Positions 1 through 64,000 of a stretch of DNA of 64,000 nucleotides are shown here, one piece after another. The stretch is from contig NC_088299.1 of assembly GCF_032854445.1 (NCBI RefSeq), forward strand, positions 1,091,001 through 1,155,000, given 5' to 3'. The stretch is from Liolophura sinensis (taxonomy: Eukaryota; Mollusca; Polyplacophora; Chitonida; Chitonidae). Position 1 is the stretch's first letter. Each line of letters begins with the position of its first letter. Under the pieces are notes generated by a model. That model was not told the origin of the DNA. It searched no databases and worked only from the letters and a program-made list of their open reading frames with translations. The position numbers and the translations under genes were made by a program.

Positions 1-345
1 TTTAACATCATACTTAACAATTGTTCCGTCATATGACGACAAAGAAATCCTTAGAATGCATGTAATGTGCCTCCTCAATGCAGGACGGATTTCCACAGCT
101 CTTTAGTGCGACTTCTGGTATCAGTATATTGGCTCGGGCGGGGCGGCTTACTTGCCTTCGGTATGACGTCTCAGTGAGAGGGCACTGGATAAAAGAGTGG
201 TGGAAATCTGTCCTGCAACAAGAAGGCACATTACATGCACTCTAAGGATTCCTTCGTCGTAATCTGATTCAAAAATTGTAAAAAATTGTAAAGAACGATG
301 TTAAACCCTAAGCACTCACTCGCTCACTCACTCACTCACTCTCAC
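1..345. mobile_element. Foldback (long inverted-repeat) MITE, left end at window edge
   Basis: Two arms of roughly 80 bases (about 28-105 and 187-270) are imperfect reverse complements; both contain a CCTTAGA-type block, a GCATGTAATGTGCC block and a GGATTTCCAC-type block. Homology extends to the tips: the left tip begins TTTAACATC and the right tip ends GATGTTAAACCCTAAGCACTCAC. An (ACTC)n tract follows at about 315-345. No coding capacity is seen. The same termini recur at 3511-3620 and 4505-4590, so this is a dispersed non-autonomous family. The superfamily cannot be assigned from the sequence. Confidence 0.7.
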
Positions 346-854
346 AGCCCACACAAGGGAGACAACTACTGACACTACTAGCAGTGAGCATATTTTGTAC
401 ATCTTGCTTAATCTTTGCTTTAATTGTGTGAGAAATTTTTTGGTGATCAGTGTTGATTACGAGTTCCCTCTACGTCATTACTGGTGTGACTGATCCTAAA
501 CAATTACCCCACCAAATGTTCAAACTAGTCTAGCAATAGACCAAAGCTAATCCGGCAGTTTAAACTTTCAAATCATCTACTTAAAATAAATCCAAGCCTA
601 TAAAAGCATACATGTAAAAAATGTAAATGACAGAATACTTCAGCTTCCTAAAATGAACAGAACACAAGCAAAGTGCTTTGTCTGTCCATCTTGTCTATAC
701 AGTCCTTCCTATTGTATCAAACTTACCTGTAGTGTCACTGAAGTATGGTTAGAGCCATTGAAATTTTCCCTAAGTTTTATTTTCTTTTCTTGTGCCTGTC
801 TTCTGATCATTCAGTTAATAATGTAATTATTTAATCAATATGATAAATTTTCAG
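346..854. other. Intronic or intergenic sequence, no gene seen
   Basis: AT-rich sequence without a supported ORF, RNA gene or clear repeat. It ends in a TTTTCAG splice acceptor at 854, so at least its right part is probably intron of the KIAA1143 homologue. The upstream exon or exons of that gene were not recognised here and may lie left of the window. Confidence 0.5.
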
Positions 855-993
855 CGTCAAGAGCAAGATCTAAGTGATGATGATATTGTTGATGGAGAAG
901 ATGAGAAACCTGTTGTTGTTGTACTCCGGGATGGTGATCTGACAGCTGAGGAAGCTGCTCAGCTTCAGAATGGGGAAAGCATAAAAGCTGAAG
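855..993 (+). CDS. KIAA1143: KIAA1143 homologue, penultimate coding exon
   Basis: A 139-base exon bounded by TTTTCAG at 854 and a GTAGG donor at 994. Read in phase 0 it gives an acidic stretch (LSDDDIVDGEDEKP), then PVVVVLRDGDLTAEEA, and ends one base into a codon completed by the next exon. The order acidic block, QVVVLKKGDL-like block, then alanine/glutamate-rich helix matches the conserved core of the small uncharacterised eukaryotic protein KIAA1143. No catalytic motif is visible and no molecular function is established. The 5' exon encoding the N-terminus is not seen in this window. Confidence 0.8.
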
Positions 994-1680
994 GTAGGAA
1001 TTTACAGTGAATGAGTGAGGGTATTATTCATTATACCTGGTGGATGAGCAGGCTACCATACCCAGCTCTATGTCTTGAGGTTTATAACTGAGTTTTCTGG
1101 CAGAGCAAGGGAGGTCATTGTAAGGTCTGCAACAACCACAAACATCAACAAACTTGACACCTGTTGTGAAAATGAAATAGATTTGCAACAGACATAAAAC
1201 ACTAATGAAACTAGCTAAGGAAATGAATAAACTGTATTTGTATTGACTATATGCTGTGAATGAATGCAGGGGCCTCCGTGGCTTAGTCGGTTAGCCAACA
1301 TTGCAGTGGTGCCAGCAGATGTTTATCTCTGACTTTGTTGTTTTATTTTTATGATTGGTGTTTTACCCTGTACTCAAGAATATTTCACTTGTACCACAAA
1401 GGCCAGCATTAGGGTTGGAGAACAATGAACAGGGCTTAGGGGAATTCAGTTTTTGAGTTCAGATCACTGAGCTAAGAACATAGTGAGAAATTTTGTGATG
1501 CATTATGCAGTCATCTTTGAATTAGATTAATGACCTGTAACATGGATTAATGGGTAGTGTTATTGAAGGTTATAGAGCTGGTATTTACACACTATGACAA
1601 GGTGTGGGAACTGTCATATAATATAAGTCATTTATTTTTTGTTAATTTTCTTTAAAAAAATGGATTTCTTTGCTTTACAG
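994..1680 (+). other. Intron of KIAA1143 homologue containing a SINE remnant
   Basis: The intron runs from GTAGG (994) to a pyrimidine-rich TGCTTTACAG (1680), and phase is kept across it (one base plus two). About 1271-1440 looks like a degraded tRNA-derived SINE: a box A match TGGCTTAGTCGG at 1279-1290, followed by the molluscan SINE body seen again at about 4731-4800 (a run resembling GTACTCAAGAATATTTCACTT). Confidence 0.65.
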
Positions 1681-1877
1681 ATGATCCTCCAGCGGATGGT
1701 AAAATTTTGTTCAAGAAACCAGCGAAAAGAAGGGCTGAGAATAATAAACAAACTGAAGATAACAAAGCCTCAGATGACACACGTAAAAATGCAAAAAAGA
1801 AAAAATCTCGAAAAAAGAAGACGTCCAATTTGCTATCATTTGATGAAGAGAATGATGATGATGGACAAGAGAGTTAA
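1681..1877 (+). CDS. KIAA1143: KIAA1143 homologue, terminal coding exon
   Basis: Joined to the previous exon it reads PPADGKILFKKP, a lysine/arginine-rich low-complexity stretch and the C-terminal signature SNLLSFDEENDDD, ending at TAA 1875-1877. The GKI-(I/L)(Y/F)(R/K)KP block and the LLSFD-acidic tail are the two most recognisable features of the KIAA1143 family, and their order supports the assignment. The basic tract could act as a nuclear localisation signal, which is inference. The open frame starting at 1639 in this region is out of frame with the spliced product and is an artefact. This single-copy neighbour is a useful synteny anchor for locating the homeobox array in other genomes. 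Confidence 0.85.
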
Positions 1878-2024
1878 AATATTTGATCAGCATCTTACTA
1901 TCTTCAGAAGCTTATGTGTCAGAAACATTTCTCAGACACTCACACATTAACGTTTCACTCACTTAACATTATTCTGAAGAAACTCATTTTAATTTGTCAT
2001 GCATCTGCATCATGATATTAAGGT

Positions 2025-2030
2025 AATAAA
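2025..2030 (+). terminator. Polyadenylation signal AATAAA of KIAA1143 homologue
   Basis: Canonical AATAAA about 148 bases after the TAA stop, giving a short 3' UTR (1878 to about 2050). Confidence 0.6.
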
Positions 2031-2662
2031 TTTTGTCGGAAGTACATAAGTGACCATGTTATATTTTAGCTTATGTATCTGTACTCTGCCCAGTCTGACT
2101 GATCACTGACGCTGTGTTGTTGGGTAGACACTCTAGCCTTTGACATGTATCGCTTTGGTCCAGGTTAGATCACAGCTTCATAGGCAATAGCTTTGTGGGT
2201 TCTGTCTAGCCATCCCACCCATGGCAGACTTATCAGTAAGTGCTCAGTGGAGTAAAAACTTTACAGGATGTGCTCATAAATTGGACACACCCAGAGTTGT
2301 TGTGGAGTTGTGACTTCAGAGAGCTAAATGGACTGGTCTTGGCACCTTGCGAATAGGTCCTGGAAATATGGTACTAGAAATGTATTTATACTAAGCAACT
2401 GTGGGAGATAATTTGTCTGCAAGTCTGGATCAGCACTGTCTGCTTTACCAAATACAATGTTACCATGACCCAGAGGTAAGCTGTTTGTGTGATTGTATGC
2501 TCTGATCAATGTGTGTTGACATATGGAGATGGGGAAACATATAAAGAGGGTGTAAGAGACATACTGATGTATTTCTGATATTATTTATTAGCTAATCTAT
2601 ACATTATACTGTTAGATGTTCTGCATCGTTGACTCTGATATCATGTAACACTGTGCAATATA
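2031..2662. other. Intergenic, nothing recognised
   Basis: No supported ORF, RNA gene or repeat. The 61-codon minus-strand frame at 2324-2509 shows no protein-like features. Confidence 0.5.
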
Positions 2663-2864
2663 CATGGTGTCCCAGAAGTCTGGCACCATCCTGGTTTTAG
2701 TTTTTTCTGTATTTCAGATTTTATACCGATTTTAATTTTTTTTTTTTCTTTCTTTCAGAGTTAATTATGACTAATAAACTAACAGTACTAGAATGAGTTG
2801 ATTTGGTTTTCATGTTTGGAAGAGATGGGGCAACACACCGCGCGACTTCTGGGACAGCCTTTAT
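2663..2864. mobile_element. Short TIR element (mariner-like MITE)
   Basis: Near-perfect terminal inverted repeats: TGTCCCAGAAGTC at about 2668-2680 and its reverse complement GACTTCTGGGACA at 2844-2856, about 195 bases apart, with no coding capacity. GGTGTCCCA-type tips are common in Tc1/mariner-derived MITEs. The exact target-site duplication is unclear. Confidence 0.5.
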
Positions 2865-3290
2865 AGTAGTATGGTGACCTTGCCAAATGTCTTTGGGGTT
2901 GAAGGTTACTTGAAACTTAACAGTTTTCGCATTTGTTATCAGTGGTCAAGTATAATCTCATAACTACATGTAAATTTCACTAATAGCTGACATGGTAAGC
3001 AAAACAAAGTTTGGGTCTATCGAGCAAAATTGTGGCAGCATGATTTTTTGTTTGATGTATGTTTTATGATCAATTTCCTTACCCAGTCATGGAGTTATGT
3101 TTTAGAAAGTCGGCTTATAGCTGCAGTTGAGTGTTAAAAAGTCAGCCTCTAAAACTGGGTTTTTGTATTAGGGAGTCATCCTTTAGCTAGAGTTGTGTGT
3201 TAAGTAGCTGGCCTCAAGCTGAAGTTGTATGTTAGGAAGATGGCCTTTAGCTGGAGTTGTGTGTTAGCAAGTCATCTTCTAAGTGGAGCA

Positions 3291-3508
3291 GGGCCTCTTT
3301 GACCGAGGGGGTTAAGCACACCAGCTAGCGCCAGAAATGACCGAGGAGCCTCTCACCAATGCCTTTGCCGTGAGTTCAAGGCCAACTCATGCTGGCATCC
3401 TCTCCAGCCGTACATGGGAAGGTCTCAGCAACCTGCGGATTGTCGTGGGTTTCCACCGGACTCTGCCCAGTTTCCTCCCGCCATGATGCTGGCAGTCGTT
3501 GTATAAGT
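3291..3508 (+). mobile_element. tRNA-derived SINE, + strand
   Basis: Starts with a tRNA-like head (box A-like TGACCGAGGGGG near 3300, box B-like GAGTTCAAGGCC near 3372) and continues into a body shared with the copies at 4731-4981 and 5800-5998: CTCATGCTGG, CGTACATGGGAAGGTCT, AACCTGCGGATTGTCGTGGG. The tail runs into the foldback copy at about 3511. Confidence 0.7.
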
Positions 3509-3510
3509 GA

Positions 3511-3910
3511 GTAAGTGAGTGCTTGGAGTTATACATCGTACTTAAAAATTTTCAGTCATATGACGACGAAGCAGTCCTTAGAGCGCATTTAATGCGTCTT
3601 CATGTCGCAGGACGGATTTCCACCGCTCTTTTATGTAGTGCTGCTTCACTGAGACGATTTACCAAAGACAAGTAAGGCGCCCCACCCGAGCCATTATACT
3701 GGTACGGTAAACCAGTCATTGCATGCACTTCGCTGTAATGCCGAGCGCCAAGCGAAGAAGCTACTACTTCCGCTTTTAAGGTCTTAGGTGTGACCTCTCC
3801 TAGGATTGACGCAGGATCTACCGCCCCTGAACTGAATGCTGTACTAACTGAGCCATTGGGGCGGGTTCCATCGTGTAAGTACAATATTGAGTACACCAAT
3901 CAAATAAATA
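3511..3910. mobile_element. Foldback element copy, one arm plus unrelated right half
   Basis: Begins GTGAGTGCTTGGAGTTATAC and continues into GTCATATGACGACGAAG, GCAGTCCTTAGAGCGCATTTAATGC and GGACGGATTTCCACCGCTC, matching the left arm of the element at 1-345. The right part ends with an ATTGAGTACACCAATCAAATAAATAAA tail typical of the local SINEs, so this is a nested or chimeric copy. The 99-codon minus-strand frame here lies wholly inside repeat DNA and is not a gene. Confidence 0.6.
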
Positions 3911-4270
3911 AATCTAGCTGGAGCTGTGTGTTAAAAAGTCGTCCTAGAGTCTTGCGTTAGGGAGGCGTTCTGTAGATGGGGTCTTGTGTTAGGGAGGCGT
4001 CCTCTAGCTAGGGTCTTGTGTTAGGTAGGCGTCTTCTAGGTGGAGTTGTGTATTAGGCAGTCTGCCTGTAGAAGTCTAGCTAGACTCTGAACTCTGAGTC
4101 GTGTGTGAGAGGAGCCGGCCTCAAGCGGGTGTATAGTGACTTATTGTTGACGTCGTGTGTTTGGGAATCGGCACCCAAGCTGATAGGGCGGTGAATTGAC
4201 GCAGGCCTTGTGTGTTAGAGAGTCGACCTATAGCTGTCAGAGAAGTGACTTAACTCTGGAACCTAGAGTT

Positions 4271-4504
4271 TGGATGTTCCTAGCTAACATGGCGGTGAGT
4301 TAACGGTTTTTGCTGTTTAGACTTCCGGTCTGAGTGTGTTGCCAGCGTGTTGCAAAAAGCTACTACCAACCGTTATAGCGCCACTACACGAGAAAAATTA
4401 AGAGTGTCGGACTAAGTATAAAAACGAACGAAGACCAATTTTACAAATTATGCATACATCCATGACCTTGAATGGCTTTTGTAAACAAAAAAGTGTATAT
4501 CACT
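4271..4504. other. Unannotated sequence
   Basis: No ORF, RNA gene or repeat that I can support. Confidence 0.4.
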
Positions 4505-4592
4505 GTTTTCCTTTTAGACTATCGTCGTCATATGACTGAAAAATTGAAAAAAAAAAGTGCGACGTTAAACCCCAAGCACTCACTCACTCCTT
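4505..4592. mobile_element. Foldback element fragment (right terminus)
   Basis: CGTCGTCATATGACTGAAAA, an A-tract and GCGACGTTAAACCCCAAGCACTCACTCACTC match the outward tip of the elements at 1-345 and 3511-3910. Confidence 0.6.
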
Positions 4593-4730
4593 TTAGACTA
4601 TAGTTCGTTACTTTAAAAACAAAAAGGCCATCCTCTTAGGACCTTGAAATAAAGACATCAGCGTGGCACATGACACAGTTTTACCATACGCCCACTATTG
4701 CCGGATTACAACACAAACGCGTGTGATGTT

Positions 4731-4985
4731 ATTTATTTATTTGATTGGCCCTACTCAAGAATATTTCACTTCTACCACAATGCCCAGCATTTAGGTGGAA
4801 GGAAACCGGGCAGACAAATCCACGGCCATCCGCAGTTTGCTTCAGACATTCAAACGTACGGCAGGCGAGGAAAGCAACATGAGCTGGACTTGAACTCTCG
4901 TCGACCGCATTGGTTGAAGGCTTCTAGGTCATTGCACCACGTTTGGTCTGCTAATCCCCTCGGCCCTCTAGGCCACCCGTGTGAT
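4731..4985 (-). mobile_element. tRNA-derived SINE, - strand
   Basis: The reverse complement carries the tRNA-like head at the right end (GGGCCGAGGGGATTAGCAGAC, about 4950-4975, and AGAGTTCAAGTCCAGCTCATG) and the shared body; the ATTTATTT tail lies at the left end (about 4731). The open frame at 4698-5003 is entirely inside this SINE. Confidence 0.75.
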
Positions 4986-4989
4986 GTTC

Positions 4990-5655
4990 CAAGCCTGTTT
5001 TAGTACCGTAGAACTGCTTAATCCATAGCAGCCAGTTAACCGTGCCTACACTAAACCAGGAGGATTACGTAGGTTATGCCTGACACCGAATGATGTACAT
5101 AAGTAGGCGCAGTCAAATTGCCAGAGCTGCGAAATTTCTCCCTCGTTCGCCCTACAAGTCATCACTGCCTTGAACCACAGGGAGACGTGCTCCTCTAGGG
5201 GCCTTACATATATCACATTTAAGCATGAATTTGAATTTTTTGCTTATACCGGTACTAACAATTACGTACCGTTCACAACTTACAATATAGGCTTGTAGGC
5301 TATGTGGTCCTTTATCTATGTTTATTTCATAATTTATCCCAGTTTTTGTTCTGTATGCGTTTCACTTAATTTTCGTTCTGTTTTACTTCTAAGGGCGACC
5401 ACGAGTTCTGCATTTCCTATAAAGTTGTAGTTTTCAATTCACTTTAATCACATGTAGTGAAGACATTTTATTTAGTAATGCATCTCATCAAACCGCTTAA
5501 TCATTGCTCTTTATAATCCTCCCACGACTATACCAGGTTAGAAAAACAAACTGGCAGCCCTAAATATATCAAGTTTAGTGACCCTGTGTATGTAACTTTT
5601 AAAAAACAGTATACAGATAGTAATAGGCCTAACAAGTATGCATTTTCAATTACCA
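4990..5655. other. Intergenic, nothing recognised
   Basis: No ORF with protein-like composition, RNA gene or clear repeat. Confidence 0.5.
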
Positions 5656-5670
5656 CCCCCCCCCCCCCCC
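5656..5670 (+). repeat. Poly-C tract (C15)
   Basis: Uninterrupted run of 15 C; length is likely unreliable in sequencing. Confidence 0.9.
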
Positions 5671-5799
5671 AACCCAATTACCTTAACACATTCACATGCG
5701 AGTACAAATCGCATTATTGACTCAGAACATTCACTTTATGCATTTTTCGACACATTGGATTTGGGACTCGATCATAAACTAACGCATGGATTAAACGGC

Positions 5800-5998
5800 T
5801 TTGGTCGCTGTGAATTTAAGTTCAGCTCATGCTGGCTTCCTCTCCGTCCGTACGTGGGAAGGTCTGCCAGCAACCTGCGGATGGTCGTGGGTTTCCCCCG
5901 GGATCTGCCCGGTTTCCGCCCACAATAATGCTGTCCGATGTCGTATAAGTGAAATATCCTTGAGTACGGCGTAAAACAACAATCAAATAAATAAATAA
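5800..5998 (+). mobile_element. SINE body and tail, + strand
   Basis: Shares the blocks AGTTCAGCTCATGCTGGCTT, CGTACGTGGGAAGGTCTGCC, AACCTGCGGATGGTCGTGGG and the tail GAGTACGGCGTAAAACAACA followed by (AAAT)n with the local SINE family. The tRNA-like head is degraded or absent. The frames at 5638-5928 (+) and 5772-6071 (-) lie within it and are not genes. Confidence 0.7.
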
Positions 5999-6194
5999 AC
6001 GGCTTAGATACCGAGCGAAAAAACAGACGGTATTCGAGATGAGAATATAACCAAACCCATCTAAATCTCAATCATGTATTATCGAATATGCAAAAGCTTC
6101 CAGAAAGTTATCAACAATCCAACTACACCATTTGTTTTAAAATGGATCTAAACTTTTGTAGGGTAAAACTAAAGACATCTACTAACATGATCAA

Positions 6195-6728
6195 ATGGTG
6201 GTATATTTTTTTTTATTGAGAAACAGGTACCGAACTGTTGGATGCCTTTATGTTAGAGTCCGAACAGAATGTAGACCTGGTGATTATTTCCCCTTCTCTT
6301 GGGACTGCCCCGTTTTGCAAAACCACACCCTTCCAAACGACTTGAAAACAGCCCTGGAAATGGAATGTCAGGAGAGGTGTTTGCCCGTCAACCTCTTTCA
6401 CAGCGCCCTCACGTATCCTTGTGAGCCTATCTTAGCCAGAGAGACGAACTTGTTGTGTAGACTGAGCAAACTCCGACCATTTCAGCCAGAGAGGGTCCGA
6501 GAACTGCAAGACTTTTACAAGTACCAGACAGCCTTAGTTGAGACTGAGAGATACCGAAGTCTCATGCTAGGCGACGCACATCCCCACTTAAAAGTGCTCC
6601 TTAACCAGTACTACGACCAGGAACTTGGGTTGATAATAAAGAGAGTAGAGGCCAGTGTCGCCTTATTAGAAGACAGTGGCATCGGTTCCTGTCTTAACGA
6701 AAACGATCGGGAGGAACAGATTGGATAA
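6195..6728 (+). pseudogene. Array-edge N-terminal fragment of TALE homeobox gene
   Basis: Homology with the array protein begins near 6254 (ECRPGDYFPFSWDCPVLQ, codons 93-110) and runs to codon 235. It then switches at 6696/6697 into spacer sequence, adding NENDREEQIG and a TAA. The homeodomain is therefore absent. The first 20 or so residues (from ATG 6195) are flanking DNA. Just upstream, a T-rich tract followed by GAGAAACAG (about 6205-6228) resembles a splice acceptor, so the ancestral gene may have had an intron here; that is inference. This is the leftmost and most diverged copy. Confidence 0.8.
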
Positions 6729-7012
6729 ACAATCAATAGTCAGATTTCTCCACCTTGTTTTATTGCATGGAAACACAATTCTACTGGTTATCAGACTCAG
6801 TATTCGTCAGCTCTTTGAAAGACACAAAGTGTGGTAGCGTACCATTTTAAGCCATATTAAATGCAAAGATTACGAAATGGCTTTCACTGAAAAAGAAATA
6901 CGTCAAACTGTTTCAGCTGTCAAAGAATTACTTCTTTATGATTAATTAATAAAGGTCGACGTCGTATATGTAAAACTTGAAACGAGCGTCTCACTTGATC
7001 TAAAACTGTGGT
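6729..7012 (+). repeat. Partial spacer between the first N-only/C-only pair
   Basis: 285-base spacer fragment containing the ATGCAAAG motif and the 22-codon MAFTEKEI micro-ORF (from about 6877). Unlike the pairs at 9706 and 18876 it keeps 36 bases around TTATGATTAATTAATAAAGG, so it is the least-deleted version of this junction. Confidence 0.85.
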
Positions 7013-7684
7013 GTGGTGCAAAACCACACCCTTCCAAACGACTTGAAAACAGCCCTGGAAATGGAATGTCAGGAGAGGTGTTTGCCCGTCAACCTCTTTC
7101 ACAGCGCCCTCACGTATCCTTGTGAGCCTATCTTAGCCAGAGAGACGAACTTGTTGTGTAGACTGAGCAAACTCCAACCATTTCAGCCGGAGAGGGTCCG
7201 AGAACTGCAAGACTTTTACAAGTACCAGACAGCCTTAGTTGAGACTGAAAGATACCGAAGTCTCATGCTAGGCGACGCACATCCGCACTTAAAAGTGCTC
7301 CTTAACCAGTACTACGACCAGGAACTTGGGTTGATAATAAAGAGAGTAGAGGCCAGTGTCGCCTTATTAGAAGACAGTGGCATCGGTTCCTGTCTTAGTA
7401 GAGAAGCCCAGGTCGTGGCAAGCAACATCAGCAGAAGACATCTTGGCTTAAGGACCAGATCGCTTTTGTCCAAAGCATCTGTCCGTTTGTTGGAGCTGTG
7501 GTATGAACAACACATCGACCACCCTTACCCTACACCCTCTGAGACTGAAAGTTTGGCTACAGCATGTGGTTTGACACAGGAACAAGTTAAAAAGTGGTTT
7601 GCCAACAAGAGAAATCGATCAGCCAATACCAGGTCCTTAACACAAATTGCAAGTGTTAAGAGGAAGCGGTCCATGATGATGTAG
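7013..7684 (+). pseudogene. C-terminal-only TALE homeobox copy
   Basis: Starts at a spacer-to-gene junction (about 7013-7017, after CTGTGGTGT). It reads from codon 109 of the full gene to the normal end, so the helical region and whole homeodomain are present but the promoter, start codon and first 108 codons are missing. The first in-frame ATG corresponds to Met124 of the full gene. It is the only copy with Cys at position 292 (TACGLTQ); every other copy has Gly. Cys at this point is usual in TALE helix 2-3 turns, so this edge copy probably keeps the ancestral state. Confidence 0.8.
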
Positions 7685-8967
7685 TGTGAAATGTTTCCCT
7701 TTATAATTGCAGTGCTTTACTCTCTTTCTAATAGTGCTATAATTTTATATGTTTCTTCATGCAAAATGGAATGAATATTAAAAACAGTTGAGTTAAACAT
7801 GATTTTTGTCTTCTTGTCATTACCAATACCACTTTTGTGAAAAGTGCAACACCGCCTACTGCAATTTTCACAGGTGAAAATTGACGATGGCTGGATTCGA
7901 ACTTACAATACAGTTAGTTCATCAAGCGGTATAATTTAAGGAGTATATGTGAAAAACTGCTTGCTCCTAAAGAAAATTCATAAAATGTTGACAGAGTGCT
8001 TCAAGCTTAATTTGATGTTGCCACATTGATAATAAATGTGTGTTTGAGTAATTTCCTGCTTTTATTCAACGCCAGCGAAAACGATCAGGAGGAACAGATT
8101 GGAAAAACAATCAATAGTCAGATTTCTCCACCTTGTTTTATTGTATGCAAACACAATTCTACTGGTTATCAGACTCAGTATTCGTCAGCTCTTTGAAAGA
8201 CACAAAGTGTGGTAGCGTACCATTTTAAGCCATATTAAATGCAAAGATTACGAAATGGCTTTCACTGAAAAAGAAATACGTCAAACTGTTTCAGCTGTCA
8301 AAGAATTACTTCTTTATGATTAATTAATAAAGGTCGACGTCGTATATGTAAAACTTGAAACGAGCGTCTCACTTGATCTAAAACTGTGGTGTGAATATTG
8401 AGAAAATGATATAATCGACTTACTTTTCTGACGCCGCCTACACTTATGGAGATATTTTCTCTGTTAAATGAGATCGTCTCATCGCTTGAAGTAGACGTAT
8501 TGGGATAGAATGGTTTCATCACCTCTGCTCAGTCTTTCAAGTAGACGCATTGGGATAGAATAGGTTCGTCACCTCTGCTCAACCTTTGAAGTAGACGTAT
8601 TGCCAGAGAATGGCTTCATCACCTCTGCCGGCTACACAGTTAAGACCATTTAAAGAAAGAAGTCGGTCGCTACACTTTACCCCCCAGGCGGCCCACCCTT
8701 GTAGCTGAAGATGTAAAATCTGATACAGCTGCTACTGGATTAACGCCCTAACAATTTTAAGACGCCAAACAGCAGGAAAGGTGAGCATCAGTTCACAAGA
8801 AACCATACTTTTGGTTGATTCCAAATATCGTTCACCACAGTGGCCTATCAAATTGCTGCCTTCTACCCAGCATATAAGACACGATTTGCTTTAAAACTCG
8901 ACAACACTGAGCTTTACGTGTCACACTTCCAAGTGGAATTTAACTAAGCACAAATCGCTGAAGCACT
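7685..8967 (+). repeat. Full-length array spacer (left type)
   Basis: A 1283-base spacer with the layout described for 22072-23354. Its CCAAT position reads CCTAT (about 8844). It carries left-type markers such as GTCTTCTTGTC (regular units read GTCTCCTTGTC). Confidence 0.85.
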
Positions 8968-9705
8968 ATGGCTTTTTCTAACGCCTCAAGTAACCAAAAT
9001 GTCTACTCTAATTTAGCTACAGGTGTTGAGAGGACTATCTCCAAGGATGAGGATGGTAAAGACACATTGCAGACTCTGTGCGACCTCGTCGGTATATCAT
9101 CACAGTGCACCTCGACTGAAAATGCCAAAGATGACATTAAGACTGAAATCCAACCCGTCTACGTCGGCGATAATCACCACTGTGGAGTTGAAGAATCAGC
9201 TCAGATCACTGTAAGGACAGAAAGTTGTCCGAGTCCCGTAACAGAGTGTCGACCTGGCGATTATTTCCCCTTCTCTTGGGACTGCCCCGTTTTGCAAAAC
9301 CACACCCTCCCAAACGACTTGAAAACAGCCCTGGAAATGGAATGTCAGGAGAGGTGTTTGCCCGTCAACCTCTTTCACAGCGCCCTCACGTATCCTTGTG
9401 AGCCTATCTTAGCCAGAGAGACGAACTTGTTGTGTAGACTGAGCAAACTCCGACCATTTCAGCCAGAGAGGGTCCGAGAACTGCAAGACTTTTACAAGTA
9501 CCAGACAGCCTTAGTTGAGACTGAGAGATACCGAAGTCTCATGCTAGGCGACGCACATCCCCACTTAAAAGTGCTCCTTAACCAGTACTACGACCAGGAA
9601 CTTGGGTTGATAATAAAGAGAGTAGAGGCCAGTGTCGCCTTATTAGAAGACAGTGGCATCGGTTCCTGTCTTAACGAAAACGATCGGGAGGAACAGATTG
9701 GATAA
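8968..9705 (+). CDS. Truncated TALE-family protein lacking the homeodomain (N-only, 245 aa)
   Basis: Has the full promoter region and the normal ATG with codons 1-235, then an in-frame switch into downstream spacer DNA adding NENDREEQIG before TAA. The deletion removed codons 236-330, the 3' UTR and the first part of the spacer. If expressed it would keep the N-terminal region and helical segment but have no DNA-binding domain or C-terminal basic tail. It could be a decaying copy or a dominant-interfering form; the sequence does not decide. An essentially identical copy sits at 18138. Confidence 0.7.
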   Translation: MAFSNASSNQNVYSNLATGVERTISKDEDGKDTLQTLCDLVGISSQCTSTENAKDDIKTEIQPVYVGDNHHCGVEESAQITVRTESCPSPVTECRPGDYFPFSWDCPVLQNHTLPNDLKTALEMECQERCLPVNLFHSALTYPCEPILARETNLLCRLSKLRPFQPERVRELQDFYKYQTALVETERYRSLMLGDAHPHLKVLLNQYYDQELGLIIKRVEASVALLEDSGIGSCLNENDREEQIG

Positions 9706-9953
9706 ACAATCAATAGTCAGATTTCTCCACCTTGTTTTATTGCATGGAAACACAATTCTACTGGTTATCAGACTCAGTATTCGTCAGCTCTTTGAAAGAC
9801 ACAAAGTGTGGTAGCGTACCATTTTAAGCCATATTAAATGCAAAGATTACGAAATGGCTTTCACTGAAAAAGAAATACGTCAAACTGTTTCAGCTGTCAA
9901 AGAATTACTTCTAAAACTTGAAACGAGCGTCTCACTTGATCTAAAACTGTGGT

Positions 9954-10625
9954 GTGGTGCAAAACCACACCCTTCCAAACGACTTGAAAACAGCCCTGGA
10001 AATGGTATGTCAGGAGAGGTGTTTGCCCGTCAAACTCTTTCACAGCGCCCTCACGTATCCTTGTGAGCCTATCTTAGCCAGAGAGACGAACTTGTTGTGT
10101 AGACTGAGCAAACTCCGACCATTTCAGCCAGAGAGGGTCCGAGAACTGCAAGACTTTTACAAGTACCAGACAGCCTTAGTTGAGACTGAGAGATACCGAA
10201 GTCTCATGCTAGGCGACGCACATCCGCACTTAAAAGTGCTCCTTAACCAGTACTACGACCAGGAACTTGGGTTGATAATAAAGAGAGTAGAGGCCAGTGT
10301 CGCCTTATTAGAAGACAGTGGCATCGGTTCCTGTCTTAGTAGAGAAGCCCAGGTCGTGGCAAGCAACATCAGCAGAAGACATCTTGGCTTAAGGACCAGA
10401 TCGCTTTTGTCCAAAGCATCTGTCCGTTTGTTGGAGCTGTGGTATGAACAACACATCGACCACCCTTACCCTACACCCTCTGAGACTGAAAGTTTGGCTA
10501 CAGCAGGTGGTTTGACACAGGAACAAGTTAAAAAGTGGTTTGCCAACAAGAGAAATCGATCAGCCAATACCAGGTCCTTAACACAAATTGCAAGTGTTAA
10601 GAGGAAGTGGTCCATGATGATGTAG
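9954..10625 (+). pseudogene. C-terminal-only TALE homeobox copy
   Basis: Second member of the chimeric pair that begins at 8968. Codons 109-330 are intact with Glu125 to Val, Arg at 162 and Arg326 to Trp in the basic tail (KRKWSMMM). The spacer piece in front (9706-9953) is 36 bases shorter than at 6729-7012. It has no recognisable promoter and no initiating ATG in the normal place. Confidence 0.75.
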
Positions 10626-11908
10626 TGTGAAATGTTTCCCTTTATAATTGCAGTGCTTTACTCTCTTTCTAATAGTGCTATAATTTTATATGTTTCTTCA
10701 TGCAAAATGGAATGAATATTAAAAACAGTTGAGTTAAACATGATTTTTGTCTTCTTGTCATTACCAATACCACTTTTGTGAAAAGTGCAACACCGCCTAC
10801 TGCAATTTTCACAGGTGAAAATTGACGATGGCTGGATTCGAACTTACAATACAGTTAGTTCATCAAGCGGTATAATTTAAGGAGTATATGTGAAAAACTG
10901 CTTGCTCCTAAAGAAAATTCATAAAATGTTGACAGAGTGCTTCAAGCTTAATTTGATGTTGCCACATTGATAATAAATGTGTGTTTGAGTAATTTCCTGC
11001 TTTTATTCAACGCCAGCGAAAACGATCAGGAGGAACAGATTGGAAAAACAATCAATAGTCAGATTTCTCCACCTTGTTTTATTGTATGCAAACACAATTC
11101 TACTGGTTATCAGACTCAGTATTCGTCAGCTCTTTGAAAGACACAAAGTGTGGTAGCGTACCATTTTAAGCCATATTAAATGCAAAGATTACGAAATGGC
11201 TTTCACTGAAAAAGAAATACGTCAAACTGTTTCAGCTGTCAAAGAATTACTTCTTTATGATTAATTAATAAAGGTCGACGTCGTATATGTAAAACTTGAA
11301 ACGAGCGTCTCGCTTGATCTAAAACTGTGGTGTGAATATTGAGAAAATGATATAATCGACTTACTTTTCTGACGCCGCCTACACTTATGGAGATATTTTC
11401 TCTGTTAAATGAGATCGTCTCATCGCTTGAAGTAGACGTATTGGGATAGAATGGTTTCATCACCTCTGCTCAGTATTTCAAGTAGACGCATTGGGATAGA
11501 ATAGGTTCGTCACCTCTGCTCAACCTTTGAAGTAGACGTATTGCCAGAGAATGGCTTCATCACCTCTGCCGGCTACACAGTTAAGACCATTTAAAGAAAG
11601 AAGTCGGTCGCTACACTTTACCCCCCAGGCGGCCCACCCTTGTAGCTGAAGATGTAAAATCTGATACAGCTGCTACTGGATTAACGCCCTAACAATTTTA
11701 AGACGCCAAACAGCAGGAAAGGTGAGCATCAGTTCACAAGAAACCATACTTTTGGTTGATTCCAAATATCGTTCACCACAGTGGCCAATCAAATTGCTGC
11801 CTTCTACCCAGCATATAAGACAGGATTTGCTTTAAAACTTGACAACACTGAGCTTTACGTGTCACACTTCCAAGTGGAATTTAACTAAGCACAAATCGCT
11901 GAAGCACT
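10626..11908 (+). repeat. Full-length array spacer
   Basis: Standard spacer layout with an intact CCAAT. Left-type GTCTTCTTGTC marker. Confidence 0.85.
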
Positions 11909-12901
11909 ATGGCTTTTTCTAACGCCTCAAGTAACCAAAATGTCTACTCTAATTTAGCTACAGGTGTTGAGAGGACTATCTCCAAGGATGAGGATGGTAA
12001 AGACACATTGCAGACTCTGTGCGACCTCGTCGGTATATCGTCACAGTGCACCTCGACTGAAAATGCCAAAGATGACATTAAGACTGAAATCCAACCTGTC
12101 TACGTCGGCGATAATCACCACTGTGGAGTTGAAGAATCAGCTCAGATCACTGTAAGGACAGAAAGTTGTCCGAGTCCCGTAAAAGAGTGTCGACCTGGCG
12201 ATTATTTCCCCTTCTCTTGGGACTGCCCCGTTTTGCAAAACCACACCCTTCCAAACGACTTGAAAACAGCCCTGGAAATGGTATGTCAGGAGAGGTGTTT
12301 GCCCGTCAACCTCTTTCACAGCGCCCTCACGTATCCTTGTGAGCCTATCTTAGCCAGAGAGACGAACTTGTTGTGTAGACTCAGCAAACTCCAACCATTT
12401 CAGCCAGAGAGGGTCCGAGAACTGCAAGACTTTTACAAGTACCAGACAGCCTTAGTTGAGACTGAAAGATACCGAAGTCTCATGCTAGGCGACGCACATC
12501 CCCACTTAAAAGTGCTCCTTAACCAGTACTACGACCAGGAACTTGGGTTGATAATAAAGAGAGTAGAGGCCAGTGTCGCCTTATTAGAAGACAGTGGCAT
12601 CGGTTCCTGTCTTAGTAGAGAAGCCCAGGACGTGGCAAGCAACATCAGCAGAAGACATCTTGGCTTAAGGACCAGATCGCTTTTGTCCAAAGCATCTGTC
12701 CGTTTGTTGGAGCTGTGGTATGAACAACACATCGACCACCCTTACCCTACACCCTCTGAGACTGAAAGTTTGGCTACAGCAGGTGGTTTGACACAGGAAC
12801 AAGTTAAAAAGTGGTTTGCCAACAAGAGAAATCGATCAGCCAATACCAGGTCCTTAACACAAATTGCAAGTGTTAAGAGGAAGCGGTCCATGATGATGTA
12901 G
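11909..12901 (+). CDS. TALE-class homeodomain protein, intact copy (leftmost)
   Basis: 330 codons, intact. Compared with the array consensus it has Thr92 to Lys, Glu125 to Val and Val241 to Asp, more amino-acid change than any regular copy, as expected near an array edge. It corresponds to the 21079 copy at an offset of 9170 bp. The CCAAT box is intact. Confidence 0.9.
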   Translation: MAFSNASSNQNVYSNLATGVERTISKDEDGKDTLQTLCDLVGISSQCTSTENAKDDIKTEIQPVYVGDNHHCGVEESAQITVRTESCPSPVKECRPGDYFPFSWDCPVLQNHTLPNDLKTALEMVCQERCLPVNLFHSALTYPCEPILARETNLLCRLSKLQPFQPERVRELQDFYKYQTALVETERYRSLMLGDAHPHLKVLLNQYYDQELGLIIKRVEASVALLEDSGIGSCLSREAQDVASNISRRHLGLRTRSLLSKASVRLLELWYEQHIDHPYPTPSETESLATAGGLTQEQVKKWFANKRNRSANTRSLTQIASVKRKRSMMM

Positions 12902-13844
12902 TGTGAAATGTTTCCCTTTATAATTGCAGTGCTTTACTCTCTTTCTAATAGTGCTATAATTGTATATGTTTCTTCATGCAAAATGGAATGAATATTAAAA
13001 ACAGTTGAGTTAAACATGATTTTTGTCTTCTTGTCATTACCAATACCACTTTTGTGAAAAGTGCAACACCACCTACTGCAATTTTCACAGGTGAAAATTG
13101 ACGATGGCTGGATTCGAACTTACAATACAGTTAGTTCATCAAGCGGCATAATTTAAGTATATGTGAAAAACTGCTTGCTCCTAAAGAAAAATTCATTAAT
13201 GGCTTTCACTGAAAAAGAAATAGGTCAAACTGTTTCAGCTGTCAAAGAATTACTTCTTTATGATTAATTAATAAAGGTCGACGTCGTATATGTAAAACTT
13301 GGAACAAGCGTCTCACTTGATCTAAAACTGTGGTGTGAATATTGAGAAAATGATATAATCGACTTACTTTTCTGACGCCGCCTAGACTTATGGAGATATT
13401 TTCTCTGTTAAATGAGATCGTCTCATCGCTTGAAGTAGACGTATTGGGATAGAATGGTTTCATCACCTCTGCTCAGCCTTTCAAGTAGACGCATTGGGAT
13501 AGAATAGGTTCGTCACCTCTGCTCAACCTTTGAAGTAGACGTATTGCCAGAGAATGGCTTCATCACCTCTGCCGGCTACACAGTTAAGATCATTTAAAGA
13601 AAGAAGTCGGTCGCTACACTTTACCCCCAGGCGGCCCACCCTTGTAGCTGAAGATGTAAAATCTGATACAGCTGCTACTGGATTAACGCCCCAACAATTT
13701 TAAGACGCCAAACAGCAGGAAAGGTGAGCATCAGTTCACAAGAAACCATACTTTTGGTTGATTCCAAATATCGTTCACCACAGTGGCCAATCAAATTGCT
13801 GCCTTCTACCCAGCATATAAGACACGATTTGCTTTAAAACTTGA
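12902..13844 (+). repeat. Spacer with internal deletion, interrupted by LINE insertion
   Basis: Relative to a normal spacer, roughly 235 bases between AAATTCAT and TAATGGCTTTC (around 13195) are missing. The 50-bp repeat triplet, CCAAT and TATA-like box remain. The sequence is then cut at AAAACTTGA (13836-13844) by the retrotransposon. Confidence 0.8.
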
Positions 13845-14728
13845 AAACTTGTCATCTAAAAATATATACTGACGGATCTAAAAATGTGCAGGGTCACACT
13901 GGATCATCATTTGCAATACCAGATCTAAACATAGTTAAAAACTATAAACTACCCAACCACCTCTCCGTCTATACTAGTGAATTAGTTGAAATTACAATGG
14001 CACTACAATGGATTCTTGAGAACAAACCAAACCGAGTAGCCATACTAAGCGACTCCCTCAGCGGTATAATTTCCATCCAAAACTCCAAATCTGAGAGTAG
14101 ACCAGACCTCCTACAAGAAATAATCTCGCTAACTGACAAAATACAGAAACAAAAAACCGACCTGACTCTAGCATGGGTTCCAGCGCACGTTAATATTCGA
14201 GGAAATGAAATTGCAGATCAGGCAGCAAAATCGAGCCTACGAAAATATGAACAAGATATAGACGTCCCCCTGAGCCAAAATGAAATATATACATTGATCA
14301 ATACCCAAATTAACAATCAGTGGAAAGAGGAATGGGATAAAGAATCCCGCGTACGGTGGCACTATAAAATATTAAACGGAACGATTGCAAAATTAAATTC
14401 GTTCCAATTATTGAATAACCAAGATGACAAAAACATATCACGCCTGAGACTAGGGAAAACAGGGCTCAAAGCACATCTAGCAACTATAATCCAAAATTCT
14501 TCACCAACTTGCCCAGCCTGTCAAGAGCATGATGAAACCATAGAGCACTATTTGCTACAATGTATTAAACACAGTAAAGAACGAAGACGATTGGCAGAAT
14601 GCCTGCAAATCTACAAATGTGAACTTGACCTTCAGACTATCCTTAACCCCAAACCACACCTGAGAGCACAAATATTCTCCTTACTAAAAGAATACATCAA
14701 ATCGACGGGTTACGAAAGCCGAATCTGA
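13844..14728 (+). CDS. LINE ORF2 C-terminus: RNase H and CCHC knuckle (partial)
   Basis: RNase H type I motifs appear in order: YTDGSK (catalytic Asp11, numbering from the TTG at 13841), TSELVEI (Glu47), LSDSLSGI (Asp71), WVPAHVNIRGNEIADQAAK (His116, Asp126). A C-terminal CPAC-X8-H-X4-C zinc-binding element follows (Cys224, Cys227, His236, Cys241), as in the tails of many LINE ORF2 proteins. All four carboxylates are present, so this domain may have been functional before 5' truncation. There is no true start codon: the frame enters directly from the insertion boundary, with an array TAA a few codons upstream. Confidence 0.9.
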   Translation, partial: KTCHLKIYTDGSKNVQGHTGSSFAIPDLNIVKNYKLPNHLSVYTSELVEITMALQWILENKPNRVAILSDSLSGIISIQNSKSESRPDLLQEIISLTDKIQKQKTDLTLAWVPAHVNIRGNEIADQAAKSSLRKYEQDIDVPLSQNEIYTLINTQINNQWKEEWDKESRVRWHYKILNGTIAKLNSFQLLNNQDDKNISRLRLGKTGLKAHLATIIQNSSPTCPACQEHDETIEHYLLQCIKHSKERRRLAECLQIYKCELDLQTILNPKPHLRAQIFSLLKEYIKSTGYESRI

Positions 14729-14747
14729 TAAAACACAATTGACCAAC

Positions 14748-14959
14748 AACGGCGATACCTTGATTCTGAGGGCCGTTTCTGCTCTAGTCAACAATACGTC
14801 ACCTTCTCTGATTAAAAACGGTGCATTCTCCGTAATTACACATATACTAACAACGGCGATACCTTGATTTTGAGGGCCGTTTATTCCACAGATACATAAT
14901 TCCTCCCTACAACTTTATCCCCAACTATATCGGCGATACCTTGATCTTGAGGGCCGATA
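14748..14959 (+). ncRNA. Three hairpins in the retrotransposon 3' region
   Basis: Three copies of a stem-loop: stems AACGGC/GCCGTT at 14748-14753/14772-14777 and 14852-14857/14876-14881, and TATCGGC/GCCGATA at 14928-14934/14953-14959. All loops start GATACCTTGAT. The third copy has paired changes on both stem sides, which supports real base pairing. They probably serve as RNA structures for the element, which is inference. Confidence 0.7.
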
Positions 14960-15323
14960 AAACGTCCATGAAACCAATCTGCAAAAACATAGCACACGAA
15001 AACAATGTAACCACAAAAGTTGATAACTGTAGTAATTAATAATATTTCTCCATTAACTAATCTGCCCTCTTATTTGTTGTTATTTATCTATTCTTATTAG
15101 TTGATATTTATTTTCTATTTATTTACAAATGTGTATATATCATACGAGGGCAGACCCTCTATCAATTTCTGATTGGTAGGTATACCACTAATTTGCTCCT
15201 AAATATCTGTTTTATCAAATATTTTCTTGCTTAAGATATACATTATCTCATAAACAAAACCCCTTCGCAAATCAAAAATACAACTATCTTGTATATTTGT
15301 TTTCTCTATTTGTTTTCACAGGG
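14960..15323 (+). other. AT-rich retrotransposon 3' region
   Basis: Non-coding AT-rich sequence ending in TTTGTTTTCACAG (about 15308-15320), which looks like a splice acceptor placed just before the A18 tract and the next ORF. Confidence 0.5.
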
Positions 15324-15341
15324 AAAAAAAAAAAAAAAAAA
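15324..15341 (+). repeat. Internal A18 tract
   Basis: Eighteen consecutive A immediately upstream of the ATG at 15344. Possible former poly(A) junction of two templates fused during reverse transcription. Confidence 0.85.
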
Positions 15342-15343
15342 GG

Positions 15344-15910
15344 ATGAAAATCTTTATTATCGGCAGCAGTTACGTTCATAGACTGGAGAATAGTATCCTT
15401 CGAAATTCGATCCCAAACTCTAGAATCGACTTTGGAACAGGCCAGGACATTCGGTTTTTTGGCATTGGGGGAGCTAGAGTTGGGACACTTAGATGCTCTG
15501 GAAGATTGGAAAGTCTCCTTCAGGAGACAAAACCTGACCTAGTTATCCTTCACATTGGGGGAAACGATGCGGACTCTCACAAATCAGCAGCAGCAATTTG
15601 CGCTGATATTTTAGACTATGTTGGTGCACTTAAAACGAAATTCCAAATTCCAAGGATCTACATCAGCCAGCTTCTTTACCGTCAGGTAACTCGGCGAATT
15701 TCGGTCCACATTTATAATACAAAAATCCATGAAATTAACAAGAAGCTGACAAACAACCAATTGGCCACCTTCTGGAGACACCGGGGACTGATCCGACCAC
15801 AAAAACAAATTCTAACCAACGACGGAGTGCACCTAAACACTCTAGGCCAGGAACTGTTCTACCGGTCTATGAAACGTGCTGTCTGCGCCGCCATGGGAGG
15901 CCAAAAATAA
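15344..15910 (+). CDS. SGNH/GDSL-hydrolase-like protein carried by the retrotransposon
   Basis: 188 aa. The SGNH blocks are recognisable: IIGSSYV at residues 5-11 (nucleophile block, GSS instead of GDS), FFGIGGARV (38-46, block II), LHIGGNDAD (69-77, GxND block with Asn74), and NDGVHLN (159-165, Asp160/His163, block V). The length fits a single SGNH domain with no signal peptide or membrane segment. SGNH-type domains are known in ORFs of several animal retrotransposons, where an esterase role is proposed but unproven. It lies inside the same target-site duplication as the RNase H fragment, so it was mobilised with it. Confidence 0.75.
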   Translation: MKIFIIGSSYVHRLENSILRNSIPNSRIDFGTGQDIRFFGIGGARVGTLRCSGRLESLLQETKPDLVILHIGGNDADSHKSAAAICADILDYVGALKTKFQIPRIYISQLLYRQVTRRISVHIYNTKIHEINKKLTNNQLATFWRHRGLIRPQKQILTNDGVHLNTLGQELFYRSMKRAVCAAMGGQK

Positions 15911-16554
15911 AAATTGGAAATAGAGAAGGAAATCAATTAAAGAAGAAGACAGGGAAAACAATAAGAAGACTCATGGGACCAAAGAAACTTAACAACCAGG
16001 AAACGAAGACCAGAAACATGAAAGACATCATGACAATAGGACTATCTCTTGCTTCAACTAAGTGGATGAGGCCTGACATCCTATCCTTGCTCCTCATTTA
16101 TACTTGTCGCACCTGTTACAGGCACAGGTTTCCAGTACGCTGGTTTTTCCTGGACGGCGTCCGGTATAAGTGGCGGGAGCTCCTTAACTCCACGCCACAG
16201 AGGAGGAAGCAAGAGAACAAAACTGTTAACCAATAAATAAAGGCACTACTGTTGTTTTCTCTCTGTGTAAATTTCTGTATAGGCAAATCATTGTAATTTT
16301 TTAATGCAGATCTATGTATCTCTAATGTAAAGATAACGTTAATCCCTGTAAATAGCTTACTATTTATCCCCTTTCTGTTAAATAACCATGGCAGCATTTG
16401 AACCTATAGAATAAGCTGTAACATGCTACCACAAAGAGGTTAATCCCACTAATTGACTCATGTACATATGTAAATAGTATACCAACGCACTGCTGTTATG
16501 TAACCAAAATATTCATGTGTTAAAAAAAAAAATAATAATAAAACACTGATTGAT
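15911..16554 (+). other. Retrotransposon 3' untranslated region
   Basis: AT-rich, with overlapping AATAAATAAA polyadenylation-like signals (about 16232-16241) and (TAA)n near 16531. The 87-codon frame at 15973-16236 shows no recognisable domain and is not called as a gene. Confidence 0.5.
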
Positions 16555-16584
16555 GGGCCACGATATCCGCCAGGAAAGTGGCCC
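16555..16584 (+). ncRNA. 3'-terminal hairpin of the retrotransposon
   Basis: Perfect 7-bp stem GGGCCAC/GTGGCCC (16555-16561/16578-16584) with a 16-base loop beginning GATA, about ten bases before the terminal A-tract. LINE reverse transcriptases commonly recognise such 3' stem-loops. The loop start resembles the three upstream hairpins. Confidence 0.65.
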
Positions 16585-16617
16585 TAAAACCAGTAAAAAA
16601 AAAAAAAAAAAACTTGA

Positions 16618-16852
16618 CAACACTGAGCTTTACGTGTCACACTTCCAAGTGGAATTTAACTAGCTGTGGTATGAACAACACATCGACCACCCTTACCCTA
16701 CACCCTCTGAGACTGAAAGTTTGGCTACAGCAGGTGGTTTGACACAGGAACAAGTTAAAAAGTGGTTTGCCAACAAGAGAAATCGATCAGCCAATACCAG
16801 GTCCTTAACACAAATTGCAAGTGTTAAGAGGAAGCGGTCCATGATGATGTAG
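16618..16852 (+). pseudogene. Homeodomain-only remnant after the LINE
   Basis: Normal leader sequence (to TTTAACTA, 16661) is joined directly to codon 269 of the gene, deleting the ATG and about 268 codons. The junction creates an in-frame TAG at 16661-16663 in front of LWYEQH. Residues 269-330 and the normal stop follow. No product is expected. Confidence 0.85.
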
Positions 16853-18137
16853 TGTGAAATGTTTCCCTTTATAATTGCAGTGCTTTACTCTCTTTCTAAT
16901 AGTGCTATAATTTTATATGTTTCTTCATGCAAAATGGAATGAATATTAAAAACAGTTGAGTTAAACATGATTTTTTGTCTTCTTGTCAATACCAATACCA
17001 CTTTTGTGAAAAGTGCAACACCGCCTACTGCAATTTTCACTGGTGAAAATTGACGATGGCTGGATTCGAACTTACAATACAGTTAGTTCATCAAGCGGTA
17101 TAATTTAGGAGTATATGTGAAAAACTGCTTGCTCCGAAAGAAAATTCATAAAATGTTGACAGAGTGCTTCAAGCTTAATTTGATGTTGCCACATTGATAA
17201 TAAATGTGTGTTTGAGTAATTTCCTGCTTTTATTCAACGCCAGCGAAAACGATCGGGAGGAACAGATTGGAAAAACAATCAATAGTCAGATTTCTCCACC
17301 TTGTTTTATTGTATGCAACACAATTCTACTGGTTATCAGACTCAGTATTCGTCAGCTCTTTGAAAGACACAAAAGTGTGGTAGCGTACCATTTTAAGCCA
17401 TATTAAATGCAAAGATTACGAAATGGCTTTCACTGAAAAAGAAATACGTCAAACTGTTTCAGCTGTCAAAGAATTACTTCTTTATGATTAATTAATAAAG
17501 GTCGACGTCGTATATGTAAAACTTGAAACGAGCGTCTCACTTGATCTAAAACTGTGTGTGAATATTGAGAAAATGATATAATCGACTTACTTTTCTGACG
17601 CCGCCTACACTTATGGAGATATTTTCTCTGTTAAATGAGATCGTCTCATCGCTTGAAGTAGACGTATTGGGATAGAATGGTTTCATCACCTCTGCTCAGT
17701 CTTTCAAGTAGACGCATTGGGATAGAATAGGTTCGTCACCTCTGCTCAACCTTTGAAGTAGACGTATTGCCAGAGAATGGCTTCATCACCTCTGCCGGCT
17801 ACACAGTTAAGACCATTTAAAGAAAGAAGTCGGTCGCTACACTTTACCCCCCAGGCGGGCCCACCCTTGTAGCTGAAGAATGTAAAATCTGATACAGCTG
17901 CTACTGGATTAACGCCCTAACAATTTTAAGACGCCAAACAGCAGGAAAGGTGAGCATCAGGTTCACAAGAAACCATACTTTTGGTTGATTCCAAATATCG
18001 TTCACCACAGTGGCCAATCAAATTGCTGCCTTCTACCCAGCATATAAGACACGATTTGCTTTAAAACTTGACAACACTGAGCTTTACGTGTCACACTTCC
18101 AAGTGGAATTTAACTAAGCACAAATCGCTGAAGCACT
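16853..18137 (+). repeat. Full-length array spacer (diverged)
   Basis: 1285 bases with several single-base indels relative to other spacers (for example GGCGGGCCC, GAAGAATGT and CAGGTTCAC near 17850-17960). Both palindromes are kept, with TG instead of AG at the centre of the second (about 17041). The CCAAT box is intact. Confidence 0.8.
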
Positions 18138-18875
18138 ATGGCTTTTTCTAACGCCTCAAGTAACCAAAATGTCTACTCTAATTTAGCTACAGGTGTTGAG
18201 AGGACTATCTCCAAGGATGAGGATGGTAAAGACACATTGCAGACTCTGTGCGACCTCGTCGGTATATCATCACAGTGCACCTCGACTGAAAATGCCAAAG
18301 ATGACATTAAGACTGAAATCCAACCCGTCTACGTCGGCGATAATCACCACTGTGGAGTTGAAGAATCAGCTCAGATCACTGTAAGGACAGAAAGTTGTCC
18401 GAGTCCCGTAACAGAGTGTCGACCTGGCGATTATTTCCCCTTCTCTTGGGACTGCCCCGTTTTGCAAAACCACACCCTCCCAAACGACTTGAAAACAGCC
18501 CTGGAAATGGAATGTCAGGAGAGGTGTTTGCCCGTCAACCTCTTTCACAGCGCCCTCACGTATCCTTGTGAGCCTATCTTAGCCAGAGAGACGAACTTGT
18601 TGTGTAGACTGAGCAAACTCCGACCATTTCAGCCAGAGAGGGTCCGAGAACTGCAAGACTTTTACAAGTACCAGACAGCCTTAGTTGAGACTGAGAGATA
18701 CCGAAGTCTCATGCTAGGCGACGCACATCCCCACTTAAAAGTGCTCCTTAACCAGTACTACGACCAGGAACTTGGGTTGATAATAAAGAGAGTAGAGGCC
18801 AGTGTCGCCTTATTAGAAGACAGTGGCATCGGTTCCTGTCTTAACGAAAACGATCGGGAGGAACAGATTGGATAA
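18138..18875 (+). CDS. N-only TALE-family protein lacking the homeodomain (245 aa)
   Basis: Duplicate of the 8968 copy at an offset of 9170 bp, with the same in-frame switch after codon 235 and the same NENDREEQIG tail. Its survival as an open frame in two duplicated blocks is compatible with either recency or use. Unlike 8968 it has an intact CCAAT. Confidence 0.7.
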   Translation: MAFSNASSNQNVYSNLATGVERTISKDEDGKDTLQTLCDLVGISSQCTSTENAKDDIKTEIQPVYVGDNHHCGVEESAQITVRTESCPSPVTECRPGDYFPFSWDCPVLQNHTLPNDLKTALEMECQERCLPVNLFHSALTYPCEPILARETNLLCRLSKLRPFQPERVRELQDFYKYQTALVETERYRSLMLGDAHPHLKVLLNQYYDQELGLIIKRVEASVALLEDSGIGSCLNENDREEQIG

Positions 18876-19123
18876 ACAATCAATAGTCAGATTTTTCCAC
18901 CTTGTTTTATTGCATGGAAACACAATTCTACTGGTTATCAGACTCAGTATTCGTCAGCTCTTTGAAAGACACAAAGTGTGGTAGCGTACCATTTTAAGCC
19001 ATATTAAATGCAAAGATTACGAAATGGCTTTCACTGAAAAAGAAATACGTCAAACTGTTTCAGCTGTCAAAGAATTACTTCTAAAACTTGAAACGAGCGT
19101 CTCACTTGATCTAAAACTGTGGT

Positions 19124-19795
19124 GTGGTGCAAAACCACACCCTTCCAAACGACTTGAAAACAGCCCTGGAAATGGTATGTCAGGAGAGGTGTTTGCCCGT
19201 CAAACTCTTTCACAGCGCCCTCACGTATCCTTGTGAGCCTATCTTAGCCAGAGAGACGAACTTGTTGTGTAGACTGAGCAAACTCCGACCATTTCAGCCA
19301 GAGAGGGTCCGAGAACTGCAAGACTTTTACAAGTACCAGACAGCCTTAGTTGAGACTGAGAGATACCGAAGTCTCATGCTAGGCGACGCACATCCCCACT
19401 TAAAAGTGCTCCTTAACCAGTACTACGACCAGGAACTTGGGTTGATAATAAAGAGAGTAGAGGCCAGTGTCGCCTTATTAGAAGACAGTGGCATCGGTTC
19501 CTGTCTTAGTAGAGAAGCCCAGGTCGTGGCAAGCAACATCAGCAGAAGACATCTTGGCTTAAGGACCAGATCGCTTTTGTCCAAAGCATCTGTCCGTTTG
19601 TTGGAGCTGTGGTATGAACGACACATCGACCACCCTTACCCTACACCCTCTGAGACTGAAAGTTTGGCTACAGCAGGTGGTTTGACACAGGAACAAGTTA
19701 AAAAGTGGTTTGCCAACAAGAGAAATCGACCAGCCAATACCAGGTCCTTAACACAAATTGCAAGTGTTAAGAGGAAGCGGTCCATGATGATGTAG
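19124..19795 (+). pseudogene. C-terminal-only TALE homeobox copy
   Basis: Duplicate of 9954 at 9170 bp offset. Differences from consensus are Glu125 to Val, Gln273 to Arg in homeodomain helix 1 (YERHIDHPYP) and Ser310 to Pro. The last is shared with the next full copy at 21079, so a conversion or exchange tract links them. The promoter and first 108 codons are missing. Confidence 0.75.
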
Positions 19796-20579
19796 TGTGA
19801 AATGTTTCCCTTTATAATTGCAGTGCTTTACTCTCTTTCTAATAGTGCTATAATTTTATATGTTTCTTCATGCAAAATGGAATGAATATTAAAAACAGTT
19901 GAGTTAAACATGATTTTTGTCTCCTTGTCATTACCAATACCACTTTTGTGAAAAGTGCAACACCGCCTACTGCAATTTTCACAGGTGAAAATTGACGATG
20001 GCTGGATTCGAACTTACAATACAGTTAGTTCATCAAGCGGTATAATTTAAGGAGTATATGTGAAAAACTGCTTGCTCCTAAAGAAAATTCATAAAATGTT
20101 GACAGAGTGCTTCAAGCTTAATTTGATGTTGCCACGTTGATAATAAGTGTGTGTTTGAGTAATTTCCTGCTTTTATTCAACGCCAGCGAAAACGATCAGG
20201 AGGAACAGATTGCAAAAACAATCAATTGTCAGATTTCTCCACCTTGTTTTATTGTATGCAAACACAATTCTACTGGTTATCAGACTCAGTATTCGTCAGC
20301 TCTTTGAAAGACACAAAGTGTGGTAGCGTACCATTTTAAGCCATATTAAATGCAAAGATTACGAAATGGCTTTCACTGAAAAAGAAATAGGTCGAACTGT
20401 TTCAGCGGTCAAAGAATTACTTCTTTATGATTAATTAATAAAGGTCGACGTCGTATATGTAAAACTTGGAACAAGCGTCTCACTTGATCTAAAACTGTGG
20501 TGTGAATATTGAGAAAATGATATAATCCACTTACTTTTCTGACGCCGCCTAGACTTATGGAGATATCTTCTCTGTTAAA

Positions 20580-20592
20580 TGAGATCGTCTCA
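20580..20592 (+). promoter_or_regulatory. Palindrome TGAGATCGTCTCA before the 50-bp repeats
   Basis: Five-base arms with a three-base centre (TGAGA TCG TCTCA), ending four bases before the 50-bp repeat triplet. Present at the same place in every complete spacer. Possible protein-binding site; function unknown. Confidence 0.5.
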
Positions 20593-20596
20593 TCGC

Positions 20597-20740
20597 TTGA
20601 AGTAGACGTATTGGGATAGAATGGTTTCATCACCTCTGCTCAGCCTTTCAAGTAGACGCATTGGGATAGAATAGGTTCGTCACCTCTGCTCAACCTTTGA
20701 AGTAGACGTATTGCCAGAGAATGGCTTCATCACCTCTGCC
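20597..20740 (+). repeat. Triplet of 50-bp tandem repeats in the spacer (representative)
   Basis: Three head-to-tail copies starting at 20597, 20647 and 20697, each opening TT(G/C)AAGTAGACG(T/C)ATTG and ending TCACCTCTGC. They lie about 340-480 bases before the ATG and occur in every complete spacer of the array. Conservation of copy number and position suggests a regulatory role, comparable to spacer enhancer repeats of other tandem gene arrays; that role is inference. Confidence 0.8.
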
Positions 20741-20891
20741 GGCTACACAGTTAAGACCATTTAAAGAAAGAAGTCGGTCGCTACACTTTACCCCCCAGGC
20801 GGCCCACCCTTGTAGCTGAAGATGTAAAATCTGATACAGCTGCTACTGGATTAACGCCCTAACAATTTTAAGACGCCAAACAGCAGGAAAG

Positions 20892-20981
20892 GTGAGCATC
20901 AGTTCACAAGAAACCATACTTTTGGTTGATTCCAAATATCGTTCACCACAGTGGCCAATCAAATTGCTGCCTCCTACCCAG
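20892..20981 (+). promoter_or_regulatory. Possible 90-base 5'-UTR intron (representative)
   Basis: GGAAAG|GTGAGC is a strong splice donor match, and 90 bases on comes a pyrimidine-rich GCTGCCTCCTACCCAG acceptor. If used, transcription starts upstream of 20892 and the TATA-like box is not the core promoter. The spacer before 46111 has an inserted G that spoils the donor (GTGGAGC). Confidence 0.35.
20955..20959 (+). promoter_or_regulatory. CCAAT box (representative, polymorphic)
   Basis: GGCCAATCAAA about 124 bases before the ATG and 25 bases before the TATA-like box. Intact before 11909, 18138, 21079, 25631, 32459, 41558, 46111, 48387, 50664, 52940, 57488, 59764, 62040. Changed to CCACT before 23355, 27907, 30183, 34735, 37006, 39282, 43834, 55212, and to CCTAT before 8968. 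Confidence 0.55.
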
Positions 20982-20983
20982 CA

Positions 20984-20989
20984 TATAAG
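20984..20989 (+). promoter_or_regulatory. TATA-like box TATAAG (representative)
   Basis: GCATATAAGA 95 bases before the ATG, present in all units with a complete leader. Transcription would start near TTGACAACACTGAG (about 21010), giving a 5' UTR of about 65 bases. The start codon context ACTATGG (A at -3, G at +4) is strong. Confidence 0.55.
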
Positions 20990-21078
20990 ACACGATTTGC
21001 TTTAAAACTTGACAACACTGAGCTTTACGTGTCACACTTCCAAGTGGAATTTAACTAAGCACAAATCGCTGAAGCACT

Positions 21079-22071
21079 ATGGCTTTTTCTAACGCCTCAA
21101 GTAACCAAAATGTCTACTCTAACTTAGCTACAGGTGTTGAGAGGACTATCTCCAAGGATGAGGATGGTAAAGACACATTGCAGACTCTGTGCGACCTCGT
21201 CGGTATATCGTCACAGTGCACCTCGACTGAAAATGCCAAAGATGACATTAAGACTGAAATCCAACCTGTCTACGTCGGCGATAATCACCACTGTGGAGTT
21301 GAAGAATCAGCTCAGATCACTGTAAGGACAGAAAGTTGTCCGAGTCCCGTAACAGAGTGTCGACCTGGCGATTATTTCCCCTTCTCTTGGGACTGCCCCG
21401 TTTTGCAAAACCACACCCTTCCAAACGACTTGAAAACAGCCCTGGAAATGGAATGTCAGGAGAGGTGTTTGCCCGTCAACCTCTTTCACAGCGCCCTCAC
21501 GTATCCTTGTGAGCCTATTTTAGCCAGAGAGACGAACTTGTTGTGTAGACTGAGCAAACTCCAACCATTTCAGCCAGAGAGGGTCCGAGAACTGCAAGAC
21601 TTTTACAAGTACCAGACAGCCTTAGTTGAGACTGAAAGATACCGAAGTCTCATGCTAGGCGACGCACATCCCCACTTAAAAGTGCTCCTTAACCAGTACT
21701 ACGACCAGGAACTTGGGTTGATAATAAAGAGAGTAGAGGCCAGTGTCGCCTTATTAGAAGACAGTGGCATCGGTTCCTGTCTTAGTAGAGAAGCCCAGGT
21801 CGTGGCAAGCAACATCAGCAGAAGACATCTTGGCTTAAGGACCAGATCGCTTTTGTCCAAAGCATCTGTCCGTTTGTTGGAGCTGTGGTATGAACAACAC
21901 ATCGACCACCCTTACCCTACACCCTCTGAGACTGAAAGTTTGGCTACAGCAGGTGGTTTGACACAGGAACAAGTTAAAAAGTGGTTTGCCAACAAGAGAA
22001 ATCGACCAGCCAATACCAGGTCCTTAACACAAATTGCAAGTGTTAAGAGGAAGCGGTCCATGATGATGTAG
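21079..22071 (+). CDS. TALE-class homeodomain transcription factor (reference copy of the regular array)
   Basis: 330 aa, single exon. Residues 1-90 are acidic and serine-rich. Residues 93-150 hold a conserved-looking WDCP and cysteine-containing block. Residues 155-235 are predicted helical (QYYDQELGLIIKRVEASVALLE), with faint similarity to the PBC-B region of Pbx proteins. Residues about 250-314 form a TALE homeodomain: the three-residue loop extension reads PYP (278-280), and recognition helix 3 reads QVKKWFANKRNR with invariant Trp302, Phe303, Asn305 and Arg307. Position 50 of the homeodomain is Ala (304), as in Iroquois proteins, not the Gly of Pbx or Ile of Meis/Tgif. The tail SVKRKRS is a likely nuclear signal. 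TALE proteins bind TGACA/TGAT-type DNA. The divergent, amplified form points to the spiralian SPILE group, whose limpet members act in early embryonic patterning; that assignment is inference. This copy has Ser310 to Pro. Confidence 0.93.
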   Translation: MAFSNASSNQNVYSNLATGVERTISKDEDGKDTLQTLCDLVGISSQCTSTENAKDDIKTEIQPVYVGDNHHCGVEESAQITVRTESCPSPVTECRPGDYFPFSWDCPVLQNHTLPNDLKTALEMECQERCLPVNLFHSALTYPCEPILARETNLLCRLSKLQPFQPERVRELQDFYKYQTALVETERYRSLMLGDAHPHLKVLLNQYYDQELGLIIKRVEASVALLEDSGIGSCLSREAQVVASNISRRHLGLRTRSLLSKASVRLLELWYEQHIDHPYPTPSETESLATAGGLTQEQVKKWFANKRNRPANTRSLTQIASVKRKRSMMM

Positions 22072-22163
22072 TGTGAAATGTTTCCCTTTATAATTGCAGT
22101 GCTTTACTCTCTTTCTAATAGTGCTATAATTTTATATGTTTCTTCATGCAAAATGGAATGAAT

Positions 22164-22169
22164 ATTAAA
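22164..22169 (+). terminator. Polyadenylation signal ATTAAA (representative)
   Basis: The common variant ATTAAA lies about 93 bases after the stop in GAATATTAAAAACAG and is conserved in all units that keep the 3' end. It implies a short 3' UTR. Confidence 0.6.
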
Positions 22170-22216
22170 AACAGTTGAGTTAAACATGATTTTTGTCTCC
22201 TTGTCATTACCAATAC

Positions 22217-22270
22217 CACTTTTGTGAAAAGTGCAACACCGCCTACTGCAATTTTCACAGGTGAAAATTG
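22217..22270 (+). other. Pair of perfect palindromes downstream of the gene (representative)
   Basis: CACTTTT-gtg-AAAAGTG (22217-22233) is followed 15 bases later by a second palindrome with 10-base arms CAATTTTCAC and GTGAAAATTG around AG (22249-22270). Both sit just beyond the likely cleavage site and recur in all complete spacers. Candidate transcription stop, boundary or protein-binding sites. Confidence 0.7.
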
Positions 22271-23354
22271 ACGATGGCTGGATTCGAACTTACAATACAG
22301 TTAGTTCATCAAGCGGTATAATTTAAGGAGTATATGTGAAAAACTGCTTGCTCCTAAAGAAAATTCATAAAATGTTGACAGAGTGCTTCAAGCTTAATTT
22401 GATGTTGCCACGTTGATAATAAGTGTGTGTTTGAGTAATTTCCTGCTTTTATTCAACGCCAGCGAAAACGATCAGGAGGAACAGATTGCAAAAACAATCA
22501 ATTGTCAGATTTCTCCACCTTGTTTTATTGTATGCAAACACAATTCTACTGGTTATCAGACTCAGTATTCGTCAGCTCTTTGAAAGGCACAAAGTGTGGT
22601 AGCGTACCATTTTAAGCCATATTAAATGCAAAGATTACGAAATGGCTTTCACTGAAAAAGAAATAGGTCGAACTGTTTCAGCGGTCAAAGAATTACTTCT
22701 TTATGATTAATTAATAAAGGTCGACGTCGTATATGTAAAACTTGGAACAAGCGTCTCACTTGATCTAAAACTGTGGTGTGAATATTGAGAAAATGATATA
22801 ATCCACTTACTTTTCTGACGCCGCCTAGACTTATGGAGATATCTTCTCTGTTAAATGAGATCGTCTCATCGCTTGAAGTAGACGTATTGGGATAGAATGG
22901 TTTCATCACCTCTGCTCAGCCTTTCAAGTAGACGCATTGGGATAGAATAGGTTCGTCACCTCTGCTCAACCTTTGAAGTAGACGTATTGCCAGAGACTGG
23001 CTTCATCACCTCTGCCGGCTACACAATTAAGACCATTTAAAGAAAGAAGTCGGTCGCTACACTTTACCTCACAGGCGGCCCACCCTTGTAGCTGAAAATG
23101 TAAAATCTGATACAGCTGCTACTGGATTAACGCCCTAACAATTTTAAGACGCCAAACAGCAGGAAAGGTGAGCATCAGTTCACAAGAAACCATACTTTTG
23201 GTTGATTCCAAATATCGTTCACCACAGTGGCCACTCAAGTTGCTGCCTCCTACCCAGCATATAAGACACGATTTGCTTTAAAACTTGACAACACTGAGCT
23301 TTACGTGTCACACTTCCAAGTGGAATTTAACTAAGCACAAATCGCTGAAGCACT

Positions 23355-24347
23355 ATGGCTTTTTCTAACGCCTCAAGTAACCAAAATGTCTACTCTAACT
23401 TAGCTACAGGTGTTGAGAGGACTATCTCCAAGGATGAGGATGGTAAAGACACATTGCAGACTCTGTGCGACCTCGTCGGTATATCGTCACAGTGCACCTC
23501 GACTGAAAATGCCAAAGATGACATTAAGACTGAAATCCAACCTGTCTACGTCGGCGATAATCACCACTGTGGAGTTGAAGAATCAGCTCAGATCACTGTA
23601 AGGACAGAAAGTTGTCCGAGTCCCGTAACAGAGTGTCGACCTGGCGATTATTTCCCCTTCTCTTGGGACTGCCCCGTTTTGCAAAACCACACCCTTCCAA
23701 ACGACTTGAAAACAGCCCTGGAAATGGAATGTCAGGAGAGGTGTTTGCCCGTCAACCTCTTTCACAGCGCCCTCACGTATCCTTGTGAGCCTATCTTAGC
23801 CAGAGAGACGAACTTGTTGTGTAGACTGAGCAAACTCCAACCATTTCAGCCAGAGAGGGTCCGAGAACTGCAAGACTTTTACAAGTACCAGACAGCCTTA
23901 GTTGAGACTGAAAGATACCGAAGTCTCATGCTAGGCGACGCACATCCCCACTTAAAAGTGCTCCTTAACCAGTACTACGACCAGGAACTTGGGTTGATAA
24001 TAAAGAGAGTAGAGGCCAGTGTCGCCTTATTAGAAGACAGTGGCATCGGTTCCTGTCTTAGTAGAGAAGCCCAGGTCGTGGCAAGCAACATCAGCAGAAG
24101 ACATCTTGGCTTAAGGACCAGATCGCTTTTGTCCAAAGCATCTGTCCGTTTGTTGGAGCTGTGGTATGAACAACACATCGACCACCCTTACCCTACACCC
24201 TCTGAGACTGAAAGTTTGGCTACAGCAGGTGGTTTGACACAGGAACAAGTTAAAAAGTGGTTTGCCAACAAGAGAAATCGATCAGCCAATACCAGGTCCT
24301 TAACACAAATTGCAAGTGTTAAGAGGAAGCGGTCCATGATGATGTAG
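23355..24347 (+). CDS. TALE-class homeodomain protein, intact copy
   Basis: Consensus protein sequence, 330 aa. Its promoter has CCACT in place of CCAAT. It forms a two-unit repeat with 21079 that is duplicated as 25631 plus 27907 (offset 4552 bp). Confidence 0.93.
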   Translation: MAFSNASSNQNVYSNLATGVERTISKDEDGKDTLQTLCDLVGISSQCTSTENAKDDIKTEIQPVYVGDNHHCGVEESAQITVRTESCPSPVTECRPGDYFPFSWDCPVLQNHTLPNDLKTALEMECQERCLPVNLFHSALTYPCEPILARETNLLCRLSKLQPFQPERVRELQDFYKYQTALVETERYRSLMLGDAHPHLKVLLNQYYDQELGLIIKRVEASVALLEDSGIGSCLSREAQVVASNISRRHLGLRTRSLLSKASVRLLELWYEQHIDHPYPTPSETESLATAGGLTQEQVKKWFANKRNRSANTRSLTQIASVKRKRSMMM

Positions 24348-25630
24348 TGTGAAATGTTTCCCTTTATAACTGCAGTGCTTTACTCTCTTTCTAATAGTGC
24401 TATAATTTTATATGTTTCTTCATGCAAAATGGAATGAATATTAAAAACAGTTGAGTTAAACATGATTTTTGTCTCCTTGTCATTACCAATACCACTTTTG
24501 TGAAAAGTGCAACACCGCCTACTGCAATTTTCACAGGTGAAAATTGACGATGGCTGGATTCGAACTTACAATACAGTTAGTTCATCAAGCGGTATAATTT
24601 AAGGAGTATATGTGAAAAACTGCTTGCTCCTAAAGAAAATTCATAAAATGTTGACAGAGTGCTTCAAGCTTAATTTGATGTTGCCACGTTGATAATAAGT
24701 GTGTGTTTGAGTAATTTCCCGCTTTTATTCAACGCCAGCGAAAACGATCAGGAGGAACAGATTGCAAAAACAATCAATAGTCAGATTTCTCCACCTTGTT
24801 TTATTGTATGCAAACACAATTCTACTGGTTATCAGACTCAGTATTCGTCAGCTCTTTGAAAGACACAAAGTGTGGTAGCGTACCATTTTAAGCCATATTA
24901 AATGCAAAGATTACGAAATGGCTTTCACTGAAAAAGAAATAGGTCGAACTGTTTCAGCGGTCAAAGAATTACTTCTTTATGATTAATTAATAAAGGTCGA
25001 CGTCGTATATGTAAAACTTGGAACAAGCGTCTCACTTGATCTAAAACTGTGGTGTGAATATTGAGAAAATGATATAATCCACTTACTTTTCTGACGCCGC
25101 CTAGACTTATGGAGATATCTTCTCTGTTAAATGAGATCGTCTCATCGCTTGAAGTAGACGTATTGGGATAGAATGGTTTCATCACCTCTGCTCAGCCTTT
25201 CAAGTAGACGCATTGGGATAGAATAGGTTCGTCACCTCTGCTCAACCTTTGAAGTAGACGTATTGCCAGAGAATGGCTTCATCACCTCTGCCGGCTACAC
25301 AGTTAAGACCATTTAAAGAAAGAAGTCGGTCGCTACACTTTACCCCCCAGGCGGCCCACCCTTGTAGCTGAAGATGTAAAATCTGATACAGCTGCTACTG
25401 GATTAACGCCCTAACAATTTTAAGACGCCAAACAGCAGGAAAGGTGAGCATCAGTTCACAAGAAACCATACTTTTGGTTGATTCCAAATATCGTTCACCA
25501 CAGTGGCCAATCAAATTGCTGCCTCCTACCCAGCATATAAGACACGATTTGCTTTAAAACTTGACAACACTGAGCTTTACGTGTCACACTTCCAAGTGGA
25601 ATTTAACTAAGCACAAATCGCTGAAGCACT

Positions 25631-26623
25631 ATGGCTTTTTCTAACGCCTCAAGTAACCAAAATGTCTACTCTAACTTAGCTACAGGTGTTGAGAGGACTA
25701 TCTCCAAGGATGAGGATGGTAAAGACACATTGCAGACTCTGTGCGACCTCGTCGGTATATCGTCACAGTGCACCTCGACTGAAAATGCCAAAGATGACAT
25801 TAAGACTGAAATCCAACCTGTCTACGTCGGCGATAATCACCACTGTGGAGTTGAAGAATCAGCTCAGATCACTGTAAGGACAGAAAGTTGTCCGAGTCCC
25901 GTAACAGAGTGTCGACCTGGCGATTATTTCCCCTTCTCTTGGGACTGCCCCGTTTTGCAAAACCACACCCTTCCAAACGACTTGAAAACAGCCCTGGAAA
26001 TGGAATGTCAGGAGAGGTGTTTGCCCGTCAACCTCTTTCACAGCGCCCTCACGTATCCTTGTGAGCCTATTTTAGCCAGAGAGACGAACTTGTTGTGTAG
26101 ACTGAGCAAACTCCAACCATTTCAGCCAGAGAGGGTCCGAGAACTGCAAGACTTTTACAAGTACCAGACAGCCTTAGTTGAGACTGAAAGATACCGAAGT
26201 CTCATGCTAGGCGACGCACATCCCCACTTAAAAGTGCTCCTTAACCAGTACTACGACCAGGAACTTGGGTTGATAATAAAGAGAGTAGAGGCCAGTGTCG
26301 CCTTATTAGAAGACAGTGGCATCGGTTCCTGTCTTAGTAGAGAAGCCCAGGTCGTGGCAAGCAACATCAGCAGAAGACATCTTGGCTTAAGGACCAGATC
26401 GCTTTTGTCCAAAGCATCTGTCCGTTTGTTGGAGCTGTGGTATGAACAACACATCGACCACCCTTACCCTACACCCTCTGAGACTGAAAGTTTGGCTACA
26501 GCAGGTGGTTTGACACAGGAACAAGTTAAAAAGTGGTTTGCCAACAAGAGAAATCGACCAGCCAATACCAGGTCCTTAACACAAATTGCAAGTGTTAAGA
26601 GGAAGCGGTCCATGATGATGTAG
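25631..26623 (+). CDS. TALE-class homeodomain protein, intact copy
   Basis: 330 aa with Ser310 to Pro directly after the recognition helix, shared with 21079 and 19124. Intact CCAAT. Likely the duplicate of 21079. Confidence 0.93.
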   Translation: MAFSNASSNQNVYSNLATGVERTISKDEDGKDTLQTLCDLVGISSQCTSTENAKDDIKTEIQPVYVGDNHHCGVEESAQITVRTESCPSPVTECRPGDYFPFSWDCPVLQNHTLPNDLKTALEMECQERCLPVNLFHSALTYPCEPILARETNLLCRLSKLQPFQPERVRELQDFYKYQTALVETERYRSLMLGDAHPHLKVLLNQYYDQELGLIIKRVEASVALLEDSGIGSCLSREAQVVASNISRRHLGLRTRSLLSKASVRLLELWYEQHIDHPYPTPSETESLATAGGLTQEQVKKWFANKRNRPANTRSLTQIASVKRKRSMMM

Positions 26624-27906
26624 TGTGAAATGTTTCCCTTTATAATTGCAGTGCTTTACTCTCTTTCTAATAGTGCTATAATTTTATATGTTTCTTCATG
26701 CAAAATGGAATGAATATTAAAAACAGTTGAGTTAAACATGATTTTTGTCTCCTTGTCATTACCAATACCACTTTTGTGAAAAGTGCAACACCGCCTACTG
26801 CAATTTTCACAGGTGAAAATTGACGATGGCTGGATTCGAACTTACAATACAGTTAGTTCATCAAGCGGTATAATTTAAGGAGTATATGTGAAAAACTGCT
26901 TGCTCCTAAAGAAAATTCATAAAATGTTGACAGAGTGCTTCAAGCTTAATTTGATGTTGCCACGTTGATAATAAGTGTGTGTTTGAGTAATTTCCTGCTT
27001 TTATTCAACGCCAGCGAAAACGATCAGGAGGAACAGATTGCAAAAACAATCAATTGTCAGATTTCTCCACCTTGTTTTATTGTATGCAAACACAATTCTA
27101 CTGGTTATCAGACTCAGTATTCGTCAGCTCTTTGAAAGGCACAAAGTGTGGTAGCGTACCATTTTAAGCCATATTAAATGCAAAGATTACGAAATGGCTT
27201 TCACTGAAAAAGAAATAGGTCGAACTGTTTCAGCGGTCAAAGAATTACTTCTTTATGATTAATTAATAAAGGTCGACGTCGTATATGTAAAACTTGGAAC
27301 AAGCGTCTCACTTGATCTAAAACTGTGGTGTGAATATTGAGAAAATGATATAATCCACTTACTTTTCTGACGCCGCCTAGACTTATGGAGATATCTTCTC
27401 TGTTAAATGAGATCGTCTCATCGCTTGAAGTAGACGTATTGGGATAGAATGGTTTCATCACCTCTGCTCAGCCTTTCAAGTAGACGCATTGGGATAGAAT
27501 AGGTTCGTCACCTCTGCTCAACCTTTGAAGTAGACGTATTGCCAGAGACTGGCTTCATCACCTCTGCCGGCTACACAATTAAGACCATTTAAAGAAAGAA
27601 GTCGGTCGCTACACTTTACCTCACAGGCGGCCCACCCTTGTAGCTGAAAATGTAAAATCTGATACAGCTGCTACTGGATTAACGCCCTAACAATTTTAAG
27701 ACGCCAAACAGCAGGAAAGGTGAGCATCAGTTCACAAGAAACCATACTTTTGGTTGATTCCAAATATCGTTCACCACAGTGGCCACTCAAGTTGCTGCCT
27801 CCTACCCAGCATATAAGACACGATTTGCTTTAAAACTTGACAACACTGAGCTTTACGTGTCACACTTCCAAGTGGAATTTAACTAAGCACAAATCGCTGA
27901 AGCACT

Positions 27907-28899
27907 ATGGCTTTTTCTAACGCCTCAAGTAACCAAAATGTCTACTCTAACTTAGCTACAGGTGTTGAGAGGACTATCTCCAAGGATGAGGATGGTAAAG
28001 AGACATTGCAGACTCTGTGCGACCTCGTCGGTATATCGTCACAGTGCACCTCGACTGAAAATGCCAAAGATGACATTAAGACTGAAATCCAACCTGTCTA
28101 CGTCGGCGATAATCACCACTGTGGAGTTGAAGAATCAGCTCAGATCACTGTAAGGACAGAAAGTTGTCCGAGTCCCGTAACAGAGTGTCGACCTGGCGAT
28201 TATTTCCCCTTCTCTTGGGACTGCCCCGTTTTGCAAAACCACACCCTTCCAAACGACTTGAAAACAGCCCTGGAAATGGAATGTCAGGAGAGGTGTTTGC
28301 CCGTCAACCTCTTTCACAGCGCCCTCACGTATCCTTGTGAGCCTATTTTAGCCAGAGAGACGAACTTGTTGTGTAGACTGAGCAAACTCCAACCATTTCA
28401 GCCAGAGAGGGTCCGAGAACTGCAAGACTTTTACAAGTACCAGACAGCCTTAGTTGAGACTGAAAGATACCGAAGTCTCATGCTAGGCGACGCACATCCC
28501 CACTTAAAAGTGCTCCTTAACCAGTACTACGACCAGGAACTTGGGTTGATAATAAAGAGAGTAGAGGCCAGTGTCGCCTTATTAGAAGACAGTGGCATCG
28601 GTTCCTGTCTTAGTAGAGAAGCCCAGGTCGTGGCAAGCAACATCAGCAGAAGACATCTTGGCTTAAGGACCAGATCGCTTTTGTCCAAAGCATCTGTCCG
28701 TTTGTTGGAGCTGTGGTATGAACAACACATCGACCACCCTTACCCTACACCCTCTGAGACTGAAAGTTTGGCTACAGCAGGTGGTTTGACACAGGAACAA
28801 GTTAAAAAGTGGTTTGCCAACAAGAGAAATCGATCAGCCAATACCAGGTCCTTAACACAAATTGCAAGTGTTAAGAGGAAGCGGTCCATGATGATGTAG
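27907..28899 (+). CDS. TALE-class homeodomain protein, intact copy
   Basis: 330 aa with a private conservative change Asp32 to Glu in the acidic N-terminal part. Promoter CCACT; upstream spacer of the same type as that before 23355, its presumed duplicate partner. Confidence 0.93.
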   Translation: MAFSNASSNQNVYSNLATGVERTISKDEDGKETLQTLCDLVGISSQCTSTENAKDDIKTEIQPVYVGDNHHCGVEESAQITVRTESCPSPVTECRPGDYFPFSWDCPVLQNHTLPNDLKTALEMECQERCLPVNLFHSALTYPCEPILARETNLLCRLSKLQPFQPERVRELQDFYKYQTALVETERYRSLMLGDAHPHLKVLLNQYYDQELGLIIKRVEASVALLEDSGIGSCLSREAQVVASNISRRHLGLRTRSLLSKASVRLLELWYEQHIDHPYPTPSETESLATAGGLTQEQVKKWFANKRNRSANTRSLTQIASVKRKRSMMM

Positions 28900-30182
28900 T
28901 GTGAAATGTTTCCCTTTATAATTGCAGTGCTTTACTCTCTTTCTAATAGTGCTATAATTTTATATGTTTCTTCATGCAAAATGGAATGAATATTAAAAAC
29001 AGTTGAGTTAAACATGATTTTTGTCTCCTTGTCATTACCAATACCACTTTTGTGAAAAGTGCAACACCACCTACTGCAATTTTCACAGGTGAAAATTGAC
29101 GATGGCTGGATTCGAACTTACAATACAGTTAGTTCATCAAGCGGTATAATTTAAGGAGTATATGTGAAAAACTGCTTGCTCCTAAAGAAAATTCATAAAA
29201 TGTTGACAGAGTGCTTCAAGCTTAATTTGATGTTGCCACGTTGATAATAAGTGTGTGTTTGAGTAATTTCCTGCTTTTATTCAACGCCAGCGAAAACGAT
29301 CAGGAGGAACAGATTGCAAAAACAATCAATTGTCAGATTTCTCCACCTTGTTTTATTGTATGCAAACACAATTCTACTGGTTATCAGACTCAGTATTCGT
29401 CAGCTCTTTGAAAGGCACAAAGTGTGGTAGCGTACCATTTTAAGCCATATTAAATGCAAAGATTACGAAATGGCTTTCACTGAAAAAGAAATAGGTCGAA
29501 CTGTTTCAGCGGTCAAAGAATTACTTCTTTATGATTAATTAATAAAGGTCGACGTCGTATATGTAAAACTTGGAACAAGCGTCTCACTTGATCTAAAACT
29601 GTGGTGTGAATATTGAGAAAATGATATAATCCACTTACTTTTCTGACGCCGCCTAGACTTATGGAGATATCTTCTCTGTTAAATGAGATCGTCTCATCGC
29701 TTGAAGTAGACGTATTGGGATAGAATGGTTTCATCACCTCTGCTCAGCCTTTCAAGTAGACGCATTGGGATAGAATAGGTTCGTCACCTCTGCTCAACCT
29801 TTGAAGTAGACGTATTGCCAGAGAATGGCTTCATCACCTCTGCCGGCTACACAGTTAAGACCATTTAAAGAAAGAAGTCGGTCGCTACACTTTACCCCTC
29901 AGGCGGCCCACCCTTGTAGCTGAAGATGTAAAATCTGATACAGCTGCTACTGGATTAACGCCCTAACAATTTTAAGACGCCAAACAGCAGGAAAGGTGAG
30001 CATCAGTTCACAAGAAACCATACTTTTGGTTGATTCCAAATATCGTTCACCACAGTGGCCACTCAAATTGCTGCCTCCTACCCAGCATATAAGACACGAT
30101 TTACTTTAAAACTTGACAACACTGAGCTTTACGTGTCACACTTCCAAGTGGAATTTAACTAAGCACAAATCGCTGAAGCACT

Positions 30183-31175
30183 ATGGCTTTTTCTAACGCC
30201 TCAAGTAACCAAAATGTCTACTCTAACTTAGCTACAGGTGTTGAGAGGACTATCTCCAAGGATGAGGATGGTAAAGACACATTGCAGACTCTGTGCGACC
30301 TCGTCGGTATATCGTCACAGTGCACCTCGACTGAAAATGCCAAAGATGACATTAAGACTGAAATCCAACCTGTCTACGTCGGCGATAATCACCACTGTGG
30401 AGTTGAAGAATCAGCTCAGATCACTGTAAGGACAGAAAGTTGTCCGAGTCCCGTAACAGAGTGTCGACCTGGCGATTATTTCCCCTTCTCTTGGGACTGC
30501 CCCGTTTTGCAAAACCACACCCTTCCAAACGACTTGAAAACAGCCCTGGAAATGGAATGTCAGGAGAGGTGTTTGCCCGTCAACCTCTTTCACAGCGCCC
30601 TCACGTATCCTTGTGAGCCTATTTTAGCCAGAGAGACGAACTTGTTGTGTAGACTGAGCAAACTCCAACCATTTCAGCCAGAGAGGGTCCGAGAACTGCA
30701 AGACTTTTACAAGTACCAGACAGCCTTAGTTGAGACTGAAAGATACCGAAGTCTCATGCTAGGCGACGCACATCCCCACTTAAAAGTGCTCCTTAACCAG
30801 TACTACGACCAGGAACTTGGGTTGATAATAAAGAGAGTAGAGGCCAGTGTCGCCTTATTAGAAGACAGTGGCATCGGTTCCTGTCTTAGTAGAGAAGCCC
30901 AGGTCGTGGCAAGCAACATCAGCAGAAGACATCTTGGCTTAAGGACCAGATCGCTTTTGTCCAAAGCATCTGTCCGTTTGTTGGAGCTGTGGTATGAACA
31001 ACACATCGACCACCCTTACCCTACACCCTCTGAGACTGAAAGTTTGGCTACAGCAGGTGGTTTGACACAGGAACAAGTTAAAAAGTGGTTTGCCAACAAG
31101 AGAAATCGATCAGCCAATACCAGGTCCTTAACACAAATTGCAAGTGTTAAGAGGAAGCGGTCCATGATGATGTAG
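30183..31175 (+). CDS. TALE-class homeodomain protein, intact copy (type W)
   Basis: Consensus protein. Leader has the private marker GATTTACTTTAAAAC, shared only with 39282. First member of the four-unit higher-order repeat. CCACT promoter. Confidence 0.93.
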   Translation: MAFSNASSNQNVYSNLATGVERTISKDEDGKDTLQTLCDLVGISSQCTSTENAKDDIKTEIQPVYVGDNHHCGVEESAQITVRTESCPSPVTECRPGDYFPFSWDCPVLQNHTLPNDLKTALEMECQERCLPVNLFHSALTYPCEPILARETNLLCRLSKLQPFQPERVRELQDFYKYQTALVETERYRSLMLGDAHPHLKVLLNQYYDQELGLIIKRVEASVALLEDSGIGSCLSREAQVVASNISRRHLGLRTRSLLSKASVRLLELWYEQHIDHPYPTPSETESLATAGGLTQEQVKKWFANKRNRSANTRSLTQIASVKRKRSMMM

Positions 31176-32458
31176 TGTGAAATGTTTCCCTTTATAATTG
31201 CAGTGCTTTACTCTCTTTCTAATAGTGCTATAATTTTATATGTTTCTTCATGCAAAATGGAATGAATATTAAAAACAGTTGAGTTAAACATGATTTTTGT
31301 CTCCTTGTCATTACCAATACCACTTTTGTGAAAAGTGCAACACCGCCTACTGCAATTTTCACAGGTGAAAATTGACGATGGCTGGATTCGAACTTACAAT
31401 ACAGTTAGTTCATCAAGCGGTATAATTTAAGGAGTATATGTGAAAAACTGCTTGCTCCTAAAGAAAATTCATAAAATGTTGACAGAGTGCTTCAAGCTTA
31501 ATTTGATGTTGCCACGTTGATAATAAGTGTGTGTTTGAGTAATTTCCTGCTTTTATTCAACGCCAGCGAAAACGATCAGGAGGAACAGATTGCAAAAACA
31601 ATCAATAGTCAGATTTCTCCACCTTGTTTTATTGTATGCAAACACAATTCTACTGGTTATCAGACTCAGTATTCGTCAGCTCTTTGAAAGGCACAAAGTG
31701 TGGTAGCGTACCATTTTAAGCCATATTAAATGCAAAGATTACGAAATGGCTTTCACTGAAAAAGAAATAGGTCGAACTGTTTCAGCGGTCAAAGAATTAC
31801 TTCTTTATGATTAATTAATAAAGGTCGACGTCGTATATGTAAAACTTGGAACAAGCGTCTCACTTGATCTAAAACTGTGGTGTGAATATTGAGAAAATGA
31901 TATAATCCACTTACTTTTCTGACGCCGCCTAGACTTATGGAGATATCTTCTCTGTTAAATGAGATCGTCTCATCGCTTGAAGTAGACGTATTGGGATAGA
32001 ATGGTTTCATCACCTCTGCTCAGCCTTTCAAGTAGACGCATTGGGATAGAATAGGTTCGTCACCTCTGCTCAACCTTTGAAGTAGACGTATTGCCAGAGA
32101 ATGGCTTCATCACCTCTGCCGGCTACACAGTTAAGACCATTTAAAGAAAGAAGTCGGTCGCTACACTTTACCCCCCAGGCGGCCCACCCTTGTAGCTGAA
32201 GATGTAAAATCTGATACAGCTGCTACTGGATTAACGCCCTAACAATTTTAAGACGCCAAACAGCAGGAAAGGTGAGCATCAGTTCACAAGAAACCATACT
32301 TTTGGTTGATTCCAAATATCGTTCACCACAGTGGCCAATCAAATTGCTGCCTCCTACCCAGCATATAAGACACGATTTGCTTTAAAACTTGACAACACTG
32401 AGCTTTACGTGTCACACATCCAAGTGGAATTTAACTAAGCACAAATCGCTGAAGCACT

Positions 32459-33451
32459 ATGGCTTTTTCTAACGCCTCAAGTAACCAAAATGTCTACTCT
32501 AACTTAGCTACAGGTGTTGAGAGGACTATCTCCAAGGATGAGGATGGTAAAGACACATTGCAGACTCTGTGCGACCTCGTCGGTATATCGTCACAGTGCA
32601 CCTCGACTGAAAATGCCAAAGATGACATTAAGACTGAAATCCAACCTGTCTACGTCGGCGATAATCACCACTGTGGAGTTGAAGAATCAGCTCAGATCAC
32701 TGTAAGGACAGAAAGTTGTCCGAGTCCCGTAACAGAGTGTCGACCTGGCGATTATTTCCCCTTCTCTTGGGACTGCCCCGTTTTGCAAAACCACACCCTT
32801 CCAAACGACTTGAAAACAGCCCTGGAAATGGAATGTCAGGAGAGGTGTTTGCCCGTCAACCTCTTTCACAGCGCCCTCACGTATCCTTGTGAGCCTATCT
32901 TAGCCAGAGAGACGAACTTGTTGTGTAGACTGAGCAAACTCCAACCATTTCAGCCGGAGAGGGTCCGAGAACTGCAAGACTTTTACAAGTACCAGACAGC
33001 CTTAGTTGAGACTGAAAGATACCGAAGTCTCATGCTAGGCGACGCACATCCCCACTTAAAAGTGCTCCTTAACCAGTACTACGACCAGGAACTTGGGTTG
33101 ATAATAAAGAGAGTAGAGGCCAGTGTCGCCTTATTAGAAGACAGTGGCATCGGTTCCTGTCTTAGTAGAGAAGCCCAGGTCGTGGCAAGCAACATCAGCA
33201 GAAGACATCTTGGCTTAAGGACCAGATCGCTTTTGTCCAAAGCATCTGTCCGTTTGTTGGAGCTGTGGTATGAACAACACATCGACCACCCTTACCCTAC
33301 ACCCTCTGAGACTGAAAGTTTGGCTACAGCAGGTGGTTTGACACAGGAACAAGTTAAAAAGTGGTTTGCCAACAAGAGAAATCGATCAGCCAATACCAGG
33401 TCCTTAACACAAATTGCAAGTGTTAAGAGGAAGCGGTCCATGATGATGTAG
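32459..33451 (+). CDS. TALE-class homeodomain protein, intact copy (type X)
   Basis: Consensus protein. Leader marker TCACACATCC and 3' marker TTTATAACTGCAG are both shared with 41558. Intact CCAAT. Confidence 0.93.
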   Translation: MAFSNASSNQNVYSNLATGVERTISKDEDGKDTLQTLCDLVGISSQCTSTENAKDDIKTEIQPVYVGDNHHCGVEESAQITVRTESCPSPVTECRPGDYFPFSWDCPVLQNHTLPNDLKTALEMECQERCLPVNLFHSALTYPCEPILARETNLLCRLSKLQPFQPERVRELQDFYKYQTALVETERYRSLMLGDAHPHLKVLLNQYYDQELGLIIKRVEASVALLEDSGIGSCLSREAQVVASNISRRHLGLRTRSLLSKASVRLLELWYEQHIDHPYPTPSETESLATAGGLTQEQVKKWFANKRNRSANTRSLTQIASVKRKRSMMM

Positions 33452-34734
33452 TGTGAAATGTTTCCCTTTATAACTGCAGTGCTTTACTCTCTTTCTAATA
33501 GTGCTATAATTTTATATGTTTCTTCATGCAAAATGGAATGAATATTAAAAACAGTTGAGTTAAACATGATTTTTGTCTCCTTGTCATTACCAATACCACT
33601 TTTGTGAAAAGTGCAACACCGCCTACTGCAATTTTCACAGGTGAAAATTGACGATGGCTGGATTCGAACTTACAATACAGTTAGTTCATCAAGCGGTATA
33701 ATTTAAGGAGTATATGTGAAAAACTGCTTGCTCCTAAAGAAAATTCATAAAATGTTGACAGAGTGCTTCAAGCTTAATTTGATGTTGCCACGTTGATAAT
33801 AAGTGTGTGTTTGAGTAATTTCCTGCTTTTATTCAACGCCAGCGAAAACGATCAGGAGGAACAGATTGCAAAAACAATCAATTGTCAGATTTCTCCACCT
33901 TGTTTTATTGTATGCAAACACAATTCTACTGGTTATCAGACTCAGTATTCGTCAGCTCTTTGAAAGGCACAAAGTGTGGTAGCGTACCATTTTAAGCCAT
34001 ATTAAATGCAAAGATTACGAAATGGCTTTCACTGAAAAAGAAATAGGTCGAACTGTTTCAGCGGTCAAAGAATTACTTCTTTATGATTAATTAATAAAGG
34101 TCGACGTCGTATATGTAAAACTTGGAACAAGCGTCTCACTTGATCTAAAACTGTGGTGTGAATATTGAGAAAATGATATAATCCACTTACTTTTCTGACG
34201 CCGCCTAGACTTATGGAGATATCTTCTCTGTTAAATGAGATCGTCTCATCGCTTGAAGTAGACGTATTGGGATAGAATGGTTTCATCACCTCTGCTCAGC
34301 CTTTCAAGTAGACGCATTGGGATAGAATAGGTTCGTCACCTCTGCTCAACCTTTGAAGTAGACGTATTGCCAGAGACTGGCTTCATCACCTCTGCCGGCT
34401 ACACAATTAAGACCATTTAAAGAAAGAAGTCGGTCGCTACACTTTACCTCACAGGCGGCCCACCCTTGTAGCTGAAAATGTAAAATCTGATACAGCTGCT
34501 ACTGGATTAACGCCCTAACAATTTTAAGACGCCAAACAGCAGGAAAGGTGAGCATCAGTTCACAAGAAACCATACTTTTGGTTGATTCCAAATATCGTTC
34601 ACCACAGTGGCCACTCAAATTGCTGCCTCCTACCCAGCATATAAGACACGATTTGCTTTAAAACTTGACAACACTGAGCTTTACGTGTCACACTTCCAAG
34701 TGGAATTTAACTAAGCACAAATCGCTGAAGCACT

Positions 34735-35727
34735 ATGGCTTTTTCTAACGCCTCAAGTAACCAAAATGTCTACTCTAACTTAGCTACAGGTGTTGAGAGG
34801 ACTATCTCCAAGGATGAGGATGGTAAAGACACATTGCAGACTCTGTGCGACCTCGTCGGTATATCGTCACAGTGCACCTCGACTGAAAATGCCAAAGATG
34901 ACATTAAGACTGAAATCCAACCTGTCTACGTCGGCGATAATCACCACTGTGGAGTTGAAGAATCAGCTCAGATCACTGTAAGGACAGAAAGTTGTCCGAG
35001 TCCCGTAACAGAGTGTCGACCTGGCGATTATTTCCCCTTCTCTTGGGACTGCCCCGTTTTGCAAAACCACACCCTTCCAAACGACTTGAAAACAGCCCTG
35101 GAAATGGAATGTCAGGAGAGGTGTTTGCCCGTCAACCTCTTTCACAGCGCCCTCACGTATCCTTGTGAGCCTATTTTAGCCAGAGAGACGAACTTGTTGT
35201 GTAGACTGAGCAAACTCCAACCATTTCAGCCAGAGAGGGTCCGAGAACTGCAAGACTTTTACAAGTACCAGACAGCCTTAGTTGAGACTGAAAGATACCG
35301 AAGTCTCATGCTAGGCGACGCACATCCCCACTTAAAAGTGCTCCTTAACCAGTACTACGACCAGGAACTTGGGTTGATAATAAAGAGAGTAGAGGCCAGT
35401 GTCGCCTTATTAGAAGACAGTGGCATCGGTTCCTGTCTTAGTAGAGAAGCCCAGGTCGTGGCAAGCAACATCAGCAGAAGACATCTTGGCTTAAGGACCA
35501 GATCGCTTTTGTCCAAAGCATCTGTCCGTTTGTTGGAGCTGTGGTATGAACAACACATCGACCACCCTTACCCTACACCCTCTGAGACTGAAAGTTTGGC
35601 TACAGCAGGTGGTTTGACACAGGAACAAGTTAAAAAGTGGTTTGCCAACAAGAGAAATCGATCAGCCAATACCAGGTCCTTAACACAAATTGCAAGTGTT
35701 AAGAGGAAGCGGTCCATGATGATGTAG
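34735..35727 (+). CDS. TALE-class homeodomain protein, intact copy (type Y)
   Basis: Consensus protein. Upstream spacer carries CTTTACCTCACAGG and CCAGAGACTGG, linking it to 23355 and 27907. CCACT promoter. No Y-type unit occurs in the next round of the higher-order repeat. Confidence 0.93.
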   Translation: MAFSNASSNQNVYSNLATGVERTISKDEDGKDTLQTLCDLVGISSQCTSTENAKDDIKTEIQPVYVGDNHHCGVEESAQITVRTESCPSPVTECRPGDYFPFSWDCPVLQNHTLPNDLKTALEMECQERCLPVNLFHSALTYPCEPILARETNLLCRLSKLQPFQPERVRELQDFYKYQTALVETERYRSLMLGDAHPHLKVLLNQYYDQELGLIIKRVEASVALLEDSGIGSCLSREAQVVASNISRRHLGLRTRSLLSKASVRLLELWYEQHIDHPYPTPSETESLATAGGLTQEQVKKWFANKRNRSANTRSLTQIASVKRKRSMMM

Positions 35728-37005
35728 TGTGAAATGTTTCCCTTTATAATTGCAGTGCTTTACTCTCTTTCTAATAGTGCTATAATTTTATATGTTTCTT
35801 CATGCAAAATGGAATGAATATTAAAAACAGTTGAGTTAAACATGATTTTTGTCTCCTTGTCATTACCAATACCACTTTTGTGAAAAGTGCAACACCGCCT
35901 ACTGCAATTTTCACAGGTGAAAATTGACGATGGCTGGATTCGAACTTACAATACAGTTAGTTCATCAAGCGGTATAATTTAAGGAGTATATGTGAAAAAC
36001 TGCTTGCTCCTAAAGAAAATTCATAAAATGTTGACAGAGTGCTTCAAGCTTAATTTGATGTTGCCACGTTGATAATAAGTGTGTGTTTGAGTAATTTCCT
36101 GCTTTTATTCAACGCCAGCGAAAACGATCAGGAGGAACAGATTGCAAAAACAATCAATAGTCAGATTTCTCCACCTTGTTTTATTGTATGCAAACACAAT
36201 TCTACTGGTTATCAGACTCAGTATTCGTCAGCTCTTTGAAAGGCACAAAGTGTGGTAGCGTACCATTTTAAGCCATATTAAATGCAAAGATTACGAAATG
36301 GCTTTCACTGAAAAAGAAATAGGTCGAACTGTTTCAGCGGTCAAAGAATTACTTCTTTATGATTAATTAATAAAGGTCGACGTCGTATATGTAAAACTTG
36401 GAACAAGCGTCTCACTTGATCTAAAACTGTGGTGTGAATATTGAGAAAATGATATAATCCACTTACTTTTCTGACGCCGCCTAGACTTATGGAGATGTCT
36501 GTTAAATGAGATCGTCTCATCGCTTGAAGTAGACGTATTGGGATAGAATGGTTTCATCACCTCTGCTCAGCCTTTCAAGTAGACGCATTGGGATAGAATA
36601 GGTTCGTCACCTCTGCTCAACCTTTGAAGTAGACGTATTGCCAGAGAATGGCTTCATCACCTCTGCCGGCTACACAGTTAAGACCATTTAAAGAAAGAAG
36701 TCGGTCGCTACACTTTACCCCCCAGGCGGCCCATCCTTGTAGCTGAAGATGTAAAATCTGATACAGCTGCTACTGGATTAACGCCCTAACAATTTTAAGA
36801 CGCCAAACAGCAGGAAAGGTGAGCATCAGTTCACAAGAAACCATACTTTTGGTTGATTCCAAATATCGTTCACCACAGTGGCCACTCAAATTGCTGCCTC
36901 CTATCCAGCATATAAGACACGATTTGCTTTAAAACTTGACAACACTGAGCTTTACGTGTCACACTTCCAAGTGGAATTTAACTAAGCACAAATCGCTGAA
37001 GCACT

Positions 37006-37998
37006 ATGGCTTTTTCTAACGCCTCAAGTAACCAAAATGTCTACTCTAACTTAGCTACAGGTGTTGAGAGGACTATCTCCAAGGATGAGGATGGTAAAGA
37101 CACATTGCAGACTCTGTGCGACCTCGTCGGTATATCGTCACAGTGCACCTCGACTGAAAATGCCAAAGATGACATTAAGACTGAAATCCAACCTGTCTAC
37201 GTCGGCGATAATCACCACTGTGGAGTTGAAGAATCAGCTCAGATCACTGTAAGGACAGAAAGTTGTCCGAGTCCCGTAACAGAGTGTCGACCTGGCGATT
37301 ATTTCCCCTTCTCTTGGGACTGCCCCATTTTGCAAAACCACACCCTTCCAAACGACTTGAAAACAGCCCTGGAAATGGAATGTCAGGAGAGGTGTTTGCC
37401 CGTCAACCTCTTTCACAGCGCCCTCACGTATCCTTGTGAGCCTATCTTAGCCAGAGAGACGAACTTGTTGTGTAGACTGAGCAAACTCCAACCATTTCAG
37501 CCGGAGAGGGTCCGAGAACTGCAAGACTTTTACAAGTACCAGACAGCCTTAGTTGAGACTGAAAGATACCGAAGTCTCATGCTAGGCGACGCACATCCCC
37601 ACTTAAAAGTGCTCCTTAACCAGTACTACGACCAGGAACTTGGGTTGATAATAAAGAGAGTAGAGGCCAGTGTCGCCTTATTAGAAGACAGTGGCATCGG
37701 TTCCTGTCTTAGTAGAGAAGCCCAGGTCGTGGCAAGCAACATCAGCAGAAGACATCTTGGCTTAAGGACCAGATCGCTTTTGTCCAAAGCATCTGTCCGT
37801 TTGTTGGAGCTGTGGTATGAACAACACATCGACCACCCTTACCCTACACCCTCTGAGACTGAAAGTTTGGCTACAGCAGGTGGTTTGACACAGGAACAAG
37901 TTAAAAAGTGGTTTGCCAACAAGAGAAATCGATCAGCCAATACCAGGTCCTTAACACAAATTGCAAGTGTTAAGAGGAAGCGGTCCATGATGATGTAG
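37006..37998 (+). CDS. TALE-class homeodomain protein, intact copy (type Z)
   Basis: 330 aa with Val108 to Ile. Leader markers CCCATCCTTGTAGC and CTATCCAGC are shared with 43834. Its spacer has a 5-bp deletion (GGAGATGTCTG, about 36496), explaining the 2271-bp spacing from the previous ATG. CCACT promoter. Confidence 0.93.
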   Translation: MAFSNASSNQNVYSNLATGVERTISKDEDGKDTLQTLCDLVGISSQCTSTENAKDDIKTEIQPVYVGDNHHCGVEESAQITVRTESCPSPVTECRPGDYFPFSWDCPILQNHTLPNDLKTALEMECQERCLPVNLFHSALTYPCEPILARETNLLCRLSKLQPFQPERVRELQDFYKYQTALVETERYRSLMLGDAHPHLKVLLNQYYDQELGLIIKRVEASVALLEDSGIGSCLSREAQVVASNISRRHLGLRTRSLLSKASVRLLELWYEQHIDHPYPTPSETESLATAGGLTQEQVKKWFANKRNRSANTRSLTQIASVKRKRSMMM

Positions 37999-39281
37999 TG
38001 TGAAATGTTTCCCTTTATAATTGCAGTGCTTTACTCTCTTTCTAATAGTGCTATAATTTTATATGTTTCTTCATGCAAAATGGAATGAATATTAAAAACA
38101 GTTGAGTTAAACATGATTTTTGTCTCCTTGTCATTACCAATACCACTTTTGTGAAAAGTGCAACACCGCCTACTGCAATTTTCACAGGTGAAAATTGACG
38201 ATGGCTGGATTCGAACTTACAATACAGTTAGTTCATCAAGCGGTATAATTTAAGGAGTATATGTGAAAAACTGCTTGCTCCTAAAGAAAATTCATAAAAT
38301 GTTGACAGAGTGCTTCAAGCTTAATTTGATGTTGCCACGTTGATAATAAGTGTGTGTTTGAGTAATTTCCTGCTTTTATTCAACGCCAGCGAAAACGATC
38401 AGGAGGAACAGATTGCAAAAACAATCAATAGTCAGATTTCTCCACCTTGTTTTATTGTATGCAAACACAATTCTACTGGTTATCAGACTCAGTATTCGTC
38501 AGCTCTTTGAAAGGCACAAAGTGTGGTAGCGTACCATTTTAAGCCATATTAAATGCAAAGATTACGAAATGGCTTTCACTGAAAAAAAAATAGGTCGAAC
38601 TGTTTCAGCGGTCAAAGAATTACTTCTTTATGATTAATTAATAAAGGTCGACGTCGTATATGTAAAACTTGGAACAAGCGTCTCACTTGATCTAAAACTG
38701 TGGTGTGAATATTGAGAAAATGATATAATCCACTTACTTTTCTGACGCCGCCTAGACTTATGGAGATATCTTCTCTGTTAAATGAGATCGTCTCATCGCT
38801 TGAAGTAGACGTATTGGGATAGAATGGTTTCATCACCTCTGCTCAGCCTTTCAAGTAGACGCATTGGGATAGAATAGGTTCGTCACCTCTGCTCAACCTT
38901 TGAAGTAGACGTATTGCCAGAGAATGGCTTCATCACCTCTGCCGGCTACACAGTTAAGACCATTTAAAGAAAGAAGTCGGTCGCTACACTTTACCCCCCA
39001 GGCGGCCCACCCTTGTAGCTGAAGATGTAAAATCTGATACAGCTGCTACTGGATTAACGCCCTAACAATTTTAAGACGCCAAACAGCAGGAAAGGTGAGC
39101 ATCAGTTCACAAGAAACCATACTTTTGGTTGATTCCAAATATCGTTCACCACAGTGGCCACTCAAATTGCTGCCTCCTACCCAGCATATAAGACACGATT
39201 TACTTTAAAACTTGACAACACTGAGCTTTACGTGTCACACTTCCAAGTGGAATTTAACTAAGCACAAATCGCTGAAGCACT

Positions 39282-40274
39282 ATGGCTTTTTCTAACGCCT
39301 CAAGTAACCAAAATGTCTACTCTAACTTAGCTACAGGTGTTGAGAGGACTATCTCCAAGGATGAGGATGGTAAAGACACATTGCAGACTCTGTGCGACCT
39401 CGTCGGTATATCGTCACAGTGCACCTCGACTGAAAATGCCAAAGATGACATTAAGACTGAAATCCAACCTGTCTACGTCGGCGATAATCACCACTGTGGA
39501 GTTGAAGAATCAGCTCAGATCACTGTAAGGACAGAAAGTTGTCCGAGTCCCGTAACAGAGTGTCGACCTGGCGATTATTTCCCCTTCTCTTGGGACTGCC
39601 CCGTTTTGCAAAACCACACCCTTCCAAACGACTTGAAAACAGCCCTGGAAATGGAATGTCAGGAGAGGTGTTTGCCCGTCAACCTCTTTCACAGCGCCCT
39701 CACGTATCCTTGTGAGCCTATCTTAGCCAGAGAGACGAACTTGTTGTGTAGACTGAGCAAACTCCAACCATTTCAGCCAGAGAGGGTCCGAGAACTGCAA
39801 GACTTTTACAAGTACCAGACAGCCTTAGTTGAGACTGAAAGATACCGAAGTCTCATGCTAGGCGACGCACATCCCCACTTAAAAGTGCTCCTTAACCAGT
39901 ACTACGACCAGGAACTTGGGTTGATAATAAAGAGAGTAGAGGCCAGTGTCGCCTTATTAGAAGACAGTGGCATCGGTTCCTGTCTTAGTAGAGAAGCCCA
40001 GGTCGTGGCAAGCAACATCAGCAGAAGACATCTTGGCTTAAGGACCAGATCGCTTTTGTCCAAAGCATCTGTCCGTTTGTTGGAGCTGTGGTATGAACAA
40101 CACATCGACCACCCTTACCCTACACCCTCTGAGACTGAAAGTTTGGCTACAGCAGGTGGTTTGACACAGGAACAAGTTAAAAAGTGGTTTGCCAACAAGA
40201 GAAATCGATCAGCCAATACCAGGTCCTTAACACAAATTGCAAGTGTTAAGAGGAAGCGGTCCATGATGATGTAG
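39282..40274 (+). CDS. TALE-class homeodomain protein, intact copy (type W)
   Basis: Consensus protein; starts the second round of the higher-order repeat. The micro-ORF in its upstream spacer carries a G-to-A change (GAAAAAAAAATAGG near 38581). CCACT promoter. Confidence 0.93.
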   Translation: MAFSNASSNQNVYSNLATGVERTISKDEDGKDTLQTLCDLVGISSQCTSTENAKDDIKTEIQPVYVGDNHHCGVEESAQITVRTESCPSPVTECRPGDYFPFSWDCPVLQNHTLPNDLKTALEMECQERCLPVNLFHSALTYPCEPILARETNLLCRLSKLQPFQPERVRELQDFYKYQTALVETERYRSLMLGDAHPHLKVLLNQYYDQELGLIIKRVEASVALLEDSGIGSCLSREAQVVASNISRRHLGLRTRSLLSKASVRLLELWYEQHIDHPYPTPSETESLATAGGLTQEQVKKWFANKRNRSANTRSLTQIASVKRKRSMMM

Positions 40275-41557
40275 TGTGAAATGTTTCCCTTTATAATTGC
40301 AGTGCTTTACTCTCTTTCTAATAGTGCTATAATTTTATATGTTTCTTCATGCAAAATGGAATGAATATTAAAAACAGTTGAGTTAAACATGATTTTTGTC
40401 TCCTTGTCATTACCAATACCACTTTTGTGAAAAGTGCAACACCGCCTACTGCAATTTTCACAGGTGAAAATTGACGATGGCTGGATTCGAACTTACAATA
40501 CAGTTAGTTCATCAAGCGGTATAATTTAAGGAGTATATGTGAAAAACTGCTTGCTCCTAAAGAAAATTCATAAAATGTTGACAGAGTGCTTCAAGCTTAA
40601 TTTGATGTTGCCACGTTGATAATAAGTGTGTGTTTGAGTAATTTCCTGCTTTTATTCAACGCCAGCGAAAACGATCAGGAGGAACAGATTGCAAAAACAA
40701 TCAATAGTCAGATTTCTCCACCTTGTTTTATTGTATGCAAACACAATTCTACTGGTTATCAGACTCAGTATTCGTCAGCTCTTTGAAAGGCACAAAGTGT
40801 GGTAGCGTACCATTTTAAGCCATATTAAATGCAAAGATTACGAAATGGCTTTCACTGAAAAAGAAATAGGTCGAACTGTTTCAGCGGTCAAAGAATTACT
40901 TCTTTATGATTAATTAATAAAGGTCGACGTCGTATATGTAAAACTTGGAACAAGCGTCTCACTTGATCTAAAACTGTGGTGTGAATATTGAGAAAATGAT
41001 ATAATCCACTTACTTTTCTGACGCCGCCTAGACTTATGGAGATATCTTCTCTGTTAAATGAGATCGTCTCATCGCTTGAAGTAGACGTATTGGGATAGAA
41101 TGGTTTCATCACCTCTGCTCAGCCTTTCAAGTAGACGCATTGGGATAGAATAGGTTCGTCACCTCTGCTCAACCTTTGAAGTAGACGTATTGCCAGAGAA
41201 TGGCTTCATCACCTCTGCCGGCTACACAGTTAAGACCATTTAAAGAAAGAAGTCGGTCGCTACACTTTACCCCCCAGGCGGCCCACCCTTGTAGCTGAAG
41301 ATGTAAAATCTGATACAGCTGCTACTGGATTAACGCCCTAACAATTTTAAGACGCCAAACAGCAGGAAAGGTGAGCATCAGTTCACAAGAAACCATACTT
41401 TTGGTTGATTCCAAATATCGTTCACCACAGTGGCCAATCAAATTGCTGCCTCCTACCCAGCATATAAGACACGATTTGCTTTAAAACTTGACAACACTGA
41501 GCTTTACGTGTCACACATCCAAGTGGAATTTAACTAAGCACAAATCGCTGAAGCACT

Positions 41558-42550
41558 ATGGCTTTTTCTAACGCCTCAAGTAACCAAAATGTCTACTCTA
41601 ACTTAGCTACAGGTGTTGAGAGGACTATCTCCAAGGATGAGGATGGTAAAGACACATTGCAGACTCTGTGCGACCTCGTCGGTATATCGTCACAGTGCAC
41701 CTCGACTGAAAATGCCAAAGATGACATTAAGACTGAAATCCAACCTGTCTACGTCGGCGATAATCACCACTGTGGAGTTGAAGAATCAGCTCAGATCACT
41801 GTAAGGACAGAAAGTTGTCCGAGTCCCGTAACAGAGTGTCGACCTGGCGATTATTTCCCCTTCTCTTGGGACTGCCCCGTTTTGCAAAACCACACCCTTC
41901 CAAACGACTTGAAAACAGCCCTGGAAATGGAATGTCAGGAGAGGTGTTTGCCCGTCAACCTCTTTCACAGCGCCCTCACGTATCCTTGTGAGCCTATTTT
42001 AGCCAGAGAGACGAACTTGTTGTGTAGACTGAGCAAACTCCAACCATTTCAGCCGGAGAGGGTCCGAGAACTGCAAGACTTTTACAAGTACCAGACAGCC
42101 TTAGTTGAGACTGAAAGATACCGAAGTCTCATGCTAGGCGACGCACATCCCCACTTAAAAGTGCTCCTTAACCAGTACTACGACCAGGAACTTGGGTTGA
42201 TAATAAAGAGAGTAGAGGCCAGTGTCGCCTTATTAGAAGACAGTGGCATCGGTTCCTGTCTTAGTAGAGAAGCCCAGGTCGTGGCAAGCAACATCAGCAG
42301 AAGACATCTTGGCTTAAGGACCAGATCGCTTTTGTCCAAAGCATCTGTCCGTTTGTTGGAGCTGTGGTATGAACAACACATCGACCACCCTTACCCTACA
42401 CCCTCTGAGACTGAAAGTTTGGCTACAGCAGGTGGTTTGACACAGGAACAAGTTAAAAAGTGGTTTGCCAACAAGAGAAATCGATCAGCCAATACCAGGT
42501 CCTTAACACAAATTGCAAGTGTTAAGAGGAAGCGGTCCATGATGATGTAG
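41558..42550 (+). CDS. TALE-class homeodomain protein, intact copy (type X)
   Basis: Consensus protein with the X-type leader and 3' markers seen at 32459. Intact CCAAT. Confidence 0.93.
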   Translation: MAFSNASSNQNVYSNLATGVERTISKDEDGKDTLQTLCDLVGISSQCTSTENAKDDIKTEIQPVYVGDNHHCGVEESAQITVRTESCPSPVTECRPGDYFPFSWDCPVLQNHTLPNDLKTALEMECQERCLPVNLFHSALTYPCEPILARETNLLCRLSKLQPFQPERVRELQDFYKYQTALVETERYRSLMLGDAHPHLKVLLNQYYDQELGLIIKRVEASVALLEDSGIGSCLSREAQVVASNISRRHLGLRTRSLLSKASVRLLELWYEQHIDHPYPTPSETESLATAGGLTQEQVKKWFANKRNRSANTRSLTQIASVKRKRSMMM

Positions 42551-43833
42551 TGTGAAATGTTTCCCTTTATAACTGCAGTGCTTTACTCTCTTTCTAATAG
42601 TGCTATAATTTTATATGTTTCTTCATGCAAAATGGAATGAATATTAAAAACAGTTGAGTTAAACATGATTTTTGTCTCCTTGTCATTACCAATACCACTT
42701 TTGTGAAAAGTGCAACACCGCCTACTGCAATTTTCACAGGTGAAAATTGACGATGGCTGGATTCGAACTTACAATACAGTTAGTTCATCAAGCGGTATAA
42801 TTTAAGGAGTATATGTGAAAAACTGCTTGCTCCTAAAGAAAATTCATAAAATGTTGACAGAGTGCTTCAAGCTTAATTTGATGTTGCCACGTTGATAATA
42901 AGTGTGTGTTTGAATAATTTCCTGCTTTTATACAACGCCAGCGAAAACGATCAGGAGGAACAGATTGCAAAAACAATCAATAGTCAGATTTCTCCACCTT
43001 GTTTTATTGTATGCAAACACAATTCTACTGGTTATCAGACTCAGTATTCGTCAGCTCTTTGAAAGGCACAAAGTGTGGTAGCGTACCATTTTAAGCCATA
43101 TTAAATGCAAAGATTACGAAATGGCTTTCACTGAAAAAGAAATAGGTCGAACTGTTTCAGCGGTCAAAGAATTACTTCTTTATGATTAATTAATAAAGGT
43201 CGACGTCGTATATGTAAAACTTGGAACAAGCGTCTCACTTGATCTAAAACTGTGGTGTGAATATTGAGAAAATGATATAATCCACTTACTTTTCTGACGC
43301 CGCCTAGACTTATGGAGATATCTTCTCTGTTAAATGAGATCGTCTCATCGCTTGAAGTAGACGTATTGGGATAGAATGGTTTCATCACCTCTGCTCAGCC
43401 TTTCAAGTAGACGCATTGGGATAGAATAGGTTCGTCACCTCTGCTCAACCTTTGAAGTAGACGTATTGCCAGAGAATGGCTTCATCACCTCTGCCGGCTA
43501 CACAGTTAAGACCATTTAAAGAAAGAAGTCGGTCGCTACACTTTACCCCCCAGGCGGCCCATCCTTGTAGCTGAAGATGTAAAATCTGATACAGCTGCTA
43601 CTGGATTAACGCCCTAACAATTTTAAGACGCCAAACAGCAGGAAAGGTGAGCATCAGTTCACAAGAAACCATACTTTTGGTTGATTCCAAATATCGTTCA
43701 CCACAGTGGCCACTCAAATTGCTGCCTCCTATCCAGCATATAAGACACGATTTGCTTTAAAACTTGACAACACTGAGCTTTACGTGTCACACTTCCAAGT
43801 GGAATTTAACTAAGCACAAATCGCTGAAGCACT

Positions 43834-44826
43834 ATGGCTTTTTCTAACGCCTCAAGTAACCAAAATGTCTACTCTAACTTAGCTACAGGTGTTGAGAGGA
43901 CTATCTCCAAGGATGAGGATGGTAAAGACACATTGCAGACTCTGTGCGACCTCGTCGGTATATCGTCACAGTGCACCTCGACTGAAAATGCCAAAGATGA
44001 CATTAAGACTGAAATCCAACCTGTCTACGTCGGCGATAATCACCACTGTGGAGTTGAAGAATCAGCTCAGATCACTGTAAGGACAGAAAGTTGTCCGAGT
44101 CCCGTAACAGAGTGTCGACCTGGCGATTATTTCCCTTCTCTTGGGACTGCCCCATTTGCAAAACCACACCCTTCCAAACGACTTGAAACAGCCCTGGAAA
44201 TGGAATGTCAGGAGAGGTGTTTGCCCGTCAACCTCTTTCACAGCGCCCTCACGTATCCTTGTGAGCCTATCTTAGCCAGAGAGACGAACTTGTTGTGTAG
44301 ACTGAGGCAAACTCCAACCATTTCAGCCGGAGAGGGTCCGAGAACTGCAAGACTTTTACAAGTACCAGACAGCCTTAGTTGAGACTGAAAGATACCGAAG
44401 TCTCATGCTAGGCGACGCACATCCCCACTTAAAAGTGCTCCTTAACCAGTACTACGACCAGGAAACTTGGGTTGATAATAAAGAGAGTAGAGGCCAGTGT
44501 CGCCTTATTAGAAGACAGTGGCATCGGTTCCTGTCTTAGTAGAGAAGCCAGGTCGGTGGCAAGCAACATCAGCAGAAGACATCTTGGCTTAAGGACCAGA
44601 TCGCTTTTGTCCAAGAAAGCATCTCCGTTTGTTGGAGCTGTGGTATGAACAACACATCGACCACCCTTACCCTACACCCTCTGAGACTGAAAGTTTGGCT
44701 ACAGCAGGTGGTTTGACACAGGAACAAGTTAAAAAGTGGTTTGCCAACAAGAGAAATCGATCAGCCAATACCAGGTCCTTAACACAAATTGCAAGTGTTA
44801 AGAGGAAGCGGTCCATGATGATGTAG
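43834..44826 (+). pseudogene. Frame-disrupted TALE homeobox copy (type Z), probable consensus errors
   Basis: Nine or so small indels between about 44134 and 44632 break the frame. Three lost homopolymer bases shift codons 101-117 and then restore frame, a gained G at about 44307 leads to a stop at 44382, and further gains and losses follow. The total remains exactly 993 bases. The homeodomain reappears intact from about 44635. Flanking spacer is clean, and neighbours have almost no indels, so unpolished long-read sequence is at least as likely as true decay. From the 3' end of this copy on, all units carry the right-hand marker TTTATAACTGCGG. Confidence 0.85.
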
Positions 44827-46110
44827 TGTGAAATGTTTCCCTTTATAACTGCGGTGCTTTACTCTCTTTCTAATAGTGCTATAATTTTATATGTTTCTTC
44901 ATGCAAAATGGAATGAATATTAAAAACAGTTGAGTTAAACATGATTTTTGTCTCCTTGTCATTACCAATACCACTTTTGTGAAAAGTGCAACACCGCCTA
45001 CTGCAATTTTCACAGGTGAAAATTGACGATGGCTGGATTCGAACTTACAATACAGTTAGTTCATCAAGCGGTATAATTTAAGGAGTATATGTGAAAAACT
45101 GCTTGCTCCTAAAGAAAATTCATAAAATGTTGACAGAGTGCTTCAAGCTTAATTTGATGTTGCCACGTTGATAATAAGTGTGTGTTTGAGTAATTTCCTG
45201 CTTTTATTCAACGCCAGCGAAAACGATCAGGAGGAACAGATTGCAAAAACAATCAATAGTCAGATTTCTCCACCTTGTTTTATTGTATGCAAACACAATT
45301 CTACTGGTTATCAGACTCAGTATTCGTCAGCTCTTTGAAAGGCACAAAGTGTGGTAGCGTACCATTTTAAGCCATATTAAATGCAAAGATTACGAAATGG
45401 CTTTCACTGAAAAAGAAATAGATCGAACTGTTTCAGCGGTCAAAGAATTACTTCTTTATGATTAACTAATAAAAGTCGACGTCGTATATGTAAAACTTGG
45501 AACAAGCGTCTCACTTGATCTAAAACTGTGGTGTGAATATTGAGAAAATGATATAATCCACTTACTTTTCTGACGCCGCCTAGACTTATGGAGATATCTT
45601 CTCTGTTAAATGAGATCGTCTCATCGCTTGAAGTAGACGTATTGGGATAGAATGGTTTCATCACCTCTGCTCAGCCTTTCAAGTAGACGCATTGGGATAG
45701 AATAGGTTCGTCACCTCTGCTCAACCTTTGAAGTAGACGTATTGCCAGAGAATGGCTTCATCACCTCTGCCGGCTACACAGTTAAGACCATTTAAAGAAA
45801 GAAGTCGGTCGCTACACTTTACCCCCCAGGCGGCCCACCCTTGTAGCTGAAGATGTAAAATCTGATACAGCTGCTACTGGATTAACGCCCTAACAATTTT
45901 AAGACGCCAAACAGCAGGAAAGGTGGAGCATCAGTTCACAAGAAACCATACTTTTGGTTGATTCCAAATATCGTTCACCACAGTGGCCAATCAAATTGCT
46001 GCCTCCTACCCAGCATATAAGACACGATTTGCTTTAAAACTTGACAACACTGAGCTTTACGTGTCACACTTCCAAGTGGAATTTAACTAAGCACAAATCG
46101 CTGAAGCACT
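44827..46110 (+). repeat. Array spacer, first of right-hand subfamily
   Basis: 1284 bases. Introduces ATAGATCGAACTG and TAACTAATAAAAGTCG, which replace the GGTCGAACTG and TAATTAATAAAGGTCG of units to the left and remove the TGATTAAT site. An extra G in GGTGGAGC (about 45924) disrupts the possible splice donor. Confidence 0.85.
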
Positions 46111-47103
46111 ATGGCTTTTTCTAACGCCTCAAGTAACCAAAATGTTTACTCTAACTTAGCTACAGGTGTTGAGAGGACTATCTCCAAGGATGAGGATGGT
46201 AAAGACACATTGCAGACTCTGTGCGACCTCGTCGGTATATCGTCACAGTGCACCTCGACTGAAAATGCCAAAGATGACATTAAGACTGAAATCCAACCTG
46301 TCTACGTCGGCGATAATCACCACTGTGGAGTTGAAGAATCAGCTCAGATCACTGTAAGGACAGAAAGTTGTCCGAGTCCCGTAACAGAGTGTCGACCTGG
46401 CGATTATTTCCCCTTCTCTTGGGACTGCCCCGTTTTGCAAAACCACACCCTTCCAAACGACTTGAAAACAGCCCTGGAAATGGAATGTCAGGAGAGGTGT
46501 TTGCCCGTCAACCTCTTTCACAGCGCCCTCACGTATCCTTGTGAGCCTATTTTAGCCAGAGAGACGAACTTGTTGTGTAGACTGAGCAAACTCCAACCAT
46601 TTCAGCCGGAGAGGGTCCGAGAACTGCAAGACTTTTACAAGTACCAGACAGCCTTAGTTGAGACTGAAAGATACCGAAGTCTCATGCTAGGCGACGCACA
46701 TCCCCACTTAAAAGTGCTCCTTAACCAGTACTACGACCAGGAACTTGGGTTGATAATAAAGAGAGTAGAGGCCAGTGTCGCCTTATTAGAAGACAGTGGC
46801 ATCGGTTCCTGTCTTAGTAGAGAAGCCCAGGTCGTGGCAAGCAACATCAGCAGAAGACATCTTGGCTTAAGGACCAGATCGCTTTTGTCCAAAGCATCTG
46901 TCCGTTTGTTGGAGCTGTGGTATGAACAACACATCGACCACCCTTACCCTACACCCTCTGAGACTGAAAGTTTGGCTACAGCAGGTGGTTTGACACAGGA
47001 ACAAGTTAAAAAGTGGTTTGCCAACAAGAGAAATCGATCAGCCAATACCAGGTCCTTAACACAAATTGCAAGTGTTAAGAGGAAGCGGTCCATGATGATG
47101 TAG
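46111..47103 (+). CDS. TALE-class homeodomain protein, intact copy
   Basis: Consensus protein. First of four consecutive units (46111, 48387, 50664, 52940) sharing the synonymous change AATGTTTACT (Val12 GTT), the clearest run of recent one-by-one amplification in the window. Intact CCAAT. Confidence 0.93.
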   Translation: MAFSNASSNQNVYSNLATGVERTISKDEDGKDTLQTLCDLVGISSQCTSTENAKDDIKTEIQPVYVGDNHHCGVEESAQITVRTESCPSPVTECRPGDYFPFSWDCPVLQNHTLPNDLKTALEMECQERCLPVNLFHSALTYPCEPILARETNLLCRLSKLQPFQPERVRELQDFYKYQTALVETERYRSLMLGDAHPHLKVLLNQYYDQELGLIIKRVEASVALLEDSGIGSCLSREAQVVASNISRRHLGLRTRSLLSKASVRLLELWYEQHIDHPYPTPSETESLATAGGLTQEQVKKWFANKRNRSANTRSLTQIASVKRKRSMMM

Positions 47104-48386
47104 TGTGAAATGTTTCCCTTTATAACTGCGGTGCTTTACTCTCTTTCTAATAGTGCTATAATTTTATATGTTTCTTCATGCAAAATGGAATGAATATTAA
47201 AAACAGTTGAGTTAAACATGATTTTTGTCTCCTTGTCATTACCAATACCACTTTTGTGAAAAGTGCAACACCGCCTACTGCAATTTTCACAGGTGAAAAT
47301 TGACGATGGCTGGATTCGAACTTACAATACAGTTAGTTCATCAAGCGGTATAATTTAAGGAGTATATGTGAAAAACTGCTTGCTCCTAAAGAAAATTCAT
47401 AAAATGTTGACAGAGTGCTTCAAGCTTAATTTGATGTTGCCACGTTGATAATAAGTGTGTGTTTGAGTAATTTCCTGCTTTTATTCAACGCCAGCGAAAA
47501 CGATCAGGAGGAACAGATTGCAAAAACAATCAATAGTCAGATTTCTCCACCTTGTTTTATTGTATGCAAACACAATTCTACTGGTTATCAGACTCAGTAT
47601 TCGTCAGCTCTTTGAAAGGCACAAAGTGTGGTAGCGTACCATTTTAAGCCATATTAAATGCAAAGATTACGAAATGGCTTTCACTGAAAAAGAAATAGAT
47701 CGAACTGTTTCAGCGGTCAAAGAATTACTTCTTTATGATTAACTAATAAAAGTCGACGTCGTATATGTAAAACTTGGAACAAGCGTCTCACTTGATCTAA
47801 AACTGTGGTGTGAATATTGAGAAAATGATATAATCCACTTACTTTTCTGACGCCGCCTAGACTTATGGAGATATCTTCTCTGTTAAATGAGATCGTCTCA
47901 TCGCTTGAAGTAGACGTATTGGGATAGAATGGTTTCATCACCTCTGCTCAGCCTTTCAAGTAGACGCATTGGGATAGAATAGGTTCGTCACCTCTGCTCA
48001 ACCTTTGAAGTAGACGTATTGCCAGAGAATGGCTTCATCACCTCTGCCGGCTACACAGTTAAGACCATTTAAAGAAAGAAGTCGGTCGCTACACTTTACC
48101 CCCCAGGCGGCCCACCCTTGTAGCTGAAGATGTAAAATCTGATACAGCTGCTACTGGATTAACGCCCTAACAATTTTAAGACGCCAAACAGCAGGAAAGG
48201 TGAGCATCAGTTCACAAGAAACCATACTTTTGGTTGATTCCAAATATCGTTCACCACAGTGGCCAATCAAATTGCTGCCTCCTACCCAGCATATAAGACA
48301 CGATTTGCTTTAAAACTTGACAACACTGAGCTTTACGTGTCACACTTCCAAGTGGAATTTAACTAAGCACAAATCGCTGAAGCACT

Positions 48387-49379
48387 ATGGCTTTTTCTAA
48401 CGCCTCAAGTAACCAAAATGTTTACTCTAACTTAGCTACAGGTGTTGAGAGGACTATCTCCAAGGATGAGGATGGTAAAGACACATTGCAGACTCTGTGC
48501 GACCTCGTCGGTATATCGTCACAGTGCACCTCGACTGAAAATGCCAAAGATGACATTAAGACTGAAATCCAACCTGTCTACGTCGGCGATAATCACCACT
48601 GTGGAGTTGAAGAATCAGCTCAGATCACTGTAAGGACAGAAAGTTGTCCGAGTCCCGTAACAGAGTGTCGACCTGGCGATTATTTCCCCTTCTCTTGGGA
48701 CTGCCCCGTTTTGCAAAACCACACCCTTCCAAACGACTTGAAAACAGCCCTGGAAATGGAATGTCAGGAGAGGTGTTTGCCCGTCAACCTCTTTCACAGC
48801 GCCCTCACGTATCCTTGTGAGCCTATTTTAGCCAGAGAGACGAACTTGTTGTGTAGACTGAGCAAACTCCAACCATTTCAGCCGGAGAGGGTCCGAGAAC
48901 TGCAAGACTTTTACAAGTACCAGACAGCCTTAGTTGAGACTGAAAGATACCGAAGTCTCATGCTAGGCGACGCACATCCCCACTTAAAAGTGCTCCTTAA
49001 CCAGTACTACGACCAGGAACTTGGGTTGATAATAAAGAGAGTAGAGGCCAGTGTCGCCTTATTAGAAGACAGTGGCATCGGTTCCTGTCTTAGTAGAGAA
49101 GCCCAGGTCGTGGCAAGCAACATCAGCAGAAGACATCTTGGCTTAAGGACCAGATCGCTTTTGTCCAAAGCATCTGTCCGTTTGTTGGAGCTGTGGTATG
49201 AACAACACATCGACCACCCTTACCCTACACCCTCTGAGACTGAAAGTTTGGCTACAGCAGGTGGTTTGACACAGGAACAAGTTAAAAAGTGGTTTGCCAA
49301 CAAGAGAAATCGATCAGCCAATACCAGGTCCTTAACACAAATTGCAAGTGTTAAGAGGAAGCGGTCCATGATGATGTAG
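48387..49379 (+). CDS. TALE-class homeodomain protein, intact copy
   Basis: Consensus protein, second of the GTT12 quartet. Intact CCAAT and intact GTGAGC. Its downstream spacer has one extra G (GTAGGCGTACC, about 49911), accounting for the 2277-bp step. Confidence 0.93.
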   Translation: MAFSNASSNQNVYSNLATGVERTISKDEDGKDTLQTLCDLVGISSQCTSTENAKDDIKTEIQPVYVGDNHHCGVEESAQITVRTESCPSPVTECRPGDYFPFSWDCPVLQNHTLPNDLKTALEMECQERCLPVNLFHSALTYPCEPILARETNLLCRLSKLQPFQPERVRELQDFYKYQTALVETERYRSLMLGDAHPHLKVLLNQYYDQELGLIIKRVEASVALLEDSGIGSCLSREAQVVASNISRRHLGLRTRSLLSKASVRLLELWYEQHIDHPYPTPSETESLATAGGLTQEQVKKWFANKRNRSANTRSLTQIASVKRKRSMMM

Positions 49380-50663
49380 TGTGAAATGTTTCCCTTTATA
49401 ACTGCGGTGCTTTACTCTCTTTCTAATAGTGCTATAATTTTATATGTTTCTTCATGCAAAATGGAATGAATATTAAAAACAGTTGAGTTAAACATGATTT
49501 TTGTCTCCTTGTCATTACCAATACCACTTTTGTGAAAAGTGCAACACCGCCTACTGCAATTTTCACAGGTGAAAATTGACGATGGCTGGATTCGAACTTA
49601 CAATACAGTTAGTTCATCAAGCGGTATAATTTAAGGAGTATATGTGAAAAACTGCTTGCTCCTAAAGAAAATTCATAAAATGTTGACAGAGTGCTTCAAG
49701 CTTAATTTGATGTTGCCACGTTGATAATAAGTGTGTGTTTGAGTAATTTCCTGCTTTTATTCAACGCCAGCGAAAACGATCAGGAGGAACAGATTGCAAA
49801 AACAATCAATAGTCAGATTTCTCCACCTTGTTTTATTGTATGCAAACACAATTCTACTGGTTATCAGACTCAGTATTCGTCAGCTCTTTGAAAGGCACAA
49901 AGTGTGGTAGGCGTACCATTTTAAGCCATATTAAATGCAAAGATTACGAAATGGCTTTCACTGAAAAAGAAATAGATCGAACTGTTTCAGCGGTCAAAGA
50001 ATTACTTCTTTATGATTAACTAATAAAAGTCGACGTCGTATATGTAAAACTTGGAACAAGCGTCTCACTTGATCTAAAACTGTGGTGTGAATATTGAGAA
50101 AATGATATAATCCACTTACTTTTCTGACGCCGCCTAGACTTATGGAGATATCTTCTCTGTTAAATGAGATCGTCTCATCGCTTGAAGTAGACGTATTGGG
50201 ATAGAATGGTTTCATCACCTCTGCTCAGCCTTTCAAGTAGACGCATTGGGATAGAATAGGTTCGTCACCTCTGCTCAACCTTTGAAGTAGACGTATTGCC
50301 AGAGAATGGCTTCATCACCTCTGCCGGCTACACAGTTAAGACCATTTAAAGAAAGAAGTCGGTCGCTACACTTTACCCCCCAGGCGGCCCACCCTTGTAG
50401 CTGAAGATGTAAAATCTGATACAGCTGCTACTGGATTAACGCCCTAACAATTTTAAGACGCCAAACAGCAGGAAAGGTGAGCATCAGTTCACAAGAAACC
50501 ATACTTTTGGTTGATTCCAAATATCGTTCACCACAGTGGCCAATCAAATTGCTGCCTCCTACCCAGCATATAAGACACGATTTGCTTTAAAACTTGACAA
50601 CACTGAGCTTTACGTGTCACACTTCCAAGTGGAATTTAACTAAGCACAAATCGCTGAAGCACT

Positions 50664-51656
50664 ATGGCTTTTTCTAACGCCTCAAGTAACCAAAATGTTT
50701 ACTCTAACTTAGCTACAGGTGTTGAGAGGACTATCTCCAAGGATGAGGATGGTAAAGACACATTGCAGACTCTGTGCGACCTCGTCGGTATATCGTCACA
50801 GTGCACCTCGACTGAAAATGCCAAAGATGACATTAAGACTGAAATCCAACCTGTCTACGTCGGCGATAATCACCACTGTGGAGTTGAAGAATCAGCTCAG
50901 ATCACTGTAAGGACAGAAAGTTGTCCGAGTCCCGTAACAGAGTGTCGACCTGGCGATTATTTCCCCTTCTCTTGGGACTGCCCCGTTTTGCAAAACCACA
51001 CCCTTCCAAACGACTTGAAAACAGCCCTGGAAATGGAATGTCAGGAGAGGTGTTTGCCCGTCAACCTCTTTCACAGCGCCCTCACGTATCCTTGTGAGCC
51101 TATTTTAGCCAGAGAGACGAACTTGTTGTGTAGACTGAGCAAACTCCAACCATTTCAGCCGGAGAGGGTCCGAGAACTGCAAGACTTTTACAAGTACCAG
51201 ACAGCCTTAGTTGAGACTGAAAGATACCGAAGTCTCATGCTAGGCGACGCACATCCCCACTTAAAAGTGCTCCTTAACCAGTACTACGACCAGGAACTTG
51301 GGTTGATAATAAAGAGAGTAGAGGCCAGTGTCGCCTTATTAGAAGACAGTGGCATCGGTTCCTGTCTTAGTAGAGAAGCCCAGGTCGTGGCAAGCAACAT
51401 CAGCAGAAGACATCTTGGCTTAAGGACCAGATCGCTTTTGTCCAAAGCATCTGTCCGTTTGTTGGAGCTGTGGTATGAACAACACATCGACCACCCTTAC
51501 CCTACACCCTCTGAGACTGAAAGTTTGGCTACAGCAGGTGGTTTGACACAGGAATAAGTTAAAAAGTGGTTTGCCAACAAGAGAAATCGATCAGCCAATA
51601 CCAGGTCCTTAACACAAATTGCAAGTGTTAAGAGGAAGCGGTCCATGATGATGTAG
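50664..51656 (+). pseudogene. TALE homeobox copy with nonsense codon in the homeodomain
   Basis: Identical in plan to its neighbours except Gln298 CAA to TAA at 51555-51557, giving a 297-residue product that ends at GGLTQE and lacks recognition helix 3 and the basic tail. The remaining codons to 51653-51656 are intact. A single C-to-T change explains it, so it is a young allele or a sequencing error. Any product could not bind DNA normally. Confidence 0.85.
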
Positions 51657-52939
51657 TGTGAAATGTTTCCCTTTATAACTGCGGTGCTTTACTCTCTTTC
51701 TAATAGTGCTATAATTTTATATGTTTCTTCATGCAAAATGGAATGAATATTAAAAACAGTTGAGTTAAACATGATTTTTGTCTCCTTGTCATTACCAATA
51801 CCACTTTTGTGAAAAGTGCAACACCGCCTACTGCAATTTTCACAGGTGAAAATTGACGATGGCTGGATTCGAACTTACAATACAGTTAGTTCATCAAGCG
51901 GTATAATTTAAGGAGTATATGTGAAAAACTGCTTGCTCCTAAAGAAAATTCATAAAATGTTGACAGAGTGCTTCAAGCTTAATTTGATGTTGCCACGTTG
52001 ATAATAAGTGTGTGTTTGAGTAATTTCCTGCTTTTATTCAACGCCAGCGAAAACGATCAGGAGGAACAGATTGCAAAAACAATCAATAGTCAGATTTCTC
52101 CACCTTGTTTTATTGTATGCAAACACAATTCTACTGGTTATCAGACTCAGTATTCGTCAGCTCTTTGAAAGGCACAAAGTGTGGTAGCGTACCATTTTAA
52201 GCCATATTAAATGCAAAGATTACGAAATGGCTTTCACTGAAAAAGAAATAGATCGAACTGTTTCAGCGGTCAAAGAATTACTTCTTTATGATTAACTAAT
52301 AAAAGTCGACGTCGTATATGTAAAACTTGGAACAAGCGTCTCACTTGATCTAAAACTGTGGTGTGAATATTGAGAAAATGATATAATCCACTTACTTTTC
52401 TGACGCCGCCTAGACTTATGGAGATATCTTCTCTGTTAAATGAGATCGTCTCATCGCTTGAAGTAGACGTATTGGGATAGAATGGTTTCATCACCTCTGC
52501 TCAGCCTTTCAAGTAGACGCATTGGGATAGAATAGGTTCGTCACCTCTGCTCAACCTTTGAAGTAGACGTATTGCCAGAGAATGGCTTCATCACCTCTGC
52601 CGGCTACACAGTTAAGACCATTTAAAGAAAGAAGTCGGTCGCTACACTTTACCCCCCAGGCGGCCCACCCTTGTAGCTGAAGATGTAAAATCTGATACAG
52701 CTGCTACTGGATTAACGCCCTAACAATTTTAAGACGCCAAACAGCAGGAAAGGTGAGCATCAGTTCACAAGAAACCATACTTTTGGTTGATTCCAAATAT
52801 CGTTCACCACAGTGGCCAATCAAATTGCTGCCTCCTACCCAGCATATAAGACACGATTTGCTTTAAAACTTGACAACACTGAGCTTTACGTGTCACACTT
52901 CCAAGTGGAATTTAACTAAGCACAAATCGCTGAAGCACT

Positions 52940-53928
52940 ATGGCTTTTTCTAACGCCTCAAGTAACCAAAATGTTTACTCTAACTTAGCTACAGGTGTTG
53001 AGAGGACTATCTCCAAGGATGAGGATGGTAAAGACACATTGCAGACTCTGTGCGACCTCGTCGGTATATCGTCACAGTGCACCTCGACTGAAAATGCCAA
53101 AGATGACATTAAGACTGAAATCCAACCTGTCTACGTCGGCGATAATCACCACTGTGGAGTTGAAGAATCAGCTCAGATCACTGTAAGGACAGAAAGTTGT
53201 CCGAGTCCCGTAACAGAGTGTCGACCTGGCGATTATTTCCCCTTCTCTTGGGACTGCCCCGTTTTGCAAAACCACACCCTTCCAAACGACTTGAAAACAG
53301 CCCTGGAAATGGAATGTCAGGAGAGGTGTTTGCCCGTCAACCTCTTTCACAGCGCCCTCACGTATCCTTGTGAGCCTGTCTTAGCCAGAGAGACTTGTTG
53401 TGTAGACTGAGCAAACTCCAACCATTTCAGCCGGAGAGGGTCCGAGAACTGCAAGACTTTTACAAGTACCAGACAGCCTTAGTTGAGACTGAAAGATACC
53501 GAAGTCTCATGCTAGGCGACGCACATCCCCACTTAAAAGTGCTCCTTAACCAGTACTACGACCAGGAACTTGGGTTGATAATAAAGAGAGTAGAGGCCAG
53601 TGTCGCCTTATTAGAAGACAGTGGCATCGGTTCCTGTCTTAGTAGAGAAGCCCAGGTCGTGGCAAGCAACATCAGCAGAAGACATCTTGGCTTAAGGACC
53701 AGATCGCTTTTGTCCAAAGCATCTGTCCGTTTGTTGGAGCTGTGGTATGAACAACACATCGACCACCCTTACCCTACACCCTCTGAGACTGAAAGTTTGG
53801 CTACAGCAGGTGGTTTGACACAGGAACAAGTTAAAAAGTGGTTTGCCAACAAGAGAAATCGATCAGCCAATACCAGGTCCTTAACACAAATTGCAAGTGT
53901 TAAGAGGAAGCGGTCCATGATGATGTAG
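52940..53928 (+). pseudogene. TALE homeobox copy with 4-bp frameshift
   Basis: Loss of four bases (GAAC) near 53394 shifts the frame after codon 151 and stops at 53410 (156 residues). Ile147 to Val lies beside the lesion. The rest of the gene, including the whole homeodomain, is open in the original frame (from about 53395). The deletion is not in a homopolymer and accounts exactly for the 2272-bp spacing, so it is more likely real than the indels at 44134-44632. Confidence 0.85.
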
Positions 53929-55211
53929 TGTGAAATGTTTCCCTTTATAACTGCGGTGCTTTACTCTCTTTCTAATAGTGCTATAATTTTATATGTTTCT
54001 TCATGCAAAATGGAATGAATATTAAAAACAGTTGAGTTAAACATGATTTTTGTCTCCTTGTCATTACCAATACCACTTTTGTGAAAAGTGCAACACCGCC
54101 TACTGCAATTTTCACAGGTGAAAATTGACGATGGCTGGATTCGAACTTACAATACAGTTAGTTCATCAAGCGGTATAATTTAAGGAGTATATGTGAAAAA
54201 CTGCTTGCTCCTAAAGAAAATTCATAAAATGTTGACAGAGTGCTTCAAGCTTAATTTGATGTTGCCACGTTGATAATAAGTGTGTGTTTGAGTAATTTCC
54301 TGCTTTTATTCAACGCCAGCGAAAACGATCAGGAGGAACAGATTGCAAAAACAATCAATAGTCAGATTTCTCCACCTTGTTTTATTGTATGCAAACACAA
54401 TTCTACTGGTTATCAGACTCAGTATTCGTCAGCTCTTTGAAAGGCACAAAGTGTGGTAGCGTACCATTTTAAGCCATATTAAATGCAAAGATTACGAAAT
54501 GGCTTTCACTGAAAAAGAAATAGATCGAACTGTTTCAGCGGTCAAAGAATTACTTCTTTATGATTAACTAATAAAAGTCGACGTCGTATATGTAAAACTT
54601 GGAACAAGCGTCTCACTTGATCTAAAACTGTGGTGTGAATATTGAGAAAATGATATAATCCACTTACTTTTCTGACGCCGCCTAGACTTATGGAGATATC
54701 TTCTCTGTTAAATGAGATCGTCTCATCGCTTGAAGTAGACGTATTGGGATAGAATGGTTTCATCACCTCTGCTCAGCCTTTCAAGTAGACGCATTGGGAT
54801 AGAATAGGTTCGTCACCTCTGCTCAACCTTTGAAGTAGACGTATTGCCAGAGAATGGCTTCATCACCTCTGCCGGCTACACAGTTAAGACCATTTAAAGA
54901 AAGAAGTCGGTCGCTACACTTTACCCCCCAGGCGGCCCACCCTTGTAGCTGAAGATGTAAAATCTGATACAGCTGCTACTGGATTAACGCCCTAACAATT
55001 TTAAGACGCCAAACAGCAGGAAAGGTGAGCATCAGTTCACAAGAAACCATACTTTTGGTTGATTCCAAATATCGTTCACCACAGTGGCCACTCAAATTGC
55101 TGCCTCCTACCCAGCATATAAGACACGATTTGCTTTAAAACTTGACAACACTGAGCTTTACGTGTCACACTTCCAAGTGGAATTTAACTAAGCACAAATT
55201 GCTGAAGCACT

Positions 55212-56204
55212 ATGGCTTTTTCTAACGCCTCAAGTAACCAAAATGTCTACTCTAACTTAGCTACAGGTGTTGAGAGGACTATCTCCAAGGATGAGGATGG
55301 TAAAGACACATTGCAGACTCTGTGCGACCTCGTCGGTATATCGTCACAGTGCACCTCGACTGAAAATGCCAAAGATGACATTAAGACTGAAATCCAACCT
55401 GTCTACGTCGGCGATAATCACCACTGTGGAGTTGAAGAATCAGCTCAGATCACTGTAAGGACAGAAAGTTGTCCGAGTCCCGTAACAGAGTGTCGACCTG
55501 GCGATTATTTCCCCTTCTCTTGGGACTGCCCCGTTTTGCAAAACCACACCCTTCCAAACGACTTGAAAACAGCCCTGGAAATGGAATGTCAGGAGAGGTG
55601 TTTGCCCGTCAACCTCTTTCACAGCGCCCTCACGTATCCTTGTGAGCCTATCTTAGCCAGAGAGACGAACTTGTTGTGTAGACTGAGCAAACTCCAACCA
55701 TTTCAGCCGGAGAGGGTCCGAGAACTGCAAGACTTTTACAAGTACCAGACAGCCTTAGTTGAGACTGAAAGATACCGAAGTCTCATGCTAGGCGACGCAC
55801 ATCCCCACTTAAAAGTGCTCCTTAACCAGTACTACGACCAGGAACTTGGGTTGATAATAAAGAGAGTAGAGGCCAGTGTCGCCTTATTAGAAGACAGTGG
55901 CATCGGTTCCTGTCTTAGTAGAGAAGCCCAGGTCGTGGCAAGCAACATCAGCAGAAGACATCTTGGCTTAAGGACCAGATCGCTTTTGTCCAAAGCATCT
56001 GTCCGTTTGTTGGAGCTGTGGTATGAACAACACATCGACCACCCTTACCCTACACCCTCTGAGACTGAAAGTTTGGCTACAGCAGGTGGTTTGACACAGG
56101 AACAAGTTAAAAAGTGGTTTGCCAACAAGAGAAATCGATCAGCCAATACCAGGTCCTTAACACAAATTGCAAGTGTTAAGAGGAAGCGGTCCATGATGAT
56201 GTAG
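55212..56204 (+). CDS. TALE-class homeodomain protein, intact copy
   Basis: Consensus protein with GTC at Val12 again, so the GTT12 quartet ends before it. CCACT promoter, the only one in the right-hand subfamily after 43834. Leader has CACAAATTGCTGAAG in place of CACAAATCGC. Confidence 0.93.
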   Translation: MAFSNASSNQNVYSNLATGVERTISKDEDGKDTLQTLCDLVGISSQCTSTENAKDDIKTEIQPVYVGDNHHCGVEESAQITVRTESCPSPVTECRPGDYFPFSWDCPVLQNHTLPNDLKTALEMECQERCLPVNLFHSALTYPCEPILARETNLLCRLSKLQPFQPERVRELQDFYKYQTALVETERYRSLMLGDAHPHLKVLLNQYYDQELGLIIKRVEASVALLEDSGIGSCLSREAQVVASNISRRHLGLRTRSLLSKASVRLLELWYEQHIDHPYPTPSETESLATAGGLTQEQVKKWFANKRNRSANTRSLTQIASVKRKRSMMM

Positions 56205-57487
56205 TGTGAAATGTTTCCCTTTATAACTGCGGTGCTTTACTCTCTTTCTAATAGTGCTATAATTTTATATGTTTCTTCATGCAAAATGGAATGAATATTA
56301 AAAACAGTTGAGTTAAACATGATTTTTGTCTCCTTGTCATTACCAATACCACTTTTGTGAAAAGTGCAACACCGCCTACTGCAATTTTCACAGGTGAAAA
56401 TTGACGATGGCTGGATTCGAACTTACAATACAGTTAGTTCATCAAGCGGTATAATTTAAGGAGTATATGTGAAAAACTGCTTGCTCCTAAAGAAAATTCA
56501 TAAAATGTTGACAGAGTGCTTCAAGCTTAATTTGATGTTGCCACGTTGATAATAAGTGTGTGTTTGAGTAATTTCCTGCTTTTATTCAACGCCAGCGAAA
56601 ACGATCAGGAGGAACAGATTGCAAAAACAATCAATAGTCAGATTTCTCCACCTTGTTTTATTGTATGCAAACACAATTCTACTGGTTATCAGACTCAGTA
56701 TTCGTCAGCTCTTTGAAAGACACAAAGTGTGGTAGCGTACCATTTTAAGCCATATTAAATGCAAAGATTACGAAATGGCTTTCACTGAAAAAGAAATAGA
56801 TCGAACTGTTTCAGCGGTCAAAGAATTACTTCTTTATGATTAACTAATAAAGGTCGACGTCGTATATGTAAAACTTGGAACAAGCGTCTCACTTGATCTA
56901 AAACTGTGGTGTGAATATTGAGAAAATGATATAATCCACTTACTTTTCTGACGCCGCCTAGACTTATGGAGATATCTTCTCTGTTAAATGAGATCGTCTC
57001 ATCGCTTGAAGTAGACGTATTGGGATAGAATGGTTTCATCACCTCTGCTCAGCCTTTCAAGTAGACGCATTGGGATAGAATAGGTTCGTCACCTCTGCTC
57101 AACCTTTGAAGTAGACGTATTGCCAGAGAATGGCTTCATCACCTCTGCCGGCTACACAGTTAAGACCATTTAAAGAAAGAAGTCGGTCGCTACACTTTAC
57201 CCCCCAGGCGGCCCACCCTTGTAGCTGAAGATGTAAAATCTGATACAGCTGCTACTGGATTAACGCCCTAACAATTTTAAGACGCCAAACAGCAGGAAAG
57301 GTGAGCATCAGTTCACAAGAAACCATACTTTTGGTTGATTCCAAATATCGTTCACCACAGTGGCCAATCAAATTGCTGCCTCCTACCCAGCATATAAGAC
57401 ACGATTTGCTTTAAAACTTGACAACACTGAGCTTTACGTGTCACACTTCCAAGTGGAATTTAACTAAGCACAAATCGCTGAAGCACT

Positions 57488-58480
57488 ATGGCTTTTTCTA
57501 ACGCCTCAAGTAACCAAAATGTCTACTCTAACTTAGCTACAGGTGTTGAGAGGACTATCTCCAAGGATGAGGATGGTAAAGACACATTGCAGACTCTGTG
57601 CGACCTCGTCGGTATATCGTCACAGTGCACCTCGACTGAAAATGCCAAAGATGACATTAAGACTGAAATCCAACCTGTCTACGTCGGCGATAATCACCAC
57701 TGTGGAGTTGAAGAATCAGCTCAGATCACTGTAAGGACAGAAAGTTGTCCGAGTCCCGTAACAGAGTGTCGACCTGGCGATTATTTCCCCTTCTCTTGGG
57801 ACTGCCCCGTTTTGCAAAACCACACCCTTCCAAACGACTTGAAAACAGCCCTGGAAATGGAATGTCAGGAGAGGTGTTTGCCCGTCAACCTGTTTCACAG
57901 CGCCCTCACGTATCCTTGTGAGCCTATCTTAGCCAGAGAGACGAACTTGTTGTGTAGACTGAGCAAACTCCAACCATTTCAGCCAGAGAGGGTCCGAGAA
58001 CTGCAAGACTTTTACAAGTACCAGACAGCCTTAGTTGAGACTGAAAGATACCGAAGTCTCATGCTAGGCGACGCACATCCCCACTTAAAAGTGCTCCTTA
58101 ACCAGTACTACGACCAGGAACTTGGGTTGATAATAAAGAGAGTAGAGGCCAGTGTCGCCTTATTAGAAGACAGTGGCATCGGTTCCTGTCTTAGTAGAGA
58201 AGCCCAGGTCGTGGCAAGCAACATCAGCAGAAGACATCTTGGCTTAAGGACCAGATCGCTTTTGTCCAAAGCATCTCTCCGTTTGTTGGAGCTGTGGTAT
58301 GAACAACACATCGACCACCCTTACCCTACACCCTCTGAGACTGAAAGTTTGGCTACAGCAGGTGGTTTGACACAGGAACAAGTTAAAAAGTGGTTTGCCA
58401 ACAAGAGAAATCGATCAGCCAATACCAGGTCCTTAACACAAATTGCAAGTGTTAAGAGGAAGCGGTCCATGATGATGTAG
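57488..58480 (+). CDS. TALE-class homeodomain protein, intact copy
   Basis: 330 aa with Val264 to Leu in homeodomain helix 1 and a synonymous CTG at Leu135. Both changes recur at 62040 but not at 59764, showing a two-unit repeat (offset 4552 bp). Intact CCAAT. Confidence 0.93.
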   Translation: MAFSNASSNQNVYSNLATGVERTISKDEDGKDTLQTLCDLVGISSQCTSTENAKDDIKTEIQPVYVGDNHHCGVEESAQITVRTESCPSPVTECRPGDYFPFSWDCPVLQNHTLPNDLKTALEMECQERCLPVNLFHSALTYPCEPILARETNLLCRLSKLQPFQPERVRELQDFYKYQTALVETERYRSLMLGDAHPHLKVLLNQYYDQELGLIIKRVEASVALLEDSGIGSCLSREAQVVASNISRRHLGLRTRSLLSKASLRLLELWYEQHIDHPYPTPSETESLATAGGLTQEQVKKWFANKRNRSANTRSLTQIASVKRKRSMMM

Positions 58481-59763
58481 TGTGAAATGTTTCCCTTTAT
58501 AACTGCGGTGCTTTACTCTCTTTCTAATAGTGCTATAATTTTATATGTTTCTTCATGCAAAATGGAATGAATATTAAAAACAGTTGAGTTAAACATGATT
58601 TTTGTCTCCTTGTCATTACCAATACCACTTTTGTGAAAAGTGCAACACCGCCTACTGCAATTTTCACAGGTGAAAATTGACGATGGCTGGATTCGAACTT
58701 ACAATACAGTTAGTTCATCAAGCGGTATAATTTAAGGAGTATATGTGAAAAACTGCTTGCTCCTAAAGAAAATTCATAAAATGTTGACAGAGTGCTTCAA
58801 GCTTAATTTGATGTTGCCACGTTGATAATAAGTGTGTGTTTGAGTAATTTCCTGCTTTTATTCAACGCCAGCGAAAACGATCAGGAGGAACAGATTGCAA
58901 AAACAATCAATAGTCAGATTTCTCCACCTTGTTTTATTGTATGCAAACACAATTCTACTGGTTATCAGACTCAGTATTCGTCAGCTCTTTGAAAGACACA
59001 AAGTGTGGTAGCGTACCATTTTAAGCCATATTAAATGCAAAGATTACGAAATGGCTTTCACTGAAAAAGAAATAGATCGAACTGTTTCAGCGGTCAAAGA
59101 ATTACTTCTTTATGATTAACTAATAAAGGTCGACGTCGTATATGTAAAACTTGGAACAAGCGTCTCACTTGATCTAAAACTGTGGTGTGAATATTGAGAA
59201 AATGATATAATCCACTTACTTTTCTGACGCCGCCTAGACTTATGGAGATATCTTCTCTGTTAAATGAGATCGTCTCATCGCTTGAAGTAGACGTATTGGG
59301 ATAGAATGGTTTCATCACCTCTGCTCAGCCTTTCAAGTAGACGCATTGGGATAGAATAGGTTCGTCACCTCTGCTCAACCTTTGAAGTAGACGTATTGCC
59401 AGAGAATGGCTTCATCACCTCTGCCGGCTACACAGTTAAGACCATTTAAAGAAAGAAGTCGGTCGCTACACTTTACCCCCCAGGCGGCCCACCCTTGTAG
59501 CTGAAGATGTAAAATCTGATACAGCTGCTACTGGATTAACGCCCTAACAATTTTAAGACGCCAAACAGCAGGAAAGGTGAGCATCAGTTCACAAGAAACC
59601 ATACTTTTGGTTGATTCCAAATATCGTTCACCACAGTGGCCAATCAAATTGCTGCCTCCTACCCAGCATATAAGACACGATTTGCTTTAAAACTTGACAA
59701 CACTGAGCTTTACGTGTCACACTTCCAAGTGGAATTTAACTAAGCACAAATCGCTGAAGCACT

Positions 59764-60756
59764 ATGGCTTTTTCTAACGCCTCAAGTAACCAAAATGTCT
59801 ACTCTAACTTAGCTACAGGTGTTGAGAGGACTATCTCCAAGGATGAGGATGGTAAAGACACATTGCAGACTCTGTGCGACCTCGTCGGTATATCGTCACA
59901 GTGCACCTCGACTGAAAATGCCAAAGATGACATTAAGACTGAAATCCAACCTGTCTACGTCGGCGATAATCACCACTGTGGAGTTGAAGAATCAGCTCAG
60001 ATCACTGTAAGGACAGAAAGTTGTCCGAGTCCCGTAACAGAGTGTCGACCTGGCGATTATTTCCCCTTCTCTTGGGACTGCCCCGTTTTGCAAAACCACA
60101 CCCTTCCAAACGACTTGAAAACAGCCCTGGAAATGGAATGTCAGGAGAGGTGTTTGCCCGTCAACCTCTTTCACAGCGCCCTCACGTATCCTTGTGAGCC
60201 TATCTTAGCCAGAGAGACGAACTTGTTGTGTAGACTGAGCAAACTCCAACCATTTCAGCCGGAGAGGGTCCGAGAACTGCAAGACTTTTACAAGTACCAG
60301 ACAGCCTTAGTTGAGACTGAAAGATACCGAAGTCTCATGCTAGGCGACGCACATCCCCACTTAAAAGTGCTCCTTAACCAGTACTACGACCAGGAACTTG
60401 GGTTGATAATAAAGAGAGTAGAGGCCAGTGTCGCCTTATTAGAAGACAGTGGCATCGGTTCCTGTCTTAGTAGAGAAGCCCAGGTCGTGGCAAGCAACAT
60501 CAGCAGAAGACATCTTGGCTTAAGGACCAGATCGCTTTTGTCCAAAGCATCTGTCCGTTTGTTGGAGCTGTGGTATGAACAACACATCGACCACCCTTAC
60601 CCTACACCCTCTGAGACTGAAAGTTTGGCTACAGCAGGTGGTTTGACACAGGAACAAGTTAAAAAGTGGTTTGCCAACAAGAGAAATCGATCAGCCAATA
60701 CCAGGTCCTTAACACAAATTGCAAGTGTTAAGAGGAAGCGGTCCATGATGATGTAG
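59764..60756 (+). CDS. TALE-class homeodomain protein, intact copy
   Basis: Consensus protein with intact CCAAT; the intervening member of the two-unit repeat 57488/59764. Confidence 0.93.
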   Translation: MAFSNASSNQNVYSNLATGVERTISKDEDGKDTLQTLCDLVGISSQCTSTENAKDDIKTEIQPVYVGDNHHCGVEESAQITVRTESCPSPVTECRPGDYFPFSWDCPVLQNHTLPNDLKTALEMECQERCLPVNLFHSALTYPCEPILARETNLLCRLSKLQPFQPERVRELQDFYKYQTALVETERYRSLMLGDAHPHLKVLLNQYYDQELGLIIKRVEASVALLEDSGIGSCLSREAQVVASNISRRHLGLRTRSLLSKASVRLLELWYEQHIDHPYPTPSETESLATAGGLTQEQVKKWFANKRNRSANTRSLTQIASVKRKRSMMM

Positions 60757-62039
60757 TGTGAAATGTTTCCCTTTATAACTGCGGTGCTTTACTCTCTTTC
60801 TAATAGTGCTATAATTTTATATGTTTCTTCATGCAAAATGGAATGAATATTAAAAACAGTTGAGTTAAACATGATTTTTGTCTCCTTGTCATTACCAATA
60901 CCACTTTTGTGAAAAGTGCAACACCGCCTACTGCAATTTTCACAGGTGAAAATTGACGATGGCTGGATTCGAACTTACAATACAGTTAGTTCATCAAGCG
61001 GTATAATTTAAGGAGTATATGTGAAAAACTGCTTGCTCCTAAAGAAAATTCATAAAATGTTGACAGAGTGCTTCAAGCTTAATTTGATGTTGCCACGTTG
61101 ATAATAAGTGTGTGTTTGAGTAATTTCCTGCTTTTATTCAACGCCAGCGAAAACGATCAGGAGGAACAGATTGCAAAAACAATCAATAGTCAGATTTCTC
61201 CACCTTGTTTTATTGTATGCAAACACAATTCTACTGGTTATCAGACTCAGTATTCGTCAGCTCTTTGAAAGGCACAAAGTGTGGTAGCGTACCATTTTAA
61301 GCCATATTAAATGCAAAGATTACGAAATGGCTTTCACTGAAAAAGAAATAGGTCGAACTGTTTCAGCGGTCAAAGAATTACTTCTTTATGATTAACTAAT
61401 AAAGGTCGACGTCGTATATGTAAAACTTGGAACAAGCGTCTCACTTGATCTAAAACTGTGGTGTGAATATTGAGAAAATGATATAATCCACTTACTTTTC
61501 TGACGCCGCCTAGACTTATGGAGATATCTTCTCTGTTAAATGAGATCGTCTCATCGCTTGAAGTAGACGTATTGGGATAGAATGGTTTCATCACCTCTGC
61601 TCAGCCTTTCAAGTAGACGCATTGGGATAGAATAGGTTCGTCACCTCTGCTCAACCTTTGAAGTAGACGTATTGCCAGAGAATGGCTTCATCACCTCTGC
61701 CGGCTACACAGTTAAGACCATTTAAAGAAAGAAGTCGGTCGCTACACTTTACCCCCCAGGCGGCCCACCCTTGTAGCTGAAGATGTAAAATCTGATACAG
61801 CTGCTACTGGATTAACGCCCTAACAATTTTAAGACGCCAAACAGCAGGAAAGGTGAGCATCAGTTCACAAGAAACCATACTTTTGGTTGATTCCAAATAT
61901 CGTTCACCACAGTGGCCAATCAAATTGCTGCCTCCTACCCAGCATATAAGACACGATTTGCTTTAAAACTTGACAACACTGAGCTTTACGTGTCACACTT
62001 CCAAGTGGAATTTAACTAAGCACAAATCGCTGAAGCACT

Positions 62040-63032
62040 ATGGCTTTTTCTAACGCCTCAAGTAACCAAAATGTCTACTCTAACTTAGCTACAGGTGTTG
62101 AGAGGACTATCTCCAAGGATGAGGATGGTAAAGACACATTGCAGACTCTGTGCGACCTCGTCGGTATATCGTCACAGTGCACCTCGACTGAAAATGCCAA
62201 AGATGACATTAAGACTGAAATCCAACCTGTCTACGTCGGCGATAATCACCACTGTGGAGTTGAAGAATCAGCTCAGATCACTGTAAGGACAGAAAGTTGT
62301 CCGAGTCCCGTAACAGAGTGTCGACCTGGCGATTATTTCCCCTTCTCTTGGGACTGCCCCGTTTTGCAAAACCACACTTTTCCAAACGACTTGAAAACAG
62401 CCCTGGAAATGGAATGTCAGGAGAGGTGTTTGCCCGTCAACCTGTTTCACAGCGCCCTCACGTATCCTTGTGAGCCTATCTTAGCCAGAGAGACGAACTT
62501 GTTGTGTAGACTGAGCAAACTCCAACCATTTCAGCCAGAGAGGGTCCGAGAACTGCAAGACTTTTACAAGTACCAGACAGCCTTAGTTGAGACTGAAAGA
62601 TACCGAAGTCTCATGCTAGGCGACGCACATCCCCACTTAAAAGTGCTCCTTAACCAGTACTACGACCAGGAACTTGGGTTGATAATAAAGAGAGTAGAGG
62701 CCAGTGTCGCCTTATTAGAAGACAGTGGCATCGGTTCCTGTCTTAGTAGAGAAGCCCAGGTCGTGGCAAGCAACATCAGCAGAAGACATCTTGGCTTAAG
62801 GACCAGATCGCTTTTGTCCAAAGCATCTCTCCGTTTGTTGGAGCTGTGGTATGAACAACACATCGACCACCCTTACCCTACACCCTCTGAGACTGAAAGT
62901 TTGGCTACAGCAGGTGGTTTGACACAGGAACAAGTTAAAAAGTGGTTTGCCAACAAGAGAAATCGATCAGCCAATACCAGGTCCTTAACACAAATTGCAA
63001 GTGTTAAGAGGAAGCGGTCCATGATGATGTAG
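62040..63032 (+). CDS. TALE-class homeodomain protein, intact copy (rightmost)
   Basis: 330 aa with Val264 to Leu (shared with 57488) and a private Leu114 to Phe. Intact CCAAT. Confidence 0.93.
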   Translation: MAFSNASSNQNVYSNLATGVERTISKDEDGKDTLQTLCDLVGISSQCTSTENAKDDIKTEIQPVYVGDNHHCGVEESAQITVRTESCPSPVTECRPGDYFPFSWDCPVLQNHTFPNDLKTALEMECQERCLPVNLFHSALTYPCEPILARETNLLCRLSKLQPFQPERVRELQDFYKYQTALVETERYRSLMLGDAHPHLKVLLNQYYDQELGLIIKRVEASVALLEDSGIGSCLSREAQVVASNISRRHLGLRTRSLLSKASLRLLELWYEQHIDHPYPTPSETESLATAGGLTQEQVKKWFANKRNRSANTRSLTQIASVKRKRSMMM

Positions 63033-64000
63033 TGTGAAATGTTTCCCTTTATAACTGCGGTGCTTTACTCTCTTTCTAATAGTGCTATAATTTTATATGT
63101 TTCTTCATGCAAAATGGAATGAATATTAAAAACAGTTGAGTTAAACATGATTTTTGTCTCCTTGTCATTACCAATACCACTTTTGTGAAAAGTGCAACAC
63201 CGCCTACTGCAATTTTCACAGGTGAAAATTGACGATGGCTGGATTCGAACTTACAATACAGTTAGTTCATCAAGCGGTATAATTTAAGGAGTATATGTGA
63301 AAAACTGCTTGCTCCTAAAGAAAATTCATAAAATGTTGACAGAGTGCTTCAAGCTTAATTTGATGTTGCCACGTTGATAATAAGTGTGTGTTTGAGTAAT
63401 TTCCTGCTTTTATTCAACGCCAGCGAAAACGATCAGGAGGAACAGATTGCAAAAACAATCAATAGTCAGATTTCTCCACCTTGTTTTATTGTATGCAAAC
63501 ACAATTCTACTGGTTATCAGACTCAGTATTCGTCAGCTCTTTGAAAGGCACAAAGTGTGGTAGCGTACCATTTTAAGCCATATTAAATGCAAAGATTACG
63601 AAATGGCTTTCACTGAAAAAGAAATAGATCGAACTGTTTCAGCGGTCAAAGAATTACTTCTTTATGATTAACTAATAAAAGTCGACGTCGTATATGTAAA
63701 ACTTGGAACAAGCGTCTCACTTGATCTAAAACTGTGGTGTGAATATTGAGAAAATGATATAATCCACTTACTTTTCTGACGCCGCCTAGACTTATGGAGA
63801 TATCTTCTCTGTTAAATGAGATCGTCTCATCGCTTGAAGTAGACGTATTGGGATAGAATGGTTTCATCACCTCTGCTTCAGCCTTTCAAGTAGACGCATT
63901 GGGATAGAATAGGTTCGTCACCTCTGCTCAACCTTTGAAGTAGACGTATTGCCAGAGAATGGCTTCATCACCTCTGCCGGCTACACAGTTAAGACCATTT
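63033..64000 (+). repeat. Array spacer, cut by window edge
   Basis: First 968 bases of a right-type spacer, including the micro-ORF and 50-bp triplet, with one extra T (CTGCTTCAGCC, about 63879). No sign of an array boundary. Confidence 0.9.

Follow-up and report, generated by a model that had tools for sequence, protein, structure and literature searches.

A 66-kb tandem array of a TALE homeobox gene, running head to tail on the plus strand, was identified in the genome of the chiton Liolophura japonica. The array starts at position 6256 of the window (the entire 64,000-bp stretch of DNA that was analyzed, i.e. C5:1091001-1155000, to which all positions below refer), runs up to position 64000 and continues for 8.45 kb past the edge, ending at C5:1163450 (window-equivalent 72450), as traced by blastn with the unit from 21079 as the query. 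We favour, with moderate confidence, the explanation that it is composed of copies of a single-ORF gene of the SPILE group, most likely of the A/C type, with a brief dosage role at the cleavage stage.

Organization and extent of the array

The regular part of the array (21079-64000 within the window, plus strand) is built of units of typically 2276 bp. It comprises 22 unbroken full-length units of 2271-2278 bp, from U01 at 21079 to window-equivalent 71145, followed by a partial unit of 1305 bp. Eighteen full units lie wholly within the window, and the 19th, which starts at 62040, is cut by its edge. Pairwise identity of the regular units, counted on substitutions only, averages 99.5% (minimum 98.6%). 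The repeat thus has the make-up of a macrosatellite, with homogenized head-to-tail units longer than 1 kb in tens of copies.

Matches to the homeodomain family PF05920 were found in 28 copies (24 in the window), a few of them cut or frameshifted, and the motif KKWFANKR in 27 (24 in the window). Three further copies in the window, detected by blastn at 6256-6696, 8968-9673 and 18138-18843, have no homeodomain. The first-pass annotation of the window had described a macrosatellite of at least 27 copies from a mollusc, repeated head to tail at 2276 bp and still open at the window edge. This description agrees with the 24 homeodomain and three homeodomain-less copies, with the blastn matches and unit lengths, with the continuation of the array to C5:1163450, and with the chiton host.

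In the representative unit, the ORF (21079-22071, plus strand) encodes 330 aa, of which aa 254-309 form the TALE homeodomain and approximately aa 89-227 a domain upstream of it. Single-sequence structure prediction for this protein gave a mean pLDDT of 43, with values above 70 in the homeodomain region only. The spacer of 1283 bp (22072-23354, plus strand) ends before the next ATG at 23355 and contains a minisatellite (50 bp x2.8, 22876-23015), the only repeat reported by TRF, whose 500-bp limit kept the whole unit from being detected. The G+C content of the unit is 42%. No tRNA genes were found in the window by ARAGORN.

All 22 regular units carry a TATA-like box, CATATAAGA, at unit position 2180, 96 bp 5′ of the next ATG. 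In the representative spacer it is located at 23258 and is followed by a presumed 5′UTR that runs up to the ATG at 23355. An ATTAAA hexamer at unit position 1086, 93 bp past the stop codon, is likewise present in 22 of 22 units, and the first AATAAA of the spacer does not occur until 642 bp past the stop. A promoter-like spacer and a polyadenylation signal, previously ascribed to every copy, can therefore be assigned to each regular unit, but not to every one of the truncated and fused copies of the left part.

This rearranged left edge (6256-21078, plus strand) contains truncated and fused units, with unit position 706 joined to 1385 and 1702 joined to 326, and some copies are without the full spacer. 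Only one intact ORF was distinguished there (11909-12901), along with a 245-aa ORF composed of the N-terminus and upstream domain without the homeodomain (8968-9705, plus strand) and a second one of this kind (18138-18875). A retroelement-like insert (13849-16608, plus strand) is located inside the array and includes an RNase H ORF (PF00075) and a GDSL hydrolase ORF (PF13472).

The full 330-codon ORF is retained in 17 of the 22 regular units, while U11, U14, U15, U20 and U22 are frameshifted or contain a stop codon. In U11 (43834-46110, plus strand) the ORF is broken by several small indels, which reflect either assembly error or decay. The array as a whole holds 18 intact ORFs (17 in the window) and lacks the full ORF in 10 of the 28 homeodomain copies. 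The intact ORFs encode seven distinct proteins, one of which is common to 11 of the 18.

The copy number was taken from one assembly of 14x HiFi coverage and may be wrong, because the mean read of 8,347 bp spans only about 3.7 units. It is nonetheless improbable that most of the copies are an assembly effect, produced by artificial expansion or by chimeric joining of two haplotypes. The read length and the clustered small indels of some units such as U11, which may be consensus errors, are compatible with such an origin, but variants between units are shared and position-dependent, and the pieces of the array that were examined contain no N.

TALE class and probable SPILE affinity of the gene

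TALE homeodomains are distinguished by three extra residues in the loop (the PYP loop). The array protein matches all positions (1-40 of 40) of PF05920 (Homeobox_KN) with an E value of 8.4e-15 and contains the sequence HPYPTPSE, and its best relatives of solved structure are PKNOX1, extradenticle and Meis. These data uphold the TALE assignment made in the first-pass annotation.

Near relatives elsewhere in the genome, among the 65 candidates listed, are a decayed copy at C5:4.43 Mb (L014) and an N-terminal fragment on C2. The upstream domain is shared with two other TALE genes of the same genome, L013 and, in part, L011: the upstream region aligns to theirs at 10.4 and 11.5 s.d., respectively, above 1000 shuffles, none of which reached the observed score. 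The pattern A.AGG....QVK.W.ANKR.R..NT is also common to the three genes. The array gene encodes one homeodomain per ORF and L011 encodes two. In the study of Phuangphong et al. (2021, PMC8524836), two homeodomains mark the B clade of SPILE genes, and a PADRE or similar domain upstream of the homeodomain is described for the A/C, B and D clades. The shared upstream domain, the single homeodomain of the array gene and the two of L011 are in keeping with a SPILE-like anatomy, and on this anatomy the array gene most likely belongs to the SPILE group, A/C type.

A homeodomain tree, suggested as a check in the first-pass annotation, was constructed from 18 homeodomains, with no published SPILE sequence among its rows. 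The array gene and the decayed copy join L011, L013, L016 and PBX/exd with support of 96/96, and TGIF, PKNOX, IRX, MKX and the orphans L007 and L012 fall on the opposite side. Within the former group the tree leaves SPILE versus a PBX-near position undecided, as in this set of rows the SPILE-like genes without PBX are supported at 54/27. Placement of the array with PBX (p-AU 0.238) or with Irx/Mkx (p-AU 0.073) was not rejected. That the array represents another divergent TALE group, e.g. a PBC-derived one, instead of SPILE A/C would fit the lack of separation from PBX, but it is hardly likely given the upstream domain and the extended pattern that the array gene shares with L013 and L011.

The ORF of the array gene is uninterrupted, as expected of the intronless gene proposed initially. 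However, this property is not special to the array: in L011 and L013 the upstream domain and the homeodomain(s) are likewise contained within one ORF. Retroposition in the style of DUX4 was considered as the source of intronlessness and set aside; it need not be invoked, because two relatives with the upstream domain are also single-ORF genes.

Homogenization and possible constraint among the units

The difference between units rises with their separation (Spearman 0.42; none of 2000 permutations was as high). Neighbouring units are thus more alike, the pattern that unequal crossing-over or gene conversion among adjacent units is expected to produce. Variants within the 18 intact copies comprise eight synonymous (215 sites) and eight nonsynonymous (775 sites) changes (binomial p 0.012), and the p value becomes 0.06 once the mutation spectrum of the spacer is used. 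Diversity across 17 units is 0.0025 in the coding part and 0.0055 in the spacer, and the proportions of variable sites (11/990 and 25/1283, respectively) do not differ clearly (Fisher p 0.13). When differences were counted by codon position, neither the comparison with L014, the decayed copy (23, 14 and 24; p 0.22), nor that with L023 (7, 5 and 9) gave a clear skew.

It is possible, though we think it distinctly less probable than a dosage role, that the array is a neutral, satellite-like expansion, in which a SPILE gene happened to lie in an amplifying segment and one or a few working copies are accompanied by passengers homogenized by unequal exchange. The weakness of the constraint seen in these tests, the loss of the full ORF in over a third of the homeodomain copies and the rearranged left edge with its retroelement-like insert are what such an expansion would leave behind, and the share of pseudogenes is similar to that of the rabbit LEUTX genes (11 of 27; PMC8208926). 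Against it stand the 18 intact ORFs with so few distinct proteins, the coding diversity at about half that of the spacer, and the recurrence of tandem A/C SPILE genes in another chiton and a limpet (PMC8524836).

Related arrays and possible role in the embryo

Going by published descriptions, the closest counterpart is that of Acanthopleura granulata, also of the Chitonidae, in which seven A/C SPILE genes with near-identical TALE homeoboxes are located on one scaffold (PMC8524836). The array of L. japonica differs in its 28 homeodomain copies and mostly regular 2276-bp unit. In the limpet Lottia gigantea eight near-identical TALE homeodomains (LgTALEHD 21, 22 and 29-34) occur in tandem; the copies are fewer, and the same study judged the expansion lineage-specific (PMC8524836). 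In mammals, rabbit LEUTX (27 copies) and mouse Obox (66 loci) are also embryonically expressed tandem homeobox genes in dozens of copies, part of them pseudogenes, but they are CRX-derived PRD-class ETCHbox genes rather than TALE genes, and the Obox loci are called highly divergent (PMC8208926).

The array resembles mammalian D4Z4 in its kilobase unit, many copies and one homeobox gene per unit, the D4Z4 unit being described as 3.3 kb long and carrying a retrogene. DUX4 is a single-ORF gene, and its homeodomains are of the PRD type. It has two of these, whereas the array gene encodes one TALE homeodomain and has single-ORF relatives; the double PRD-type homeodomain is absent, and DUX4-type structures match the array protein at E 5e-4 to 8e-4 only.

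Arrays of this kind are not new, because tandem SPILE genes of a chiton and a limpet and dozens-fold mammalian arrays have already been reported, and these weaken the earlier view that near-identical homeobox arrays of such copy number are rare. Among the titles and abstract beginnings listed by searches of the open-access literature, none describes this very array. What is new here is its scale, its regular unit and a LINE-like family that shares the 5′UTR of the array gene. We take this family to be LINE-like from a zinc-knuckle pattern and its dispersed copies; no Pfam families were found in its ORF1-like piece. Query position 190 was dropped as the 5′ end of the family, since copies starting there hold another piece of the 5′UTR, and for the same reason a settled transfer of the 5′UTR from SPILE to LINE was given up.

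In mussel and limpet, SPILE genes of the A/C clade are described as zygotically expressed from about the 4-16-cell stage (PMC8524836). By analogy with these genes and with D4Z4, an early embryonic expression, a dosage role and a copy number that varies between individuals may be proposed for the array. Each unit would act as its own transcription unit, and the array would be active for a short time during cleavage, like its mussel and limpet relatives. With many identical copies, a single DNA-binding protein could then build up quickly over a few short cell cycles and might help to set quartet fates.

A bolder and rather doubtful extension is that the dose of a zygotic cell-fate transcription factor is directly governed by the number of copies in a macrosatellite, that such a macrosatellite has been rebuilt recurrently in chitons and limpets, and that the LINE-like family captured the 5′UTR from mRNA in germline-competent cells. 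If copy number does act as dose, the resemblance to DUX4, LEUTX and Obox would mean that unrelated animals have convergently come to use tandem homeobox arrays in their early embryos. The present array also suggests that the seven Acanthopleura copies may be an undercount. If expressed in cleavage embryos, the array would give invertebrates a counterpart to the tandem homeobox arrays of early mammalian embryos, and would make it possible to ask whether early cell-fate choices in a mollusc are adjusted by the size of the array.

Extent and internal organization of the array

The window covers C5:1091001-1155000. The array of 2276-bp units starts at window position 6256 and extends 8.45 kb past the window edge, where the first-pass description had left it open, to C5:1163450. 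Contig C5 (19,479,325 bp; the genome comprises 609,464,459 bp in 632 contigs) is pseudomolecule 13 of the published assembly of the chiton Liolophura japonica (PMC11068029). The regular part is composed of 22 full units (U01-U22), each of 2271-2278 bp and sharing a mean pairwise identity of 99.5%, after which a partial unit (1305 bp) closes the array. The left part (window 6256-21078) is rearranged, with units fused at joints 706-to-1385 and 1702-to-326 (unit positions, counted from the ATG). A retroelement-like insert with an RNase H ORF and a GDSL-hydrolase ORF is located inside the array (window 13849-16608).

Each unit consists of a 993-bp ORF and a 1283-bp spacer, which includes a 50-bp minisatellite (2.8 copies). 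A TATA-like box (unit position 2180), 96 bp upstream of the next ATG, and an ATTAAA motif, 93 bp downstream of the stop codon, are present in all 22 regular units. The first-pass observation that every copy has its own promoter-like spacer and polyadenylation signal holds for the regular part, but not for every copy of the rearranged left part.

At least 56 matches to PF05920 were found in the genome, at least 28 of them in the array and at least 28 elsewhere. The KKWFANKR motif occurs 27 times (24 inside the window); the 28th homeodomain copy, U22, has an indel at this site, and another three copies, all inside the window, have no homeodomain. The 330-aa ORF is kept by 18 copies, 17 of them inside the window, and is intact in 17 of the 22 regular units. 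These 18 ORFs encode seven distinct proteins (11 of the 18 are identical). The broken units carry indels; those of U11 may reflect consensus errors or decay. Two 245-aa ORFs without a homeodomain have the same ends (window 8968-9705 and 18138-18875) and, speculatively, their products could, if expressed, compete with the full protein.

The farther apart two units lie, the more they differ (Spearman 0.42, a value reached in 0 of 2000 permutations), and two unit pairs are identical in substitutions, which points to local unequal exchange or conversion. In the 18 intact copies, a set that leaves out nonsense changes by choice, 8 variants fall on the 215 synonymous sites and 8 on the 775 nonsynonymous sites (binomial p 0.012, rising to 0.06 when the mutation spectrum of the spacer is applied). 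Diversity in 17 units is 0.0025 in the coding part and 0.0055 in the spacer, with no clear difference in variable sites (11/990 and 25/1283, respectively; p 0.13). These values suggest weak purifying selection on the array gene, short of proving function.

Two relics were identified outside the array. A decayed unit copy with stop codons (L014; C5:4428592-4430551) lies 3.3 Mb away on the same chromosome. The other (L023; C2:24910812-24914044) comprises the promoter and the first ~58 codons (88% identical) fused to a minisatellite that originated from ORF bases 506-562 (50 blastn matches, spacing mostly 56 bp) and contains no open frame. Since this diverged fragment retains the TATA region, the promoter appears to predate the present homogeneity of the array.

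Relationship to other TALE genes

The predicted assignment of the array protein to the TALE class was borne out, its nearest solved structures being PKNOX1, extradenticle and Meis. The genome also encodes a TGIF1 relative and orphan TALEs, besides others that we take, from their sequence patterns, to be PBX, PKNOX, MEIS, IRX and MKX. Six homeobox genes, presumably SIX-type judging from their pattern (L015, L017-L020, L022), are located within about 2.1 Mb (C6:12.70-14.76 Mb).

In a tree of 18 homeodomains, whose 65 columns and long branches limit its resolving power, a branch with support of 96/96 separates the array, its decayed copy, both homeodomains of the orphan L011, the TALE loci L013 and L016, and PBX/exd from the other homeodomains; the same set without PBX/exd has 54/27. 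Orphans L007 and L012 lie on the opposite side. Constraining the array with Irx/Mkx gave p-AU 0.073, and with PBX 0.238. Better sequence evidence comes from the part of the protein before the homeodomain. Aligning residues 86-250 to the corresponding upstream region gave a score of 10.4 s.d. for L013 and 11.5 s.d. for L011, which none of 1000 shuffles reached in either case. L013 (C5:384246-384914), a SPILE-like gene sharing this upstream domain, is located on the chromosome of the array at a distance of 0.71 Mb. Because L013 and L011 are also single ORFs across the upstream-domain/homeodomain part, intronlessness seems to be a family trait here.

L011 has two homeodomains within one ORF, like B-clade SPILE genes as described in PMC8524836. 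The same paper places PADRE or a similar domain upstream in A/C, B and D clade proteins, the position that the shared upstream domain takes in the array protein. An A/C label for the array gene is suggested by elimination and by chiton precedent: a 2021 study (PMC8524836) described seven A/C SPILE genes, nearly identical to one another, on a single scaffold of Acanthopleura granulata, as well as a tandem set of eight in Lottia. Multi-copy homeobox genes of the same kind include rabbit LEUTX, of whose 27 copies 14 are putatively functional, 11 are pseudogenes and 2 are uncertain, and mouse Obox, with 66 loci (PMC8208926). These cases weaken the rarity first claimed for near-identical, dozens-fold homeobox arrays. 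The Liolophura array is a larger and more regular example of this kind. No description of it was found in searches of the open-access literature.

A 5′UTR in common with a LINE-like family

The array gene has its 5′UTR (unit positions about 2210-2274) in common with a dispersed family (L024-L029, L036-L039), which we take to be LINE-like from an ORF1 pattern; a Pfam scan gave no match in its ORF1-like piece. The common segment consists of two pieces, one carried by 8 copies and the other by a separate set of 3. The first, CACTTCCAAGTGGAATTTAACTAAG, occurs with at most two mismatches in 8 copies; in L029 the common stretch reaches up to 41 identical bases and ends 2 bp before the gene's ATG. 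The second, CAACACTGAGCTTTACG, located in the array gene about 28 bp downstream of the TATA-like box, is exact in 3 other copies, and L037 differs from it by one base. Among the copies listed, CACTGAGCTTTACGTG, whole or partial, is also present in some of the 8 carrying CACTTCCAAGTGGAATTTAACTAAG. Beyond the array and this family, the search settings used retrieved only the C2 fragment L023 (CAACACTGAGCTTTACG, one mismatch).

Capture of the 5′ end of the gene's mRNA into the element by reverse transcriptase would explain why the common stretch runs from approximately the expected transcription start to 2 bp before the ATG. In the reverse direction, the element's leader may have been recruited as the 5′UTR of the gene. 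Part of the leader, 33 bp, matches another element (L032-L035, presumably LTR-like, judging from a pol pattern in L032), adjoining and starting from inside the latter's TATA-like stretch; the leader is therefore a mosaic and not wholly captured mRNA. If mRNA capture did occur, the array gene would be transcribed in germline-competent cells.

Possible role in the early embryo

Mussel and limpet A/C SPILE genes have their zygotic onset at the 4-16-cell stage, and limpet SPILE genes act in quartet fate (PMC8524836). By analogy, the array gene may be expressed during cleavage, and copy number alone suggests a dosage role. Most likely, the many identical transcription units would let cleavage embryos produce a single TALE factor in a rapid pulse.
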